64,000 bases of DNA from Argopecten irradians (Eukaryota > Mollusca > Bivalvia > Pectinida > Pectinidae). The stretch is taken from positions 10,510,755 through 10,574,754 of the forward strand of contig NC_091134.1 of NCBI RefSeq assembly GCF_041381155.1, read 5' to 3'. This document shows, piece by piece, positions 1-64,000 of the stretch (positions within the stretch are counted from its first letter, which is position 1; each line of letters begins with the position of its first letter). The position numbers were made by a program, and so were the translations under genes. Below the pieces are notes generated by a model. The model saw nothing but the letters and a program-made list of their open reading frames with translations. It was not told the DNA's origin and ran no database searches.

Positions 1-3000
1 TATTGCATATTTCTGTTGCAGCACTAGAAAATGTTGGAGCTGAAGAACTCCGCTTTATTTAATTACTGGGTTAGATTTTAGTTACTTATTATAAAGTAAA
101 ATCCAAAAGATGTTTGTATAAATATATTCTACAACGTAATACTATCGATTTAAATGGAGAAATAATTTCGATGGCATGTCACCAAAACAAATGTTGAACA
201 TATTAGATTAACGCGCACAAAAATATGATACTTATGTTACTGAAATAAATGTGCGTATGCAGTGTTCTGTGAATATAATGGTAGTTGCGTGCACTTTTGT
301 TTGACTGCTTACTCTCGTTATCCAGCTATATGGGTCACGTTAGAAACCGATTTATACTGCCTCTCAAGTTTAGCAATAAAACGATTGTGGATACAAAGAT
401 GCTCGTTAATTAATTGAACTTTTGTCAATGTAGGTTGAAAATAATGAAATAGATGTGTTGGTGGTTATTTTGTCAATCAGAGCGTACTATATATAAACGG
501 CATAGTTTGTAACTACACAAAGATAACAGCTTCCTCTGATAGACTGCCAATTTAATCAATTAATTCCTGCTGTAACGTATAGATGGCATGCCAGCTAATC
601 GGCAATCACAACTGTCAGCTTCCGTAATGTAATCACTTTCTTCGTGAAATAGACATGCGTGGTCGCGAAATTGATTGCAATTGATTCGGTATCATATAAC
701 CGTATCATTTGGTTGTTATTACAAATGTCATGTCAAAGTCGAGTTCACAATCAATCAAACACAAAATTATTTTATTGTTAATTAAAAAGAGTTCACTTAC
801 CTGATCACCTCGATTTAGTTTGCACATAAACTGTGTGTTAAAAATGAACCAACAGATAGTTTTTCAATAAACGAGGGTTCAAATCAATTTCCATCCAATG
901 GACACTGTATAAATTGAGTTTGTATAAAAGCGAATTACGTTTACGGGTATTAATGAATACAATAAATTATCTGAATCTAATATTCTTTTTCCATTATCTA
1001 TTTTATCCGTAACTTTATTATTAATAGAATTCATCTAATCAGCTCGTTCTAGCACTATTAATTAAGGTTGTTTACATATTAAGTAAACCAACAATTTTAA
1101 ATTTTGGAACGATTCTGATATATAACAGCGTTTTGTCAGAACTATCACAGGATTGATACAGTGGAGAGTAAATTGAATCTTATTGATAGAACTTAGGACG
1201 ATCTTAACATATGTTACTTTTAACGAACAAACTGTGATTTCATCCGTTTTAGAAATTTCACTTGAAGAATTTACAGCTTACAACACTTATTTCGTCTTAC
1301 TTATTTGTCATTTTCGGTTTAATGAATTTTAGACCTAGGTCAGTAAAAACTGCGCAACCATAACTGACAAATCTTTTTAATGAATGTTAGCTGAATAATA
1401 CACGTGGGTTTCAGATTAATTTTGTAATAGGTGTGTCTAAGAAAATTTATTTTTAGGACAGAAAATACATATGTAGCAACACTCTCCCCACTTGAATTTA
1501 AACAAAACCTTAGATGTATTTTAAAGGTAGCAATTAAATCATAAGAATATAAATATACTTAACCAGGACCATTTCATGAATATTTGAGCCTGATCGAGCT
1601 GCACGAATCCCTTTGGCAGAATTTGAGACTAGTGTATATAAAGTTCCATGAGTGTAAATATACTGTACAAAATGACAAAAACAAATCAAGAATGATTGTA
1701 GTTAACAACTGGTTTCGAATTTATTTTCCACAAAAAGTGTGCTTCTGAGAAAAATGTTGAAATTCTGCATACAAAATGTTTATTACGCATGCTATTATGC
1801 CTGTCATTAATCGGATCATTAACAAATGGTGCCGGGAACTAATGAAGCGTAAACAAATCGTATCGGTTCTTGCTTTTTTCTGGAATAAGCAACACCTTGT
1901 TTTGAGTAGCGAATGCTGGGAAATGGTTGATGAATTTTCGGTTTTTCAACGCTGAATATTTCTATGTAGAACCGGATTTATATTAACATGATATTTCTCA
2001 TTGACTGCCATCCCTCTTCATACCCTTATCCTCCTTTACCTCCTTCCCCCCTTTCTCATCCGTCTTTCTTTTTCTTTTCTGACCCCCTGCCCCCTTTCCA
2101 TAAATAAAAAAAACAATGCAATTTCTAGTGTATGAGAGGAAAACGCCAGAATGGAAGGAAATTGGAGTAATGTGCTTGTATATGTGGCAAATGTAGTCTT
2201 TGTTAAAACATTGTCTGGAAAATAAAAATTTCTCATTGACAACAATATGTATTGCTAGGCTGGTTTCAATTTTGCGTCCTAAACCTGTGCCACATGACGG
2301 ATTAAAGCTTCTTTGTAGTTTAGGTCTTCTGTGAACTGTTAAAACAACCCATATAGCTGGTATTTCGATAATAAGATTACATCTTATCAGGAAAACAAAA
2401 GTTTTTCTAAAATTTATTAGGATCCTAGGTCCGACAGCCATCATCTTACAATAAAATGTTCATTACTGTGAACTAATTTATTTCATTTTGATTCCAGTAT
2501 TTTGTCAATTTCAGTGAAATTAACAGAATAGCAGTACATCCGAGAACTTTTGTTGACTTTGAACAAGCTTGATAAAACCAAATCAAAAGCTTACGTTAAA
2601 CAAGCATTTTGACTGTCACATCATACATGCAGTTTGTGACGGAACTATGGTCTTTCAAATGAGAATAACACAATTGATTTCTTATTAATACCGTATGTAA
2701 GAGAAATAGCAATCCTTTAATTGCCTTCATTTGTACGTGTCACTATAAGTTCGTCTGCTAATTGTCTGTTAACACTGATGACACACGAAATAGCATGGAT
2801 GTCAATGTAATTAGTTACAAGCATACTTTTGTATTGTCAATCCATGGACGTCGTTTCCGGACGAGGTCAGGAAATACTACCGGACGAGTTCAGTCTCGTT
2901 CTGTCTGTGGCTGGAGAATGTCGTTCATTACTCGTAAAGACACTAGATGGTGTCACATTTCCATACATATGTACTATATATGTTGTTAGTTGTATGTGTT

Positions 3001-3586
3001 ATACTACTACTGGTAATAATGTCTACCGATATTACAATCGTAACATATTCAAATACTGTCGTTTCTCGCAGAGTTTTGCTGTTATGAGTGATGTTCATTG
3101 TCGAATTTCGATCTTTCGATTTCCCAGTGTCTTTCAAAGTAAGGTTTATGAATAAATTCTTATTGTATGCAATTATTTTTTTTCTATCAAAATTACATGT
3201 TTTCTATTTTTTTATTATAATCTGGTTTCTCATAAACTTTCAAGGGTATTAAGTTTCATAAAGATAGCTCCTTTATATTGGAAACAGTTTTAGAAATGTC
3301 TGAAAAGTTCACGGCAATCTTAAGTCGCACAAAACACACAGTTCTCAACTAACTCATGCATAACGCATTGGGTAGGTAGCCATTCTGTTACCATAGCGAA
3401 AATACATTTTAATAAAAAAAATTATGAATTCACAGATCAAAATCACACATATATCATCCCCATATTATTTATACATTCCAACGTGCGTAAAGTTATCGCT
3501 TCTTCACCCACTTTCCAAAATATGCTGTGTCATTTTTTCTCCTTAACACTTTCGTAGAAAGATAAAGAGAAATGTTTTACAAAATA
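1..3586. other. AT-rich non-coding stretch, no gene seen
   Basis: No conserved exon can be read on either strand. Open frames here (for example 1998-2444 minus and 2762-3155 plus) have no recognisable domain, no convincing splice context and unremarkable composition. It may be an upstream intron of the GPCR whose last exon is at 11.4 kb, or intergenic DNA. Confidence 0.5.
2009..2102. repeat. polypyrimidine tract
   Basis: About 95 bases that are almost entirely C and T on the plus strand, with several CCCCC and TTTCTTTT runs. It is low-complexity sequence of the kind that can adopt triplex structure. No gene is attached to it. Confidence 0.6.
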
Positions 3587-3800
3587 GGGCCTTTTTCGTT
3601 TTTTTCAGAACAACCGGTTCTATCGTATGTATTTTTTCAAGTATAAATCTAGACGGATATGCAGTTTTTGATACAGGTCTGTGAGGGCTTTGTTAAGGTT
3701 CATCTGAAAACAATATAAATCACCAGGTCCGCCTTTAATTTATTAGTGAACAACTGAGTAGGCCCAACCAGGCAAACCATATAATGGAAAACGGCCTTGG
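3587..3800. repeat. short TIR repeat, uninterrupted copy (family N)
   Basis: A block of about 210 bp that matches 40709-40882 joined to 41825-41890. Shared landmarks are AACAACCGGTTC, TTTCAAGTATAAATC, GTGAGGGCTTTGT and CACCAGGTC, followed by a CCAACCAG motif. The ends are weakly inverted (GGGCCTTTTTCG against CGGCC-type end). This copy keeps the intact TTAA near 3735 that is split by an insertion in the 40.7 kb copy. Confidence 0.7.
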
Positions 3801-3819
3801 TAACATACATTCACAAATC

Positions 3820-4183
3820 TTAAAGATGCGCCACCGCCGACAGAGCATGAAGGATATTCATTATTTGAACAATAATTGGTGTTTAAACGTGTATATATGT
3901 GCCTAATTAACACAAAAAATAAAATAGAATAATGTATTTCGCCTTTGGTGCATGCGCAATCATTACTTCATTCCATATAGGATATAGTGCTACGGATTTT
4001 TTCGGGATGCAATTAATTATTTTTCATATTTTTAACTTGAAGTAAAATTAGAAGCTCAAACTTTTCAATGATGGTAATGGTGTAAAGTAAGTAATTTTTG
4101 TAACTGAAGAAAACTACTAAATCGCCTGCTACTGTTTTGTATAGTGAAAAAAAAAACATTTGTCGGCGGTGGAATATCTTTAA
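3820..4183 (+). mobile_element. TTAA-flanked MITE, copy 1
   Basis: A 356-bp non-coding element flanked on both sides by TTAA. The left end reads AGATGCGCCACCGCCGACA and the right end is its near inverse (TGTCGGCGGTGGAATATCT). Internal sequence is shared with copies at 5990, 24609, 37668 and 41053. No transposase is encoded. TTAA targets are typical of piggyBac-type transposases, but the terminal bases do not clearly match that superfamily, so the class is left open. Confidence 0.85.
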
Positions 4184-5989
4184 AGTTGTATTGCTGCTAA
4201 TTTCACTGTAACGATATGTAACTTAAACATTTGATATTCAAACATTGAAATGTAATTTGATGATTTAGCTCCCCAAAAACATATGTCGGCCTATAAGAGA
4301 GCCGAAATCTAGGAATCATATATTCATGGTTTTGAATAAAGCGCCTTCAATCACCGCCATGTTCAGTGACTTCGGATTCCGAATCGTATCACGTGACTGA
4401 CGTCTACACGACCTGCACGTGGTGAGCCAGATAACTAGCGTAAGCGCACATGTGTTTGTTTACGTTTTCTTTCTGGCTTATATGAGCAAATCATGCTGGT
4501 ATATGTCCACAGATAGAGTATTTGAAACATCCAATTTACACATTACCGTAAAATATTGTGTGGATCAAATATAGTAATGTGCGAGCATTATTTTCTTTGT
4601 AGATAGAGTCTGATGAGGTCGACCACATGTTTTGTTTATGAAAAATTGTTAATGTTTTCTCTTGGTTTCACAACCCTCGTTTTACTTCGAGATTGTCGAG
4701 ACGATGTTCGGAAGAGTTCGGAATGATTCAGCATTTTTCGAGCCTATTTTTCACGTGTACACGTTAAAAAGATTTTTTACTTTTATAATTAAAGATACTT
4801 CCAGTGCTGCAATTTTATAAAAAGTGGTAAAATTAGAAAGTTTAAAACTCAGGCAGACGGAGAAAAATATGTATAACACTTAAACAGTTTTCACTATGAC
4901 AAAAAGAGCGAAAGTGATAGACCATACAACTTTAAGGATCACCTGTCATATCCTGTGTATCCATAACAAAACCAAGGACTACCGTCTAGCCAGAATATTA
5001 CATTTTCACGGTTTTTTTTTAAATTTCGCGATATGGATTTCATGGTACATTTTTTAAAACAATTTCTCAATATTTCGTGATCATAACAATGCCCCGCGAA
5101 ATCGCGAAACGATCACCCCCGCGAAATTTACAGAACAGGTTGCGAGAGACTGGGCTTTATATAATAGCTTTTTAAAAACCAATAGCTGGCAAACACCATT
5201 CTTTTAAATTAAAATTTTTTATTGATATATTTTTCCTTTGTACAATTTTGAAATGAACAGCCAATTTGATATGTCCCTTGTACAATTTTGAAATGTTTAC
5301 CTATTTTTTTGATATTACCATTTCTAAAGCCCTAAGCGGCAATTCTGACATAACCACAGCATGCTCAATTCCATTTTCTAATCAATATCTAGAAAATAGC
5401 TGACTCATGCCTAAATATCGCAGTTAACAGTTTTGGATCATTATTTTTCAAGTACTTTGACAAGAAAATAATCAATATTATATAGTGCCGGTACTGGAAC
5501 GTCCTGTTGGTTTTTCTAAACAAAACGACATTTCACAAATACAGTAACTATCATTCTTATTTGTTAATTTTGTCACTGACAAGATTTAATCAATGTTCAT
5601 ATTAACAAAAGTGGCTCCAACAATTAATACGGTTGTTATTGATAATGCATGTCGAAATACTCCTAAAGCCCAAAACAATCATTACTCTTCATTGTGTCTG
5701 TATAGTCTAGCTACGAAGATGAAAAAATAAAACCAGAAACTCTAATCAATATATACAATTAATTCCTTTGGAATAAAATGTAATTGAATATTGGTGTCTT
5801 AGAGCCTGAAACCGAATCTAATTCACCGGGATAGGCACCATGTCACATGCCGTGCTTCCCTAGCAACACACGCGCATTTACAGCACAACACCCGCGCCTA
5901 CTTAGTAACGCTCAAAGTAGGTAACAAATGACAGCTATGTCTGGGGGAACTCGTGGGACAGGAATCATCACAATAGTCCTGTTAGCATG
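4184..5989. other. non-coding stretch
   Basis: No gene is seen. It contains a short local duplication around 5230-5300 sharing TTGTACAATTTTGAAATG, and CACGTG-type sites near 4390-4425. No feature beyond that is supported. Confidence 0.5.
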
Positions 5990-6324
5990 TTAAAGATGCT
6001 CCATCGCCGACAGAGCATAAATGATATTCATCATTTGAACAATAATTGGTGTTTAATCGTGTATATATATGCCTATGTAACACAAAAAATAACATAAAAT
6101 GATTTATTTTCCTTTTGGTGCATGCGCAATCATTACTTCATTCCGTATAAGATACAGTGCCACGGACATTTTTCGGGATGCAAATAATTATTTTTCATAT
6201 GTTTAACTTGTAGTAAAATTAAAAGCTCAAACTTTTCAATGGTGGAAATGGTGTAAAGTAAGTAGCTTCGTCTTCTCCTGTTTTTGATAGTGAAAAATTA
6301 GCATTTGTCAGCGGTGGAGCATCT
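5990..6324 (+). mobile_element. TTAA MITE, copy 2
   Basis: Same orientation and internal sequence as the 3820 copy. The left end has TTAA then AGATGCTCCATCGCCGACA. The right terminal repeat (GCGGTGGAGCATCT) is followed by CTGG rather than TTAA, so the right target copy is mutated or lost. A short internal part is missing relative to copy 1. Confidence 0.85.
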
Positions 6325-7627
6325 CTGGTCCTCAAAATACATCAAAGACTTCAAGTCAACTTCACTTCTAGTTCTAGTCGGAGGTTCCCGGGAAGCAGTT
6401 GTTCTTGTCCAATGTTGCCACAGGTTGACTTTTTTGGTATTTTGTTTGGTGTTTTTTTCGGATTAAGTTATTTTGCTTACCTCGTCAATCAAATCCTGAC
6501 GTGTGTTTTCTACTAGGGCTCCAAAGCGAGACCGAGACCAATTATTGATAAAAAACATTAACCGTTAACATGAGAGTACAAATGTTTTAAATTCGATGAG
6601 CTGTGGTAAGTTACAATAAAATATATTGATATCACGACGACCAGTATAATTCGATTCAAAATGATGAGTACGAAAATATGAAATGAGAAAACTCTTTTTT
6701 TTCAGCCAAATATTTTAAAAACGTTTGGATTCATTACTATTGATTAGTTAAAATGAAATCGCATGCTCATCAATACGTTAAAAGAAAAAAAAACAATTTA
6801 CGTGTCTTGTCAATTTTTAAATGTAATATATTTTTTTCATACTGTGAATTCAATAAATCGCTTCTTGCACAAGAACACTACTTTTGACAAAAATGTACAA
6901 GGAAAATTCCAGAAGTCCATCCATATCTCAGACAAATAGCCTACCGATACAACCCAAGGAGAGGCTATTTATTGAGATGTGGGTTGCTTTGATACTTGAA
7001 TGTAAAAAGCGCGAGTCTTGTTTTGCTGAAGAAAATGGTTACTAACTTTCAATAGACAAATTGATTATTTTCAACCGCTTAATTCATAATCAATAAATCA
7101 TTAAATGTGTTTTTATCAAGCACTACTTTGTACTTGTACCGTATCGACCAGTGTTTAAATCAATCTATCGTTGGAGTTTTCATTGAGCGTGAAATGTATC
7201 TGTTTAATACTTCCGATAGGGCTATATTGATTGAGGTTAATCCATAAATTGATACGTGTTATGGGAACCTTGATTTTTCACCTTTCATGGCAGACTGCGT
7301 TTTCGCAATGATCACGTGACTACCACACATTATCTAATTAGCACATGCTAGTGCATATATGCCTAAAGGAAAAACGAAAAGATTTATTCAGCGATATGAT
7401 CTCTGGCTCCACAAAATGAAGTGCATGTTTGCCGTAAAATTATTACAATGTGTTCCATGGAAAACAATGCTACTACGATAAGAACATTAGATAATCGGTT
7501 GCGGTAGCCGCGTGGCTGGGGTATTATACATCTTATTACAGCCTCTAAATTTTTTTGGATAGGGAGTTCAAAACCCACAAACGATTGCCAGGTTTTCTTG
7601 TCAGTGATGTTACAGACACATTCTAGG
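6325..7627. other. non-coding stretch before the 43-bp array
   Basis: AT-rich sequence without a recognisable exon, RNA gene or repeat of known family. The open frame on the minus strand at 7384-7578 has no domain and is not supported. Confidence 0.45.
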
Positions 7628-10236
7628 ACTTGTCTGTGATGTTAGGAACATCATAAGTTGTTTTTCCAGGACTTTTCCGTAATGTTAGGAACATCATACA
7701 GTTGTTCCTTCTCGTTTTTCTGTGATGTTAAGAACATTATACAGTTGTTCCTTTTCGATTGTCCATGATGTTACAAACATCATACAGTTGTTCCTTCTCG
7801 ATTGTCCATGATGTAAGGAACATCATACAGTTGTTCTTTCCTCGACTGTCTATGATGTTACGAACATCATACAGTTGTTCCTTCTCGATTGTCCGTGATG
7901 TTAGGAACATCATACAGTTGTTCCTTCTCGATTGTCTGTGGTGTTAGGAACATCATACAGTTGTTCCTTCTCGATTGTCCGTGATGTTAGGAACATCATA
8001 CAGTTGTTCCTTCTCGATTGTCCGTGATGTTAGGAACATTATACATTTGTTCCTTCTCGATTGTCTGTGGTGTTAGAAACATCATACAGTTGTTCCTTCT
8101 CGATTGACTGTGGTGTTACGAACATCATACAGTTGTTCCTTCTCGATTGTCTGTGGTGTTACGAACATCATACAGTTGTTCCTTCTCGATTGTCTGTGGT
8201 GTTAGGAACATCATGCAGTTGTTCCTTCTCGATTGTCCGTGATGTTAGAAACATCATACAGTTGTTCCTTCTCGATTGACTGTGGTGTTACGAACATCAT
8301 ACAGTTGTTCCTTCTCGATTGTCTGTGGTGTTACGAACATCATACAGTTGTTCCTTCTCGATTGTCCATGATGTTACGAACATCATACAGTTGTTCCTTC
8401 TCGATTGTCTGTGGTGTTAGGAACATCATGCAGTTGTTCCTTCTCGATTGTCTGTGGTGTTACGAACATCATACAGTTGTTCCTTCTCGATTGTCTGTGG
8501 TGTTACGAACATCATACAGTTGTTCCTTCTCGATTGTCTGTGGTGTTACGAACATCATACAGTTGTTCCTTCTCGATTGTCTGTGGTGTTACGAACATCA
8601 TACAGTTGTTCCTTCTCGATTGTCCGTGATGTTACGAACATCATACAGTTGTTCCTTCTCGATTGTCTGTGGTGTTACGAACATCATACAGTTGTTCCTT
8701 CTCGATTGTCTGTGGTGTTAACATCATACAGTTGTTCCTTCTCGATTGTCTGTGGTGTTACGAACATCATACAGTTGTTCCTTCTCGATTGTCCGTGATG
8801 TTAGAAACATCATACAGTTGTTCCTTCTCGATTGTCCGTGATGTTACGAACATCATACAGTTGTTCCTTCTCGATTGTCTGTGGTGTTACGAACATCATA
8901 CAGTTGTTCCTTCTCGATTGTCTGTGGTGTTACGAACATCATACAGTTGTTCCTTCTCGATTGTCTGTGGTGTTACGAACATCATACAGTTGTTCCTTCT
9001 CGATTGTCTGTGGTGTTACGAACATCATACAGTTGTTCCTTCTCGATTGTCTGTGGTGTTACGAACATCATACAGTTGTTCCTTCTCGATTGTCTGTGGT
9101 GTTACGAACATCATACAGTTGTTCCTTCTCGATTGTCTGTGGTGTTACGAACATCATACAGTTGTTCCTTCTCGATTGTCCGTGATGTTAGAAACATCAT
9201 ACAGTTGTTCCTTCTCGATTGACTGTGGTGTTACGAACATCATACAGTTGTTCCTTCTCGATTGTCTGTGGTGTTAGGAACATCATACAGTTGTTCCTTC
9301 TCGATTGTCTGTGGTGTTACGAACATCATACAGTTGTTCCTTCTCGATTGTCTGTGGTGTTAGGAACATCATGCAGTTGTTCCTTCTCGATTGTCTGTGG
9401 TGTTAGGAACATCATACAGTTGTTCCTTCTCGATTGTCTGTGGTGTTAGGAACATCATGCAGTTGTTCCTTCTCGATTGTCTGTGGTGTTAGGAACATCA
9501 TACAGTTGTTCCTTCTCGATTGTCTGTGGTGTTAGGAACATCATACAGTTGTTCCTTCTCGATTGTTCGTGATGTTAAAAACATTATACATTTGTTCCTT
9601 CTCGATTGTCCGTGATGTTAAAAACATCATACAGTTGTTCCTTCTCGATTGTCCATGATGTAAGGAACATCATACAGTTGTTCTTTCCTCGACTGTCTAT
9701 GATGTTACGAACATTATACAGTTGTTCCTTCTCGATTGTCGGTGGTGTTAGGAACATCATGCAGTTGTTCTTTCTCGATTGTCTGTGGTGTTAGGAACAT
9801 CATACAGTTGTTCCTTCTCGATTGTCCGTGATGTTAGGAACATCATACAGTTGTTCCTTCTCGATTGTCTGTGGTGTTAGGAACATCATGCAGTTGTTCC
9901 TTCTCGATTGTCTGTGGTGTTAGGAACATCATACAGTTGTTCCTTCTCGATTGTCCGTGATGTTAATAACATCACACATTTGTTCCTTCTCGATTGTCCG
10001 TGATGTTAATAACATCATACACTTGTTCCTTCTCGATTGTCCGTGATGTTAATAACATCATACAGTTGTTCCTTCTCGATTGTTCGTGATGTTACAAACA
10101 TCATACAGTTGTTCTTTCCTCGACTGTCTATGATGTTAGGAACATCATACAGTTGTTCTTTCCTCGACTGTCTATGATGTTAGGAACATCATACAGTCGG
10201 TTTTGTCAGTAATGTTATGAACATCATACAGCTGCT
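7628..10236 (+). repeat. 43-bp minisatellite, about 60 copies
   Basis: Consecutive units recur every 43 bases, with GAACATCATACAG and TTGTTCCTTCTCGATTG nearly invariant. Variable positions are TGTGGTGTTACG against CGTGATGTTAGG. In the second type, TGATGTT and AACATCA form a 7-bp dyad with a 3-base spacer. The ends of the array are more diverged than the middle. Because 43 is not a multiple of 3 and the usual unit has no stop in the plus frames, the array produces long artificial open frames; these are not genes. Variant blocks recur (for example near 8233 and 9180), which shows higher-order copying. Confidence 0.97.
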
Positions 10237-11361
10237 TTGTCCAATGTCTCGCCAGTGATGGCAGGAAAACTAAGCTAACTTCGTACGTTATGTAAAATAA
10301 AATATAATATTTTCAAATGTAAATCAGCAGAAAAGGTATAACATCAAACGTGTTATAAGTATCGAATATAAAAATAAACTCATCTCTGATGCTGTAGCTT
10401 CAATAAATCACTCTATTGTGAGGGAACAGTCATGTTGCAATGAATTCATGTGTAATGTTGATTAACGACATGGAAATGATAGTATTTTGTTTGTTTTGCA
10501 GACTCTGTCATGACTGGCATTACTGTGTTCTCTTGTTTTTATCATAAATTTGTTTGTAAATTTGTTTTTGAACATGTATCAAATTATTTAAGCAACTTAA
10601 CCTAATAATTATTGGATTAATTACGAACCGTTCCTATTTAAGTACCACCAAACAAATAGATCCGTGGTTTTCGTGACGCCAGCCAGAGTTAATGGCCTTT
10701 TAGTACAAACAGTAGCTAGTCACGACATATTAATCTCCCCAGCCTCCCGAACAGCTAACAAGCTTCCTTCCTGAAAGTATGCGTTACAATGACGGCATTA
10801 GATCGCCTATCGAAGTAATGGTACAATGCCTTGATTTCTGACAGTGTTGTCCGTTTTATTTGTAACTTAATACTACTGATTTTTCACGGATAATAGAGAT
10901 CAGATGCACACAATAACTTCTCATCTAGTCAGTGATTCAGATAAGGCTTGAATCACAACAAGGGTTCTTTACCTTACTGTATGTTAATTACAGAAATTCA
11001 AGGATTTCTCATCTACGTCATTGCAGAAAACATGTTTCTTCCTTGACATAGCCCGATTTAAGCGGATAGACCGCTGGATATGTATTGCTGAAAGGTCCCC
11101 CGCCGGGTAACTAGAAAGCTAGATTTATCGTACCTGACCAATACAACTGTATATTTATCCTTCAAAATCTACTGCTTAGAGTCAAGCAGCAGTGTTAATC
11201 TAGGAAGTCACCAATTATCAGACAATAACCAGTAGAACCGCCATTTTACTGGCTTTGATGGACCGTTATTGTTGTTACTAGGGCTTATACTTAGTATCTA
11301 TATTTTTTTACATCTCTGTTTCCGAAATGTAATAACTAATTGCTATTTTGATATGTTGCAG
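10237..11361 (+). other. non-coding stretch ending in a 3' splice site
   Basis: No exon is recognised. The last bases (a T-rich tract then TGTTGCAG at 11354-11361) form the acceptor of the GPCR exon that follows, so at least the right end is intron. Confidence 0.6.
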
Positions 11362-12263
11362 CTTGTGTGACCCTTTCTGTGACGATATCCTTGCCTCCGC
11401 TGTTTGGATGGTCAAAGTATGACTTCATCAAAGTTCAATCGTTTTGTTTCTGTGACTGGACCGTTGAGCCATCGTATGCATTTTTCATGATAAGTTGTTG
11501 TTTTGGTGTTCCATTTGGTGTTATGACAGTTTGTAACATCCTGATATTTCGTACCGTCAGAGCAAGCAAGAGAAAACTGGCACCACAGACTCCAAAGCCG
11601 GCAAACGAACCCATTAACTGCCAGACCATTCCAGAAAGGTCATCAGAGGATAATACAGACTCCGACAAGCAGTCTAAAGAAATATTTTCAAATGTCCAAA
11701 ACAGTCTAGTGTTGCCCCCAGTAGAAGAAGACGCTTCGACGTCCACCGCGTCCCATGAAAAGGCTGTCTTAACAAAGAGTAAAACGCCAATTACGGGAAG
11801 ATCTGCTATCTCACGCACGGGCATTTCAAAAGACAAACTATCTACATCAGAAATGATCACTGTCTATCTGCCAGACGATGAATCGAAACTCACGTATGAT
11901 AACATGTCTGCTAATAAAACTAAGTACAATGTAAGTGTAACAAAATCAAGTGGAAAATCGGTGAAAAAGCATAAAATATTCCGAATAAACAGAAAAAGCA
12001 AGCAAGGTAAGGCCCGTGCCGAGGAGATCCGACTGGCGACCGCTCTAGCCGTTGTTGTGGTGACGTTCTTCTGTTGTTGGTTCCCCTACTGTATTAGTAT
12101 GATAATGTCCATATTTGTACCTACAGGAGTACCTAGGGGTCTACACATGACCACGCTCCTCATTGGATATTTGAACAGCGCCTGTAACCCCGTGATTTAC
12201 GGCGTCATGAACAAAAAGTTTGGGGACGGTTTCCGGAGATTATTATGTTTGTGTAAAAAGTAA
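11362..12263 (+). CDS. class A (rhodopsin-like) GPCR, last coding exon (TM4-TM7)
   Basis: A receptor fragment of about 300 residues ending at a TAA at 12261-12263. It begins after a TTGCAG acceptor in phase 1, so two bases complete a codon opened in an upstream exon. The order is TM4 ending in LPPLFGWS, an extracellular loop 2 containing FCFCDW, TM5, and a third cytoplasmic loop of about 130 residues that is Ser/Thr and Lys rich. TM6 then has FFCCWFPY (the CWxP switch), and TM7 has NSACNPVIYGVMNKKF (NPxxY), followed by a short tail with cysteines (LLCLCKK) that may be palmitoylated. TM1-3 and the DRY motif are not in this exon and no candidate exon is visible in 1-11.3 kb, so the gene is partial here. 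The loop 2 layout recalls GPR161-like and orphan amine-like receptors, but the ligand cannot be assigned. Confidence 0.92.
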
Positions 12264-12415
12264 GAACATATATATACGAAAAATGTTCCTTTTCGTTTGT
12301 TTATTTTGACAGGTAAATGGTATATAATCAGAGCAGCTAAAACATAAATAATGACATCAAATATATAACCTTTGTTGAACTTAATACTTATTTTTCTAAC
12401 CATACAAAATCAAAT

Positions 12416-12421
12416 AATAAA
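12416..12421 (+). terminator. candidate poly(A) signal of the GPCR gene
   Basis: AATAAA lies about 150 bases after the GPCR stop codon, on the same strand. It is the first canonical hexamer seen downstream. Confidence 0.45.
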
Positions 12422-13093
12422 AAACCCTTTATAGTTGTAAGTCGTTATTTTAGATTCTAACAGGTTGGTATCGCACCATAGTAACCGAATCACAGGTACA
12501 TGTACATGTTCTTATTTTGTTATCTAAGATTTGTGCTAAAATTACCAATTTGATCATTTGGCATTTAAACATCCACCTGATCAACTCCACATGAACGGAG
12601 TATACATTTATGTATGCAGCATGTTACAAAATTAACAATATTAGATATTCTCTAAATTTCCACGTCTCTCATTGGCTAATACATTGCCATGTGGAGGTCA
12701 ATATAAAGCATGTGAACTCGATCTTTCTATTTTCTGAAGCGGCGAATCGATATTACTATAATGTAACGTCTCCAGCGTGTCGATATTGCGGTAGTGAAAT
12801 CGTATATCATATTAACCAAACGTGGAGCTATTCAGGGTGGTGTCATAAGGCCATGGATCTTCTTGAAATTTACTTGCATATCACATTATGATATAAAAAA
12901 TTGTTCAAACGATAATCATATATTTTAAAATTTGATATAAAAATAAGGGCATTTTGGTTGGTTAATATATGGTGTTATACAGTCCCGGTAAAACATACAA
13001 ATGCATTTTCATTAATGACCTCGTGTCACTTCCTCGGTTATTATTCCAGCGGTGTAAAACCATATAAAGCAATCTCTCCCGAGGAACCGCATT
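12422..13093. other. non-coding stretch
   Basis: No gene is supported. The 93-residue open frame at 12610-12891 has no domain signature and lies in sequence that looks like dispersed repeat. Confidence 0.45.
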
Positions 13094-13365
13094 AATTCTA
13101 GGAGAGATTTATGACAAGCAAACATGGAATTTGGTTGATCCTTAATTTCAATGCAAATATAAATGATGTCTTAATTACGATATAAGATACATGTATCTAA
13201 TATAGTAGTTGAAATATATCATATAATATGTAAGATATCTTATATGACACATAACATATCTTATATCGCAAACAATATATCTTTTATATTTGTATTGAAA
13301 TTAAGGATCGACAATGCTCTTTGAAAAATGTCATGTTTGCTTGCCATAAATATTTCCTAGAATAA
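13094..13365. repeat. palindromic foldback repeat
   Basis: The left arm (ATTCTAGGAGAGATTTATG, AAGCAAACATG, CCTTAATTTCAATGCAAATA) is mirrored on the right (TTTGTATTGAAATTAAGG, CATGTTTGCTTG, CCATAAATATTTCCTAG) around an AT-rich centre. Arms are roughly 80 bp. There is no coding potential. Confidence 0.75.
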
Positions 13366-13536
13366 TTATTATCATTTTGGTCTTTCTAAAGCCGGAAACA
13401 TCGCAACAAAGATTTATAAGTGATACTAATATAAATCGTCGACGTCAGCAACATCCAAAAGCATATCTGTTATTATATTTAGCGGTACTGTACATGTCGT
13501 GTAATAACTAAAGCAAGTCATAGACTATTTCGCGGA

Positions 13537-13636
13537 TATGACGGACAGGGACATTCTTCACGAGGGCCACAACATTAGGGTTCTACATCATTTGTGATCC
13601 CGAGTGTAGAATATTCCTATATCCACATATGAAAGA
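13537..13636. repeat. foldback repeat related to 15.1 and 15.5 kb
   Basis: Starts GATATGACGGACAGGGACAT and ends with the inverse (AGAATATTCCTATATCCACA). The same termini, with CCCTCGGG-type inner motifs, recur at about 15086 and 15490. Confidence 0.65.
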
Positions 13637-13872
13637 GTATTTTCTCTAATACACCGACGTTTTATTGATATTTTACTACTATGATTGTAGTTCGAAAAAA
13701 GTAACTGCAAGTCAATTATCAACGGGATCAACAAAAGTTCGTCATATTTTCAACGCAAATAGTAAAAAAACAGTCTAGTTTCTGAGAAGAAAAAAAAAAC
13801 TCTGAGAAAATAGTAATTTTGTTGACGCCGTGACGTCACCAGGCTGTAACTGAGAACTAGTTGCAGTTTACA

Positions 13873-13943
13873 GATTCAAAAATCGGTAAAAATCATACAC
13901 TTAGTAGTACTATGTAGAGTATGATTTTTACCGATTTTTGATC
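13873..13943. repeat. 24-25 bp inverted repeat (hairpin)
   Basis: CAAAAATCGGTAAAAATCAT on the left is exactly inverted on the right (ATGATTTTTACCGATTTTTG), with about 20 bases between. It is a strong potential hairpin, probably a tiny foldback element. Confidence 0.85.
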
Positions 13944-14112
13944 TAGACATCTAAACGTTTAAAACGGTCTTAGGGTACTCTGGTGGGTCCATAATTACAT
14001 ATACTGTAATTTCTCAGATCCCTGTGGGCTGTATGATACAGCCTCGGGCGACACGGTCAGTATTACGCCTGTAGGTATGAGAGATACAAATGTACCTGTT
14101 TATAAATACTTT

Positions 14113-14237
14113 GTCCGTTAAACCTGCCTATATTATTAGGCTTTTCTAATTTTTTTTGATTTTTTTTTTTTTTTGCCTATATTAGGCATTTTTTTCCTCT
14201 CCAAAAATGTCTAATAATATAGGCATGTTTAACGGAC
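14113..14237. repeat. foldback MITE
   Basis: Terminal inverted repeats of about 29 bp. The left starts GTCCGTTAAACCTGCCTATA and the right is its inverse ending TGTTTAACGGAC. They flank T-rich sequence with further TATTAGGC copies. Confidence 0.85.
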
Positions 14238-14324
14238 TATGTAATACTTTGTATTCTTTCTACTACGGGTGTGATACTGGCAGGTCTATGGCAATAAACT
14301 CATAAACGCCTAAGGCTGCATTGC

Positions 14325-15085
14325 ATGGGTACCCATGCAATAAAGCCTCGTGACGTCACAGCGTCAACAAAATTTCTATTTCCTTGGTAAAATTTTAACA
14401 TTTGTTTTTCTATAAAAGATGCCAACAATGGAATTTTTGTTGAAAATATCACGTTATTTTTCATGTATGAAAATTGACCTCTAGCCGTGGATATCTTCGA
14501 ATTTATTTCAAAATGGCGGGATATTATAGTTGTAAAATTGCAATTAAAGGCCCAATATCCGTATCTTTCTTATTTTTTTCTTGATTTAGAAGAATGTTGA
14601 AAAAAAATCCTGTTGTAAATCATGCAGAGACAGGACTAAATCGAAGTCAAGATGAGCGATAATGATTCGTAATATTTCTTTAAAAATCAAATAAATATTA
14701 ACTATAGCTAGGTGGGTCCCACTTAGTCAAACAAGCCGAAGTTAGCCGACAATGTAACGTCTTTGCCGAGAACGTCATGTGACTACTGTAACTACGTAAG
14801 GTCTGTCCGAACTCTTCCGAAAACGGGTCATGAACTTTCCGACTTCCGTTCGGCAATACTCGTAACTTCTATGGCGACCAGTTTAAAATGAAGGCATGTT
14901 TACATGTATCGACTTTCAACAACTGCTGTACCAAAGTTATCAAAAAAACATTATGAATATTCTTTAATATATCTTAATTTTAACTACATCTACAAATACT
15001 AACAATATCGGAGTCGAATTTAACTTGAATTTTTGTTGATAGTTACGTATAGTGTGGCTTTAAAACATCGAGGCATGAAAGAAAA
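14325..15085. repeat. dispersed repeat block
   Basis: The part from about 14330 to 14550 (GCATGGGTACCCATGC, GTGACGTCACAG, then TTGTAAAATTGCAATT) resembles 15225-15480 (CATGGCTATCCATACTGC, GTGACGTTACAG, then TTGTAAAATTGCAATA). This suggests two diverged copies of one element. No coding sequence is seen. Confidence 0.55.
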
Positions 15086-15224
15086 ATACTCTTTCATAAG
15101 TAGATATGAAGGATAGGGATATTCTACCCTCGGGATCACAAAATGTTGCAAAACCCTGGGCAAGCCTCGGGTTTCACTACATTTTGTGACCCTCTGGTAG
15201 AATATCCTTCATATCCACAATACA
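15086..15224. repeat. foldback repeat
   Basis: GATATGAAGGATAGGGATAT and ATTCTACCCTCGGG on the left are inverted on the right (CTCTGGTAGAATATCC, TTCATATC), with ACAAAATG/CATTTTGT inside. It is the same family as 13537 and 15470. Confidence 0.75.
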
Positions 15225-15469
15225 CACATGTCGCCTGAGGCTGTATACATGGCTATCCATACTGCTGTGTGACGTTACAGGGAAAACACTGTTTTCTCGG
15301 CGAATTTTGTTGTTTTTTTGCGGTTTTACTATAAAGAATGTGTAGAACGAAATTTGCGCTAACAATATCACGCATTTTATATGTATGGATAATTGATTTG
15401 CAGTTGCTGTTTTCTTAAACTTATTTCTCAAAATTGCGGGTGAGTAGAATTGTAAAATTGCAATAAAAC

Positions 15470-15662
15470 GTCGAGGTATGAAAGAAAATACTATTTCATG
15501 TCTTGATATGAGGGATAGGGATATTCTTCATTCACAGAACCGAAGTAAAACCCTCGGCAATTCTCGGGTTTACAAGGATTTCTTACCGTCATCTCTTGGA
15601 TTTTACAACAGTCTGACCCTCGGGTAGAATATCCCTACCAATCATATTCACATATGAAATAG
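15470..15662. repeat. foldback repeat, third copy
   Basis: GATATGAGGGATAGGGATAT on the left and ACCCTCGGGTAGAATATCCC on the right mirror each other. The flanks GAAAATACTATTTCAT and CATATGAAATAGTC extend the inversion. It is closely related to the copy at 15086. Confidence 0.75.
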
Positions 15663-18125
15663 TCTTATAATAAATATATATTTATCCCTTTATGAGAAAT
15701 ATATCACAGTGTATGTACAACCCAGGAAGGTTAAACCGGTGCAGTTATGTTGAAGTAATAGCTTTAAAAAGCGTGAAAATATCGATATTGCTTGCGTGTA
15801 AATATGAAAGACACGGGTTTTGTGCAATAATTTATTTTTTAAACATGTACTTTGTTCTCATATAGGCCTACTGGAGGCAATTGCAATATTTCATTTGTGC
15901 CAGAAAGAAACATGAATGGATATTGTTATAGATTTATTTAGAGGAGGTTCCGCCTACTCAAAATCCAATTTTTCTGGCCTTTGGATATTTAACGGCTTCT
16001 ATGTATGCTAAGCGAATGTATACGTCATTTATTTCCCTAATGGAAAGGTATAGATGGTGGTAAATAGTTCAAATTCAGGTTGGTTTTAATTATGTGTAAT
16101 TCCGTGGATCTTGAGTGTTTCCCTTTGGGAAATACAAGGTCGGCATTCTAATATTGAATAGACATTCATGATCAGATTAGAGCTAAGGGGAAGTAAGTCA
16201 AAGATGTGCAATTTATATTCTGTAACTGTGTGTTCATGTCATAGAAACTGCTATTACAACACAATGGTACAATAAGTAGGATTTATAGTATAAAAAAATC
16301 AATAATTATTCAATATTTATGTTGTCGCTGACCTATTGTATCTAGGCCCATGTAATGCACATACATTACATAATTACATTGTATGACTATCAAATAAGTT
16401 TTTTTCTTTCTGTTTTACAGTTAAAATGCGTTAAAAGAATGTGAGAGCTGAGAAAATACTTTTCTGTACTTAGTTACATATAATATATCTCTTGGATTTG
16501 TACTCAGAAAAAAAAAGTAAACAAAAAAGAATACATACTGATATTTTTATTCACATTTATTACATTTTCAAGTGTGCATGAACCACATGTTTTCACAAAT
16601 CAGATTACTTACATCACAATAATTTAGAAATCAAGTCTAATTAAATACTACATACAGTTCACTTTAAATCTTGCATCCATGCATTCTTTTATGAACTTTG
16701 AATTTTTTATTTAAAGATTATTGATAGAAGCTGGAAATTTACTGGTGGTAGCATTGTGAAGTCTATATAGTTTGTTTATCAAAGATAAAACTGATTTGTC
16801 TGTTCTTGTTTTAGATAGATTCATCAGGGAGGATCATCTTAAAAGTTAATATAGCACAAACATTTCATATTACAAGGTGCCTGTTTTAAAAGATCATATT
16901 TTTATGGTTTTATGTATACATATGTAATATATAATGATGTTGATCATAAACGCCATCACTTGTTTACACAATCAAAACGGACATATTAATGTACAAACTT
17001 GTGTATATTATTGATACAGAAATTAAAAATACTGGAGATAAAGTTGTTTCTAAGATTTTTTTCACCATCATACTACATATAATTATTGCCATCAAACCCG
17101 ACAGGCATTCATTATATAACTAGAGTGAAAAGAACACAAAGCGTGCAAAACGTTTCTCTTTTACTTCAAATTCAGCACTTGGTCTATTTTATTCGAGTTA
17201 AAATAAATTATTCCATATTTTGGCCTGGTTTATGTGATAACTTCCATTCCATGTGCGATGAATTGAAGGGACATAACTCTAACAAACGGGAAAGAATAAC
17301 GTAAACAGACTGGAGAGTACTATACATGCCCAAAATACAGAAATACAAATAATTTATTGTGACCATCCGATCGGTTTGGAAATATGAATTCCCCTTCTTT
17401 TGAAAATAACATGTTAACATGTCTGAATTTACTCAGATTCTTTAACAAGATATACATTACTCCTGATTCATAGATGGCTTGCATAATATAAGTTTGGATT
17501 ATGGCTTGAAGAGTCGTTTTTATTTCGTTTTATATCTCATGTTTCGGCTTTCAATTTCAAGATTAACATATCAGATAATTGATTTTTTCATACAATTTGT
17601 TGTACAAATGATTAATTCATCAAAAAAAATCTTGAGCGCAAGTTTAGGTTTAAATGCCTAGAACAAAATGGTTGGGTATCCCTTGTATGGCTGCTTCAAT
17701 GAAAATTCGACTTCATAAAGAATGTTTAAACAAAGAACACATGAAAAAATGTGCATATCTTAATTTATATGCATCTGAATGAGCCCTGTTAACAAAATTT
17801 CAATTTCACAGACTACATTTGTCCTCTGATTGTTCCTTCAGATTCACTTTTCTGAACAAATTATTGATAATACAGTTAATCATTATATTGTTCGTTGTGC
17901 TTATTCTGAGGCCCTATTGAAAATATTTTTGTCCCTATGATATTAAATACTATACATATAAGTACACATAATGTGAGCTTTTTACCCCTGTTATATTGGA
18001 GATTTACCAGGATCTCTATGACAGTAAGTAAACAACTGTACTGACAAGAACATAATCACTTAAAATCTTTATAATCTGTTCAGTAAACCAAACACATACA
18101 TATATATGGTGGCATATTTCTGCCA
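15663..18125. other. non-coding stretch between GPCR and ATAD3
   Basis: AT-rich sequence with no supported gene. Short open frames at 17086-17661 lack any domain or splice support. Confidence 0.5.
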
Positions 18126-18263
18126 CCGAGTTGCCGACTTACGACTTAATGATGACGACATAATTAAGGCATTCTGTCGAACAGCAAGAATATATCGACT
18201 TACCACATGTACCTGCCCACACAATGATTCCAAGATAATTATGTAGAAAGTCGGTAACTCGGC
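18126..18263. repeat. inverted-repeat element
   Basis: CCGAGTTGCCGACTT at the left and AAGTCGGTAACTCGG at the right pair at 14 of 15 positions. GTCGACATC-type sequence continues to about 18360, so the full element may be longer. Confidence 0.5.
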
Positions 18264-19305
18264 TATTAATCGTGTTTATGCTCGGTTGTGACACCGACTT
18301 GTCAGGTATTGATGTCATATCTAAACTAAAAGATGTCGACATCTGGTCTTGAAAGTCGAAATCAAAGGCCATCCTTTCATAAAGCACGGTGTATATGCAG
18401 CAAGGCACCATACAGCAGAGATCGACGTTGATTTCATTAATTCAGGTTTTTATTTGTTTGATTTCAAAATTAAAAATTGTGATCCTACACATCCCGGCCA
18501 CGTAGCTGTAGTCTGCGTGTACGTAGCTGTTAGTCCGAGCTGAGGAAGTAAGCAGTGCAGAAGGACACTGCTTTGTACAACGAATTGACATGCTCTTGGC
18601 CATAATCATTAATTAATATATAACCGTTGGTTGACAATTCGTTTAAAAACTGTGTGTGTGTTTTGTGGATTGGCATTCGTATTAAGTCCATGTGGTACAT
18701 ACCGTGCTATACTATATTAAAAGAATGAATGAAAAATGAAAAATGCAAAACAATGATTTTTTCATGTTTTATTTTCTTGTGAATCACGAAAAATAACAAG
18801 AATTCTTTTCAATTCAAATTATTTTTTATTCATTTATATCTTGACTTCAAAACACTCACTATTCACCAACATACATCAAACATTTCTCACAACTAAAACA
18901 ACATCTTACACTCATTTCATTCACTCCACATTTCATTCACTCCACAGGGTATTGACAAAATTCAAACCACAGTCTATACAAATCACTATAAAATAAATAT
19001 TATCTATAGATATGTGGATTTACTGTGGAAAGGTCTACAAAGTCCCTGTGATTTAATCTATATCACAAATTATAATGTAAGACTATAACATAAGATCCTC
19101 TTTCTTTCTCAGAAAAATTTTCATTATCCAATATTTTACAGCATGGAATCAGCATCATAATTATATATATAGGGCAGATACACACTCACAATTCATCACT
19201 ATGGCAGTGAATATTTGATTACTGTACCAATACACGTTTTCTTAATGAGTTATGTAAACTCTCACAATCATCTGACTAAAACTTACATGAAAGCATTTAC
19301 GATAA
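18264..19305. other. non-coding, probably past the ATAD3 3' end
   Basis: No exon is seen. The right part may belong to a long ATAD3 3' untranslated region, since further TTTATT motifs (AATAAA on the minus strand) occur near 18763 and 18825. Confidence 0.4.
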
Positions 19306-19311
19306 TTTATT
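19306..19311 (-). terminator. candidate poly(A) signal of ATAD3
   Basis: AATAAA on the minus strand, about 380 bases downstream of the ATAD3 stop codon. Other copies lie farther down, so the exact cleavage site is unknown. Confidence 0.4.
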
Positions 19312-19687
19312 CTGTACTTCAATGTGCATGTATTTAAACCATGTACTTAATAATTAAGATACATTTACATAAATATACTTCACTGTTAATCAAATTTCCA
19401 ATACTTGCATTATACATTTACACAACTACAGGCCATTCAATATTAGTCATTTCACAAAATCAATAAACTAAAATGTCATTTGGAACTTGATTTCAGAAAA
19501 ACTCCATTTCTGAATATGAATGTGTATTGTACCTAGAATCACTTTAATATATAACTACACACAACAACACCACACAAATGCGTCTTTGTGTTCCATCTCA
19601 CGTAAATGTTCTGGTCAAAGTCTCTCAAACTCTTGAGTCCCTGGCAGTTTTGTTCAGCTAATTAAAACATCCTAAAGCCATACAGTG

Positions 19688-22600
19688 TTAACTAGGTGGG
19701 TCTTTCTTTACACTGGAGACTCCAGTAGAAGCATCTTTCTCTGATGAGTATGTTGCCCCAATCTCTCTCATTTCTGTTGCGGCACTTTCCTCGTGCCAGA
19801 CTACCTTTTTAGCATGCTGTCTGACACTGTTCATAACACATTCCTCCATCATGGCTTCTGTCAGTACACCAGTTTCTGACGCATAGGCAGACGCCTACAA
19901 TAAAATAAATGAATATAACAAATCTTTTCACAAGTATCCCCCAGCTGATGTATAATGTTGATTATTTAACCTCAATAATCATGGTAATCACTAAACTTCC
20001 AAACTCTATAGTGAACACTCTAATGTTGACTGCCATGCTACAGCTAGTTGGGACATTTCTCTCCCTGATAATCCCTCAGTCATGCTGACTTACCTGCCAT
20101 GCTACAGCTAGTTTGGATATTTCCCTCCCTGATAATCCCTCAGTCATGCTGACTTACCTGCCATGCTACAGCTAGTTTGGACATTTCCCTCCCTGACAAT
20201 CCCTCAGTCATGCTGACTTACCTGCCATGCTACAGCTAGTTTGGATATTTCCCTCCCTGATAATCCCTCAGTCATGCTGACTTACCTGCCATGCTACAGC
20301 TAGTTTGGATATTTCTCTCCTTGATAATCCCTCAGTCATGCTGACTTACCTGCCATGCTACAGCTAGTTTGGACATTTCTATCCCTGACAATCCCTCAGT
20401 CATGCTGACTTACCTGCCATGCTACAGCTAGTTTGGATATTTCTCTCCTTGATAATCCCTCAGGTCATGCTGACTTACCTGCCATGCTACAGCTAGTTTG
20501 GATATTTCTCTCCTTGATAATCCCTCAGTCATGCTGACTTACCTGCCATGCTACAGCTAGTTTGGACATTTCTATCCCTGACAATCCCTCAGTCATGCTG
20601 ACTTACCTGCCATGCTACAGCTAGTTTGGACATTTCCTCCCTGATAATCCCTCAGTCATGCTGACTTACCTGCAACTACCTATTTGGCCATCCTGAATAC
20701 ATGCTAGTTTGGCTAGTATTTCTCTCCCTGATAATCCCTCAGTCATGCTGACTTACCTGCCATGCTACAGCTAGTTTGGACATTTCCCTCCCTGACAATC
20801 CCTCAGTCATGCTGACTTACCTGCCATGCTACAGCTAGTTTGGACATTTCTCTCCTTGATAATCCCTCAGTCATGCTGACTTACCTGCCATGCTACAGCT
20901 AGTTTGGATATTTCTCTCCCTGATAATCCCTCAGTCATTTTAGCTATTTCTAGACACTTCTTGCCATAGTCAAACTCATCTAGTCTTAACCTCCTACAAA
21001 ATCAAACAAAATCAATTTAGAGGCATTTAAAATAGCGATATCACTTTCTATGTTTTCCAAATTACAATTTTCAGTTTTTATTTTAACAAAGAATAAGAGA
21101 AAATTTAGCTGGGACCGGCAAAGTACTTTGTCTTAAGTCAGGTTGTCAAGTTACACAAGTTTGTATCAACTAAGTTCAACTTTATCTTATCCTTGCAAAA
21201 GTAAAAAAACTGTGAAAAAAATATATTTTTATAACTTTTTTTTATACCTACCCCTCTTTTCTCTGTCGCTGGTACCAAACAGTACAGGTCAAAATAACGT
21301 CGCACAAGTCGCTCTCTCTCGTCTAGCGTAGGCGACATGAACTCGACCATCTCGTCAAGTCGATCATTTATAGCCCAATCAAACTGCTCAGGCTGGTTAC
21401 TGGCTAATACTAACATAAACCTGAAATAAAAAAAAATTTACATGATAATAAAGTAACATGTTTGGATAGAAAATTCTCCCATACCTGACAGGGTTATCCC
21501 TCGTGTTGCTAAGGAAAAGATAACTCTGTCTTTTCTGGAGTAGGGAAAAGACAGCTCATACAAGGTTGACAATGATGTCATTGAACATGTGGAGATTATT
21601 GTCCAATACGCCATTGATTGTCAACATTATAAAAATACTTCCTAATTGATTTTTTTTATAATGGGAGAAAAATAATTTTACATGGTTCTGTCAAGTGGAC
21701 AGGGATATCTCAACCCTCGTGAAAGATTTTGGGCCGGCCAACCCTCAGCAAGTTTGAGTTGACCAGCCAAAATCTTTCACTAAAGTTCACATGTCCCTGT
21801 CCACTTGACAGACCCGTGTAAGACACTTTTATTCCTAGATAATAAGCAAACCTGCAAGATTCTTTCTTCTTTAATCCAGTTAGCTGTATAACTTTTTTTA
21901 TTTTATAACAACAGAATATAGAGTCACTTCAAATGTTTAGATGCTCTAAATATAATGATAAAGCCATGATCAGATAGTTTTTGATCAGATTGGAAGAATT
22001 TCAGGGATTGAAAAAAGACAGTGTTTATCTAGTATTCATTAGGTAATTGATGAACCCACCTCCTGTCCTGTCTCTTCTTGGTTAAAATGACAACCATAAA
22101 GTGTATAAATTGACAAAGGAGAGCATTATGAGATTGAGATCATACAGAAGGATGCTTACTTTGTAGACTGTTCTCCTGTCCTATATAGAAAAGCGTTGAG
22201 TGTGGCCCGGAGATCTTCACTTATATGTTCCTGGAGATAATCAACAGAAAATAACAGTAAAGAGTAGCTGCATTTATACATAGCACAATCAATACCATGT
22301 AAAACATGGTCTTTTAATTTCATCATTTACTGTCATAAAAAGTCTACTACATATTATTGAAACTATTTAATTCACAGTGATAAATTTTCTCACCTTCTTT
22401 CATACCACTTGTGAAGTCCATCAAATTACATTGGTTTGGTACGATTAGTTTAATGTCCTATTATGAGCCAGAATAATTTAAGTACATGCCAGGTTTATAA
22501 GCCAGAGTACCCACAGAAAAACCACTGACCAGCAGGCAGTATCTGGCAATTGTCCCACATGAGAGTTGAAACTCTCTACCCAGAGGTGGAGGGCTTGTGG

Positions 22601-25600
22601 TAACATGGCAGGACATCTTAATCCACTCATAAATAGGCCATCCCTAGGGAAAACTATTTGGTTTGCAGTATTCAAATTCATTGAACAAAGGAAGCATATG
22701 ATTGAGATCATAACTGCTTATTGTAGACTGTTCTCCTGTCCTATATAGAAAAGTTGAGTTGGCCCGGAGTCTTCGAACTTATATGTTCCTGGAGATAATC
22801 AACAGAAAATAACAGTAAAGAGTAGCTGCATTTATACATAGCACAATCAATACCATGTAAAACATGGTCTTTTAATTTCATCATTTACTGTCATAAAAAG
22901 TCTACTACATATTATTGAAACTATTTAATTCACAGTGATAAATTTTCTCACCTTCTTTCATACCACTTGTGAAGTCCATCAAATTACATTGGTTTGGTAC
23001 GATTAGTTTAATGTCCTATTATGAGCCAGAATAATTTAAGTACATGCCAGGTTTATAAGCCAGAGTACCCGCAGAAAAACCACAATGACCAAAAGTCAGT
23101 ACTGGCAATTGTCCCATTGCTAGAGTTGAATCATAACTTACTACCCAGATATCAAGGGCTTATTAATTGTAACATGTCAGGACATCTTAATCATTTTTGT
23201 ATAAAATGCGACCACCCCCGGCAGGGAAAACTATTTGGTTTTGCAGTATCAAATTCAATATGTGTTCAATAGATTGAAATCGCTTTAATATCAAATTAAA
23301 TGTGTCGACTAATGTAAAAATAACTTTTTAAAAACTACATAAAATACCATGTGTTTAAGAAAACTTTCTGAGAGAACATTTATATTCAAGTCGTTGGCTT
23401 TGAAAAAATTTTCACCACCTTTCTTTCTCTTTCTTAAAAATGCATCTGCTTCATCTACAAACAGTAGTAACCTGTAAAATGATGTAAACATATATGCAGA
23501 GATTGATAACTATTGTTGATAAATAAATATAAAAGGTTTAGTAAAGTTTCAAAGTTTGATCTGGTTTTGAATATGTGTACTGGGTTACCAGTCAGCAACA
23601 TAACATTGTAAACTAGTAAAACTACATTCAAATGTCAGTCTATTACAGATCAAAAGTAAATTTTTTATAACAGGAGAATATACTTTCACATTTTTCATCA
23701 GAAATCACGATGGAGGAACATAAACACTCATCCATAATATTTAAGATATGTCACAGTATGTAGAATGGGCCCGTCAGAATGATATCTAAATGACAAAAGT
23801 TACTTCTTTTAAAAAGTCTTGCTACCAGTAATCATAATAAAGACCTTATCATCATAATCAATTGGATTTTATAAGATATAGACACAGTATTGCAATTTTT
23901 GTATTAAAGAAACATCCCCGGCAAGGTGAAATGTAAATTATATACATATAACACATGAATGAATGATTTTGTTAATCAAACTGTTCAAGAGAAAATTGTG
24001 TTTAATCATAGGTTATTTTCAAATTATGTGTCTTAATAAATATTCTTTGAATATAAGCAATACCATTTTGCACCATGTGCTTTTGGAAAACTGATCAATC
24101 TGAGAGAACTTTTCGATACTATGGCTTTGAAAAAATACCACAGAATTTTTTTGGGATGCAAAAATGCATTGCTTCATCTACAAATATTTAGTAACCTTGA
24201 AGTAAAATGATGAACAACCAATTTCAATGGTGGTAATGAGATTGAAAACTATTTTTTTGTAATAAATACAAATATGTATTAAATGTCAAAGTTTGATTGA
24301 TAGAGAAAAAATACCATTGTCGGAGGTGGAGCATCTTTAAAGTAAATACCCAATTCATTTTCATCACATGGTGGTAAAACTACACTAGGTTCAAATTTTG
24401 TCCTTACCCTATTCAGATATGGTGCAAAAAAAAGTTTTTTGTAACATGGCTGTATTCCTTTTCCCCATTATCAAAATTTACATTTTTTCAAAAGTTACTT
24501 CTTTTAAAGTCTTGCTGTTAGTAAGTCTTGCTGTTAGTTCATAATAGACAAGACCTTATCAATAATCAATTGGTAATTAATAATTTTACAAGGACGATAA
24601 TTTTTGTATTAAAGATGCTCCACCACCCCCGGCAGAACATAATTGGTGTTTAATCATGGTTACATATGTCTGATTAACACAAAAAAATAATATAAAATAA
24701 TTCATTTTGCTTTTGGTGCATGATGCAAGTCAGTACTTCATTCCATATAGAACATAGTACCATAGAATTTCTTCGGGATGCAATTAATTAATTTTTGATA
24801 TTTTTATCTTGAAGTAAAATTAAAGCTCAACATTTTTCAATGGAGGTAATGGTGTCAAGTAAGTAACTTTTGTAACTGAAGACAAATACTAATTCGTCTG
24901 CTCCATGTTTCTGATACAGAAAAAATACCATTCGTCGGCGGTGGAGCATCTTTAAAGTAAATACCCCAATTCATTTTCATCATTTGGTATTAAAAGACAT
25001 TATCTAATTATACACTAGGTACTTGATTTTGTCCTTACCCTCTTTTACTGGTGCTAGCCCAATCAAATGTTTTGTGCATGGCTGTCACTCCGTCTTTCCC
25101 CATTGGCGCGACATCACCCCCTGTCATAATGGCATAATCCATCCCCGAGTGTTTAGCAAGACTCTACAACATTAAACATTTATATTAAGTCAAGAAACAA
25201 ACTTCAGATATCGTATGTACCGGTATTTACTGTTAAAAACTATCGATATAGTATCTTGCTTGGGAATATTTTTTTTTATCTGCATCACTGAGTGCTCAGA
25301 GGAGGTTAGTTAAAGCTCTCACCTATTACAGTCCAAGTTTAATGATACATGTACATGCATATTCATCCAAAAGCATCTATTCATCAATACGCCTACTATT
25401 TGGTTTAGATGATAATTTGAATCGGTTAATATATGAAATAATTTTCATACAACCTTATTATGTTCATAATTTTCATACAACCTTATTATGAAGAACCTTT
25501 GTCTGAGGAATTTGAGTACATATATACCTCTTCCCCAGGCCTATATAGCATACAAAGATAAACAATTGCACCTCTCTACAAACAATGAGACTACTAACCA

Positions 25601-28600
25601 GTGACCCACAGACCTACCTTTGCGAACATGGTTTTCCCAGTACCAGGAGGCCCATGCATTAGAAGATTTCTATAAAATCCTTTGTTTTGCTTTGTGTGCT
25701 TTGTTGCTATGGCAATATCTCGAAGTCTCTCCTCAAGTTCTGGCTAAAAACAAAATTTTTTGATACTTATTGTCACTTTTACTTTATCAAATGTTGATAG
25801 ATGGAGACAGACAGAAAAGTCACTATAACCAAAAGTTTAATACAAGGGCTTCACAGAAGATCGTTTAATGTTTTGGCTGAATTCCAAGATAAATCCCTCA
25901 GGTTATACTTTACAGTACATCAGAATAGTATATATATTTTTTTTCAAAAATGTTAGTAAGAAAATTCATTATTATGTCAAATGAATTATAAATCATACCT
26001 TTAATATAATTCCTTTAAGGGCATCATCTGGTTTGGCATACACACGCTTTGCTGTCTGTAATGTTGAGAAAAGAACATGAAACAAATACATTTAATTCAA
26101 ATTCTTATCAAAAACTAAACCTATCTATGAGAAATATTTCAGTAAATTTAGAATATAACTGTCATCAAAATGGATGTTTTCTTGTTTGTTTATACAATGA
26201 CTGTTATGATATTCTTTTTTTCAATAGACGCAGTTGTACCGTCAGTTTCATTGGTAACATTTGTTGTGATATCAGCGACAGTGATCACTTATCTATTACA
26301 ATATTATTGGTATTTATTAATTTGTTTGAATTTTCAGAATGGAGAAGGACAATATTTGGCTTAACTTCTGGTTTCATGATCTAAGAGAGATAACTATTGG
26401 ATAAATACCTTAATTGGGTGTCGTAATGCTTCTGTTACTGTTAATCGAGAAGTTTCCCTGACCAGGGATGGTTTACCAAGCCTGGCTTCAATAAACCTAG
26501 CCGACACACCAATACCATACTTAGCAGAGTAGACACCAGCAGCTACCATTGTCAGACCGGCAGCCTTAGTGAAAGTAAGAACAAGTTGGTAAAGCTACAT
26601 AAAGTACATATACAAGTGTTCCTACTATTAATGCAGATAACCAGATAGTTCAATTGAATGACTTTTTCAATAATCATCATCCAATACAAAAGTTCCAGAT
26701 GGATAATGGCGCCCACCAAAGAATGAGTGACATCTGATGAGAGTGGGATAAAATGCATATTTACTACCAATCAAATTTTCTGATTTTTATGAGTCTTATG
26801 ATAGATACAAGAAACTGAGTCAAAATCATTCCATTTCATAAACAGCATTTGCTCGATTTTATATGTATTTTGTGTAGAGTAAGTTTTAAAATACAAATTA
26901 CTTTTTTATTTCCATATCAGTTAGAAAAAAAAAATATCTTGGGAGGAAGGAAGATGTCTATGTAAATAATTAGATTGCTCCGTAATTACCATTGCTGTGA
27001 CTTTATCCCAGTCTGAAATGAATGCTTGGAAACCAGCACCCAACACTGACCCAGCTGTCCTAAAACACAAGGATAAAAGATCAGTACACGTACCAAATAC
27101 CAGGTACCCAATATATTCTGAATCAGAATGCAGGGGTGCCATTTTGAGTGGACTCCACATGTTTACAAATTCTGCTGTTACAACACTCTGATTCATATAT
27201 ACCTGTTATACATGTACAAATATGTTGGTAATACAGAAGATATACAACTTTGCCGTAATAGTCCTTTTTATTATACCAATCAGATCAGTTTCACCTTGTG
27301 ATTCAGTCGAGTCATATACTAATGTATTGGTACAATATAATAAATTACTGAAATGGGGTAAAGTAATGATGAAACCTCAGTATTTGCTGAAGCTACATAC
27401 CTGGCCCCGATTTCTCTTATCAAACTTAAGTCAAAAACTGACTTAAATCAAAAATTTTCATATAAGTTACATAAGGAGAAAAACTTAATTTTTGACTTAA
27501 GTCTGAAGTTAAGTTTCTAGAAATCAGGATCTGGTACTATTGATATTTGACACCAAATATTCTATTCAATATTATAAAAATATACCGTCCACAGCTGAGC
27601 TGTGAGTACTTACTTAATTGATTCTAGTACAGTCTGTCGATGCTCCTGGCCCTTGATTCGTAACTGCTCCTTGATGAGATCATGATTCTGTCTATCGGCT
27701 TTTGCCTTTCCTTTTATTTCTGCTTCCACACGTGCCATATCATTTTTACGTCGTAAATCATATTCGTAATCCATTGTTGCTGTAAAACAACAAATAATCT
27801 ATATAATAAATAATGTTCAGCGCAAAGCATATACCGGTAAATAATTTAGTTGCATTTTCAGAACTTAAGACTTCTCATTGAAATCATTTGGGTGTATACG
27901 TAACCAATATTCAAACTGATAAAACTTAATGTTATGAAAGTAGGTATTCTTCATTGGAACATAGTCAGGATTTGTGAATTTTCTTCTTATAACATATATG
28001 GACCACAATATATCATTTTTTTAAGTGGTATAGCATGTCTTGTTATGAACTCCCAAAAATCACCTGAAAGAAGGGTAGTAACAAGGGCTTATGTAGGTAC
28101 AAATAGACATTTCATGGATCAAATTTGTAGGTATCTCTAACTCTATCCAGATAACGTAATTTAATATTAACATATAAATACAATACAGCTTGTTGAGGGA
28201 CAATTTCTCCTTACATTTTTTCATTTGTTCTTGTTTAGCTATCGATGCCTCATTCTTTGCACGCATCTCTTCTTCTTGTCGTGCCTGTCAAAAATACATA
28301 AAGATGATTACAATATTATAATCATACAATAATAACTTTGTAGGCCAGACATGATTTTACGAAGATATATTTTTTACTTAGAACCATTTATCATAGGCAG
28401 CCACAGTACTGACAAAACGTGTGTTAAAATAATGAATACCATATATGGGGCTGCTGGCAATACTCTTTAACCAAAGTCAATTTCAGGTTTAAAATTTTAA
28501 GTTTTAATTCAGTTGTCATTATATGTCATTGGGCAACACCTACCTTAGGCCTTAAACCAAGAAATTAAGCCAACATTTTTAATCATACTAATGTTTGTTA

Positions 28601-31600
28601 AAATGTACTATCTTATAATTGGTTCAAACTAAGATGTGAAACAATGAACTGCTGTTTTTCTGAATTCTTATTAATTATTAGACTTGACAAGCAGTGAAAT
28701 TATTGCAAATACTATTTCAATATCTTATTCTAAATATAGCAATTATGTATGGCAAGACCCAACCTTTCTCATTATTGCTGCTAAAAAAGATTGAGATGGA
28801 TACAATACAAACTTTACAATTTGTAGCTAACTATTTGCTTTAATAGTGACATCTGTAGTGAAAAGTTGATCACACCTGCTGTGCCAGTTGATCGGAGTAG
28901 CGCTGTCGTGCCAATCTGTCTTCATATTCTGCTTTAGATTTATGATATTTGCTTTGTTCTGCCATCGTCTTCCTTTTCTCCTCTTCTGATGTGCGAGCAA
29001 ACTCAATCCTTAGCTGTTCTTTGTAGGCTTCTGATTCCTGTAAAAAGATATAAACCAGATAAAGATGTCACAAGACTGATTTTTCTCTCATACCTGACAG
29101 GTTTATTTACACGGCTGTTGGTGAAAAGATTACTGGCTTTAAATAGCTCACATGCACTAAAAACACATTTTGAACTTCCAAGTACTTCTAAAGTTCTATC
29201 AGTGCAATTTAGTTGAAACTTGTCTGAAATGACCCCAACATGGTCCCAACCAAGAGTTTTTATTTTTGAGGTCGTTTCCAAATCCAAGATGACCACCAAG
29301 ACACCATACCTAATCAAATTCCTATTTGACTTTTGTCGAGATTGACAGATGACTGTTAAGGCCCTTTGGTCTCTTGTTAGATTAAATAAGAAAGGAAAAT
29401 AATCGAATCTTCTAAAAGTCTGTCAGGTGGACAAGCCTATCTCATCCTTTAATGTCAGTCAACACTCGGCAAGCTTTTTAGCTGATATTCAGATTGAGAT
29501 ATCCGTGTCCACTTGACAGATAATATCCCCCCATAGTAAATCTCTGTTTTTGAAGAAGTATAAAAAATAACTTTCTGGTATGGAAAAATTGGAAAATAAA
29601 TGTCTTTTATAGGGTAAGGGGTACAGATTGATAAACAATTATGTGATGCAGAATTTTTTAGGTTTTTTACATTTATAAATGAATAAATTGATGAAACTTC
29701 TTCTTTAATTTGAAACAAATCTATAATGATATAGTATAGTTGCTATTATCTGTAGATGATTATGAGTATGACTATATATCAATAAAGATTACCTTCATTT
29801 TTCTCTGTTGTTCAATTTGTTTGGTCTCTTCTTGCATCTTGGATAACTGCAAGGCATCTTTAGCATGTGCTGGTAAAATAAAAACAATAATTGAAACTTT
29901 CAGATAAATGACCTGGGTTAATATTTAAGCAGGGGTTTCAATATCAGGCAGTACCCGGTACTTTATGCTGGTTGAACCTGGCTGGGGTACCGCCTGATTT
30001 GGACTGAATTACATTAGATAGCATACAGACGGTATAGAAAAGTACCCCCTGAAATTGCAATTAGCACCGCGTGAATAAGTATAAACATGATGGTATACTC
30101 CGATCCAATAATGTACGAGTTATTGACTAGAATGGAGAACACACATGCTCCTGATATTTATTGTACTTATCCACAATTTAAAACTACACCAAACTAACCT
30201 AAGGTTGTTACACCAGAGCACCTCTGGTGGTACATACACAAGCTAACACCACATGGTTAAGTGTACAGAAGCTTCATTTCCACATCATCATCAGCAACAT
30301 TCTTCCATTGACACATTTTATATTTTGACAGAAAACATAAATTCAGAGAAATGAAATACATTTGCAACTGCTCAATTGCATCTTGCAAAAATGTGACTGA
30401 AATTTTTGAATTATTGATAAGAACTGTTCTAGGAACATACTAGGACATACATGACCATGTGCAGTATATCTATATGTATCAACTTTACCATACATACATC
30501 AAACACTCTTGCTCTACATTAACTTTCATTCAAATATTGTGTCACAAAAGTATTTACAAAGAAATAACTTTCCATGTTGATATCATATTCATATCAAGTT
30601 TTTTCAGTATTTTTATCATGGACAAACGTCACAATGCAAGTGCAGATGGCCTTCCCTAGGTGTAACACTCGGTATTTATAGATTTCTAACATGCCTCACG
30701 TGTTAACTTGCATGGTGCCTGGTAGAGTTGGTAAGCATTCCCACTTTACAGAGTTACCCATCAGATCTCCAGCCTATTATATCTAAATATACAAATGTAT
30801 GGCGCACATTTACAATTCCACACACTTATAACCTAGCGAGTTGTACCTAGTTCAATAATCAGGAAAATCACTAACTTGAGTATTGCGTATACACCTCATA
30901 GGTATGCATTTACGAAAGCTATCCCATGCTCCAGTTGACTGAAGAAGTGAGTATGTATTTTTCAACTAAACACATTTCAAAAAGATGTATATTTAAATGA
31001 CAGGTAGTGTATGTCGACTTAACATGACAGTTATACACTGTGTATTTCAAACACAAACTTACAGCCAAAATCATTAATTTATTGATGTGACAGATACTGC
31101 TCTGAAACCTCATGTCAATTTATTTAGCATCTGATTCTAATGTAACAGGAAAGGAGAAATGCAGTGGTCAGTCCAGGATTCAAACCTAGGACCTCCGAAC
31201 AATAGCTAAATGCTCTACCGCTAAGCTACCTCTGGACACCCAGTCCAATCCTGCTACATTCTTCCGGTCGCATTCTTCCCTCCTTTTTCAAAGTCTTTGC
31301 CCTCACAGACATTCAAGACTCTTATCATGTGGGTATTTTAGGCCTAGTTGCATTGGGAACCATTTTTTTTTAACAGGAGAAAATGTAGCGACCAGTTTGG
31401 GATTGGAACCTGGGACCTCCTAACACTAGCCAATGCAAATGCTCTACCAATGAGCTACCACCGATGATCGACCCAGTCCAATACTGCTACACTAATACAA
31501 GACTAAAGGCCAAGGGCTCGCCTCCTATAAATCTAAATAGGCCCCTGATCATGATTTTTAGTTGCAGGGGTGTAACTCCTTGCGAAATGACCGACTTCAG

Positions 31601-32068
31601 TTCACAAGTTAGGGCACTCAAGGAGAGCCTAATCGGCGTATGATACGCAAATAAGTGGTTATCCACGACCTGATAATTAGCTCAAAACATGCAATATTAC
31701 ATAAATAATGAGAAAATATTGCATCAGAAAGTTTATTTCCAAGTATGAATCTTAGTATCTGCATGATTAAATGAAGACTTCTTTACGTTTTTATTTCATT
31801 TTAGAGTCAAAATTATGATTTAATCATGGTAAACAGTTAATCTTTCAAATAAACCCTTACCCGATTTTTCCAGCTCTTTGGCAGCCTTTGCAGCTCGTTC
31901 TAGGGCAGTGGAATCGAATGAATATTTTTCCATCTTTCCTCCTGATGGTGGCTGTCCAATTTGGTTTGCGCCATCAGCCCCTGGTTTATCTGGAGGCATG
32001 CCACCAAAGCTACCTGGTGGCACACCACCCGGTGTTGTTGGTTTCCCTGTTCCAAACAACCACGACAT
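19688..32068 (-). CDS. ATAD3: ATPase family AAA domain-containing protein 3 (ATAD3), 15 exons
   Basis: Mitochondrial inner-membrane AAA+ ATPase of about 608 residues (human ATAD3A isoforms are 586-634). ATAD3 spans the membrane and works in cristae and nucleoid organisation and cholesterol handling. Coding exons, in transcript order: 32068-31861, 29869-29793, 29037-28876, 28284-28215, 27779-27614, 27059-26990, 26564-26409, 26055-25999, 25743-25618, 25163-25039, 23471-23419, 22230-22160, 21420-21252, 20993-20885, 19894-19688. Features: start MSWLFG as in the family; Pro/Gly-rich N-terminus; [15 protein letters not shown]; long charged coiled coil (about 70-230); membrane segment [15 protein letters not shown] (about 254); Walker A GPPGTGKT (353); Walker [12 protein letters not shown] (407); sensor [18 protein letters not shown] arginine finger; GLSGRE sensor 2 (526). 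Most junctions keep phase. The exon 11/12 and 13/14 junctions are each off by one base in low-complexity tracts, probably assembly error. Intron 14 holds a splice-site minisatellite. Confidence 0.97.
20022..20940 (-). repeat. 64-bp tandem array of ATAD3 exon 14 end plus its 5' splice site
   Basis: About 14 units of 64 bp. On the minus strand each unit is the last 54 bases of exon 14 (coding [17 protein letters not shown] from an ATG) followed by ten intron bases, GTAAGTCAGC. The most upstream unit (about 20876-20940) is the real exon end, because it continues into [12 protein letters not shown]. The others fill the adjacent intron. The unit near 20670-20735 is scrambled. Reading past the first donor hits TGA within seven codons, so only the first donor gives a normal protein. 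Confidence 0.97.
21681..21818. repeat. foldback repeat in ATAD3 intron
   Basis: TCTGTCAAGTGGACAGGGAT and its inverse (TGTCCCTGTCCACTTGACAG) flank a second pair, GTGAAAGATTTTGG/CCAAAATCTTTCAC. A diverged relative lies at 29420-29519. Confidence 0.85.
22120..23270 (-). repeat. 560-bp direct duplication containing ATAD3 exon 12
   Basis: Two adjacent copies offset by 560 bp (GTAGACTGTTCTCC at about 22163 and 22723). The stretch around 22240-22480 is almost identical in both. Copy 1 carries the working exon 12 (22160-22230). In copy 2 the matching exon has small indels, which would change its frame, and the donor region is altered. Its right part is also scrambled relative to copy 1. Confidence 0.9.
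22436..22650 (-). mobile_element. SINE-like repeat fragment, reverse orientation
   Basis: Contains TTTAATGTCCTATTATGAGC, GCCAGAGTACCCACAGAAAA, GGCAATTGTCCCACATGAGA and CCCAGAGGTGGAGGGCT. These are a diverged form of a SINE-like repeat that recurs in bivalve genomes, read backwards. A damaged second copy is carried in the neighbouring duplication (about 22997-23200). A forward relative lies at 49388-49572. The family name is from memory of such repeats, not a search. Confidence 0.55.
23330..24608 (-). repeat. degraded mosaic copies of ATAD3 exons 11 and 10 and flanks
   Basis: The stretch 24060-24200 resembles 23335-23480 (exon 11 and flanks: CTGAGAGAAC, GGCTTTGAAAAAAT, GCTTCATCTACAAA). The stretch 24330-24490 resembles 24940-25110 (exon 10 and flank: GTGGAGCATCTTTAAAGTAA, TTTTGTCCTTACCCT, TTTCCCCATT). 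The stretch 24490-24612 resembles 23790-23910 (AAAGTTACTTCTTTTAAA, ATAATCAATTGG). All second copies are full of small changes and cannot serve as exons. A broken piece of the TTAA MITE is included at about 24140-24345. Confidence 0.75.
24609..24955 (+). mobile_element. TTAA MITE, copy 3, in ATAD3 intron 10
   Basis: TTAA on both sides, left end AGATGCTCCACCACCCCCGG and right end TCGGCGGTGGAGCATCT. The interior matches the copy at 3820, with a short loss near the left end. It lies in the 1.57-kb intron between exons 10 and 11. Confidence 0.85.
27402..27537. repeat. palindromic repeat in ATAD3 intron 5
   Basis: CCCGATTTCT at the left mirrors AGAAATCAGGATC at the right. Inner blocks AAACTTAAGTCAAAAACTGA and TTTTTGACTTAAGTC pair as well. 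It is a short foldback element of about 135 bp. Confidence 0.7.
29420..29519. repeat. foldback repeat related to 21681
   Basis: CTGTCAGGTGGACAAGCCTA at the left and ATATCCGTGTCCACTTGACAG-type end at the right. It is the same termini as the element at 21681-21818, more diverged inside. Confidence 0.65.
29930..30072. repeat. relative of the 50.6-kb palindrome
   Basis: CAGGGGTTTCAATATC opens it, and GGTATAGAAAAGTACCCCCT then GAAATTGCAATT closes it, both shared with the arms of 50586-50780. The two halves are less well matched here and the right end is truncated. Confidence 0.6.
31140..31500 (-). mobile_element. two tRNA-derived SINE-like units in tandem
   Basis: Two minus-strand segments have tRNA-style internal promoters. 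The first, near 31170-31232, has A box TAGCTTAGCGGTAGAG and B box GGTTTGAATCC. The second, near 31405-31465, has TAGCTCATTGGTAGAG and GGTTCCAATCC. Both are flanked by CCCAGTCCAAT-CTGCTACA on one side and an AACAGGA-type end on the other, about 240 bp apart. Neither folds as a full tRNA by eye. They lie in ATAD3 intron 1. Confidence 0.65.
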
Positions 32069-32260
32069 TTCGTTTGCAACCCAATTCGGCTTTCAACCTT
32101 GATGTCAAACACACGTGTGTAAGTTTTCCCCGGTTCTGCGTAACACTCATTTCCGGTTGATACACTAAGGGGTACTACCTGTTGATCCGCTCTATAAGCG
32201 GTTCGTACCCAGTCGTAACACGCTGGTTTACTGTTCAATGCCAACATTTTCATTTTGAAG
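32069..32260 (-). promoter_or_regulatory. putative ATAD3 promoter and 5' UTR
   Basis: The less AT-rich stretch directly upstream of the ATAD3 start codon. It holds an E-box CACGTG at 32112-32117 and an ETS-like AACCGGAAATG on the minus strand at 32147-32157, motifs common in housekeeping mitochondrial gene promoters. The transcription start is not determined. Confidence 0.45.
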
Positions 32261-35014
32261 GGTTCAAAACAGATAACTTAACGTCGCTTGTATTTTTAAA
32301 ATATCATAACATTAAATGAAGCAAGAAAAAATAATATATTTCAAGAAAAAATAATATATTTTAAGAAATATTTGTACTATGACAGAAAAAACAAACTTTC
32401 ATAAATGTCTTTCAAAACGCGTGCATTTACAGTAATCCATATTTCTTCAGTGAATGTACATTAAGTATATGCCAAAATGTTATAAATATTTGTAGAGTAG
32501 ACCAATTACATGCACAAAGTGCACCATAATTTATTATTATTAAAAACATTTTTTTTTTGTATATGGCCAGAAACACATATACATAGAGATTGGCAACTTC
32601 GCCTTTTTTACGATCGGCAGCGGTACCTCTGTATGTCCCTAGGGGCTTTTAGATAAACTCTAAAATACTCAAATACAACAGAATATTTAACTTTCATATG
32701 TTATAAAAGTTAAGTAATTTTCAGATGGTTTGAGTACTATTTTGGGAAAGACTATATATATATATATTAATAAAACAAAATGCACTTCCGGTTTTGAATG
32801 ACTGATTTTCGAAAAACCAGGTAAAATTGCTTATTTTCATACTCTCAAAAATCATATTAAATAACATCATTTGGGAAAACTGATCATATCAACCATGATA
32901 TATTGTTTAAACTTTGTGTTGATGCAAAAATGTCATGTTTAAAAGAAAACACTTAAAAGTAGTTAGCCAAGGGGAAATGCCTATAAACTGGAGGTCCTTC
33001 TGACTGTCCACATAGATAAAGAAAGAGTTTCCAATCTCTATATTTATATATGTTTCTGATATGGCCAACATCTTTGATCCTATATTGCTGTAAGTGGCAA
33101 GCATGATAGTCCGTTCTGGTTATTGAAACTATAATAACTATATAATGTACCTACATTTATTTTGGAGGCCATCTTGGATTTTCTTTTATTAATATTTTTT
33201 TTTTTTATTTTATCACATAACAGAAGTCTTATCCTTCATTCTAGAACTGATTTGGTCATATATCATCAACTAATGAAAAAGTTGTAATATTTTCTATGTT
33301 TTTGTTCAATATTCAATATGGCAACCCTCTTGATGACATAATGACTGAATGGAAGTGTATAGAAAAGCAGGATTTTTTTTAACTATATACCTCATTCAAA
33401 TGAGAAATATTTTGAGGTATAATTCGCCTGCAGAAATTCTTGAAGCAACCTATTTTTTCTTGATGTTTTTTTTTATCAATTATACATTGTACAATTGGTA
33501 TTTAGACAGCCATCTTGGATTTTCATATATCTAATTTTACAGAGGACTCCAGCTTTTTGCATAATGGTTCTATGTGAATAAAAAAATGTACTTAATTAAA
33601 AAAATTACCAAAGTTATATCAGTTTTAATCTATTGGCAAAAGTTATTCATTTTGATAACATCATACTGGTAAAAGAAACTTCAGCACCTTCTAATACCCT
33701 CATCAATAAGTCATACAGATTTATGTAATTATCTATATATGTATATATTTCCTTCATGTTGCACATTTTAAAGAAGGTTTGGATGTCCTAACAGCCAGGG
33801 ATTACTAGCCAGGTTTGTTGTAAGCGGATTCAGTTCAACAGACAATAATGGGAAAAAAGAACGTTTTATGTCGGGACATTTTAGAAACAATGGACTAATG
33901 TGGATTACAACCTATGCCTGTAACATTCAGTTCAACAGACAATAATTAAAAAGAACGTTTAATTTTAGAAACAATGGACAAATAAAAAGTTTCACAAAAC
34001 TTTATTACCATAACAAACAATAATTTGATCTTCATAATATATATTTCATTCAATTTCAAAATATTTCATTAAATCAAATTTAACAGAAATTGGGAGGCGC
34101 AATACATGTATTACCTATTTAAGCTCTCTCCCTTTCATCTTCATATCAATTAATATAATTTCAAGTTAATGAAGTGTATAAATGTAATCTGGTTACCATA
34201 TAAAATGTGATATCTGTTTTTTGAGTTAATTGGCAAAAAGGGTTAATATTGAAATACAAATCCTTGCCTATCATTTCTACAAAGACTCTAACACCCTGAA
34301 AGGCATTTGTAAAATAAAAACAGTTGAGCCTTGTTCACAGGACTTAGAGGAGTTAGGTTGGTCCCAATAAAATGTAAGATAACATATTCAGTACTCTGAC
34401 AATCAAACACTATCAGAAAAGATCCACATTTGCATCAACCTCCAGGAAACCAGGTTTGCATGTATTTGTAAAAAGGTCAAGAAAAGAAGGCATGCGAAAC
34501 AAAGAATGTAATTGTGAAATAAAACTATTAATCAAAGAAGTTATTTAAGAAAACCAATCCACATTATCATGCCATTTAAAACAATTTATCTATATATTTC
34601 AGATGAATGAAACACACCCATCAAAGGATATAACTTAGAAGAAAAATAAAATAACTCTGGTACACATCAATACCTTCATTTACCAAAAACATATCTATTG
34701 TGATTCTTTTGCAAAGTTGATTTTAGTACAAATACTTTCACCAAATGAGATGATAAAACACACTTTTTAATTAAGCATAATAAAGCCCAGATACATACAT
34801 ACTAATACAAACCTGTGTCATATAAACTTTTAATGAAAACCATCCAAAATTGTTGCATTATATCTATGCTACAATTTACCAAAATACATTCCATAAAATT
34901 CACTGAAAAGAATACAGTAACAATAAATAGTCAAATGGCAGAAATGATTCAACAGATCAAAAAGAATACCATTGAAATTCAACATTTTTGGGAAATTATA
35001 AATATATTTTACAT
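32261..35014. other. AT-rich intergenic DNA between ATAD3 and SFT2D3
   Basis: No gene is supported. GCCATCTTGGATTTTC recurs near 33168 and 33510, and TGGCAACCCTCTTGATG near 33319, which suggests fragments of the dispersed repeat better seen at 59549-60010. A decayed local duplication is listed separately. Confidence 0.5.
33828..33985. repeat. decayed direct duplication of about 100 bp
   Basis: TTCAGTTCAACAGACAATAA, AAAAGAACGTTT and TTTTAGAAACAATGGAC occur twice, about 100 bp apart. The second copy is shortened. Confidence 0.7.
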
Positions 35015-35231
35015 ATACCATATTTGACCCAATAAACGCCAAAAATGAAAAGGATATGCTTATATGGTTTTGGTCTGTCCTTATGCCCGGGAAATTGCAA
35101 TTGAGTCCTCAAAATGGGAAGGGGCGCTTATAGCTATAGGGACATGGACGATTATTGGGTTGAATACAGTATATGTAATTGGGAAGGGGCACATATAGGG
35201 ACATGGGCGCTTATTGGATCAAATACAGTAT
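35015..35231. mobile_element. MITE with ATACCGTATT-type ends, copy 1
   Basis: Left end ATACCATATTTGACCCAATA and right end CGCTTATTGGATCAAATACAG are inverted repeats. An internal segment (GGGAAGGGGC then ATAGGGACATGG) is duplicated. It matches the cleaner copy at 60407-60602. It lies just downstream of SFT2D3. Confidence 0.75.
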
Positions 35232-35658
35232 GTATAACTTGCTGTTGTATTTTTTTTTTTTTAATTTGGACATATAAACAACACATGTTGAAATGTAAAT
35301 TGAATTATTACAACAACAAAATCAATAACGAAAATATTCAACTTTGTGTATACAAAATAAGATTTGTCATATCTTTCATCTTTATGTATTTTGTATTCCC
35401 TACTATATTTCTCTCATCTATTACACATACTCCGTAAATTCCCTTTGTTATGTAAAATATCTCTCGGACAAAACAAGCACCAATATAATTACTTTCAAAT
35501 CAATGTATCTCAAATCACTTCCATTGCAGGTCCTCACATTAATGCATTTTTTACCAATCCAGCCACTGAACCAATGAAATGTTCTCTTTAATATCATATA
35601 CATTCCCACAATCACCAATCACAGCCATTGTAAGTTTTTACCAATTAGATTCTCTATT

Positions 35659-38600
35659 TTATATAGGCAATGTCTTTTGAACTGTTTTTGATGCAGCTGC
35701 ATAAAATATTTTAGAAAAAAACTTCATGCCAGTCTGGCCTCCAGGAATATAACTTACAATGTACCTGTTGAAAAAAAAATTAATAAAATTATAATGCAAA
35801 AATAATAACAACTGAAACAAGTTTTAAAGGAAAACAATTACCGGCTTAACTTACTGGAATAAATGCTGACTAGATATACAATTAAGATGTTAAATATTGT
35901 CAAGACTTACATGAACATGTAAGTCGACAGTTTTGAATATGATTATATGTTAAACTTCAATTAGACCTTAATGTTCTCATTGCTACATTTTTTTCCACAC
36001 ATTTAAATGTAGTATTATGAACTTGTGTTTCATGCTGTATGATTTACTTTATGGAAAATGAATGTATTTTACAGTATGTGCATGTAGTTACAGATTTAAA
36101 TGAGTCTACATACCATACTAAAGCAAGGATTTGTCCAACTGCACATATAACTGTAAATATTGTACTTCTTGCCTGTTTTAACACGAAAAGGAAGAATATT
36201 AGATGAAGCATCAGATAACAGAATCATGTGCACACAGAGAAGTTAGTGGTCTATAAGATGTAAATGTACGTATCAAGACAATTCATCAAATTTGAATAAA
36301 ATAACTAAATGAGCTATAGTGATATAGAGAAATTTGCAATAATGATAAATATTAGAAACTAACAATTATGCATTGATAATTAAAGACCAAAACCATAATT
36401 GAAAATTATGTTTGATAGAAAAGAATATAGAATTACCTTGTAATATTATTTTTCATTATCCGGGACAATTTCCTTATTTTCTTAAGTAATGATTTGCATA
36501 ATTTGCAACATTTAATAAATATATACAATATATCCAACAAATTATATTAATTAGGTTGAATCATATCAAAAGGTTCAAGATGAATTAATTCACCTAACTT
36601 TTCTTGTATTTCTATGTACCTGAAGATGGCCATGAGGCCAAACATTTGTGAAAGAGACATTTTTACTTTTTAAAGTTTATATTAACTAAAGTTAAGGCAA
36701 ATTTCTGAAATTGATTACATTACAAATTTACTACAAGAAGGACTATACATATGCCATATTTTGGACAAATCGTGACGTCGCTCCTACAAAGACCAATATT
36801 AAAAGTTGCATCTCGATCAGCTAACTCAATCACAATGAAAACCCGTAAATTGGCAATACAGAATAAAATACTCACCCACAGAGAAAAATATAAAGTGGCA
36901 AACATTGTTCCAAAATAGGCGACTGTAAAAGGCATACGCTCTACTGAAAAACAGATGTTTGATGTGGTTCATTGGGCCCCATAACAGAGAAAAACTGAAA
37001 ATAAAAGGTAAACATATTAAAACAGTTACATTCATTGTAATGGATTGAGAGATACTGGTACTTCAAATTCATAAATATATAAGGGTATCCAGTAGAGGAA
37101 CCCACCCATGAGTACGAATCTAGGAAAACTAAAGGTGTTGGCTCTATACCGGTACATCTCTTCCTTCTAAAATTCATAAACATAAATAAAAACATTTGCT
37201 TTTGTAACATCTCATCTTTGTCTAACTTTATATATAAACTATATAGTTAAAAGAAAACATCCAAACTTTCAGGACACCTGTACACATACTGATTAAAAAG
37301 GCTTTTAACACAGTCATCTTAGATTCTGAGATATATTTTCACATTTCTGGTCTCAACTAACAAACCCTAATTCATAACCTTGTGTGAATATTACCAAAGA
37401 GGTATAACACCATAAAACTAGGATTACCCCAATTTTGATAAAATCAAGATCTGAAGACACTAATACATTCATATAGGGTTATCAATTATTTGTAGCAGAT
37501 TATGAGTCATTTAGGCACACAATTTTCACAATACCTGGTATATAACAATAAATTAACGTCTAATATACCATACCAATCTGTCCAACTACGTTTGTATGTA
37601 TACGTATCATATTTCCTATCTAAAATTGATTATTTATCATTTCCTATCATAATTGAACAAAATTCAAAGATGCTCCACTGCTAACAAAAGGTATTTTTTC
37701 TCTATCAAAAACAGCAGCAAAAGATTTAGTATTTTTCTTCAGTTACAAAAGTTTCTTACTTTACACCATTACCACCATTGAAAAGTTTAAGCTTCTATTT
37801 TACTTCAAGATAAAAGTACTAAAAATAATTAATTGCATCCCGGAAAAATTTCATGGCACTACATGTATATCCTATATATTATGCAATCAAGTACTGATTG
37901 CTAATGAAGTAAAAACAAAGTTAATTATTTTATATTGTTTTTTGTGTTACATAGACATATTTATATGTACACGATTAAACGTCAATTATTGATCAAATGA
38001 TGTACATTAAACCAATTTTTTAGCAATGAAGTTTTGGTTTTAAGCAAGCAAGAATCTAAAATGTTAAAGGAGTCTGATAGTTGGCAAAATGAAATAACAA
38101 TATCATGTTACTGCACACATTCTTCAGGCGACATACTTTCTTGTCTTTTTCTTCTCCCTCACTCCCAATAATTATCTTGAGAACACTAATCAGCAGCTAT
38201 TATTAAAACATTATATATGCACAATGTAAAGGAAGAGTTGCTTGATGTCTCAAAAGATTAAAAAAAAATTTACCTTGCAATTACAAAAACACTTCCAAGA
38301 GTATAAAGTACGGCAAACTTCCTCGCTTTAAGCACCAGTAACGGTATGTATAGACTTGCCTGAAAGTGAATAACATTGATATGATTAAAATAATGAAATG
38401 TATACATACAATAAAAAAACTCTTTTTCAATCAATTACACATGTAACACATTACACTCTGCATTTGAAGCATTTATATGCGGACATACCAATATTACATT
38501 TTTAAAAATATTATAATATCAATTGCTTTTTGAAAATCTCAAATTTCATAAGAAAAAGTGCTAGTTTTTATTACAGATTGGATTGTTATATTGATAAATG

Positions 38601-40220
38601 CCTCTAACTTATATTAATGAACTCATTTAAACTACTTGGGATATTTACAAATAGGAATAGTTACCAAAGAAAAACAAAAAGTTCCCATCAGTAAGCAGAT
38701 CACAAATCCGAGTATCCTTTGTTTCTTGGTCTGGAAAAAAAATAATAAATTTGCAAAATATTTGAATATTTCAAAACAAATTTAATCTGTGGTCCAAGGT
38801 TTGACTCACTGCAGCAAATAGCTATCTAATTTACATGAAACATGTACATGTACACTATATCTTGGCCGCTTATAAATTATATATATGTAGTTATACAAAT
38901 CATATATGTGATCATGTGCTACAACCACAAGTTGCATGTTCACTAGAAGTGTTAATATTTGAGATATTGGCATTCCTTTTTTCACATGGTCCATAAACAA
39001 TAAATTCAAGATATAATTAGATTATTATTATATGTACATGTAAACACTAGCAGTGACAGTATACCGATAGAAACATTTTTATTTTATCAATTGAATTCCA
39101 AGGACAGGGCTTTTCTTCAGCATGAATTATAATTCGAAAGAAATTGGCTCCCTTCCCATTGGCAAAGCCTCTAATTTTTTTCCCAATTTAATTTTAGCTT
39201 TAATTTCCCAAAATTAAAGTTACATGAATCTATTTAAAAATTTTGGATGATGAAGTCACAATTAATAGAGACATCAATGTTGCGTATTTCAATTTGGAAT
39301 ATTAATGGAACCAAACATTTTCAAACATATTTCAGTTATATAATTATCAAGTAGTAAGAATAATTTTCATATTTAAATCAATATTTTAATAATATGAAAA
39401 TTATCAAAATATACTGTCTTGGTATCAATGACAAGATACTTAAAACTGAATAATATATTTTTCTGTGGAATAAAGGCTTTTAATTCATCTATCTGTGAAA
39501 GGAGCGGGTCAGTGTGGTTTGTACATATATAGTGTTTAATACGGTCTCTGTCACTGAGCTGACAGAGCATGCTTCTTTTGATCAGTTGGTAGAGCCGTAG
39601 TTTTTCACAACAGAGACCGGGGTTCGATTCCTGGTCAAGACATGTACTATGGAGAAGAATCATTTCTGTATTTTTTCCTGTTCTTCTACGCATACACACA
39701 TTGACGCCTAACAACTGGGCCCGTTCCTAATGATGAAATATGTAGTTATGTTACATACACTATAGACGTGACCTATCTTATGCATATACATGTATCATCA
39801 ATCATTAGGAACATTTAACGAGGCCCTGTGGTCAAATATTAATGCATTTTAAATAACCCATGGAAGGTGGTTAGATACACTCGGGTTGAGATATAGGTAA
39901 TCAAAGAAAAAAATTTCTCCCTGTTCTTCTACATGTCAAATGACTGTATATGTAGGTCTACAGCTGATTTACATGCATACAGGCATGTGTATTATTTGTG
40001 TTTACGTTACCAGACTGGGCAAGAGAGGATCCCTCTGTGCCTGAGAAAACCAGCTGTTAGCAACATCATCATTGTTTAGCGGCACTTCTTCCGATTTTCT
40101 AAATACATTTAACTTTCCTAAACTAAATCCACCAGAAGATTCCCTGTCGTCTGCTTCTGTAGACCCATTTGAAGAACCTCTTGATAAGTAGCTCTGCAAA
40201 TCCTTGTTCAACCCTGCCAT
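35659..40220 (-). CDS. SFT2D3: SFT2 domain-containing vesicle transport protein, SFT2D3 type, 6 exons
   Basis: A four-span Golgi/endosome membrane protein of the SFT2 family, linked in yeast to fusion of endosome-derived vesicles with the Golgi. Coding exons, in transcript order: 40220-40011, 38730-38665, 38359-38274, 36994-36876, 36172-36114, 35764-35659. The product is about 214 residues (human SFT2D3 is 215). The start MAGLNKDLQSYLSRG parallels the SFT2D3 N-terminus. A long soluble N-terminal part of about 70 residues precedes four hydrophobic segments with family motifs: QRILGFVICLLMG, LYIPLLVLKARKFAVLY, WGPMNHIKHLF, ERMPFTVAYFGTMFATLYF, ILALVWYIVSYIPGGQTG. All junctions are GT-AG. Exon 4 has one extra base in a run of five T (plus-strand A at 36947-36951); without it the family sequence is uninterrupted, so it is probably an assembly error. 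It is head to head with PLEKHM2. Confidence 0.93.
37668..38010 (-). mobile_element. TTAA MITE, copy 4, reversed, in SFT2D3 intron 3
   Basis: Begins AGATGCTCCACTGCTAACAA after TTCAA (a mutated TTAA). It continues with the reverse complement of the 3820 copy (TTACTTTACACCATTACCAC, ATTAATTGCATCCCG). The far terminal repeat is lost near 38010. Confidence 0.8.
39560..39640 (+). mobile_element. tRNA-derived SINE head
   Basis: A box TGATCAGTTGGTAGAG and B box GGTTCGATTCC are spaced as in a tRNA promoter. A matching acceptor stem is not evident, so this looks like a SINE rather than a working tRNA. It lies in SFT2D3 intron 1. Confidence 0.6.
39717..39827. repeat. short inverted-repeat element
   Basis: GTTCCTAATGATGA at the left and TCATCAATCATTAGGAAC at the right are inverted, with GGGCCC and GAGGCCC outside them. 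It is about 110 bp with no coding content. Confidence 0.45.
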
Positions 40221-40539
40221 GTTGGAAGAAATATGTTACTTTACACAAGCTATATCAAAACAACAATAAGGGATATGTAGAGAACTTATATCATTTATAT
40301 ATATTTCTGATGAATGAAAGCATCTTAAATAAGAATAATTAAGACAGTTAATTTGATGATATTTATACGCTAATATATTTAAAACTTGTTTTGTCTGATA
40401 AGAGCAGAAAATAAAATTCGAAAATACGACCAATTCGATTTCTTGTGCTAAGTAATATATGTAGGCGGAAGTGTCTGCTCTCACCTGACAGGAAAGTCTT
40501 GTTTTGTTTTTAAAATGTGAAAAAATACTTTTGACCGTG
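40221..40539. promoter_or_regulatory. shared (bidirectional) promoter of SFT2D3 and PLEKHM2
   Basis: Only 319 bp separate the two divergent start codons, so both 5' UTRs and promoters must lie here unless untranslated first exons exist elsewhere. GGCGGAAGTG at 40464-40473 is an ETS/GABP-type site, which is common in divergent housekeeping promoters. No TATA box is placed with confidence. Confidence 0.65.
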
Positions 40540-43500
40540 ATGGCTTCAGCACCGGAACGTCTCCGGTTAAAGGACAGAATTGTAGCTAATGTTGCCAAGT
40601 CGGTGAAGTCGGTAAGATTCCCCCAAAGATGTCTAAACGACCCCTAAGTAAATTTTGACAGTCACCGGCATCACATGATTATGATCACAAATCTACAAAT
40701 TAAAGTGCTGTGGACGCCGTTTTCGTTTATTCGGAACAACCGGTTCGACTGTTTGTTAAAGTCATTATTTCAAGTATAAATCCTGACGGACCTGTAGTTG
40801 TTTTATACATGCCTGTGAGGGCTTTGTCAAGGCACGTACGTCTAGATCTGTAAACAATATAAAACCACCAGGTCTGTCTTAAACAGGTTGGACACAACCC
40901 TGCATATGGGTAACAGTTACCCATTTGAGTAACAGTTAGTAGTAATCAATAAGTTACCTAATTAAGGAATTATGTAAAAAATAAAACGCATAATGTTGTT
41001 TTAAAAATTATTATTAAGAAAGGGTCACCATTATAATGTTTTAGAATATGCCTTAAAGATGCTCCACTGATGACAAATGGTATTTTTTCACTATTAAATA
41101 CAGCAGCAGACAATTTAGTATTTTTCTTTAGTTACAAAAGTTACTTACTTTACACCGTTACCACCATTGAAAAGTTTGAGCTTCTAATTTTACTTCAAGT
41201 TAAAAATAGGATTAATAATTAATTGCATCCCGAAAAAATTCTGTGGCACTCTATCCTTTATGGAATGAAATACTGATTGCGCATACACCAAAGGCAAAAT
41301 AAATCATATTATATATTATTTTATGTGTTAATTAGACATACATATACACAATTAAAAACCAATTATTGTTCAAATGATGAATATAATGTATGCTCTGTCG
41401 GCGGTGGAGCATCTTTAAAACTGATCTAATTAAAAAGATCTAAGATCCATTGACTACAGTGTATAGCCATTATGGAAATTCAGTCCAAGTGTCATGGTTG
41501 AATGAGTTTTTTACCTGTGTTCTATTATAGCACCATAGTAAGCAATGGAGTTGGTTTAGTTTGTGAGTTTTATCAAAATTGAGACAATGAAGTTTATCCC
41601 ATTTTGATTAAATTATGATTAATAATGTACTAAGTTATGTTTGTAATGCATGGTGCCATGTCAAAAATTATTACGCCCTTTTTTTATAAAAAAAGTTTAA
41701 AACAACTTCATGCATTCTTCTTACACAAAATTCCTCATTTGGTTAACTTATTGATTACTCAAACAGGTAACTGTTACTCAAATGGGTAGCTGTTTACCCA
41801 TATGCAGGGTTGTGCTCAACCTGTTTAATTCATAAACGAAAAACTAGGTCCAACCAGTCAAACTGTATAATCACAAACGCCCTATATTCTTCTTCTTTGC
41901 AATGTATAGGTGTACCTGGCTTGTTTCATAAAATGAGCCAGGTACTTATGGACCGTCAATTTTGGCGATTTATGTCTGTATATCTATAGAGATTGGCACA
42001 GTATAATGGCATATGAAAAGTTATGGACAGTGACTGAAAGTGAAGGATTTTTTTGTTAATTTTTGTGCAGCTACTGTGCAGCTTAGATAAAATATCTAGA
42101 AACATTTTAGGAGAATACAGGAATACTTTTGGTAAACCATATTAGATTTGAAATTTCATGTTTATCTACCCTTTCACTCCAGCCTCTACCCAAACTATAT
42201 TTTTGATATTTTTATTGGTACACATACATTTTTTTCATACCAAAATATTTTTCATAGATCTAGTTTCATGAGAAAACAATAACATTATATATTTATCATT
42301 TCCTTTCTTATTATTACAATAACATATTATGAGTAATGTAATTAGCTCGCCTATTCGAAGAATAGGGGAGCTAATGTTGTCACCCCGAGTAATGGGCGTC
42401 TAATGGCATCGGCGTCAGCGTTGGCGTCCCATTTCACGTTAAAGTTTTTGAGCAAGTTTCTGTTTCGTCAATTGTTTAAGCTTAAGTCATCATAAATGTT
42501 TATGATTTTATTTTCCTAAGGTGTATGGATGCTGAACGTGATAATACAACCAATTTGGGACCCCTTTAGGTTTTTTTTGAGTCTGTTAATTTGTCATATT
42601 TCCACGTTAAAGTATTTTGAGCAAGTTTCTATTTTGTCTATTGTTTAAGCTTAAGTCATCATAAATGTTTATGATTTTATTTTCCTAATGTGTATGGATG
42701 CTGAACGTGATAATACAACCAATTTGGGGCCCTTTAGGGGTTTTTTGAGTGTGTTTATTTGTCATATTTCCATGTTAAAGTTTTTGAGCAAGTTTCTATT
42801 TTGTCAATTGTTTAAGCATAAGTCATCATAAATGTTTTATGATTTTATTTTCCTAATGTGAATGGATGCTGAACGTGATAATACAACCAATTTGGGGCCC
42901 TTTAGGTAATTTTTTTGAGTCTGTTAATTTGTCATATTTCCATGTTTAAATAGTAAATACTTGAACATCAACTTCTTTTGAATAGGCGAGCTTTGCTGTT
43001 TTCCAACAGCTCTTGTTTAATTTTGAGAACTTAGCTAATTTAGTTAATAATTTTTTTTTGAAAAACCAGAAATTGTACGTAACTGAGTATATATAATGTT
43101 GCTACTGTACACCCTAGTTCATTTACATAGGGACATCAAAAGGCAGACAAATTAGTATGGGTGATCTTATGATCTAACTGAATGATATGCCTACCGTGTA
43201 TATGTCTAGATCTGCTACCAACTCTAGTTTTAAATATAATTTTAATAACGATTGTTAAAGAGTGTGAAAACCAATTTAATATTTGACCGAATTGCAATTT
43301 CATATATAATTCATTTTAATATAATCTAAAAACATTAACAATGCTGTTCCAATAAGAGAATTAGAGAAATTAATGAAACAAAACTAATCAATACAGGAGC
43401 TTTATTGAGATCCCAAAATGACATGGGCATGGAAATTTATAGTTAAGCCTTTCTTCAGACTTATAAATTCAACCTTGAAGGAGGTTTACAGGCAAATTTT

Positions 43501-46500
43501 GACATGACCAAAGCTCTTTTCAGTTTATTCAGAGATTCAGGGAAATGCTGTTGAAAGTAAAATAAGAGTTTAATTTTTATACATTCTGTATCGGTATCCG
43601 ATTTTTATCAAAAATCATTCAGTTGATTATTCCGTTTATTTAATAGATAATATAACAATATCAATTTGATTTCCATCACTATAGATATCATATATCTTTA
43701 TCAGGCTCCAAGATTTATACAAGTTTATAATTAATTGTTCTGTAAAAAGCTTAATATATATTATATTGCTAAAAAAATGTTCTTCAGAATAACACTGTTT
43801 TAAAAATGATTAACACCAATGTTCAATGGGTGTGTCAAATACATATGTATATATAAACTGAAAATATTTGCTAATGAACACAATATTTATTCAAAGTGAT
43901 GTATAAAAAGGCTTGATTATGATGGTAGTGACAATTTTTGAGTGGCTATAAGTTAGTAATTAAATGCAGTGATTATATACATGTATACGGTCAAATTAAT
44001 TCAAAGTGCAACATGTATAAAAAAAACCCATTCAATTATGTGTTAAAAAGGTAGTGATTACCAGGCCTAGGATGGATGGAAGATTGACCTACATTATAAA
44101 TTGAATGTGTCTTTATTTTTTATTGTGATGATATCAGATTCAAGAATACCAAATAGCATGTGGTTGTGGAGAGGATCCAGTGTATCTGACAAATAATGAC
44201 CGGCCATGTCAGCGACTTACTGAGAACTTTGATCATGTCTTTCTCCATGGGTAAGATACTTATATATGATCATGATACAGTAAAGTACATAATATATTCT
44301 TGAGAGTAAATGGTGAAGTGATTTCCTTAATCATAAATGTCAGGGACATGTACCATTTTAAAACTGGGAAAAATTTACAATGTATTTTTCTTGAGATACA
44401 TGTATATTTTAGAGAATTTTCCTTTTATTTTAGAAAATATTTACATAAAAATGGGGGGAAAAAAGCAAAATTTCTCAAGGGGAAGGGGCCTTTATTCAGC
44501 CCTAAATGTACCTAAAATATCACTGCAATGTGATTATCTACTTAAAATTTTAAGTACTTTTCATAATGAATTCGTGCTTTTCAACACTTTCCTTCAAATT
44601 AAAATCTAAAAAGTACATTTAAATACATTACTACATAAACTACAATAATTGTCATGTCAAACTGCACCATGCAGGAAAATATTTTCCAAATTGTTGTTCC
44701 TAATCTTTGTCAGGCCAATATTGTCCTAAATAAGAAGTTTACAGATTTAGTTATAGCTGAAATGAAGACTAACAAATGATAGAAAAATTGTTGGTAATTG
44801 TGATTACATTTATATGTAGACGAAACAGATGAGAATGAGGTTAGAGGACTCACAGAATTAATTTGTATTACAGTCTACGACACATTAATTACGGTTACTG
44901 GAAAGTGGTGAAGGACTTTACCAGGAAGGATGCTGTTAAGGAGATAAGTCGACTTCGCAATATTACCACAGATCTTGGTCGAGGTAACTATTTATAAAGG
45001 AGATCAGTCATTTCTGTAATATCACTACATATCTTGGTCAAGTTTTAATTACCATCTGGAAATTATAAAAGGTAGACTGTGTCTCATGTCAACAAATTCA
45101 TATTTTAAGCAATAGAAATAAAAATGCACAAAATTCATTTTTTAGATATGGAAAAAACACCCAATACAGTTTGTAATTTGATGTTGTAATTATATAATCT
45201 ATGTGGACATTATGCCTTCCAGTGAGAAAATGTGATTTTGTCATTATACACAGCAGATAAGAGTATTTGCAATATACTAATCTTTCATAAATAAAAACAA
45301 AAATTGATATGAATTCTGTGTTCTGTTTTTTTATAGGGAGAGCCTGGCTGATGATGACTTTAAATGAATGCGTCCTTGAAAGTTACATCAGATGTTATCT
45401 AGACAACAAAAAACTAGTCAAAAAACATTATGTACGGGAAGCATTTGTCCTTGACGAGCAGGTACAGAAATAGATTGGGGCACTAATATGGCATACTCCC
45501 TTAGTTATTTAACAGTGATGTATACCAGGCATAATACTAGGCATGTCCTTATATCCGAGTCAATAATGCAATTAAATGTACTTGGAATTCCAAAAGATGT
45601 ATCACACTTGTCTTAAGGGATTATCTCTGAACTTCAAAATTCCTCATGTTGGTTTTCCTTTACAGTTATCGACATTCCTCTTTCCTGATTTTGAAGACCC
45701 ATTTTACAAAATAAGACATAACTTGAAATCAATACTGTAGTCATTTAATGAACACTTTATATTCTTCCATACCACAAGTACAAAAACAAAAGAACAAAAT
45801 AATTTTCATTTTAATATTTATTTTGCTCCTTTGATTAGAAGACCTTTAAGTGAATTATCTCCCCTGTACAGTTGGGTCATATCTTACTACGTATGGATTT
45901 GACAAGTTGGTTTTACTTAATATGGTAACAAATTATACCTCAATTTCATTACAGAGGATGAATGTTCTACTGACCTTGACCTCAGGTCTTGAGTATGCCA
46001 TCTTTCAGCTTGACTTCGTATGTATTATTCATCATTGACTTTTTGAAAAATATTCTTATTAACATTGATCAGAATTTTTACACTGATATTTCACAGTTAA
46101 CATTGATTAATCGTACCTGACATTTGGTGCAACATTGTATAGGATCATGTTTACATGTTAATTATGCTGTTAAATCTTGTTTATTTTCAAGTGTGAGTTA
46201 ACAAAAGTCAATTATTGCTGTTTTAGGATGTGCCCTACCTTGACCTTGGGACATATCCACCAGGCAGTCGGTCAAGGACAAGTTCAGCCAATTCGGCTAC
46301 ACAGGAGGATGACCATCTGTCTTTGTGTAGTATGGACAGTTTCACATCTCCAAGGGCACGTAATTCAGTAAGTTACTCCGCTCAAAGGGCACACAATTCA
46401 GTAATTTACTCTGTTCCAAGGGCATGTAATTCAGTTAGTTACTTCGCTCCAAGGGCACACAATTCAGTAATTTACTCCGCTCCAAGGGCACATAATTCAG

Positions 46501-49500
46501 TTAGTTACTCCGCTCCAAGGGCACACAATTCAGTAATTTACTCCGCTCTCCAATGGCAGTATTTCAGTAAGTTATTCCGGTCCAAGGGCACGTAATTCAG
46601 TAATTTACTCTGCTGCAAGGGCTCGTAATTTAGTAAGTTAGGGTGCTGGTAATATATGGCTATTAATTGGCGCATCTCAAGCTAACAGCTTAAGCTTGTG
46701 TCAATGGGGAATACAGAAAGTCTGTTAATTCTGAAATTTTAAACATGGATTAAATGTACAGGAGTAAAATCCCTCTTATTCTTTCATTTTTACTGTGCAT
46801 ACAGTCACATGAAAATATGATGGCATATATGAATTATAAGTTATGTTGTTGATCATAACAAAATGTTTTAACTGGTTTTATATTAACGAAGGTGATATGT
46901 TAGATATATGTGTAAAACACTGACTTCAACACCCAGAAAAAATCTTCTTTTTAGCTCTGTCAGTTGAGATTTATTACATATTATAAGACAAAATCTGGTC
47001 TTTGGTTTTATTTCGTTAATTCAAGTCAAAGAAATAACTTTACCTCAATTATAAATGTGATATGTAACATGCCTAACATTTAATTTAAACACATATTTAA
47101 TGTTTTCTGACAAATGTAAATTCTGTTTCTCTCTAGTCGTTCACCAGTGCTGTAGATTACACAGGTAAAGGTCGTAACGAGAGTGACACACACAGCCAGA
47201 ACGGTGAGGAGGCTAGTCATTCTAAAGCAGGATCAGTCGACTCAGGAATACTGGTGAATGATCGAGACAGCCATATGGACAGCAAAAGGTCAAGTTTCCA
47301 TAGAGGTCACGATCGTGAGCTCTCATTGGAAGAACACGAGGAGGAGTTGAAAGTTATCCGTGTGTCTGCTGGTAGGAAAAAGAAAAAGTCAGGGAAGAAA
47401 AGTCATAAAGTGCACAGAGAGGAAGTTAAGGAAGATGTGCCTAAACAAACAGCCCCAGACCATTCCCAGTCTCAGAATTCATGGTTGTCCCACGAACCAA
47501 GTTTATCTGAGATATTAGATTTTGATGATAGAGATTACAGTAAACTTCCTGACCGTTCACCAGGTGATGGGATGGAGAGTAGTCAGGATTCATTAGATGT
47601 GAACCTTGTACAGCATGGAAATGACAGGACAAAGGTCATGGAGAATTATAACATTGCATTTGTAGACATGAGTAAGGAGGACTCGGACTATAATATATAC
47701 AAACATACACCCATACAGAACTCACAGTCAGACTATTTTAATGTGTATAAAGATTCTCAAAATTCTCAAATAGTATCCGCACAGGGGGGTTCCATAGAAC
47801 AACAAGCCTTAGATTTAGCTGCTGCAAGTTCAAAATCTAGTGAAAATAAAACTGGAGTTATGTCCCCTGAAAATGATTCACTAGCGAAAGTTCATGTGAT
47901 TATGGAGAAAACAGAGAGTATAGAAACATTAGAGAAAGACATGGAAAAGTTGTCAACAGAACTGAAAAGAATTTCACCTGTTCATGAAGATAAGGAATTA
48001 ATTAATGACATGGGTGTAAGGAAAACAGATGATACTGTTGTTGATTTGCAACAGGACAGTGATGAGAAAAACTCAGAAATACAAACTTTTGGTGCTGAAA
48101 CTTCATCTTCTCATATACAATCCGAGGTGGATGGGAAAAGTGCAATATATTCATCATCACCTACTCAGAAATCGGCAACATCTGAAATGCAAGATCGTGT
48201 GGATGACATGCTGAGCCAGTCAAATCCTGACCTCCACCCCCGTATGTTTGAAGAGGAGCCAGAGGACATTGATATTGAGAATGGAAATGTTTTGGAGGAT
48301 GAGGAAGAAACAATAGCTGGAGAAGTCAGGTAAATATGTCCGAGTAATTATTGTACAGTGTTTATTCTCATTCATTGTCATTGCTCAATAAACTGGAACT
48401 TAAATTTTAGTGTGAAAGGATCTTAATGTCTTGAACCATAATCGGATTCACACATGTATTAAACTAGTTCTACTGGTGATTACCGGTACAACAAATGGGT
48501 CGGGAAAGAAAATCATGTATCATGGGGTAAAAAACATGGTATAATACATGTATATATCTAGTTCAGATAAACCATGTTGTGTGCTGTATTGTTTTCACAC
48601 AATCCACCTGGGTCCAGGCTCATAAGAAGAACTGTTTTGATGTTTCATTCACCATTTCAAATCTACATTAGATAATAATCAGTATATATTATTATTCTTC
48701 AGATTGAACAACAATACAAAGCTCTACCTGATGTTAGATGTATTTGATGATTCAGACGAGGAGTTCATCAAGGTAAGGATTATTTCTAGATTTTGATAAA
48801 GTTTGGTAATGACTGTATTAGTCACGTAAAGAAACTATTTAAGTCATACAATTTTAAAACTGTGGCCATTTTATGAATTTGTATGCCTCCTTCAGTACTT
48901 ACAGTACTTTGATTAAATAATATCAACATAAAAAGAAACTAAATGGTATTAATAATGCCTTCATCTGTTTGGAAAACAGATCTCTGTTAAAATGAATGTT
49001 TCCAAGGTGGTTCCTAATTGTAACGTGATAATAACAATACAGACAGTTTTTTATAAGGATGAGGTAACATATCAAACACTCTGATCAATGTATCATTTAT
49101 TTGGGGGGGGGGGGAGCAATTTGATCTTTGGGGAATACCTCACAGTCTTGGAGAAAATTTGAGTGTATATATATATGTTTTACAGGCCTTTGCCACGCGG
49201 ACTGGACACACGGAAGGAGAGGCTAACACTGTGTTTTTGTTGGTCACTAATCGTGCTCTTCACCTCCTGTCTCAGACTCAGAGTGATCACCACTTTGTCA
49301 AGGATTCCTCCATCCCATACCAACAACTCGACTACATCTCAGTAATGTATCAAAATATCAACTGTAACATGTACTTCAGGGTCCCATTATATGTTATCAC
49401 TGGCCCTCCCTCTGTGGGTTTCAAGTTCAAAACCCATGTGTGGCAGTTACCATGTACCGACTGTAGGCCTGTGGTTTTTCCCAGTGCTTTAGCTTTCCTT

Positions 49501-52500
49501 CTCCTCCAATGTTGAGCTAGCATGTTCTTTAAATCCCCTTGTTGTTTAATAGAATGATAAACAAAACTGACCCAATCCAAATGAGCCACAAGTTTGCTTA
49601 AGTGTAGGACTGTAATTATTTTTAACGAAAATTTCTAGTAAAGGCTAGTAAATGTACATGTACAATGTATAATTTGTTTGTTTGTATTACAGCTGAGCTT
49701 GTCGGATCAAGTGATTCAGATTGTTTGTCTGAACCGACGAAAACAATATTGGATTACAACGGGAAGCCAGCTTGTAACAAGGTAAATGTCATTATAGCGT
49801 CAACTGGATTCTTATCGACTTGTTTAGCTGATATTCCCTATTAAACAGTTGTACTACAGCCTCATTACCATGTCAGGGTTAAAAAGGACTCAATTTGTTT
49901 GCTCCAGTAAAGTCAAATTAGGTCTAACAAACGCTACTAGACACTCTTTAGCTAGTGAATTAATGTCATGACTTTTTGCTGAAAGATCATCTAAGGTAGC
50001 AGACCAGAGAAGAACAGCCTGGCCCCGGTCTATATTTTTATTAAGTGGGGAGCCCCTGTTTTGAGCCATGCATATAAAATTAAAAATCAAATATATTCTG
50101 ATATTGGTACATCCAATATGGAGGGTTTGAATTTTTTTGAAGTTTCAATTTTTTCAAAAATAAACATAACAAAAATGGGTTAGAGATTACAATTCTGGGC
50201 TCCTCCTGAAGTGCATCTTGACCGGAAATGCTAGCTTTACTTGAAGGGAAATCCATGGCGCGGTTTAGGCAAAAATATTGAAAAATCCACAAAATCGACC
50301 TATGAAATGAATAAGCTTATTTTGCCATTGTGATAGAAGTGCTCAATTTAAGGCAGGTCTTAAGAAAAAAATTGTGTACAATTTTCTGCAATTTTGGGCT
50401 AAAAATCATGATATTTTGCAATTTTTCAGGTATTTTGTCGTTGTTACCATGGTATTCACATGCATGAATAAGCACAGAATATGGCCAAATCTGTATCAAA
50501 ATATCAAATTGTAATTGCAAAAGTTGTGCTGATTAATTATATATAGATACTTTTGTACAGATTTTTTAACAGTTAAATGACTTATCAGGGGTTTCATTAT
50601 CTTTTGGGAGAGGCGGTACAATGGCAATTTCAGGGGGTACTTTTCTATACCATCTGTATGCTATCTACGCCTGATTTAGGCTAAATAACATTACCAGGTA
50701 GATAGCATATAGATAGTATAGAAAAGTACCCCCTGAAATTGCCATTGTACCGCCTCTCCCAAAAGATAATGAAACCCCTGTGACTATATCTATATTTCTA
50801 AGGCATGCGTCTTATTTTCATAGATTGTCCAAATCTACTGTTTTCTGCTACCTAAATCTCCTGGTGTTTTTTTGCCTAAAATCTATATTTTTTCGCATAT
50901 TTCGTCAAAATTTATTAGCAACTCAACATGTTAGCAATAAGACTTGGTTAGTCGACATGATGCATACAAAATCTTGATCAACCACACATAAGAAGTGATT
51001 TATAGACATGTAAGGTATCACTAGATTTAACAGGGGATAGAATCGTAACCATCAGGTATAATTTAGGTGTTTGTTTTCTAAATTTATAGATCCCCATTAA
51101 TCTACCAGTATATTAATAACAAAAACTAATATCAATATTGGGTTCCCTGCAAACACAATTTAACTGTCTTTACAGTAGAATACAAACAAAAGCTTTATTG
51201 TTTTATTCCTGGGATGTTTCAACTTTGCTAATCAGGAATTTTAGTCAGGTTGTTTTTGGAATGATGCCTATAAATTGTACGAATGATTTATTGTCAAGTC
51301 TATTGTATTTTTGGAATGATGGCTATCAATTGTCATATATACATGTATAATATAATATAATAACATATATTTGTATAACAGGTCGATTGTTGGATGCCTG
51401 AGTCAAGCTATAGACAAGGGTGACTTTGATGTTCCTAAGATTTCAGTTTTAACTGATGCAACCACACAGAAGATCGCCCTGAAGAAGTATGCAGCCAAAG
51501 AATGTCAATGTGAGGTAGGCAAATCTCTCAGAACAGTAATAATGCAGCCAAAGAATGTCAATGTGAGGTAGGCAAATCTCTGAGAATAGTACCTATTCAG
51601 ACAAAGTATATCGATGTGAGTTAGGCAAATCTCTCAGAATAGTACTAATGCAGTCAAAGAATATCGATGTGAGTTAGGCAAATCTTTCAGAATGGTACTA
51701 ATGCAGCAAAAGAATATCGATGTGAGGTAGGCAAATCTTTCAGAATAGTACTAATGCAGCCAATGAATGTCGATGTGATGTAGGCAAATCTTTCAGAATA
51801 GTACTAATGCGGCCAATGAATGTCGATGTGAGGTAGGCAAATCTCTCAGAATAGTACTAATGCGGCCAATGAATGTCGATGTGAGGTAGGCAAATCTTTC
51901 AGAATAGTACTAAATGCGCCAATGAATGTCGATGTGAGGTAGGCAAATCTCTCAGAATAGTACTAATGCGCCAAATGTCGATGTGAGGTAGGCAAATCTC
52001 TCAGAATAGTAAATGCAGCCAATGAATGTCGATTCAGCAAATCTTCAGAATAGTACTAATGCAGCCAATGAATGTCGATGTGAGGTAGGCAAATCTCTCA
52101 GAATAGTACTAATGCGGCCAATGAATGTCGATGTGTGGTAGGCAAATCTCTCAGAATAGTAATAATGCGGCCAATGAATGTCGATGTGAGGTAGGCAAAT
52201 CTTTCAGAATAGTACTAATGCAGCCAATGAATGTCGATGTTTGGTAGGCAAATCTCTCAGAATAGTACTAATGCAGCCAATGAATGTCGATGTGTGGTAG
52301 GCAAATCTCTCAGAATAGTACTAATGCGGCCAATGAATGTCGATGTGAGGTAGGCAAATCTCTCAGAACAGTACTAATGAAGCCAATGAATGTCGATGTG
52401 TGGTAGGCAAATCTCTCAGAAGAGTAATAATGCGGCCAATGAATGTCGATGTGAGGTAGGCAAATCTCTCAGAATAGTACTAATGCGGCCAATGAATGTC

Positions 52501-55500
52501 GATGTGAGGTAGGCAAATCTCTCATAACAGTGCTAACAGTGCTAATGCAACCAAAGAATGTTAATTTGAGGTAGTGATGGGTTTACACAAATCAAATGTT
52601 TCATGACTATACATGTAATTGTTTAAACTTAATTATCAAATGTTTATGAACCCTTGTTTATGACTTAATGTATGTTGAAATTAACGGCACGAAATAAGGT
52701 ATACGAATGTATGTGTAAATAACTTGGTTTACAGACCTTTTATGTATGTTAGGAGTTTTACCTTGGTATTTGTTACAGGTATCAGCTGTTGAAATCTGCT
52801 GTTACTCACTCGTCCATTGGGACGACCCTACAACTAAGGGGAATAACTCTGACAGTACGTACAGAGAAGGACACCTCCTGTATAAGATTAATGAGGCCGG
52901 GGCATCGCTCGGTAGCACCCTTCTTAGCACTGTCCAAGATCCAACAGCTTTGATTTATGGGACGTCGTGGAAACCAGCCTACGTTGTCCTCAAGTATGTT
53001 TACAGGGGTTGTATGGGGAAAGTTCTGTATATGTACAAATTTTAGCAGATAGTATTTCAGCAGTATTTATGCTTGGGAAGCCAGTGAATTAAATGAGTTC
53101 TATTTGAAATTACTTTTCAACAGTGCTGTGTTATATGTATTGATTAGAATCCCAAATTTCAAACTGGTTACTATTTTGGTCAAATATTGATCGTTCAAAC
53201 GTAAGCGTGTTTAAGATAGCCTTTTGTAAAGTATTGACTAAGATTTGCTGATTTCTCTGACTTCCTCAGAGATGGTATGCTGTGTGTGTATGCCAATAAG
53301 ACCAGCGGGAAGCCACTCCACTTTGTCCAGCTGGGAGGTGATGATTGTATTGGCTGTCGCCGTGCCTCCAACACGGACCGCGACCACTGTATCCAGATCA
53401 TCATGGGTAATGGTACCACCTGGCAGATCGCCCTGGCTACTGATGTAGAGGCCAACGAATGGTTACAGAGCCTGTGTAGGGCTGTAGCACAGGGGCTTGA
53501 GGTAACATTACATTCTTCATATCAAAATAAAACTGTCTAGGATAACAAGGGTTTTGTTCTGACTTTAAGAATTTGTTGGTCGTTGTTTGACATTAAAGTT
53601 GTTGTTTTTCTTTCCTGGTTTAATATTGCAAGATCTAATATCTTTCACTACACCCCTTACAGGACACATCAAAGATGGTGAGTTGTCTCCCTTGCTGCCT
53701 TGTACTGACCCCTCAGAAATTGTTAATGTGCCATGAGGATGTCCAGACAAGTTTCCTTAGGACTCTGGGCAGTGCCAACCTACTGGACATTACCAACGTA
53801 CTGACCGACCCGTCGGTAAATAACTACTGTATCCTTGTAAGTACTTTCAATCTTTCGTGCTTGTAGCATGCTGGGATAAAGGGCTACTAAATTTGTTCAA
53901 ATGAATGACCTTGACCTTCATTGAAGGTCACGAGGGTCAAATAGGCTTCAATCTTTAAACAATTTATCAATAATGAAGAAACGTAGAGACCCTGATATTG
54001 GGCCTGTAATAAGTTTACAATTAAAACATTGTATACTAGAAACATTTTGGTATTAATTAAAAAGTGTTTCTGGTATACAATGTTTAAATGTTCATCAAAG
54101 AAAACTTGACGATTATCAGCATATTTAATTCTTTTTTAATTGATCCCAAAATTTTGTGCCCTACTGTATGCTTATAGACTGTGTTTTCCCTCATACCTAT
54201 GAGACTGTAAATAATTAGCCCATCTCCTCAATCTGACCTATTTTCATTTGTAGGAGTTTGAGTCACATGACCAAGGGGTCAGTGCTGACCAATGGGTACT
54301 GTACTTTAATGACGGTCCAGAAACTGAACGATTCATGCAGGCTCTCTCTTCAGCATGGTCAACTCATTATCAGGTAAATATTAAGCATGGTGTCTCTTGG
54401 TTATCTTTGTTGTTCATGTCTGCGATGCCACATTTCCGTCTTTGACATGCTTTATATTTATCTTACTGTAAAAAGAATATGATATTTTGTGATAAAATAG
54501 CCTGGTACATGTATTTCTCCTCATGTTCCAATCTGATACTGTTTTGTTTTTGTTTACACTTTCTCCTGTTTCAATCTGATGCTGTTTTGTTTACACTTTC
54601 TCCTGTTCCAATCTGATGCTGTTTTGTTTACACTTTCTCCTGTTCCAATCTGATGCTTTGTTTACACTTTTTCCCGTTCCAATCTGATGCTGTTTTGTTT
54701 ACACTTTTTCCCGTTCCAATCTGATGCTGTTTTGTTTACACTTTGTCCTGTTCCAATCTGATGCTGTTTTGTTTACACTTTGTCCTGTTCCAAACTGATA
54801 CTGTTTTGTTTACACTTTGTCCTGTTCCAAACTGATACTGTTTTGTTTACACTTTCTCCTGTTCCAATCTGATGCTGTTTTGTTTACAATTTCTCCTATT
54901 CCAATCTGATACTGTTTTGTTTACACTTTCTCCTCATGTTCCAATCTGATACTGTTTTGTTTACACTTTCTCCTGTTCCAATCTGATGCTGTTTTGTTTA
55001 CACTTTCTCCTGTTCCAATCTGATACTGTTTTGTTTACACTTTCTCCCGTTCCAATCTGATGCTGTTTTGTTTACACTTTTTCCTGTTCCAATCTGATGC
55101 TGTTTTGTTTACACTTTCTCCTGTTCCAATCTGATGCTGTTTTGTTTACACTTTGTCCTGTTCCAAACTGATACTGTTTTGTTTACACTTTTTCCTGTTC
55201 CAATCTGATACTGTTTTGTTTACACTTTCTCCCATTCCAATCTGATACTGTTTTGTTTCACTTTCTCCTCATGTTCCAATCTGATACTGTTTTGTTTACA
55301 CTTTCTCCTGTTCCAATCTGATCTGTTTTGTTACACTTTCTCTGTTCCAATCTGATACTGTTTTGTTTACACTTTCTCCTGTTCCAATCTGATGCTGTTT
55401 TGTTTACATTTTTCCTGTTCCAATCTGATGCTGTTTTGTTTACACTTTCTCCTGTTCCAATCTGATACTGTTTTGTTTACACTTTCTCCTGTTCCAATCT

Positions 55501-57341
55501 GATACTGTTTTGTTTACACTTTCTCCTGTTCCAAACTGATACTGTTTTGTTTACACTTTCTCCTGTTCCAATATGATCTTTACTGTTTTGTTTACACTTT
55601 CTCCTGTTCCAATCTGATACTACACTTTTTGTTTACTGTTTTGTTTACACTTTCTCCTGTTCCAATCTGATACTGTTTTGTTTACACTTTTCCTGTTCCA
55701 ATCAATCTGATGCTGTTTTGTTTACAATTTCTCCTGTTCCAAATCTGATACTGTTTTGTTTACACTTTCTCCTGTTCCAATCTGATACTGTTTTGTTTAC
55801 ACTTTGTCCTGTTCCAACTGATTGTTTTGTTTACACTTTGTCCTGTTCCAAACTGATACTGTTTTGTTTACACTTTCTCCTGTTCCAATCTGATGCTGTT
55901 TTGTTTACAATTTCTCCTATTCCAATCTGATACTGTTTTGTTTACACTTTCTCCTCATGTTCCAATCTGATACTGTTTTGTTTACACTTTCTCCTGTTCC
56001 AATCTGATACTGTTTTTGTTTACACTTTCTCCTGTTCCAATCTGATGTGTTTTGTTTACACTTTCTCCTGTTCCAATCTGATACTGTTTTGTTTACACTT
56101 TTCCGTTCCAATCTGATACTGTTTTGTTTACACTTTCTCCCTGTTCCAATCTGATACTGTTTTGTTTACACTTTCTCCTGTTCCAATCTGATATCTGTTT
56201 TGTTTACATTTTCTCCTGTTCCAAATCTGATACTGTTTTGTTTACACTTTCTCCTGTTCCAATCTGATGCTGTTTTGTTTACAATTTTCCCGTTCCAATC
56301 TGATACTGTTTTGTTTACACTTTCTCCTGTTCCAATCTGATCTGTTTTGTTTACACTTTTCTCCTGTTCCAAACTGATACTGTTTTGTTTACACTTTCTC
56401 CTGTTTCCAAACTGATACTGTTTTGTTTACAATTTCTCCTGTTCCAATCTGATACTGTTTTGTTTACACTTTCTCCTGTTCCAATCTGATCTGTTTTGTT
56501 TACACTTTCTCCCTGTTCCAATCTGATACTGTTTTGTTTACATTTTTCCTGTTCCAAACTGATATGTTTTGTTACATTTTCTGTTCCAATGATCTGTTTT
56601 GTTTACACTTTCTCCTGTTCCAATCTGATACTGTTTTGTTTACACTTTCTCCTGTTCCAATCTGATACTGTTTTGTTTACACTTTCTCCTGTCCAAACTG
56701 ATACTGTTTTGTTTACACTTTTCCTGTTCCAATCTGATACTGTTTTGTTTACACTTTCTCCTTTCCAATCTGATGCTGTTTTGTTTACACTTTCTCCTGT
56801 TCCAATCTGATACTGTTTTGTTTACACTTTCTCCTGTTCCAATCTGATACTGTTTTGTTTACACTTTCTCCTGTTCCAATCTGATACTGTTTTGTTTACA
56901 CTTTTTCCTGTTCCAATCTGATACTGTTTTGTTTACACTTTCTCCTGTTCCAATCTGATGCTGTTTTGTTTACACTTTCTCCTGTTCCAATCTGATACTG
57001 TTTTGTTTACACTTTCTCCTGTTCCAATCTGATACTGTTTTGTTTACACTTTCTCCTGTTCCAATCTGATACTGTTTTGTTTACACTTTCTCCTGTTCCA
57101 ATCTGATGCTGTTTTGTTTACACTTTCTCCTGTTCCAATCTGATACTGTTTTGTTTACACTTTCTCCTGTTCCAATCTGATACTGTTTTGTTTACAATTT
57201 TTCCTGTTCCAATCTGATGCTGTTTTTGCTTTCTTTGAACAGGTGGATGTCCCTGATATGACCATTTCTGATGTAGCACTTCAGAAAAGTTGTCGGGATA
57301 TGGTGTCAGTTTTACGGTCATCTCTGGAGGTCAAACAATGA
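40540..57341 (+). CDS. PLEKHM2: PLEKHM2 (SKIP)-like RUN and PH domain adaptor, 16 exons
   Basis: An Arl8 effector that in vertebrates couples lysosomes to kinesin-1. Coding exons: 40540-40611, 44138-44250, 44874-44983, 45337-45461, 45955-46017, 46227-46367, 47137-48329, 48703-48772, 49186-49341, 49693-49781, 51382-51514, 52779-52993, 53270-53501, 53663-53836, 54254-54373, 57243-57341. The product is 1034 residues (human 1019) and every junction is in phase. A RUN domain occupies about 8-170 (GYWKVVKDFTRKDAVKEI, LGRGRAWLMMTLNE, LTSGLEYAIFQLD). A disordered acidic region of about 400 residues, mostly exon 7, starts near the conserved ELKVIRVSAGRKKKKSGKK. Conserved blocks follow (TGHTEGEAN, QQLDYIS, SVLTDATTQKIAL). 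A PH domain lies at about 785-905 (WKPAYVVLKDGMLCVY, GCRRASNTDRDH, EANEWLQSLCRAV) and the family C-terminal module after it (CLPCCLVLT, CHEDVQTSFLRTLG). Introns 6, 11 and 15 contain minisatellites abutting splice sites. Confidence 0.96.
40879..41828. mobile_element. 942-bp TTAA-target element with long TIRs
   Basis: Flanked by TTAA at both ends. The left end ACAGGTTGGACACAACCCTG and the right end (inverse: ACAGGTTGAGCACAACCCTG) form terminal repeats of about 55 bp that continue with CATATGGGTAA and ACCCATTTGAGTAACAGTTA. No transposase is encoded. It contains the smaller TTAA MITE at 41053-41418, which inserted later. Confidence 0.85.
41053..41418 (-). mobile_element. TTAA MITE, copy 5, reversed and nested
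   Basis: 358 bp between two TTAA copies, ends AGATGCTCCACTGATGACA and GTCGGCGGTGGAGCATCT. It is the reverse complement of the 3820 copy and sits inside the 942-bp element. Confidence 0.88.
42344..43018. mobile_element. non-autonomous element with AGCTCGCCTATTC ends and internal triplication
   Basis: AGCTCGCCTATTC opens it (with a nearby inverse, GAATAGGGGAGCT), and GAATAGGCGAGCTTTGCTGT near the right end is inverted to it. Inside, a unit of about 168 bp starting at GAGCAAGTTTCT (42450, 42619, 42786) is repeated three times. It lies in PLEKHM2 intron 1. Elements with such ends are frequent in bivalve genomes (from memory). Confidence 0.75.
46347..46640 (+). repeat. 33-bp tandem array of PLEKHM2 exon 6 end plus its 5' splice site
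   Basis: About nine units. Each combines the last 18 exon bases (CCAAGGGCACGTAATTCA) with the first 15 intron bases (GTAAGTTACTCCGCT). The first unit is the real exon end at 46367. Later donors alternate between GTAATT and GTTAGT, with GTAAGT again at about 46567 and 46634. Since 33 is divisible by 3, the first several units stay open in the exon frame (repeating YSAPRAHNSV), up to a stop near 46593. Confidence 0.95.
49388..49572 (+). mobile_element. SINE-like repeat fragment, forward orientation
   Basis: GGGTTTCAAGTTCAAAACCC, GGCAGTTACCATGTACCGAC, CTTCTCCTCCAATGTTGA and TTAATAGAATGATAAACAAA match, in reverse complement, the fragment at 22436-22650. It lies in PLEKHM2 intron 9, just after the exon 9 donor, and keeps an open frame that is not part of the gene. 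Confidence 0.55.
50586..50780. repeat. near-perfect 80-bp-arm palindrome
   Basis: Starts CAGGGGTTTCATTATCTTTT and ends with the exact inverse. The arms differ at only a few sites over about 80 bp, with about 30 bases between. It is a foldback element in PLEKHM2 intron 10; a diverged relative lies at 29930. Confidence 0.93.
51491..52560 (+). repeat. 53-bp tandem array of PLEKHM2 exon 11 end plus its 5' splice site
   Basis: About 20 units. Each holds the last 24 exon bases (GCAGCCAAAGAATGTCAATG then TGAG) and 29 intron bases beginning GTAGGCAAATCTCTCAGAA. The first unit is the true exon end (donor at 51514/51515). The second unit keeps the exon-type sequence; distal units share derived changes (AATGAATGTCGATG), which indicates later homogenisation. 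Reading through the first donor reaches a stop at about 51571. Confidence 0.96.
54024..54085. repeat. small hairpin in PLEKHM2 intron 14
   Basis: AAACATTGTATACTAGAAAC at the left and GTTTCTGGTATACAATGTTT at the right are inverted with one mismatch, separated by about 20 AT-rich bases. Confidence 0.75.
54512..57224 (+). repeat. 37-bp minisatellite filling PLEKHM2 intron 15, about 70 copies
   Basis: The unit is TGTTCCAATCTGATACTGTT followed by TTGTTTACACTTTCTCC. It has many small indels and a GATACT/GATGCT polymorphism. The last unit runs into the native 3' splice region: CTGAT near 57216, then a T-rich tract and GAACAG at 57237-57242. Each unit thus contains a branch-point-like CTGAT with a T-rich tract, but no AG acceptor. 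Each unit also carries TGTTTAC, the forkhead consensus. Confidence 0.96.
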
Positions 57342-57487
57342 CCGATGACCTAGTTCAGAGCTACAGCCATCTCTGGAAGTCAAACATGACCTTGACCTGG
57401 AATCAAGATTATGGTAATCTCTGGTTGTTCAGCAAAGACCTTGACCTAGTTTTGGAATTACATTCATACCTGGAGGCCAAGCCATGA
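57317..57487 (+). repeat. degenerate repeat across the PLEKHM2 stop codon
   Basis: TCATCTCTGGAGGTCAAACAATGACC, in short form ATCTCTGGAGGTCAAACA, contains the end of the coding sequence. It recurs as CATCTCTGGAAGTCAAACAT (about 57367) and CATACCTGGAGGCCAAGCCA (about 57464) in the 3' UTR. This is old local duplication of the C-terminal coding end. Confidence 0.6.
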
Positions 57488-57699
57488 CTTAACATTAGAA
57501 ATATTTCAAAATGAGATTAGAAATATCATCTGAGAGTGATATACCGGTTCTGAAGATGTCTGCCTATACAATGTACTACTTGTTGTGTTCTAAACAAAGT
57601 TTATGAAAATGTTCCAAACATTTATTGTCCTCTAATAAGTAACTTTGGATATGTGTTGATATTGTATGCTTAACTAATGATATAAACAGTTCATCTGTC

Positions 57700-57705
57700 A
57701 ATAAA
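57700..57705 (+). terminator. candidate poly(A) signal of PLEKHM2
   Basis: AATAAA about 360 bases after the stop codon, followed by G/T-rich sequence (GGTTTACGTTGGTGG). It is the best placed hexamer. Confidence 0.55.
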
Positions 57706-57725
57706 CTCGAGATTTGGTTTACGTT

Positions 57726-59548
57726 GGTGGACAGAACAGCCCTGTCTAAGACTGAGATTGACTTAAAATGATCATGATTAAATAACAAGTTAACTTGTGC
57801 AATATTAAGTGATATAAAATTATCTTTGAAACCATTGTTCTATTATTAAAAATGTTTGTATATGATACATATGAGTTATATATGTATTGACATGAATGGC
57901 TGACCATAGGTTAATGACATATTATATAATTGATAGGTTTTAATTAATGAATTAATTAAACAAAGTCTGCATGCTGTCCTTCCTTACATTAGCTTTGAAG
58001 AACAAAGTTCCGAGAACTTCTTCTGGACACCCAAACACCCTGGAAAGATATGGTAAGGCCAAAAAATACTAAATACAATAGTTTTGACATATAGGTACAT
58101 GAACAAAGAAAATGTTATGCTTATAGATTTAATGGTGTGATGTGAAATTATTTTATGAGAATGAGAATTTATATTTCACAGCATTCATTTTTTTTTTACA
58201 GTGCGTGATGTTTACCTTGTTTTTACAGTTGCATTTTAATTACCAGGTGTAAGCTGCTTCCTCTTTGACAAAACCACGTCGTGTGTTTAATTTGTTGTTT
58301 TATGTGCCAAAGCCTCCTGTGATTTTATGATAATTGTGATTAGTTTGTTGTTATGGGTTAGTAATTTGATGATAACATTATCATGTGTTTTAAACATTTA
58401 GTTTATATATGGTCATGGAGAAGTTCCAAACATTATTTTAAAATATCTGCTATTAAACGAAATCTTGATTTTTTTTATGCCAATTCGAGAATACTTGTAT
58501 GATTTTACTTAAACATCTGTTACTTAGACCGTAGTGTTTAGATAAAAAGTTGATTTTTTCATGAACAGTAAACATGACATCAAGGAATGAACAATCACAG
58601 TTTTATCAATTTTTTTTCATTTATAGATATTTCTACTGCAATGCTGTGCCTAGTTGGATCTAGATCTACTGATCATGAGTCCAATTATAATAAGTATTAA
58701 AATTATAAACATAGGCTTGTACTTGTAAACATTTTCAACTGCTAAGAATATCCTAATGATAAGAGACCTATTGCTTACTAGATAAAGTATCTTCTGAGGC
58801 ACCTTACCACACATGAGCAGTTCTGTAGATAGCAGCTAGATACTGCTGTAATCATAGCCACAATGAATTTGACAGAATATCCATTCCATCCCTATATGAT
58901 GTAGCATGGACGTCCACTTCATGGACAAGTTTTACTTATCATCTAAAATAAATCTAAGATTGTATATTATTTTGACTAAAATAACTTCATTGATGAACAT
59001 GTTATCCTAAACTCTTGTAATGGCTTGTTTTTTGTTTTCCTGTTTAAGTTTTATACATGGCTGTCCTTATTTGTTATTTATGATTAACTATATGTAGTGT
59101 TCAAAACACAACTTGAAGATAACTTTTATTTGCTTGTATGATTATGACCCAAGACCTGGATCCATATACCAGTACATGTAATTGATATAATATATGTATT
59201 TAAGGTCTTTTTTATTTAATGAGTCACATATTACACCGTAAAATGTAACATACAGAACTGCTACAGGGTTAATCTTAGAATCGGAGAGTTAGTAAAGAAA
59301 CAACAATAAATGACATCACATCTATATTTAGAATGATAATTGCCCTTCTATTGGCTTTGTCTTTAGAAGGCATTGTACTCTATGTATAAACAAAGCTGAA
59401 TAATGGAATAACTTGTTTTATACATTTTACGCTAAACAATGCATGGTTGAATAATGAATAATACAAAACTAATAATCATGGTAACAATTCATTCCAATTT
59501 GATGATATTATATGTTACATGTCTGCTATTGTTAATATGTTTTTTTAG
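57726..59548. other. non-coding stretch downstream of PLEKHM2
   Basis: AT-rich, no exon recognised on either strand. It may include an extended 3' UTR. Confidence 0.45.
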
Positions 59549-60010
59549 CCCACCACCATCTGTGACATCAGATGATGGGCTATTCAAATTGCATTTCATC
59601 CATGGTCCATCGTAGGGACAGATCAATTAACAAGATGGTTGACTGGCCACCATCTTGGATTTTGAGAGTTAAAGTTTATTAACAAGACTATTTCTCAGAA
59701 AGTACTCAAGGGATCTGTCTTAAATCCGATTTATTTGTTTCCCTTGGACTGTGATGGTGCATATCGATTGCAATTTTGAAACAATCTGATATTTCATATT
59801 GTAATTTTCTTTGTATCTTTAAATTTTCAATTGCAAGAAAAGGAAGCAACGTTAACATAACTAACAAGCAGCCATCTCGGATTTTGTCATTTTCTCATAG
59901 TACTGAAGAGGTCTAGCTGCTTGAAATTAAACTTGTAGGGTCTTCTTTGTCCTGAGCTTTGCATTTCTATTTTGAAACAAATACAAACACAACATGGCAG
60001 ATATTGACCA
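59549..60010. repeat. dispersed repeat starting AGCCCACCACCATC
   Basis: The left end has AGCCCACCACCATCTGTGAC and the near-inverse GATGATGGGCT, then CCATCTTGGATTTTGAGAG and CAGCCATCTCGGATTTTGTC, which recur within the element and at 33.1-33.5 kb. It is a degenerate non-coding repeat. Confidence 0.55.
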
Positions 60011-60406
60011 TTTGACAACTAAAATGACCTTTTCTGCTAAGGATTTTATTGTGAACTAACTTGTAAAGTTTCACAATGTGCATTCAAGAAAAAAAAAACA
60101 TTCACTGCTGGGTGCCAACATCCCTCTGGGATCTCTTGCTTGAAAATCATTTGCACTATAATTGCATTGAATTGACACAAGCAAGCTTTACAAACAAATA
60201 TTGTCTTCAATATAATATTGTTTCTGTGTTATTTTTAAATTCCCACCAAGTCAACTGACCAAGACAGTTTCCATGACTTTCAGATAAATATCTGTTTCTC
60301 CCTAGCTAGCCATTTTGCTTCTAGAATTTATTTTTCAATATGCTTGATTAATTAGGGGTGAAAGTTAAATTAGTAAACACATTCACAGCTTAATCTATTA
60401 ATTGGA

Positions 60407-60602
60407 ATACCGTATTCGACCCAATAAGCGCCCAGGGCATTTAAAAAATTGAAAAGGTGCTAATAAGACATAATTATTGCAAATCTAGACAGTTTTGTGT
60501 AGTTTTGGTCTTTATTTATGCGTGGGCAATTGAAATTGAGGCCTCAAAGAGCAGGAGGGGCGTTTATAGGGACATGGGCGCTAATTGGATCGAATACGGT
60601 AT
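60407..60602. mobile_element. MITE with ATACCGTATT-type ends, copy 2
   Basis: 196 bp. The left end ATACCGTATTCGACCCAATA is inverted at the right end (ATTGGATCGAATACGGTAT), and the pairing continues through GCGCCC/GGGCGC. It is the same family as 35015-35231. Confidence 0.88.
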
Positions 60603-61051
60603 CATACTTTTGCACAAAAACTTGCACAATTTTGATGAATTAGTATAATTAAATCATTCATATATATATTTAACTACTGTGAAGGTAATACTACAAACCT
60701 GATAAATACCCACAATCATTGTGTATTTTAAGAGAGATGTGATAGCTGTAATTTATACCTACTTTTTTCCTACATGACCACCACCATTTTGATAGTCACC
60801 ATGGTGATATCAATGTAAGTAAATACTCTGTTATTCCATATTATTAGTTTTGTTTTACATTTTAACTACCATGTTTGACAAAAAATGCTGTGTCTTTACA
60901 ATGTTTAATACATACATTTTCCCTCTATGAAGGAGAAAATGATACAGGGGCATAGCAAAAGTCCCTAAACTATGTGGTACCGATAGCTCTAATGTGTAGA
61001 ATAATCTGAAGGCCCTGTTTAATTCAAAGAGTTCTGACTGTCTCAATACAC

Positions 61052-61252
61052 CTACTGTAGTTCACCACAAATAAGATCTCCCGTAAATAAGACGTAAATA
61101 AGACGCACACACTCCTACCTATTTTGACACCTTTCCAGAATTAGGGGGATGTCTGAAAATAACACAGACACACCCTCCCTCCCACACACTTTTGACCTTT
61201 GACCTTTTTTTCTTCTCTTGGTGGCGGTCTTATTTGTGGTGAAATACAGTAG
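61052..61252. mobile_element. MITE with CTACTGTA ends
   Basis: 201 bp. The left end CTACTGTAGTTCACCACAAA and the inverse of the right end CTACTGTATTTCACCACAAA match at all but one base and continue with TAAGA. The interior is non-coding. Confidence 0.88.
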
Positions 61253-64000
61253 TTTAAATACTCAGATTAAGTTAATAACAAGGTTGGACTCCTACGGTAT
61301 GTTGTTTTAATGTTACAATGATCACATTTAACTCGAGCTTTAGATAAAAAAAAATCTCCAGGACTGATTTCCTTCAATTCTCATTCTCCTATAATTTCAT
61401 AGAAGTTTTAAATCCTCAAATATATTTTTCTTTTGTTGACAGATATGTTGTATTTTATCGGTAGTAGTTAGCTGTGGAGTCTGTTATATTTGTGTTTTTA
61501 TTGGGTCTATCAGAGATTTAGATTTGTATACTCTCATGCCTTTGGTTCTAAACATTACCCAGATCCTGTTTTATATATTAAAGACTCTAACAATTTTCTT
61601 AAAATGGAATTTATAAGAGATGTATTAATGTTATGTAAACATTGTTTTACCAATTGGACTAATTCACGAACCATGTGATACCTGATAGTGTTTGTGCGTG
61701 CTGGACTATTGTTTCTATTGGCGACGATTTGATGTTTAAAAATGATATTCCACGATAGCATTATTTCAGCTGGAAAATTACAGAGTAACATTTCATCACA
61801 GCTAGAGATTCTAATCCTACACAAACGTTATCGGGTATCACGTGGTACATGGATTACAGAAGTCCCATTTCAATAAAGATACAATTCTTTCTGCAGTAAA
61901 AATCCCTTTGTAAACAACTTCCATTCCGTTACCATATGCTATTGTCATTTTAATGTGAATTATTAAAACTTTGCAATAACTTTTGATTTTTCTTGTGTTT
62001 CATTTGATGACACCATTTATCATCCACCGATAAACACGTTTGCGAGGAATATTAAATTGGGCTCCGTCCATCCGAGATTCTTTTCCAGGCTATAACTCAA
62101 CAAGAATTCCACGGAATTGGATGTGTCGCCTGCATAGCATCACAAAAAAATGTTATTTACAGTTGAAAATATTGTTAATAATTAGGTGAAGTTATCAAGT
62201 CCCACAACTATTGCAAATATTGATGGATTTTGACCAGTATTAAACCATTTGGAGATCTCATTAATATAAAGCAATATACCAAATTTGGATGAAATTGGAC
62301 AATAAATACTAAAGTAAAGTTATTTCCTAGATTGTTAAGTTTTGAGCTTTGTGTAACTTATCAAGTAAAACAAATTGATAAACTTATATGAATTGAGGCT
62401 AGTCATTCAAAAAATACTGTATTTACTTACATAAAGTTCAGAACTTCTAGAAACCAGGGGAAAAAGAGGAGTACAAATACACTGCCCTCCAAAAGTTAAT
62501 TACAAATATACATTAAGTACAGAAGTATGTAAACCTTGTTAATTCCGACATCAGTATATATTATTTATCAACTTATTTATCTTCTCATTAATTGCTTTTT
62601 GAGAGTTTTCTTAGCGTTAAATTGTCAGAAAATTTTAACATATGTAACAGAACTTTCGAAGGACAGTGTATATTGGAACCAATAAGCGCACGTATGATGA
62701 AGATAAAAAAACACAAACAAAAGTATACAAAACTCAAATTTTATTGTTTACATTCTTAGGATTTACATGTTCTCCATTTATCAACAATGCCAGACAATGA
62801 CAGAAACATTTTGCATAGTCTATCTAGCACCACACAGAAACAAATGAGTATTACCAGAGTAGCTGATCGTCTGAGTGACTCAATAGGTGGTGGGTATTAG
62901 AGTGCGTACATGAAGGATCTAGTCGCTTTTGGGGAAGGGGGATAACTCTCATCTGGTGGCAACGACAGTCACCATCACTAGAATGAAGGTAAGTAACTCC
63001 ATTCTAGATGGGAGATAACTCCCTTTTGGCCCATGAAGCAACATACACCTGTGGTGTACTTACATATAGGGAAATCAGTAATGATGAAATTGATTTAAAA
63101 AAAAAAAAATCGCAAAATAACAGTTGTTCAGTACAGATGCTTAAACTTCATAAAATTTTGTTAAGTGATTTATCTATTTGACTTTAAACAATAAAATTTG
63201 GTTAAAATAAACAAACCCAAATTACAGATTTCTGTCAGATCCAGCTGATGAAATTAAAAATGTCTTTCTTTCAAAACTGATTTCCGCAGCTAAACTTGAA
63301 TGTACCACTTCATGGTGATGGTGTAGTCACTAAGAACATGAGCAATGCTGAGGTATTGAGATAGCACTGAAACACTGGCCTTATACTCAACATATTTAAC
63401 GGACCGGGAACAGAATTGCATTGTGGTTTGTAGGAGGATATTTTTGTTTGATAAACATTTCATCACTAATAATTTGTATGTTTAGGAGAATTCAGTACAT
63501 GGAGAAATTTGTCTACATAAACTTTGATTTTATATGGATTATAGAACAACTTCCTACATTGCCAAACATTAGATAGACCAAGATTATCAAGGTAAAACAT
63601 CGCTTTGATAAAGATTAGTAATAACACTTATAACTATTAAAGTGAACTAGACTATTACAACCAAAATATTAACTTCAACAATATTTGCTTTTTTGTCAAA
63701 TATATATGACAAAATAATGGCACTTTTGTGACAGATATATGGGCAGTCAGAAAAATAATCTTTGAAATATTTTGTCAGCTGGAAGACAATGTGAAGGCCT
63801 TTCATAAAAAATATCACAATTACTTCAAAGGCTACTTTATCAAAAACAATAATATACACAAGTCTATAAGCTATCATACAAAGGGTTTTGTAGAATCATT
63901 TTTTTACCTTTCTTGAGAAGGACATAAATCTATGATGGTATTAAAAATATCAGTTTCTATCACATCTCTGGGCTACAAAAAGAAGCTTAATCAACGATTT
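61253..64000. other. non-coding right edge, perhaps the 3' UTR of a minus-strand gene
   Basis: No coding exon is recognised. A minus-strand AATAAA at 62740-62745, followed leftwards by AT-rich sequence, could be the poly(A) signal of a gene whose coding part lies beyond 64000. The short open frames here have no domain. Confidence 0.35.

Follow-up and report, generated by a model that had tools for sequence, protein, structure and literature searches.

Minisatellites of probable mirage type span splice donors of ATAD3 and PLEKHM2 in a 64-kb window

Background

Tandem repeats that run across exon-intron boundaries have been described in amphioxus under the name of mirages, in Adh3 and also in the globin genes BflGb6 and BflGb9, and the portions of that report available to us give units of 10-160 bp and, for two haplotypes of BflGb6, arrays of 3 and 6 copies (PMC3087553). 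According to the same portions, RT-PCR suggests regular splicing of the globin mirages, the edges of the arrays escape homogenisation, and mirages are proposed by their authors as a source of introns (PMC3087553). As far as this partial text goes, accounts of mirages cover a few genes of amphioxus. Like repeats are found in PGBD5, where the first repeat abuts the 5' splice site, and, by citation, in troponin C, as stated in the accessible part of a further report (PMC3902484); the available sections of two others mention tandem repeats, though not across boundaries (PMC2206037, PMC6905558). Among the papers listed by searches of one open-access library, none reported boundary-spanning minisatellites in a mollusc, and the one genome-wide count was human.

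Here we analyse a 64-kb stretch of genomic DNA, referred to as the window, in which an earlier note had reported four large minisatellites at splice junctions and had proposed a genomic mechanism that amplifies such junctions. Three of these arrays and a 59-bp tandem dimer conform to the structural definition of mirages, their units spanning an exon-intron boundary in the same manner (donors 20884, 46368, 51515 and 44984). The window adds a new and dense group to a class of repeats that is known but has been little studied.

Results

Gene models and repeat inventory

Genes were modelled on the basis of their open frames and splice signals, aided by tblastn searches with query sequences that we take to represent human ATAD3A and PLEKHM2. 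In the models, ATAD3 (Pfam ATAD3_N, 1.2e-7) is encoded on the minus strand and PLEKHM2 (PH_PLEKHM2, 9.5e-13; PH, 7.4e-7) on the plus strand; the window further contains an exon of a rhodopsin-family receptor (7tm_1, 1.1e-25) and, on the reading of its open frames, a putative SFT2-like gene. GC content ranges from 30 to 37% by 8-kb block and, together with the genes present, may point to an invertebrate, possibly a mollusc. The models comprise 31 introns (14 in ATAD3, 3 in the SFT2-like gene and 14 in PLEKHM2), and the junction list used for statistics holds 31 donors and 33 acceptors from these predicted models. Three donors are approximate (ATAD3 near 23421 and 21251, SFT2-like near 36875), the exons concerned not joining in frame. 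The exons near 23421, 21251 and 36875-36960 are conserved, do not join or read in frame and lie beside short homopolymers, which makes uncorrected long-read error look likely and suggests it as the source of the frame breaks in ATAD3 and the SFT2-like gene. Splice sites were scored with a hand-written position matrix; the working donors of the arrays described below are predicted from frame, score and homology.

Repeats were detected with Tandem Repeats Finder (TRF) and a tandem scan at periods 18-160. TRF recovered all four previously reported arrays, with units of 64, 33, 53 and 37 bp, which are thus real; the window holds six large arrays in all (43, 64, 168, 33/66, 53 and 37 bp), and the two that had been passed over lie more than 1.1 kb from modelled junctions. 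They are a 43-bp minisatellite of about 60 copies (7597-10242; TRF 7630-10197; nearest modelled junction at 1.1 kb) and a 168-bp tandem repeat of 3.1 copies (42431-42946; no modelled junction within 1.1 kb). The 43-bp array sits 1.1 kb upstream of the rhodopsin-family receptor exon. Thirteen short-unit tandem events reached a score of 16 or more in the window, against none across four simulated windows, low-complexity events having been filtered from both, so these events are not due to chance. This catalogue drops low-complexity events (for example 32322-32368) and periods below 18, and it contains neither the 168-bp array nor the minor TRF rows at 18913, 24507 and 41755.

Searches of Rfam gave no match at gathering scores, a PDB search with one ATAD3 exon gave none, and the 64-bp and 37-bp units had 0 matches in viral contigs; a search of viral and genome contigs with an ATAD3 exon produced no confirmed relative. 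Dispersed repeats of about 300-400 bp occur in both orientations at 3817-4187, 5987-6327, 24635-24962, 37621-38007 and 41002-41418, with pairs 74-87% identical, and the family is probably a transposable element.

A 64-bp array at the donor of the last ATAD3 intron

The 64-bp array (20030-20938, minus strand; TRF rows 20030-20673 and 20718-20938) counts 14 copies of a unit made of the final 54 nt of ATAD3 exon 14 followed by GTAAGTCAGC, 10 bp of intron. Its predicted working copy occupies 20875-20938, with the donor GT modelled at 20884, and the exon end there aligns with the human ATAD3A query; the reading continues ASAYASETG, again in agreement with that query. The last intron is modelled at 19895-20884 (minus strand, 990 nt), of which about 135 nt would be left without the extra copies. 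GT is present in 13 of the 14 copies and lost in the last, a stub row beyond the array being left uncounted, and the 12 internal decoy donors all score 13.0, the score of the working donor. If used, every one of the 12 is predicted to lead to the same stop after five codons. Transcripts with such premature stops would be targets of nonsense-mediated decay; this is doubtful for the nearest decoy, whose stop sits 49 nt from the junction.

Variable columns number 0 of 10 in the intronic part of the unit and 5 of 54 in the exonic part, counts too few to judge constraint on the donor, and the last copy alone stands apart from the others. Scored as acceptors, eight of the AG|GT junctions in the array give -1.4 (seven) or -2.9 (one), which places them within the spread seen for the 31 acceptors of the models (-5.3 to 8.1; median 4.1).

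Two arrays and a dimer at PLEKHM2 donors

The 33-bp array (46338-46648, plus strand; TRF 46348-46640) has 9 copies across donor 46368, each unit consisting of 21 exon and 12 intron nucleotides. All 9 copies keep GT (one stub row beyond the array uncounted). Its higher-order unit is 66 bp, donor variants largely alternating between GTAAGT or GTTAGT and GTAATT. Six of the eight decoys are weak, scoring 0.4-0.9 against 5.1 for the working donor, and the other two reach 5.1 and 4.3. The first five decoys lie in frame without stops and would add blocks of 11 residues; the last three lose the frame.

The 53-bp array (51488-52574, plus strand; TRF 51489-52536) counts 21 copies, the last partial, across donor 51515. 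In its unit, 26 nt from the end of an exon whose translation closes with KECQCE are joined to 27 nt of intron; the reading continues VSAVEICC, and the exon end aligns with the human PLEKHM2 query. GT is kept in 18 of the 21 copies and lost in 3, which gives 17 decoys with GT. Of the decoys tested, 13 of 14 are predicted to reach a stop within the array, and the nearest would shift the frame with no stop across the 90 nt read of the next exon. Six junctions scored as acceptors range from -7.4 to -11.6, outside the modelled range. At unit column 10 the base of the exon is found in the first five copies and in the last, whereas 14 of the 15 copies between differ and one has lost the base; the edges were therefore not homogenised with the middle, as in unequal exchange. 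Exon-derived and intron-derived columns are equally variable in both PLEKHM2 arrays (8 of 21 versus 5 of 12 in the 33-bp unit, 12 of 26 versus 10 of 27 in the 53-bp unit), so the copies carry no sign of coding constraint. The introns holding the three donor arrays measure 990, 769 and 1264 nt, which are not multiples of 64, 33 and 53, respectively.

The earlier note had described the units as precisely the conserved end of an exon plus its own GT donor. That picture holds for the ends at 20884 and 51515, which align with human proteins; the residues before donor 46368 (PRARNS) are without homology support, so a conserved exon end is not established for the 33-bp array. The donor does lie in the exon-side unit, and each unit also takes in 10, 12 or 27 bp of intron (64-, 33- and 53-bp arrays). 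Frame, score and homology agree with the note that the exon-side copy would be the working exon end, and the units, compared by eye, are indeed unrelated to one another.

A 59-bp tandem dimer (44938-45042, plus strand) lies across PLEKHM2 donor 44984, in intron 2, and its second copy lacks GT. Together with the three arrays it makes up the four junction-containing short-unit events of the window, all of which are at donors, with the predicted working copy on the exon side and a common lay-out of exon end, GT and 10-27 nt of intron. Masking of decoys by RNA structure was not seen in the predicted accessibility of the donors tested, among which the first donor was the least accessible in the 64- and 33-bp arrays and joint least in the 53-bp array. 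On the acceptor side, a 55-bp imperfect dimer at 51253-51333 ends 49 bp ahead of PLEKHM2 acceptor 51382.

An AG-free array before a PLEKHM2 acceptor

The 37-bp array (54520-57226, plus strand; TRF 54548-57226) has about 73 copies of a unit that holds no exon sequence and combines a CTGAT resembling a branch point with a T-rich tract. The array stops 17 bp short of the modelled acceptor 57243, which bears out the earlier description of a fourth array beside an acceptor; since it spans no boundary, it is a neighbour of the mirage class and not a member. Not one AG dinucleotide occurs in its 2707 bp, where composition predicts 51, and the AG-free run upstream of acceptor 57243 extends over 2740 nt, compared with 16-103 nt at the 30 other acceptors. 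AG content in the other five arrays, on the strand examined, is 0.8 to 1.5 times the expectation from composition. First-AG scanning from whichever CTGAT motif would arrive at one and the same acceptor.

Selection against AG was considered as the cause. When circularised, 843 of 5564 intronic 37-mers of PLEKHM2 (15%) are free of AG, and 28% of those close to acceptors. The chance that mutation created no new AG is 0.32 with 12 distinct substitution types and 0.003 if all 61 substitutions are independent; indels amount to 51 deleted and 26 inserted bases over the 73 copies. With many 37-mers AG-free at the outset and few distinct mutations, we take the lack of AG to fit tolerance and not to prove selection.

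Other local duplications

Each of the 31 introns was searched for copies of the exon borders that flank it, and seven were picked out: the introns of the four arrays, ATAD3 introns 10 and 11, and PLEKHM2 intron 2. Besides the dimer, several of these duplications extend the list of the earlier note. A head-to-tail duplication of 571 bp (22109-23257, minus strand; predicted working exon 22160-22230) contains a whole ATAD3 exon with both flanks; its halves, 22109-22680 and 22680-23257, are 88.6% identical, and the non-working copy keeps the acceptor AG, is broken in frame and lacks the donor GT. The middle of the pair is identical over a long stretch and its ends are diverged, with many small indels, a pattern for which either gene conversion or an assembly artefact would account. 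Two older ATAD3 copies lie nearby, both on the minus strand: an older decayed local copy (23285-24297), in which 24013-24297 is 68% identical to the region of the exon near 23421-23471, and a decayed copy of the end of exon 10 with its donor (24395-25085; copy 24395-24453, source 25026-25085, donor 25038). In PLEKHM2, an imperfect 49-bp repeat (57301-57488, plus strand) runs over the stop codon (57339) and on into the 3' UTR.

Are junctions enriched for duplication?

Among the hand-picked TRF arrays, 4 of 6 lie within 18 bp of a junction (P 0.0009 in the whole window, 0.006 in the gene region), and of the TRF minisatellites with units below 100 bp, 4 of 5 contain or abut one (random placement, P 0.0002-0.011 by region and slack). 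We rejected simple placement of hand-picked arrays as evidence of enrichment, since it is post hoc and the signal is weaker in the unbiased catalogue and the all-size test. In the short-unit catalogue, 4 of 13 events contain a junction (null mean 1.10, P 0.019 for the whole window; null mean 1.92, P 0.11 for the gene region), and 7 of 13 lie within 60 bp of one (P 0.0014 or 0.045, respectively). The remaining 9 events contain no junction. Growth to at least 9 copies is seen in 3 of 4 donor-spanning events and 2 of 9 others, numbers too small for a good test.

In a count of local duplications of every size, with each array reduced to two copies, 8 of 64 junctions fell inside one, against 8.1% of grid positions (230 of 2831); by rotation there was no junction enrichment in the whole window (8/64, P 0.23) or the gene region (8/63, P 0.47), in a test that is blind to the 33-bp array (donor 46368) and the dimer (donor 44984). 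A matched donor-shaped test at score 36 found 5 of 31 donors, compared with 4.0% (whole window) or 5.8% (gene region) of background (nominal P 0.007 and 0.031); at score 40 the count was 4 of 31 (P 0.020 and 0.073), and at score 44 the excess of donors was gone (2 of 31, P 0.22 and 0.40). Acceptors were not enriched in the corresponding acceptor-shaped test across four thresholds (3 of 33, P 0.11-0.41). The binomial P values ignore clustering, and the tests, being post hoc in a window selected for the pattern, do not amount to a fair genome-wide comparison. Donors are thus weakly and nominally enriched for local duplication, depending on the threshold.

Discussion

The proposal that a genomic mechanism amplifies splice junctions finds no support as stated: junctions overall and acceptors are not enriched, donors are so weakly, and such a mechanism is not needed to explain the arrays. 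We favour, as the probable explanation, minisatellites of the mirage type arising where local duplication is frequent, here at more than one scale, and copies that span a donor are tolerated. A local tandem duplication would straddle an exon end by chance; the exon-side copy, whose position we infer from frame and homology, would keep the whole exon and a working donor while the extra copies fall into the intron, and selection would not remove them. Such a duplication would be tolerated because the first copy and its donor leave the exon intact. Tolerance of duplication from exon into intron would also explain why each of the four junction-containing short-unit events falls on a donor and has its working copy next to the exon. 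The same filter may apply at the stop codon, where the 49-bp repeat of PLEKHM2 shows a geometry similar to that of the donor repeats. Once in tandem, an array may grow and be homogenised by unequal exchange or slippage; the dimer at 44938-45042 is a two-copy case, matching the expected seed stage. The extra donors would be decoys, use of which would mostly bring a frameshift and an early stop, at some cost in mRNA and with no new protein, and the 37-bp array may persist before its acceptor since its unit has no AG able to compete as a 3' splice site. Array anatomy, decoy strength, predicted stops, absence of AG and frequent local duplication in the window come directly from the analysis.

Some observations sit less easily with tolerance of donor-spanning copies. 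Plain tolerance need not predict the nominal enrichment of donors (5 of 31), the 33-bp array is a misfit to the expectation of no new protein, its first five decoys being in frame, and decoys might be used in RNA. Where donors are duplicated, the intron-proximal one is often preferred; silent decoys in the three donor arrays are therefore a puzzle, and predicted accessibility does not favour the first donor.

We regard as improbable a process in this genome that favours exon ends over other DNA for duplication or expansion, linked for instance to transcription, R-loops or the chromatin of exon borders. It would account for the presence of 4 of 5 minisatellites with units below 100 bp at junctions (P 0.0002-0.011) and for the 5 of 31 donors over a background of 4.0-5.8%; the window, however, was chosen for its pattern, the donor effect depends on the threshold and is absent at score 44, neither acceptors nor junctions overall are enriched, the 60-copy array of 43-bp units lies at no modelled junction, and the units have, by eye, no common sequence. 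Very improbable, in our judgement, is a role for the arrays as functional splicing devices, through which the 33-bp array would vary PLEKHM2 in steps of 11 residues, or dual-specific or recursive AG|GT sites in the 64- and 53-bp arrays would remove the array stepwise. The first five decoys of the 33-bp array are in frame and free of stops, eight AG|GT junctions of the 64-bp array score as acceptors within the modelled range, and a human polyubiquitin array is spliced in this way according to the available part of its report (PMC10809524). Against such devices stand the lack of coding constraint in the copies of both PLEKHM2 arrays, the weakness of six of eight decoys in the 33-bp array, the acceptor scores of -7.4 to -11.6 at the six junctions of the 53-bp array, and intron lengths of 990, 769 and 1264 nt that are not multiples of 64, 33 and 53.

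We give least weight to the idea that artefacts of assembly from noisy long reads account in part for the copy numbers and perhaps also for the 571-bp exon duplication. Out-of-frame joins at ATAD3 introns 11 and 13 and at one SFT2-like exon, all beside short homopolymers, agree with it, as do the 51 deleted and 26 inserted bases among 73 copies of the 37-bp unit and the identical mid-stretch and indel-rich ends of the 571-bp pair; yet the copies of the 64- and 53-bp arrays share patterned variants, and a wholesale artefact would not put the exon's own end into the first unit of three arrays.

With mirage-type arrays and tolerated copies as the preferred reading, 64 kb of one genome brings together seed-like (2 copies), grown (9-21 copies) and decayed-looking stages. 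Two questions become testable with it: how the spliceosome, in a living gene, settles on one donor when many are equal (the last ATAD3 intron has 13), and with what frequency a duplicated exon end turns into a new exon or intron. A 2.7-kb stretch without AG and with dozens of branch-point-like modules, ahead of a modelled acceptor, offers a natural test of first-AG scanning. These arrays are a good natural test of splice-site choice and not proof of a new copying machine. A bolder generalisation, which we hold to be unlikely, would treat donor-spanning minisatellites as a systematic class in this lineage: exon ends would seed arrays more often than other DNA, the spliceosome would reliably take the first of at least a dozen equal donors, arrays before acceptors would have to stay free of AG, and the arrays would yield large, silent, fast-changing introns as a standing source of new exons and introns.

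Comparison with known systems

Intron gain by tandem genomic duplication, as in the work of Rogers, of Gao and Lynch and on the potato RdRp gene, relies on a duplication that supplies ready-made splice signals, according to the accessible parts of the reports (PMC4974935, PMC3443670). The earlier view that separate tandem duplications of splice-signal DNA took place in two genes, related to such proposed routes, is supported. In the Rogers-type model, as given there, duplication of an exonic AGGT creates a new intron within an exon; the effect here is a longer intron, with a protein that by homology would be unchanged. Units of the 64- and 53-bp arrays run from exon into intron, and the joins between exons agree with the human homologues used as queries, so the intron looks pre-existing.

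Human UBC and VCX3A hold dual-specific splice-site arrays in which tandem units each carry a splice signal, to follow the available portion of that report (PMC10809524), and the junctions of the 64- and 53-bp arrays share their AG|GT. The repeat units of UBC and VCX3A, as described in that portion, are coding, with the special case of an intron that is a multiple of the unit, and neither property was found in the present arrays. A 38-bp minisatellite in intron 6 of human TERT (PMC3948165) and the intronic repeat CeRep25B of C. elegans (PMC4039745) have been linked to splicing in the parts of the two reports at hand, and resemble the present arrays as intronic minisatellites of coding genes. 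The TERT array is described there as lying more than 1 kb from any junction and acting by RNA pairing.

The closest likeness is to mirages. The present set differs from those of amphioxus in its setting, a genome of about 34% GC and other genes, and in including a 73-copy AG-free array beside an acceptor; globin mirages come with RT-PCR, and these arrays are known from DNA. Copy numbers at three donors here are 9-21, compared with 2-7 in the globin and PGBD5 cases as far as the available texts report them. As in mirages, many but not all units of the 64- and 53-bp arrays carry splice signals, and in the 53-bp array the internal copies are homogenised and the edge copies excluded, as column 10 records.
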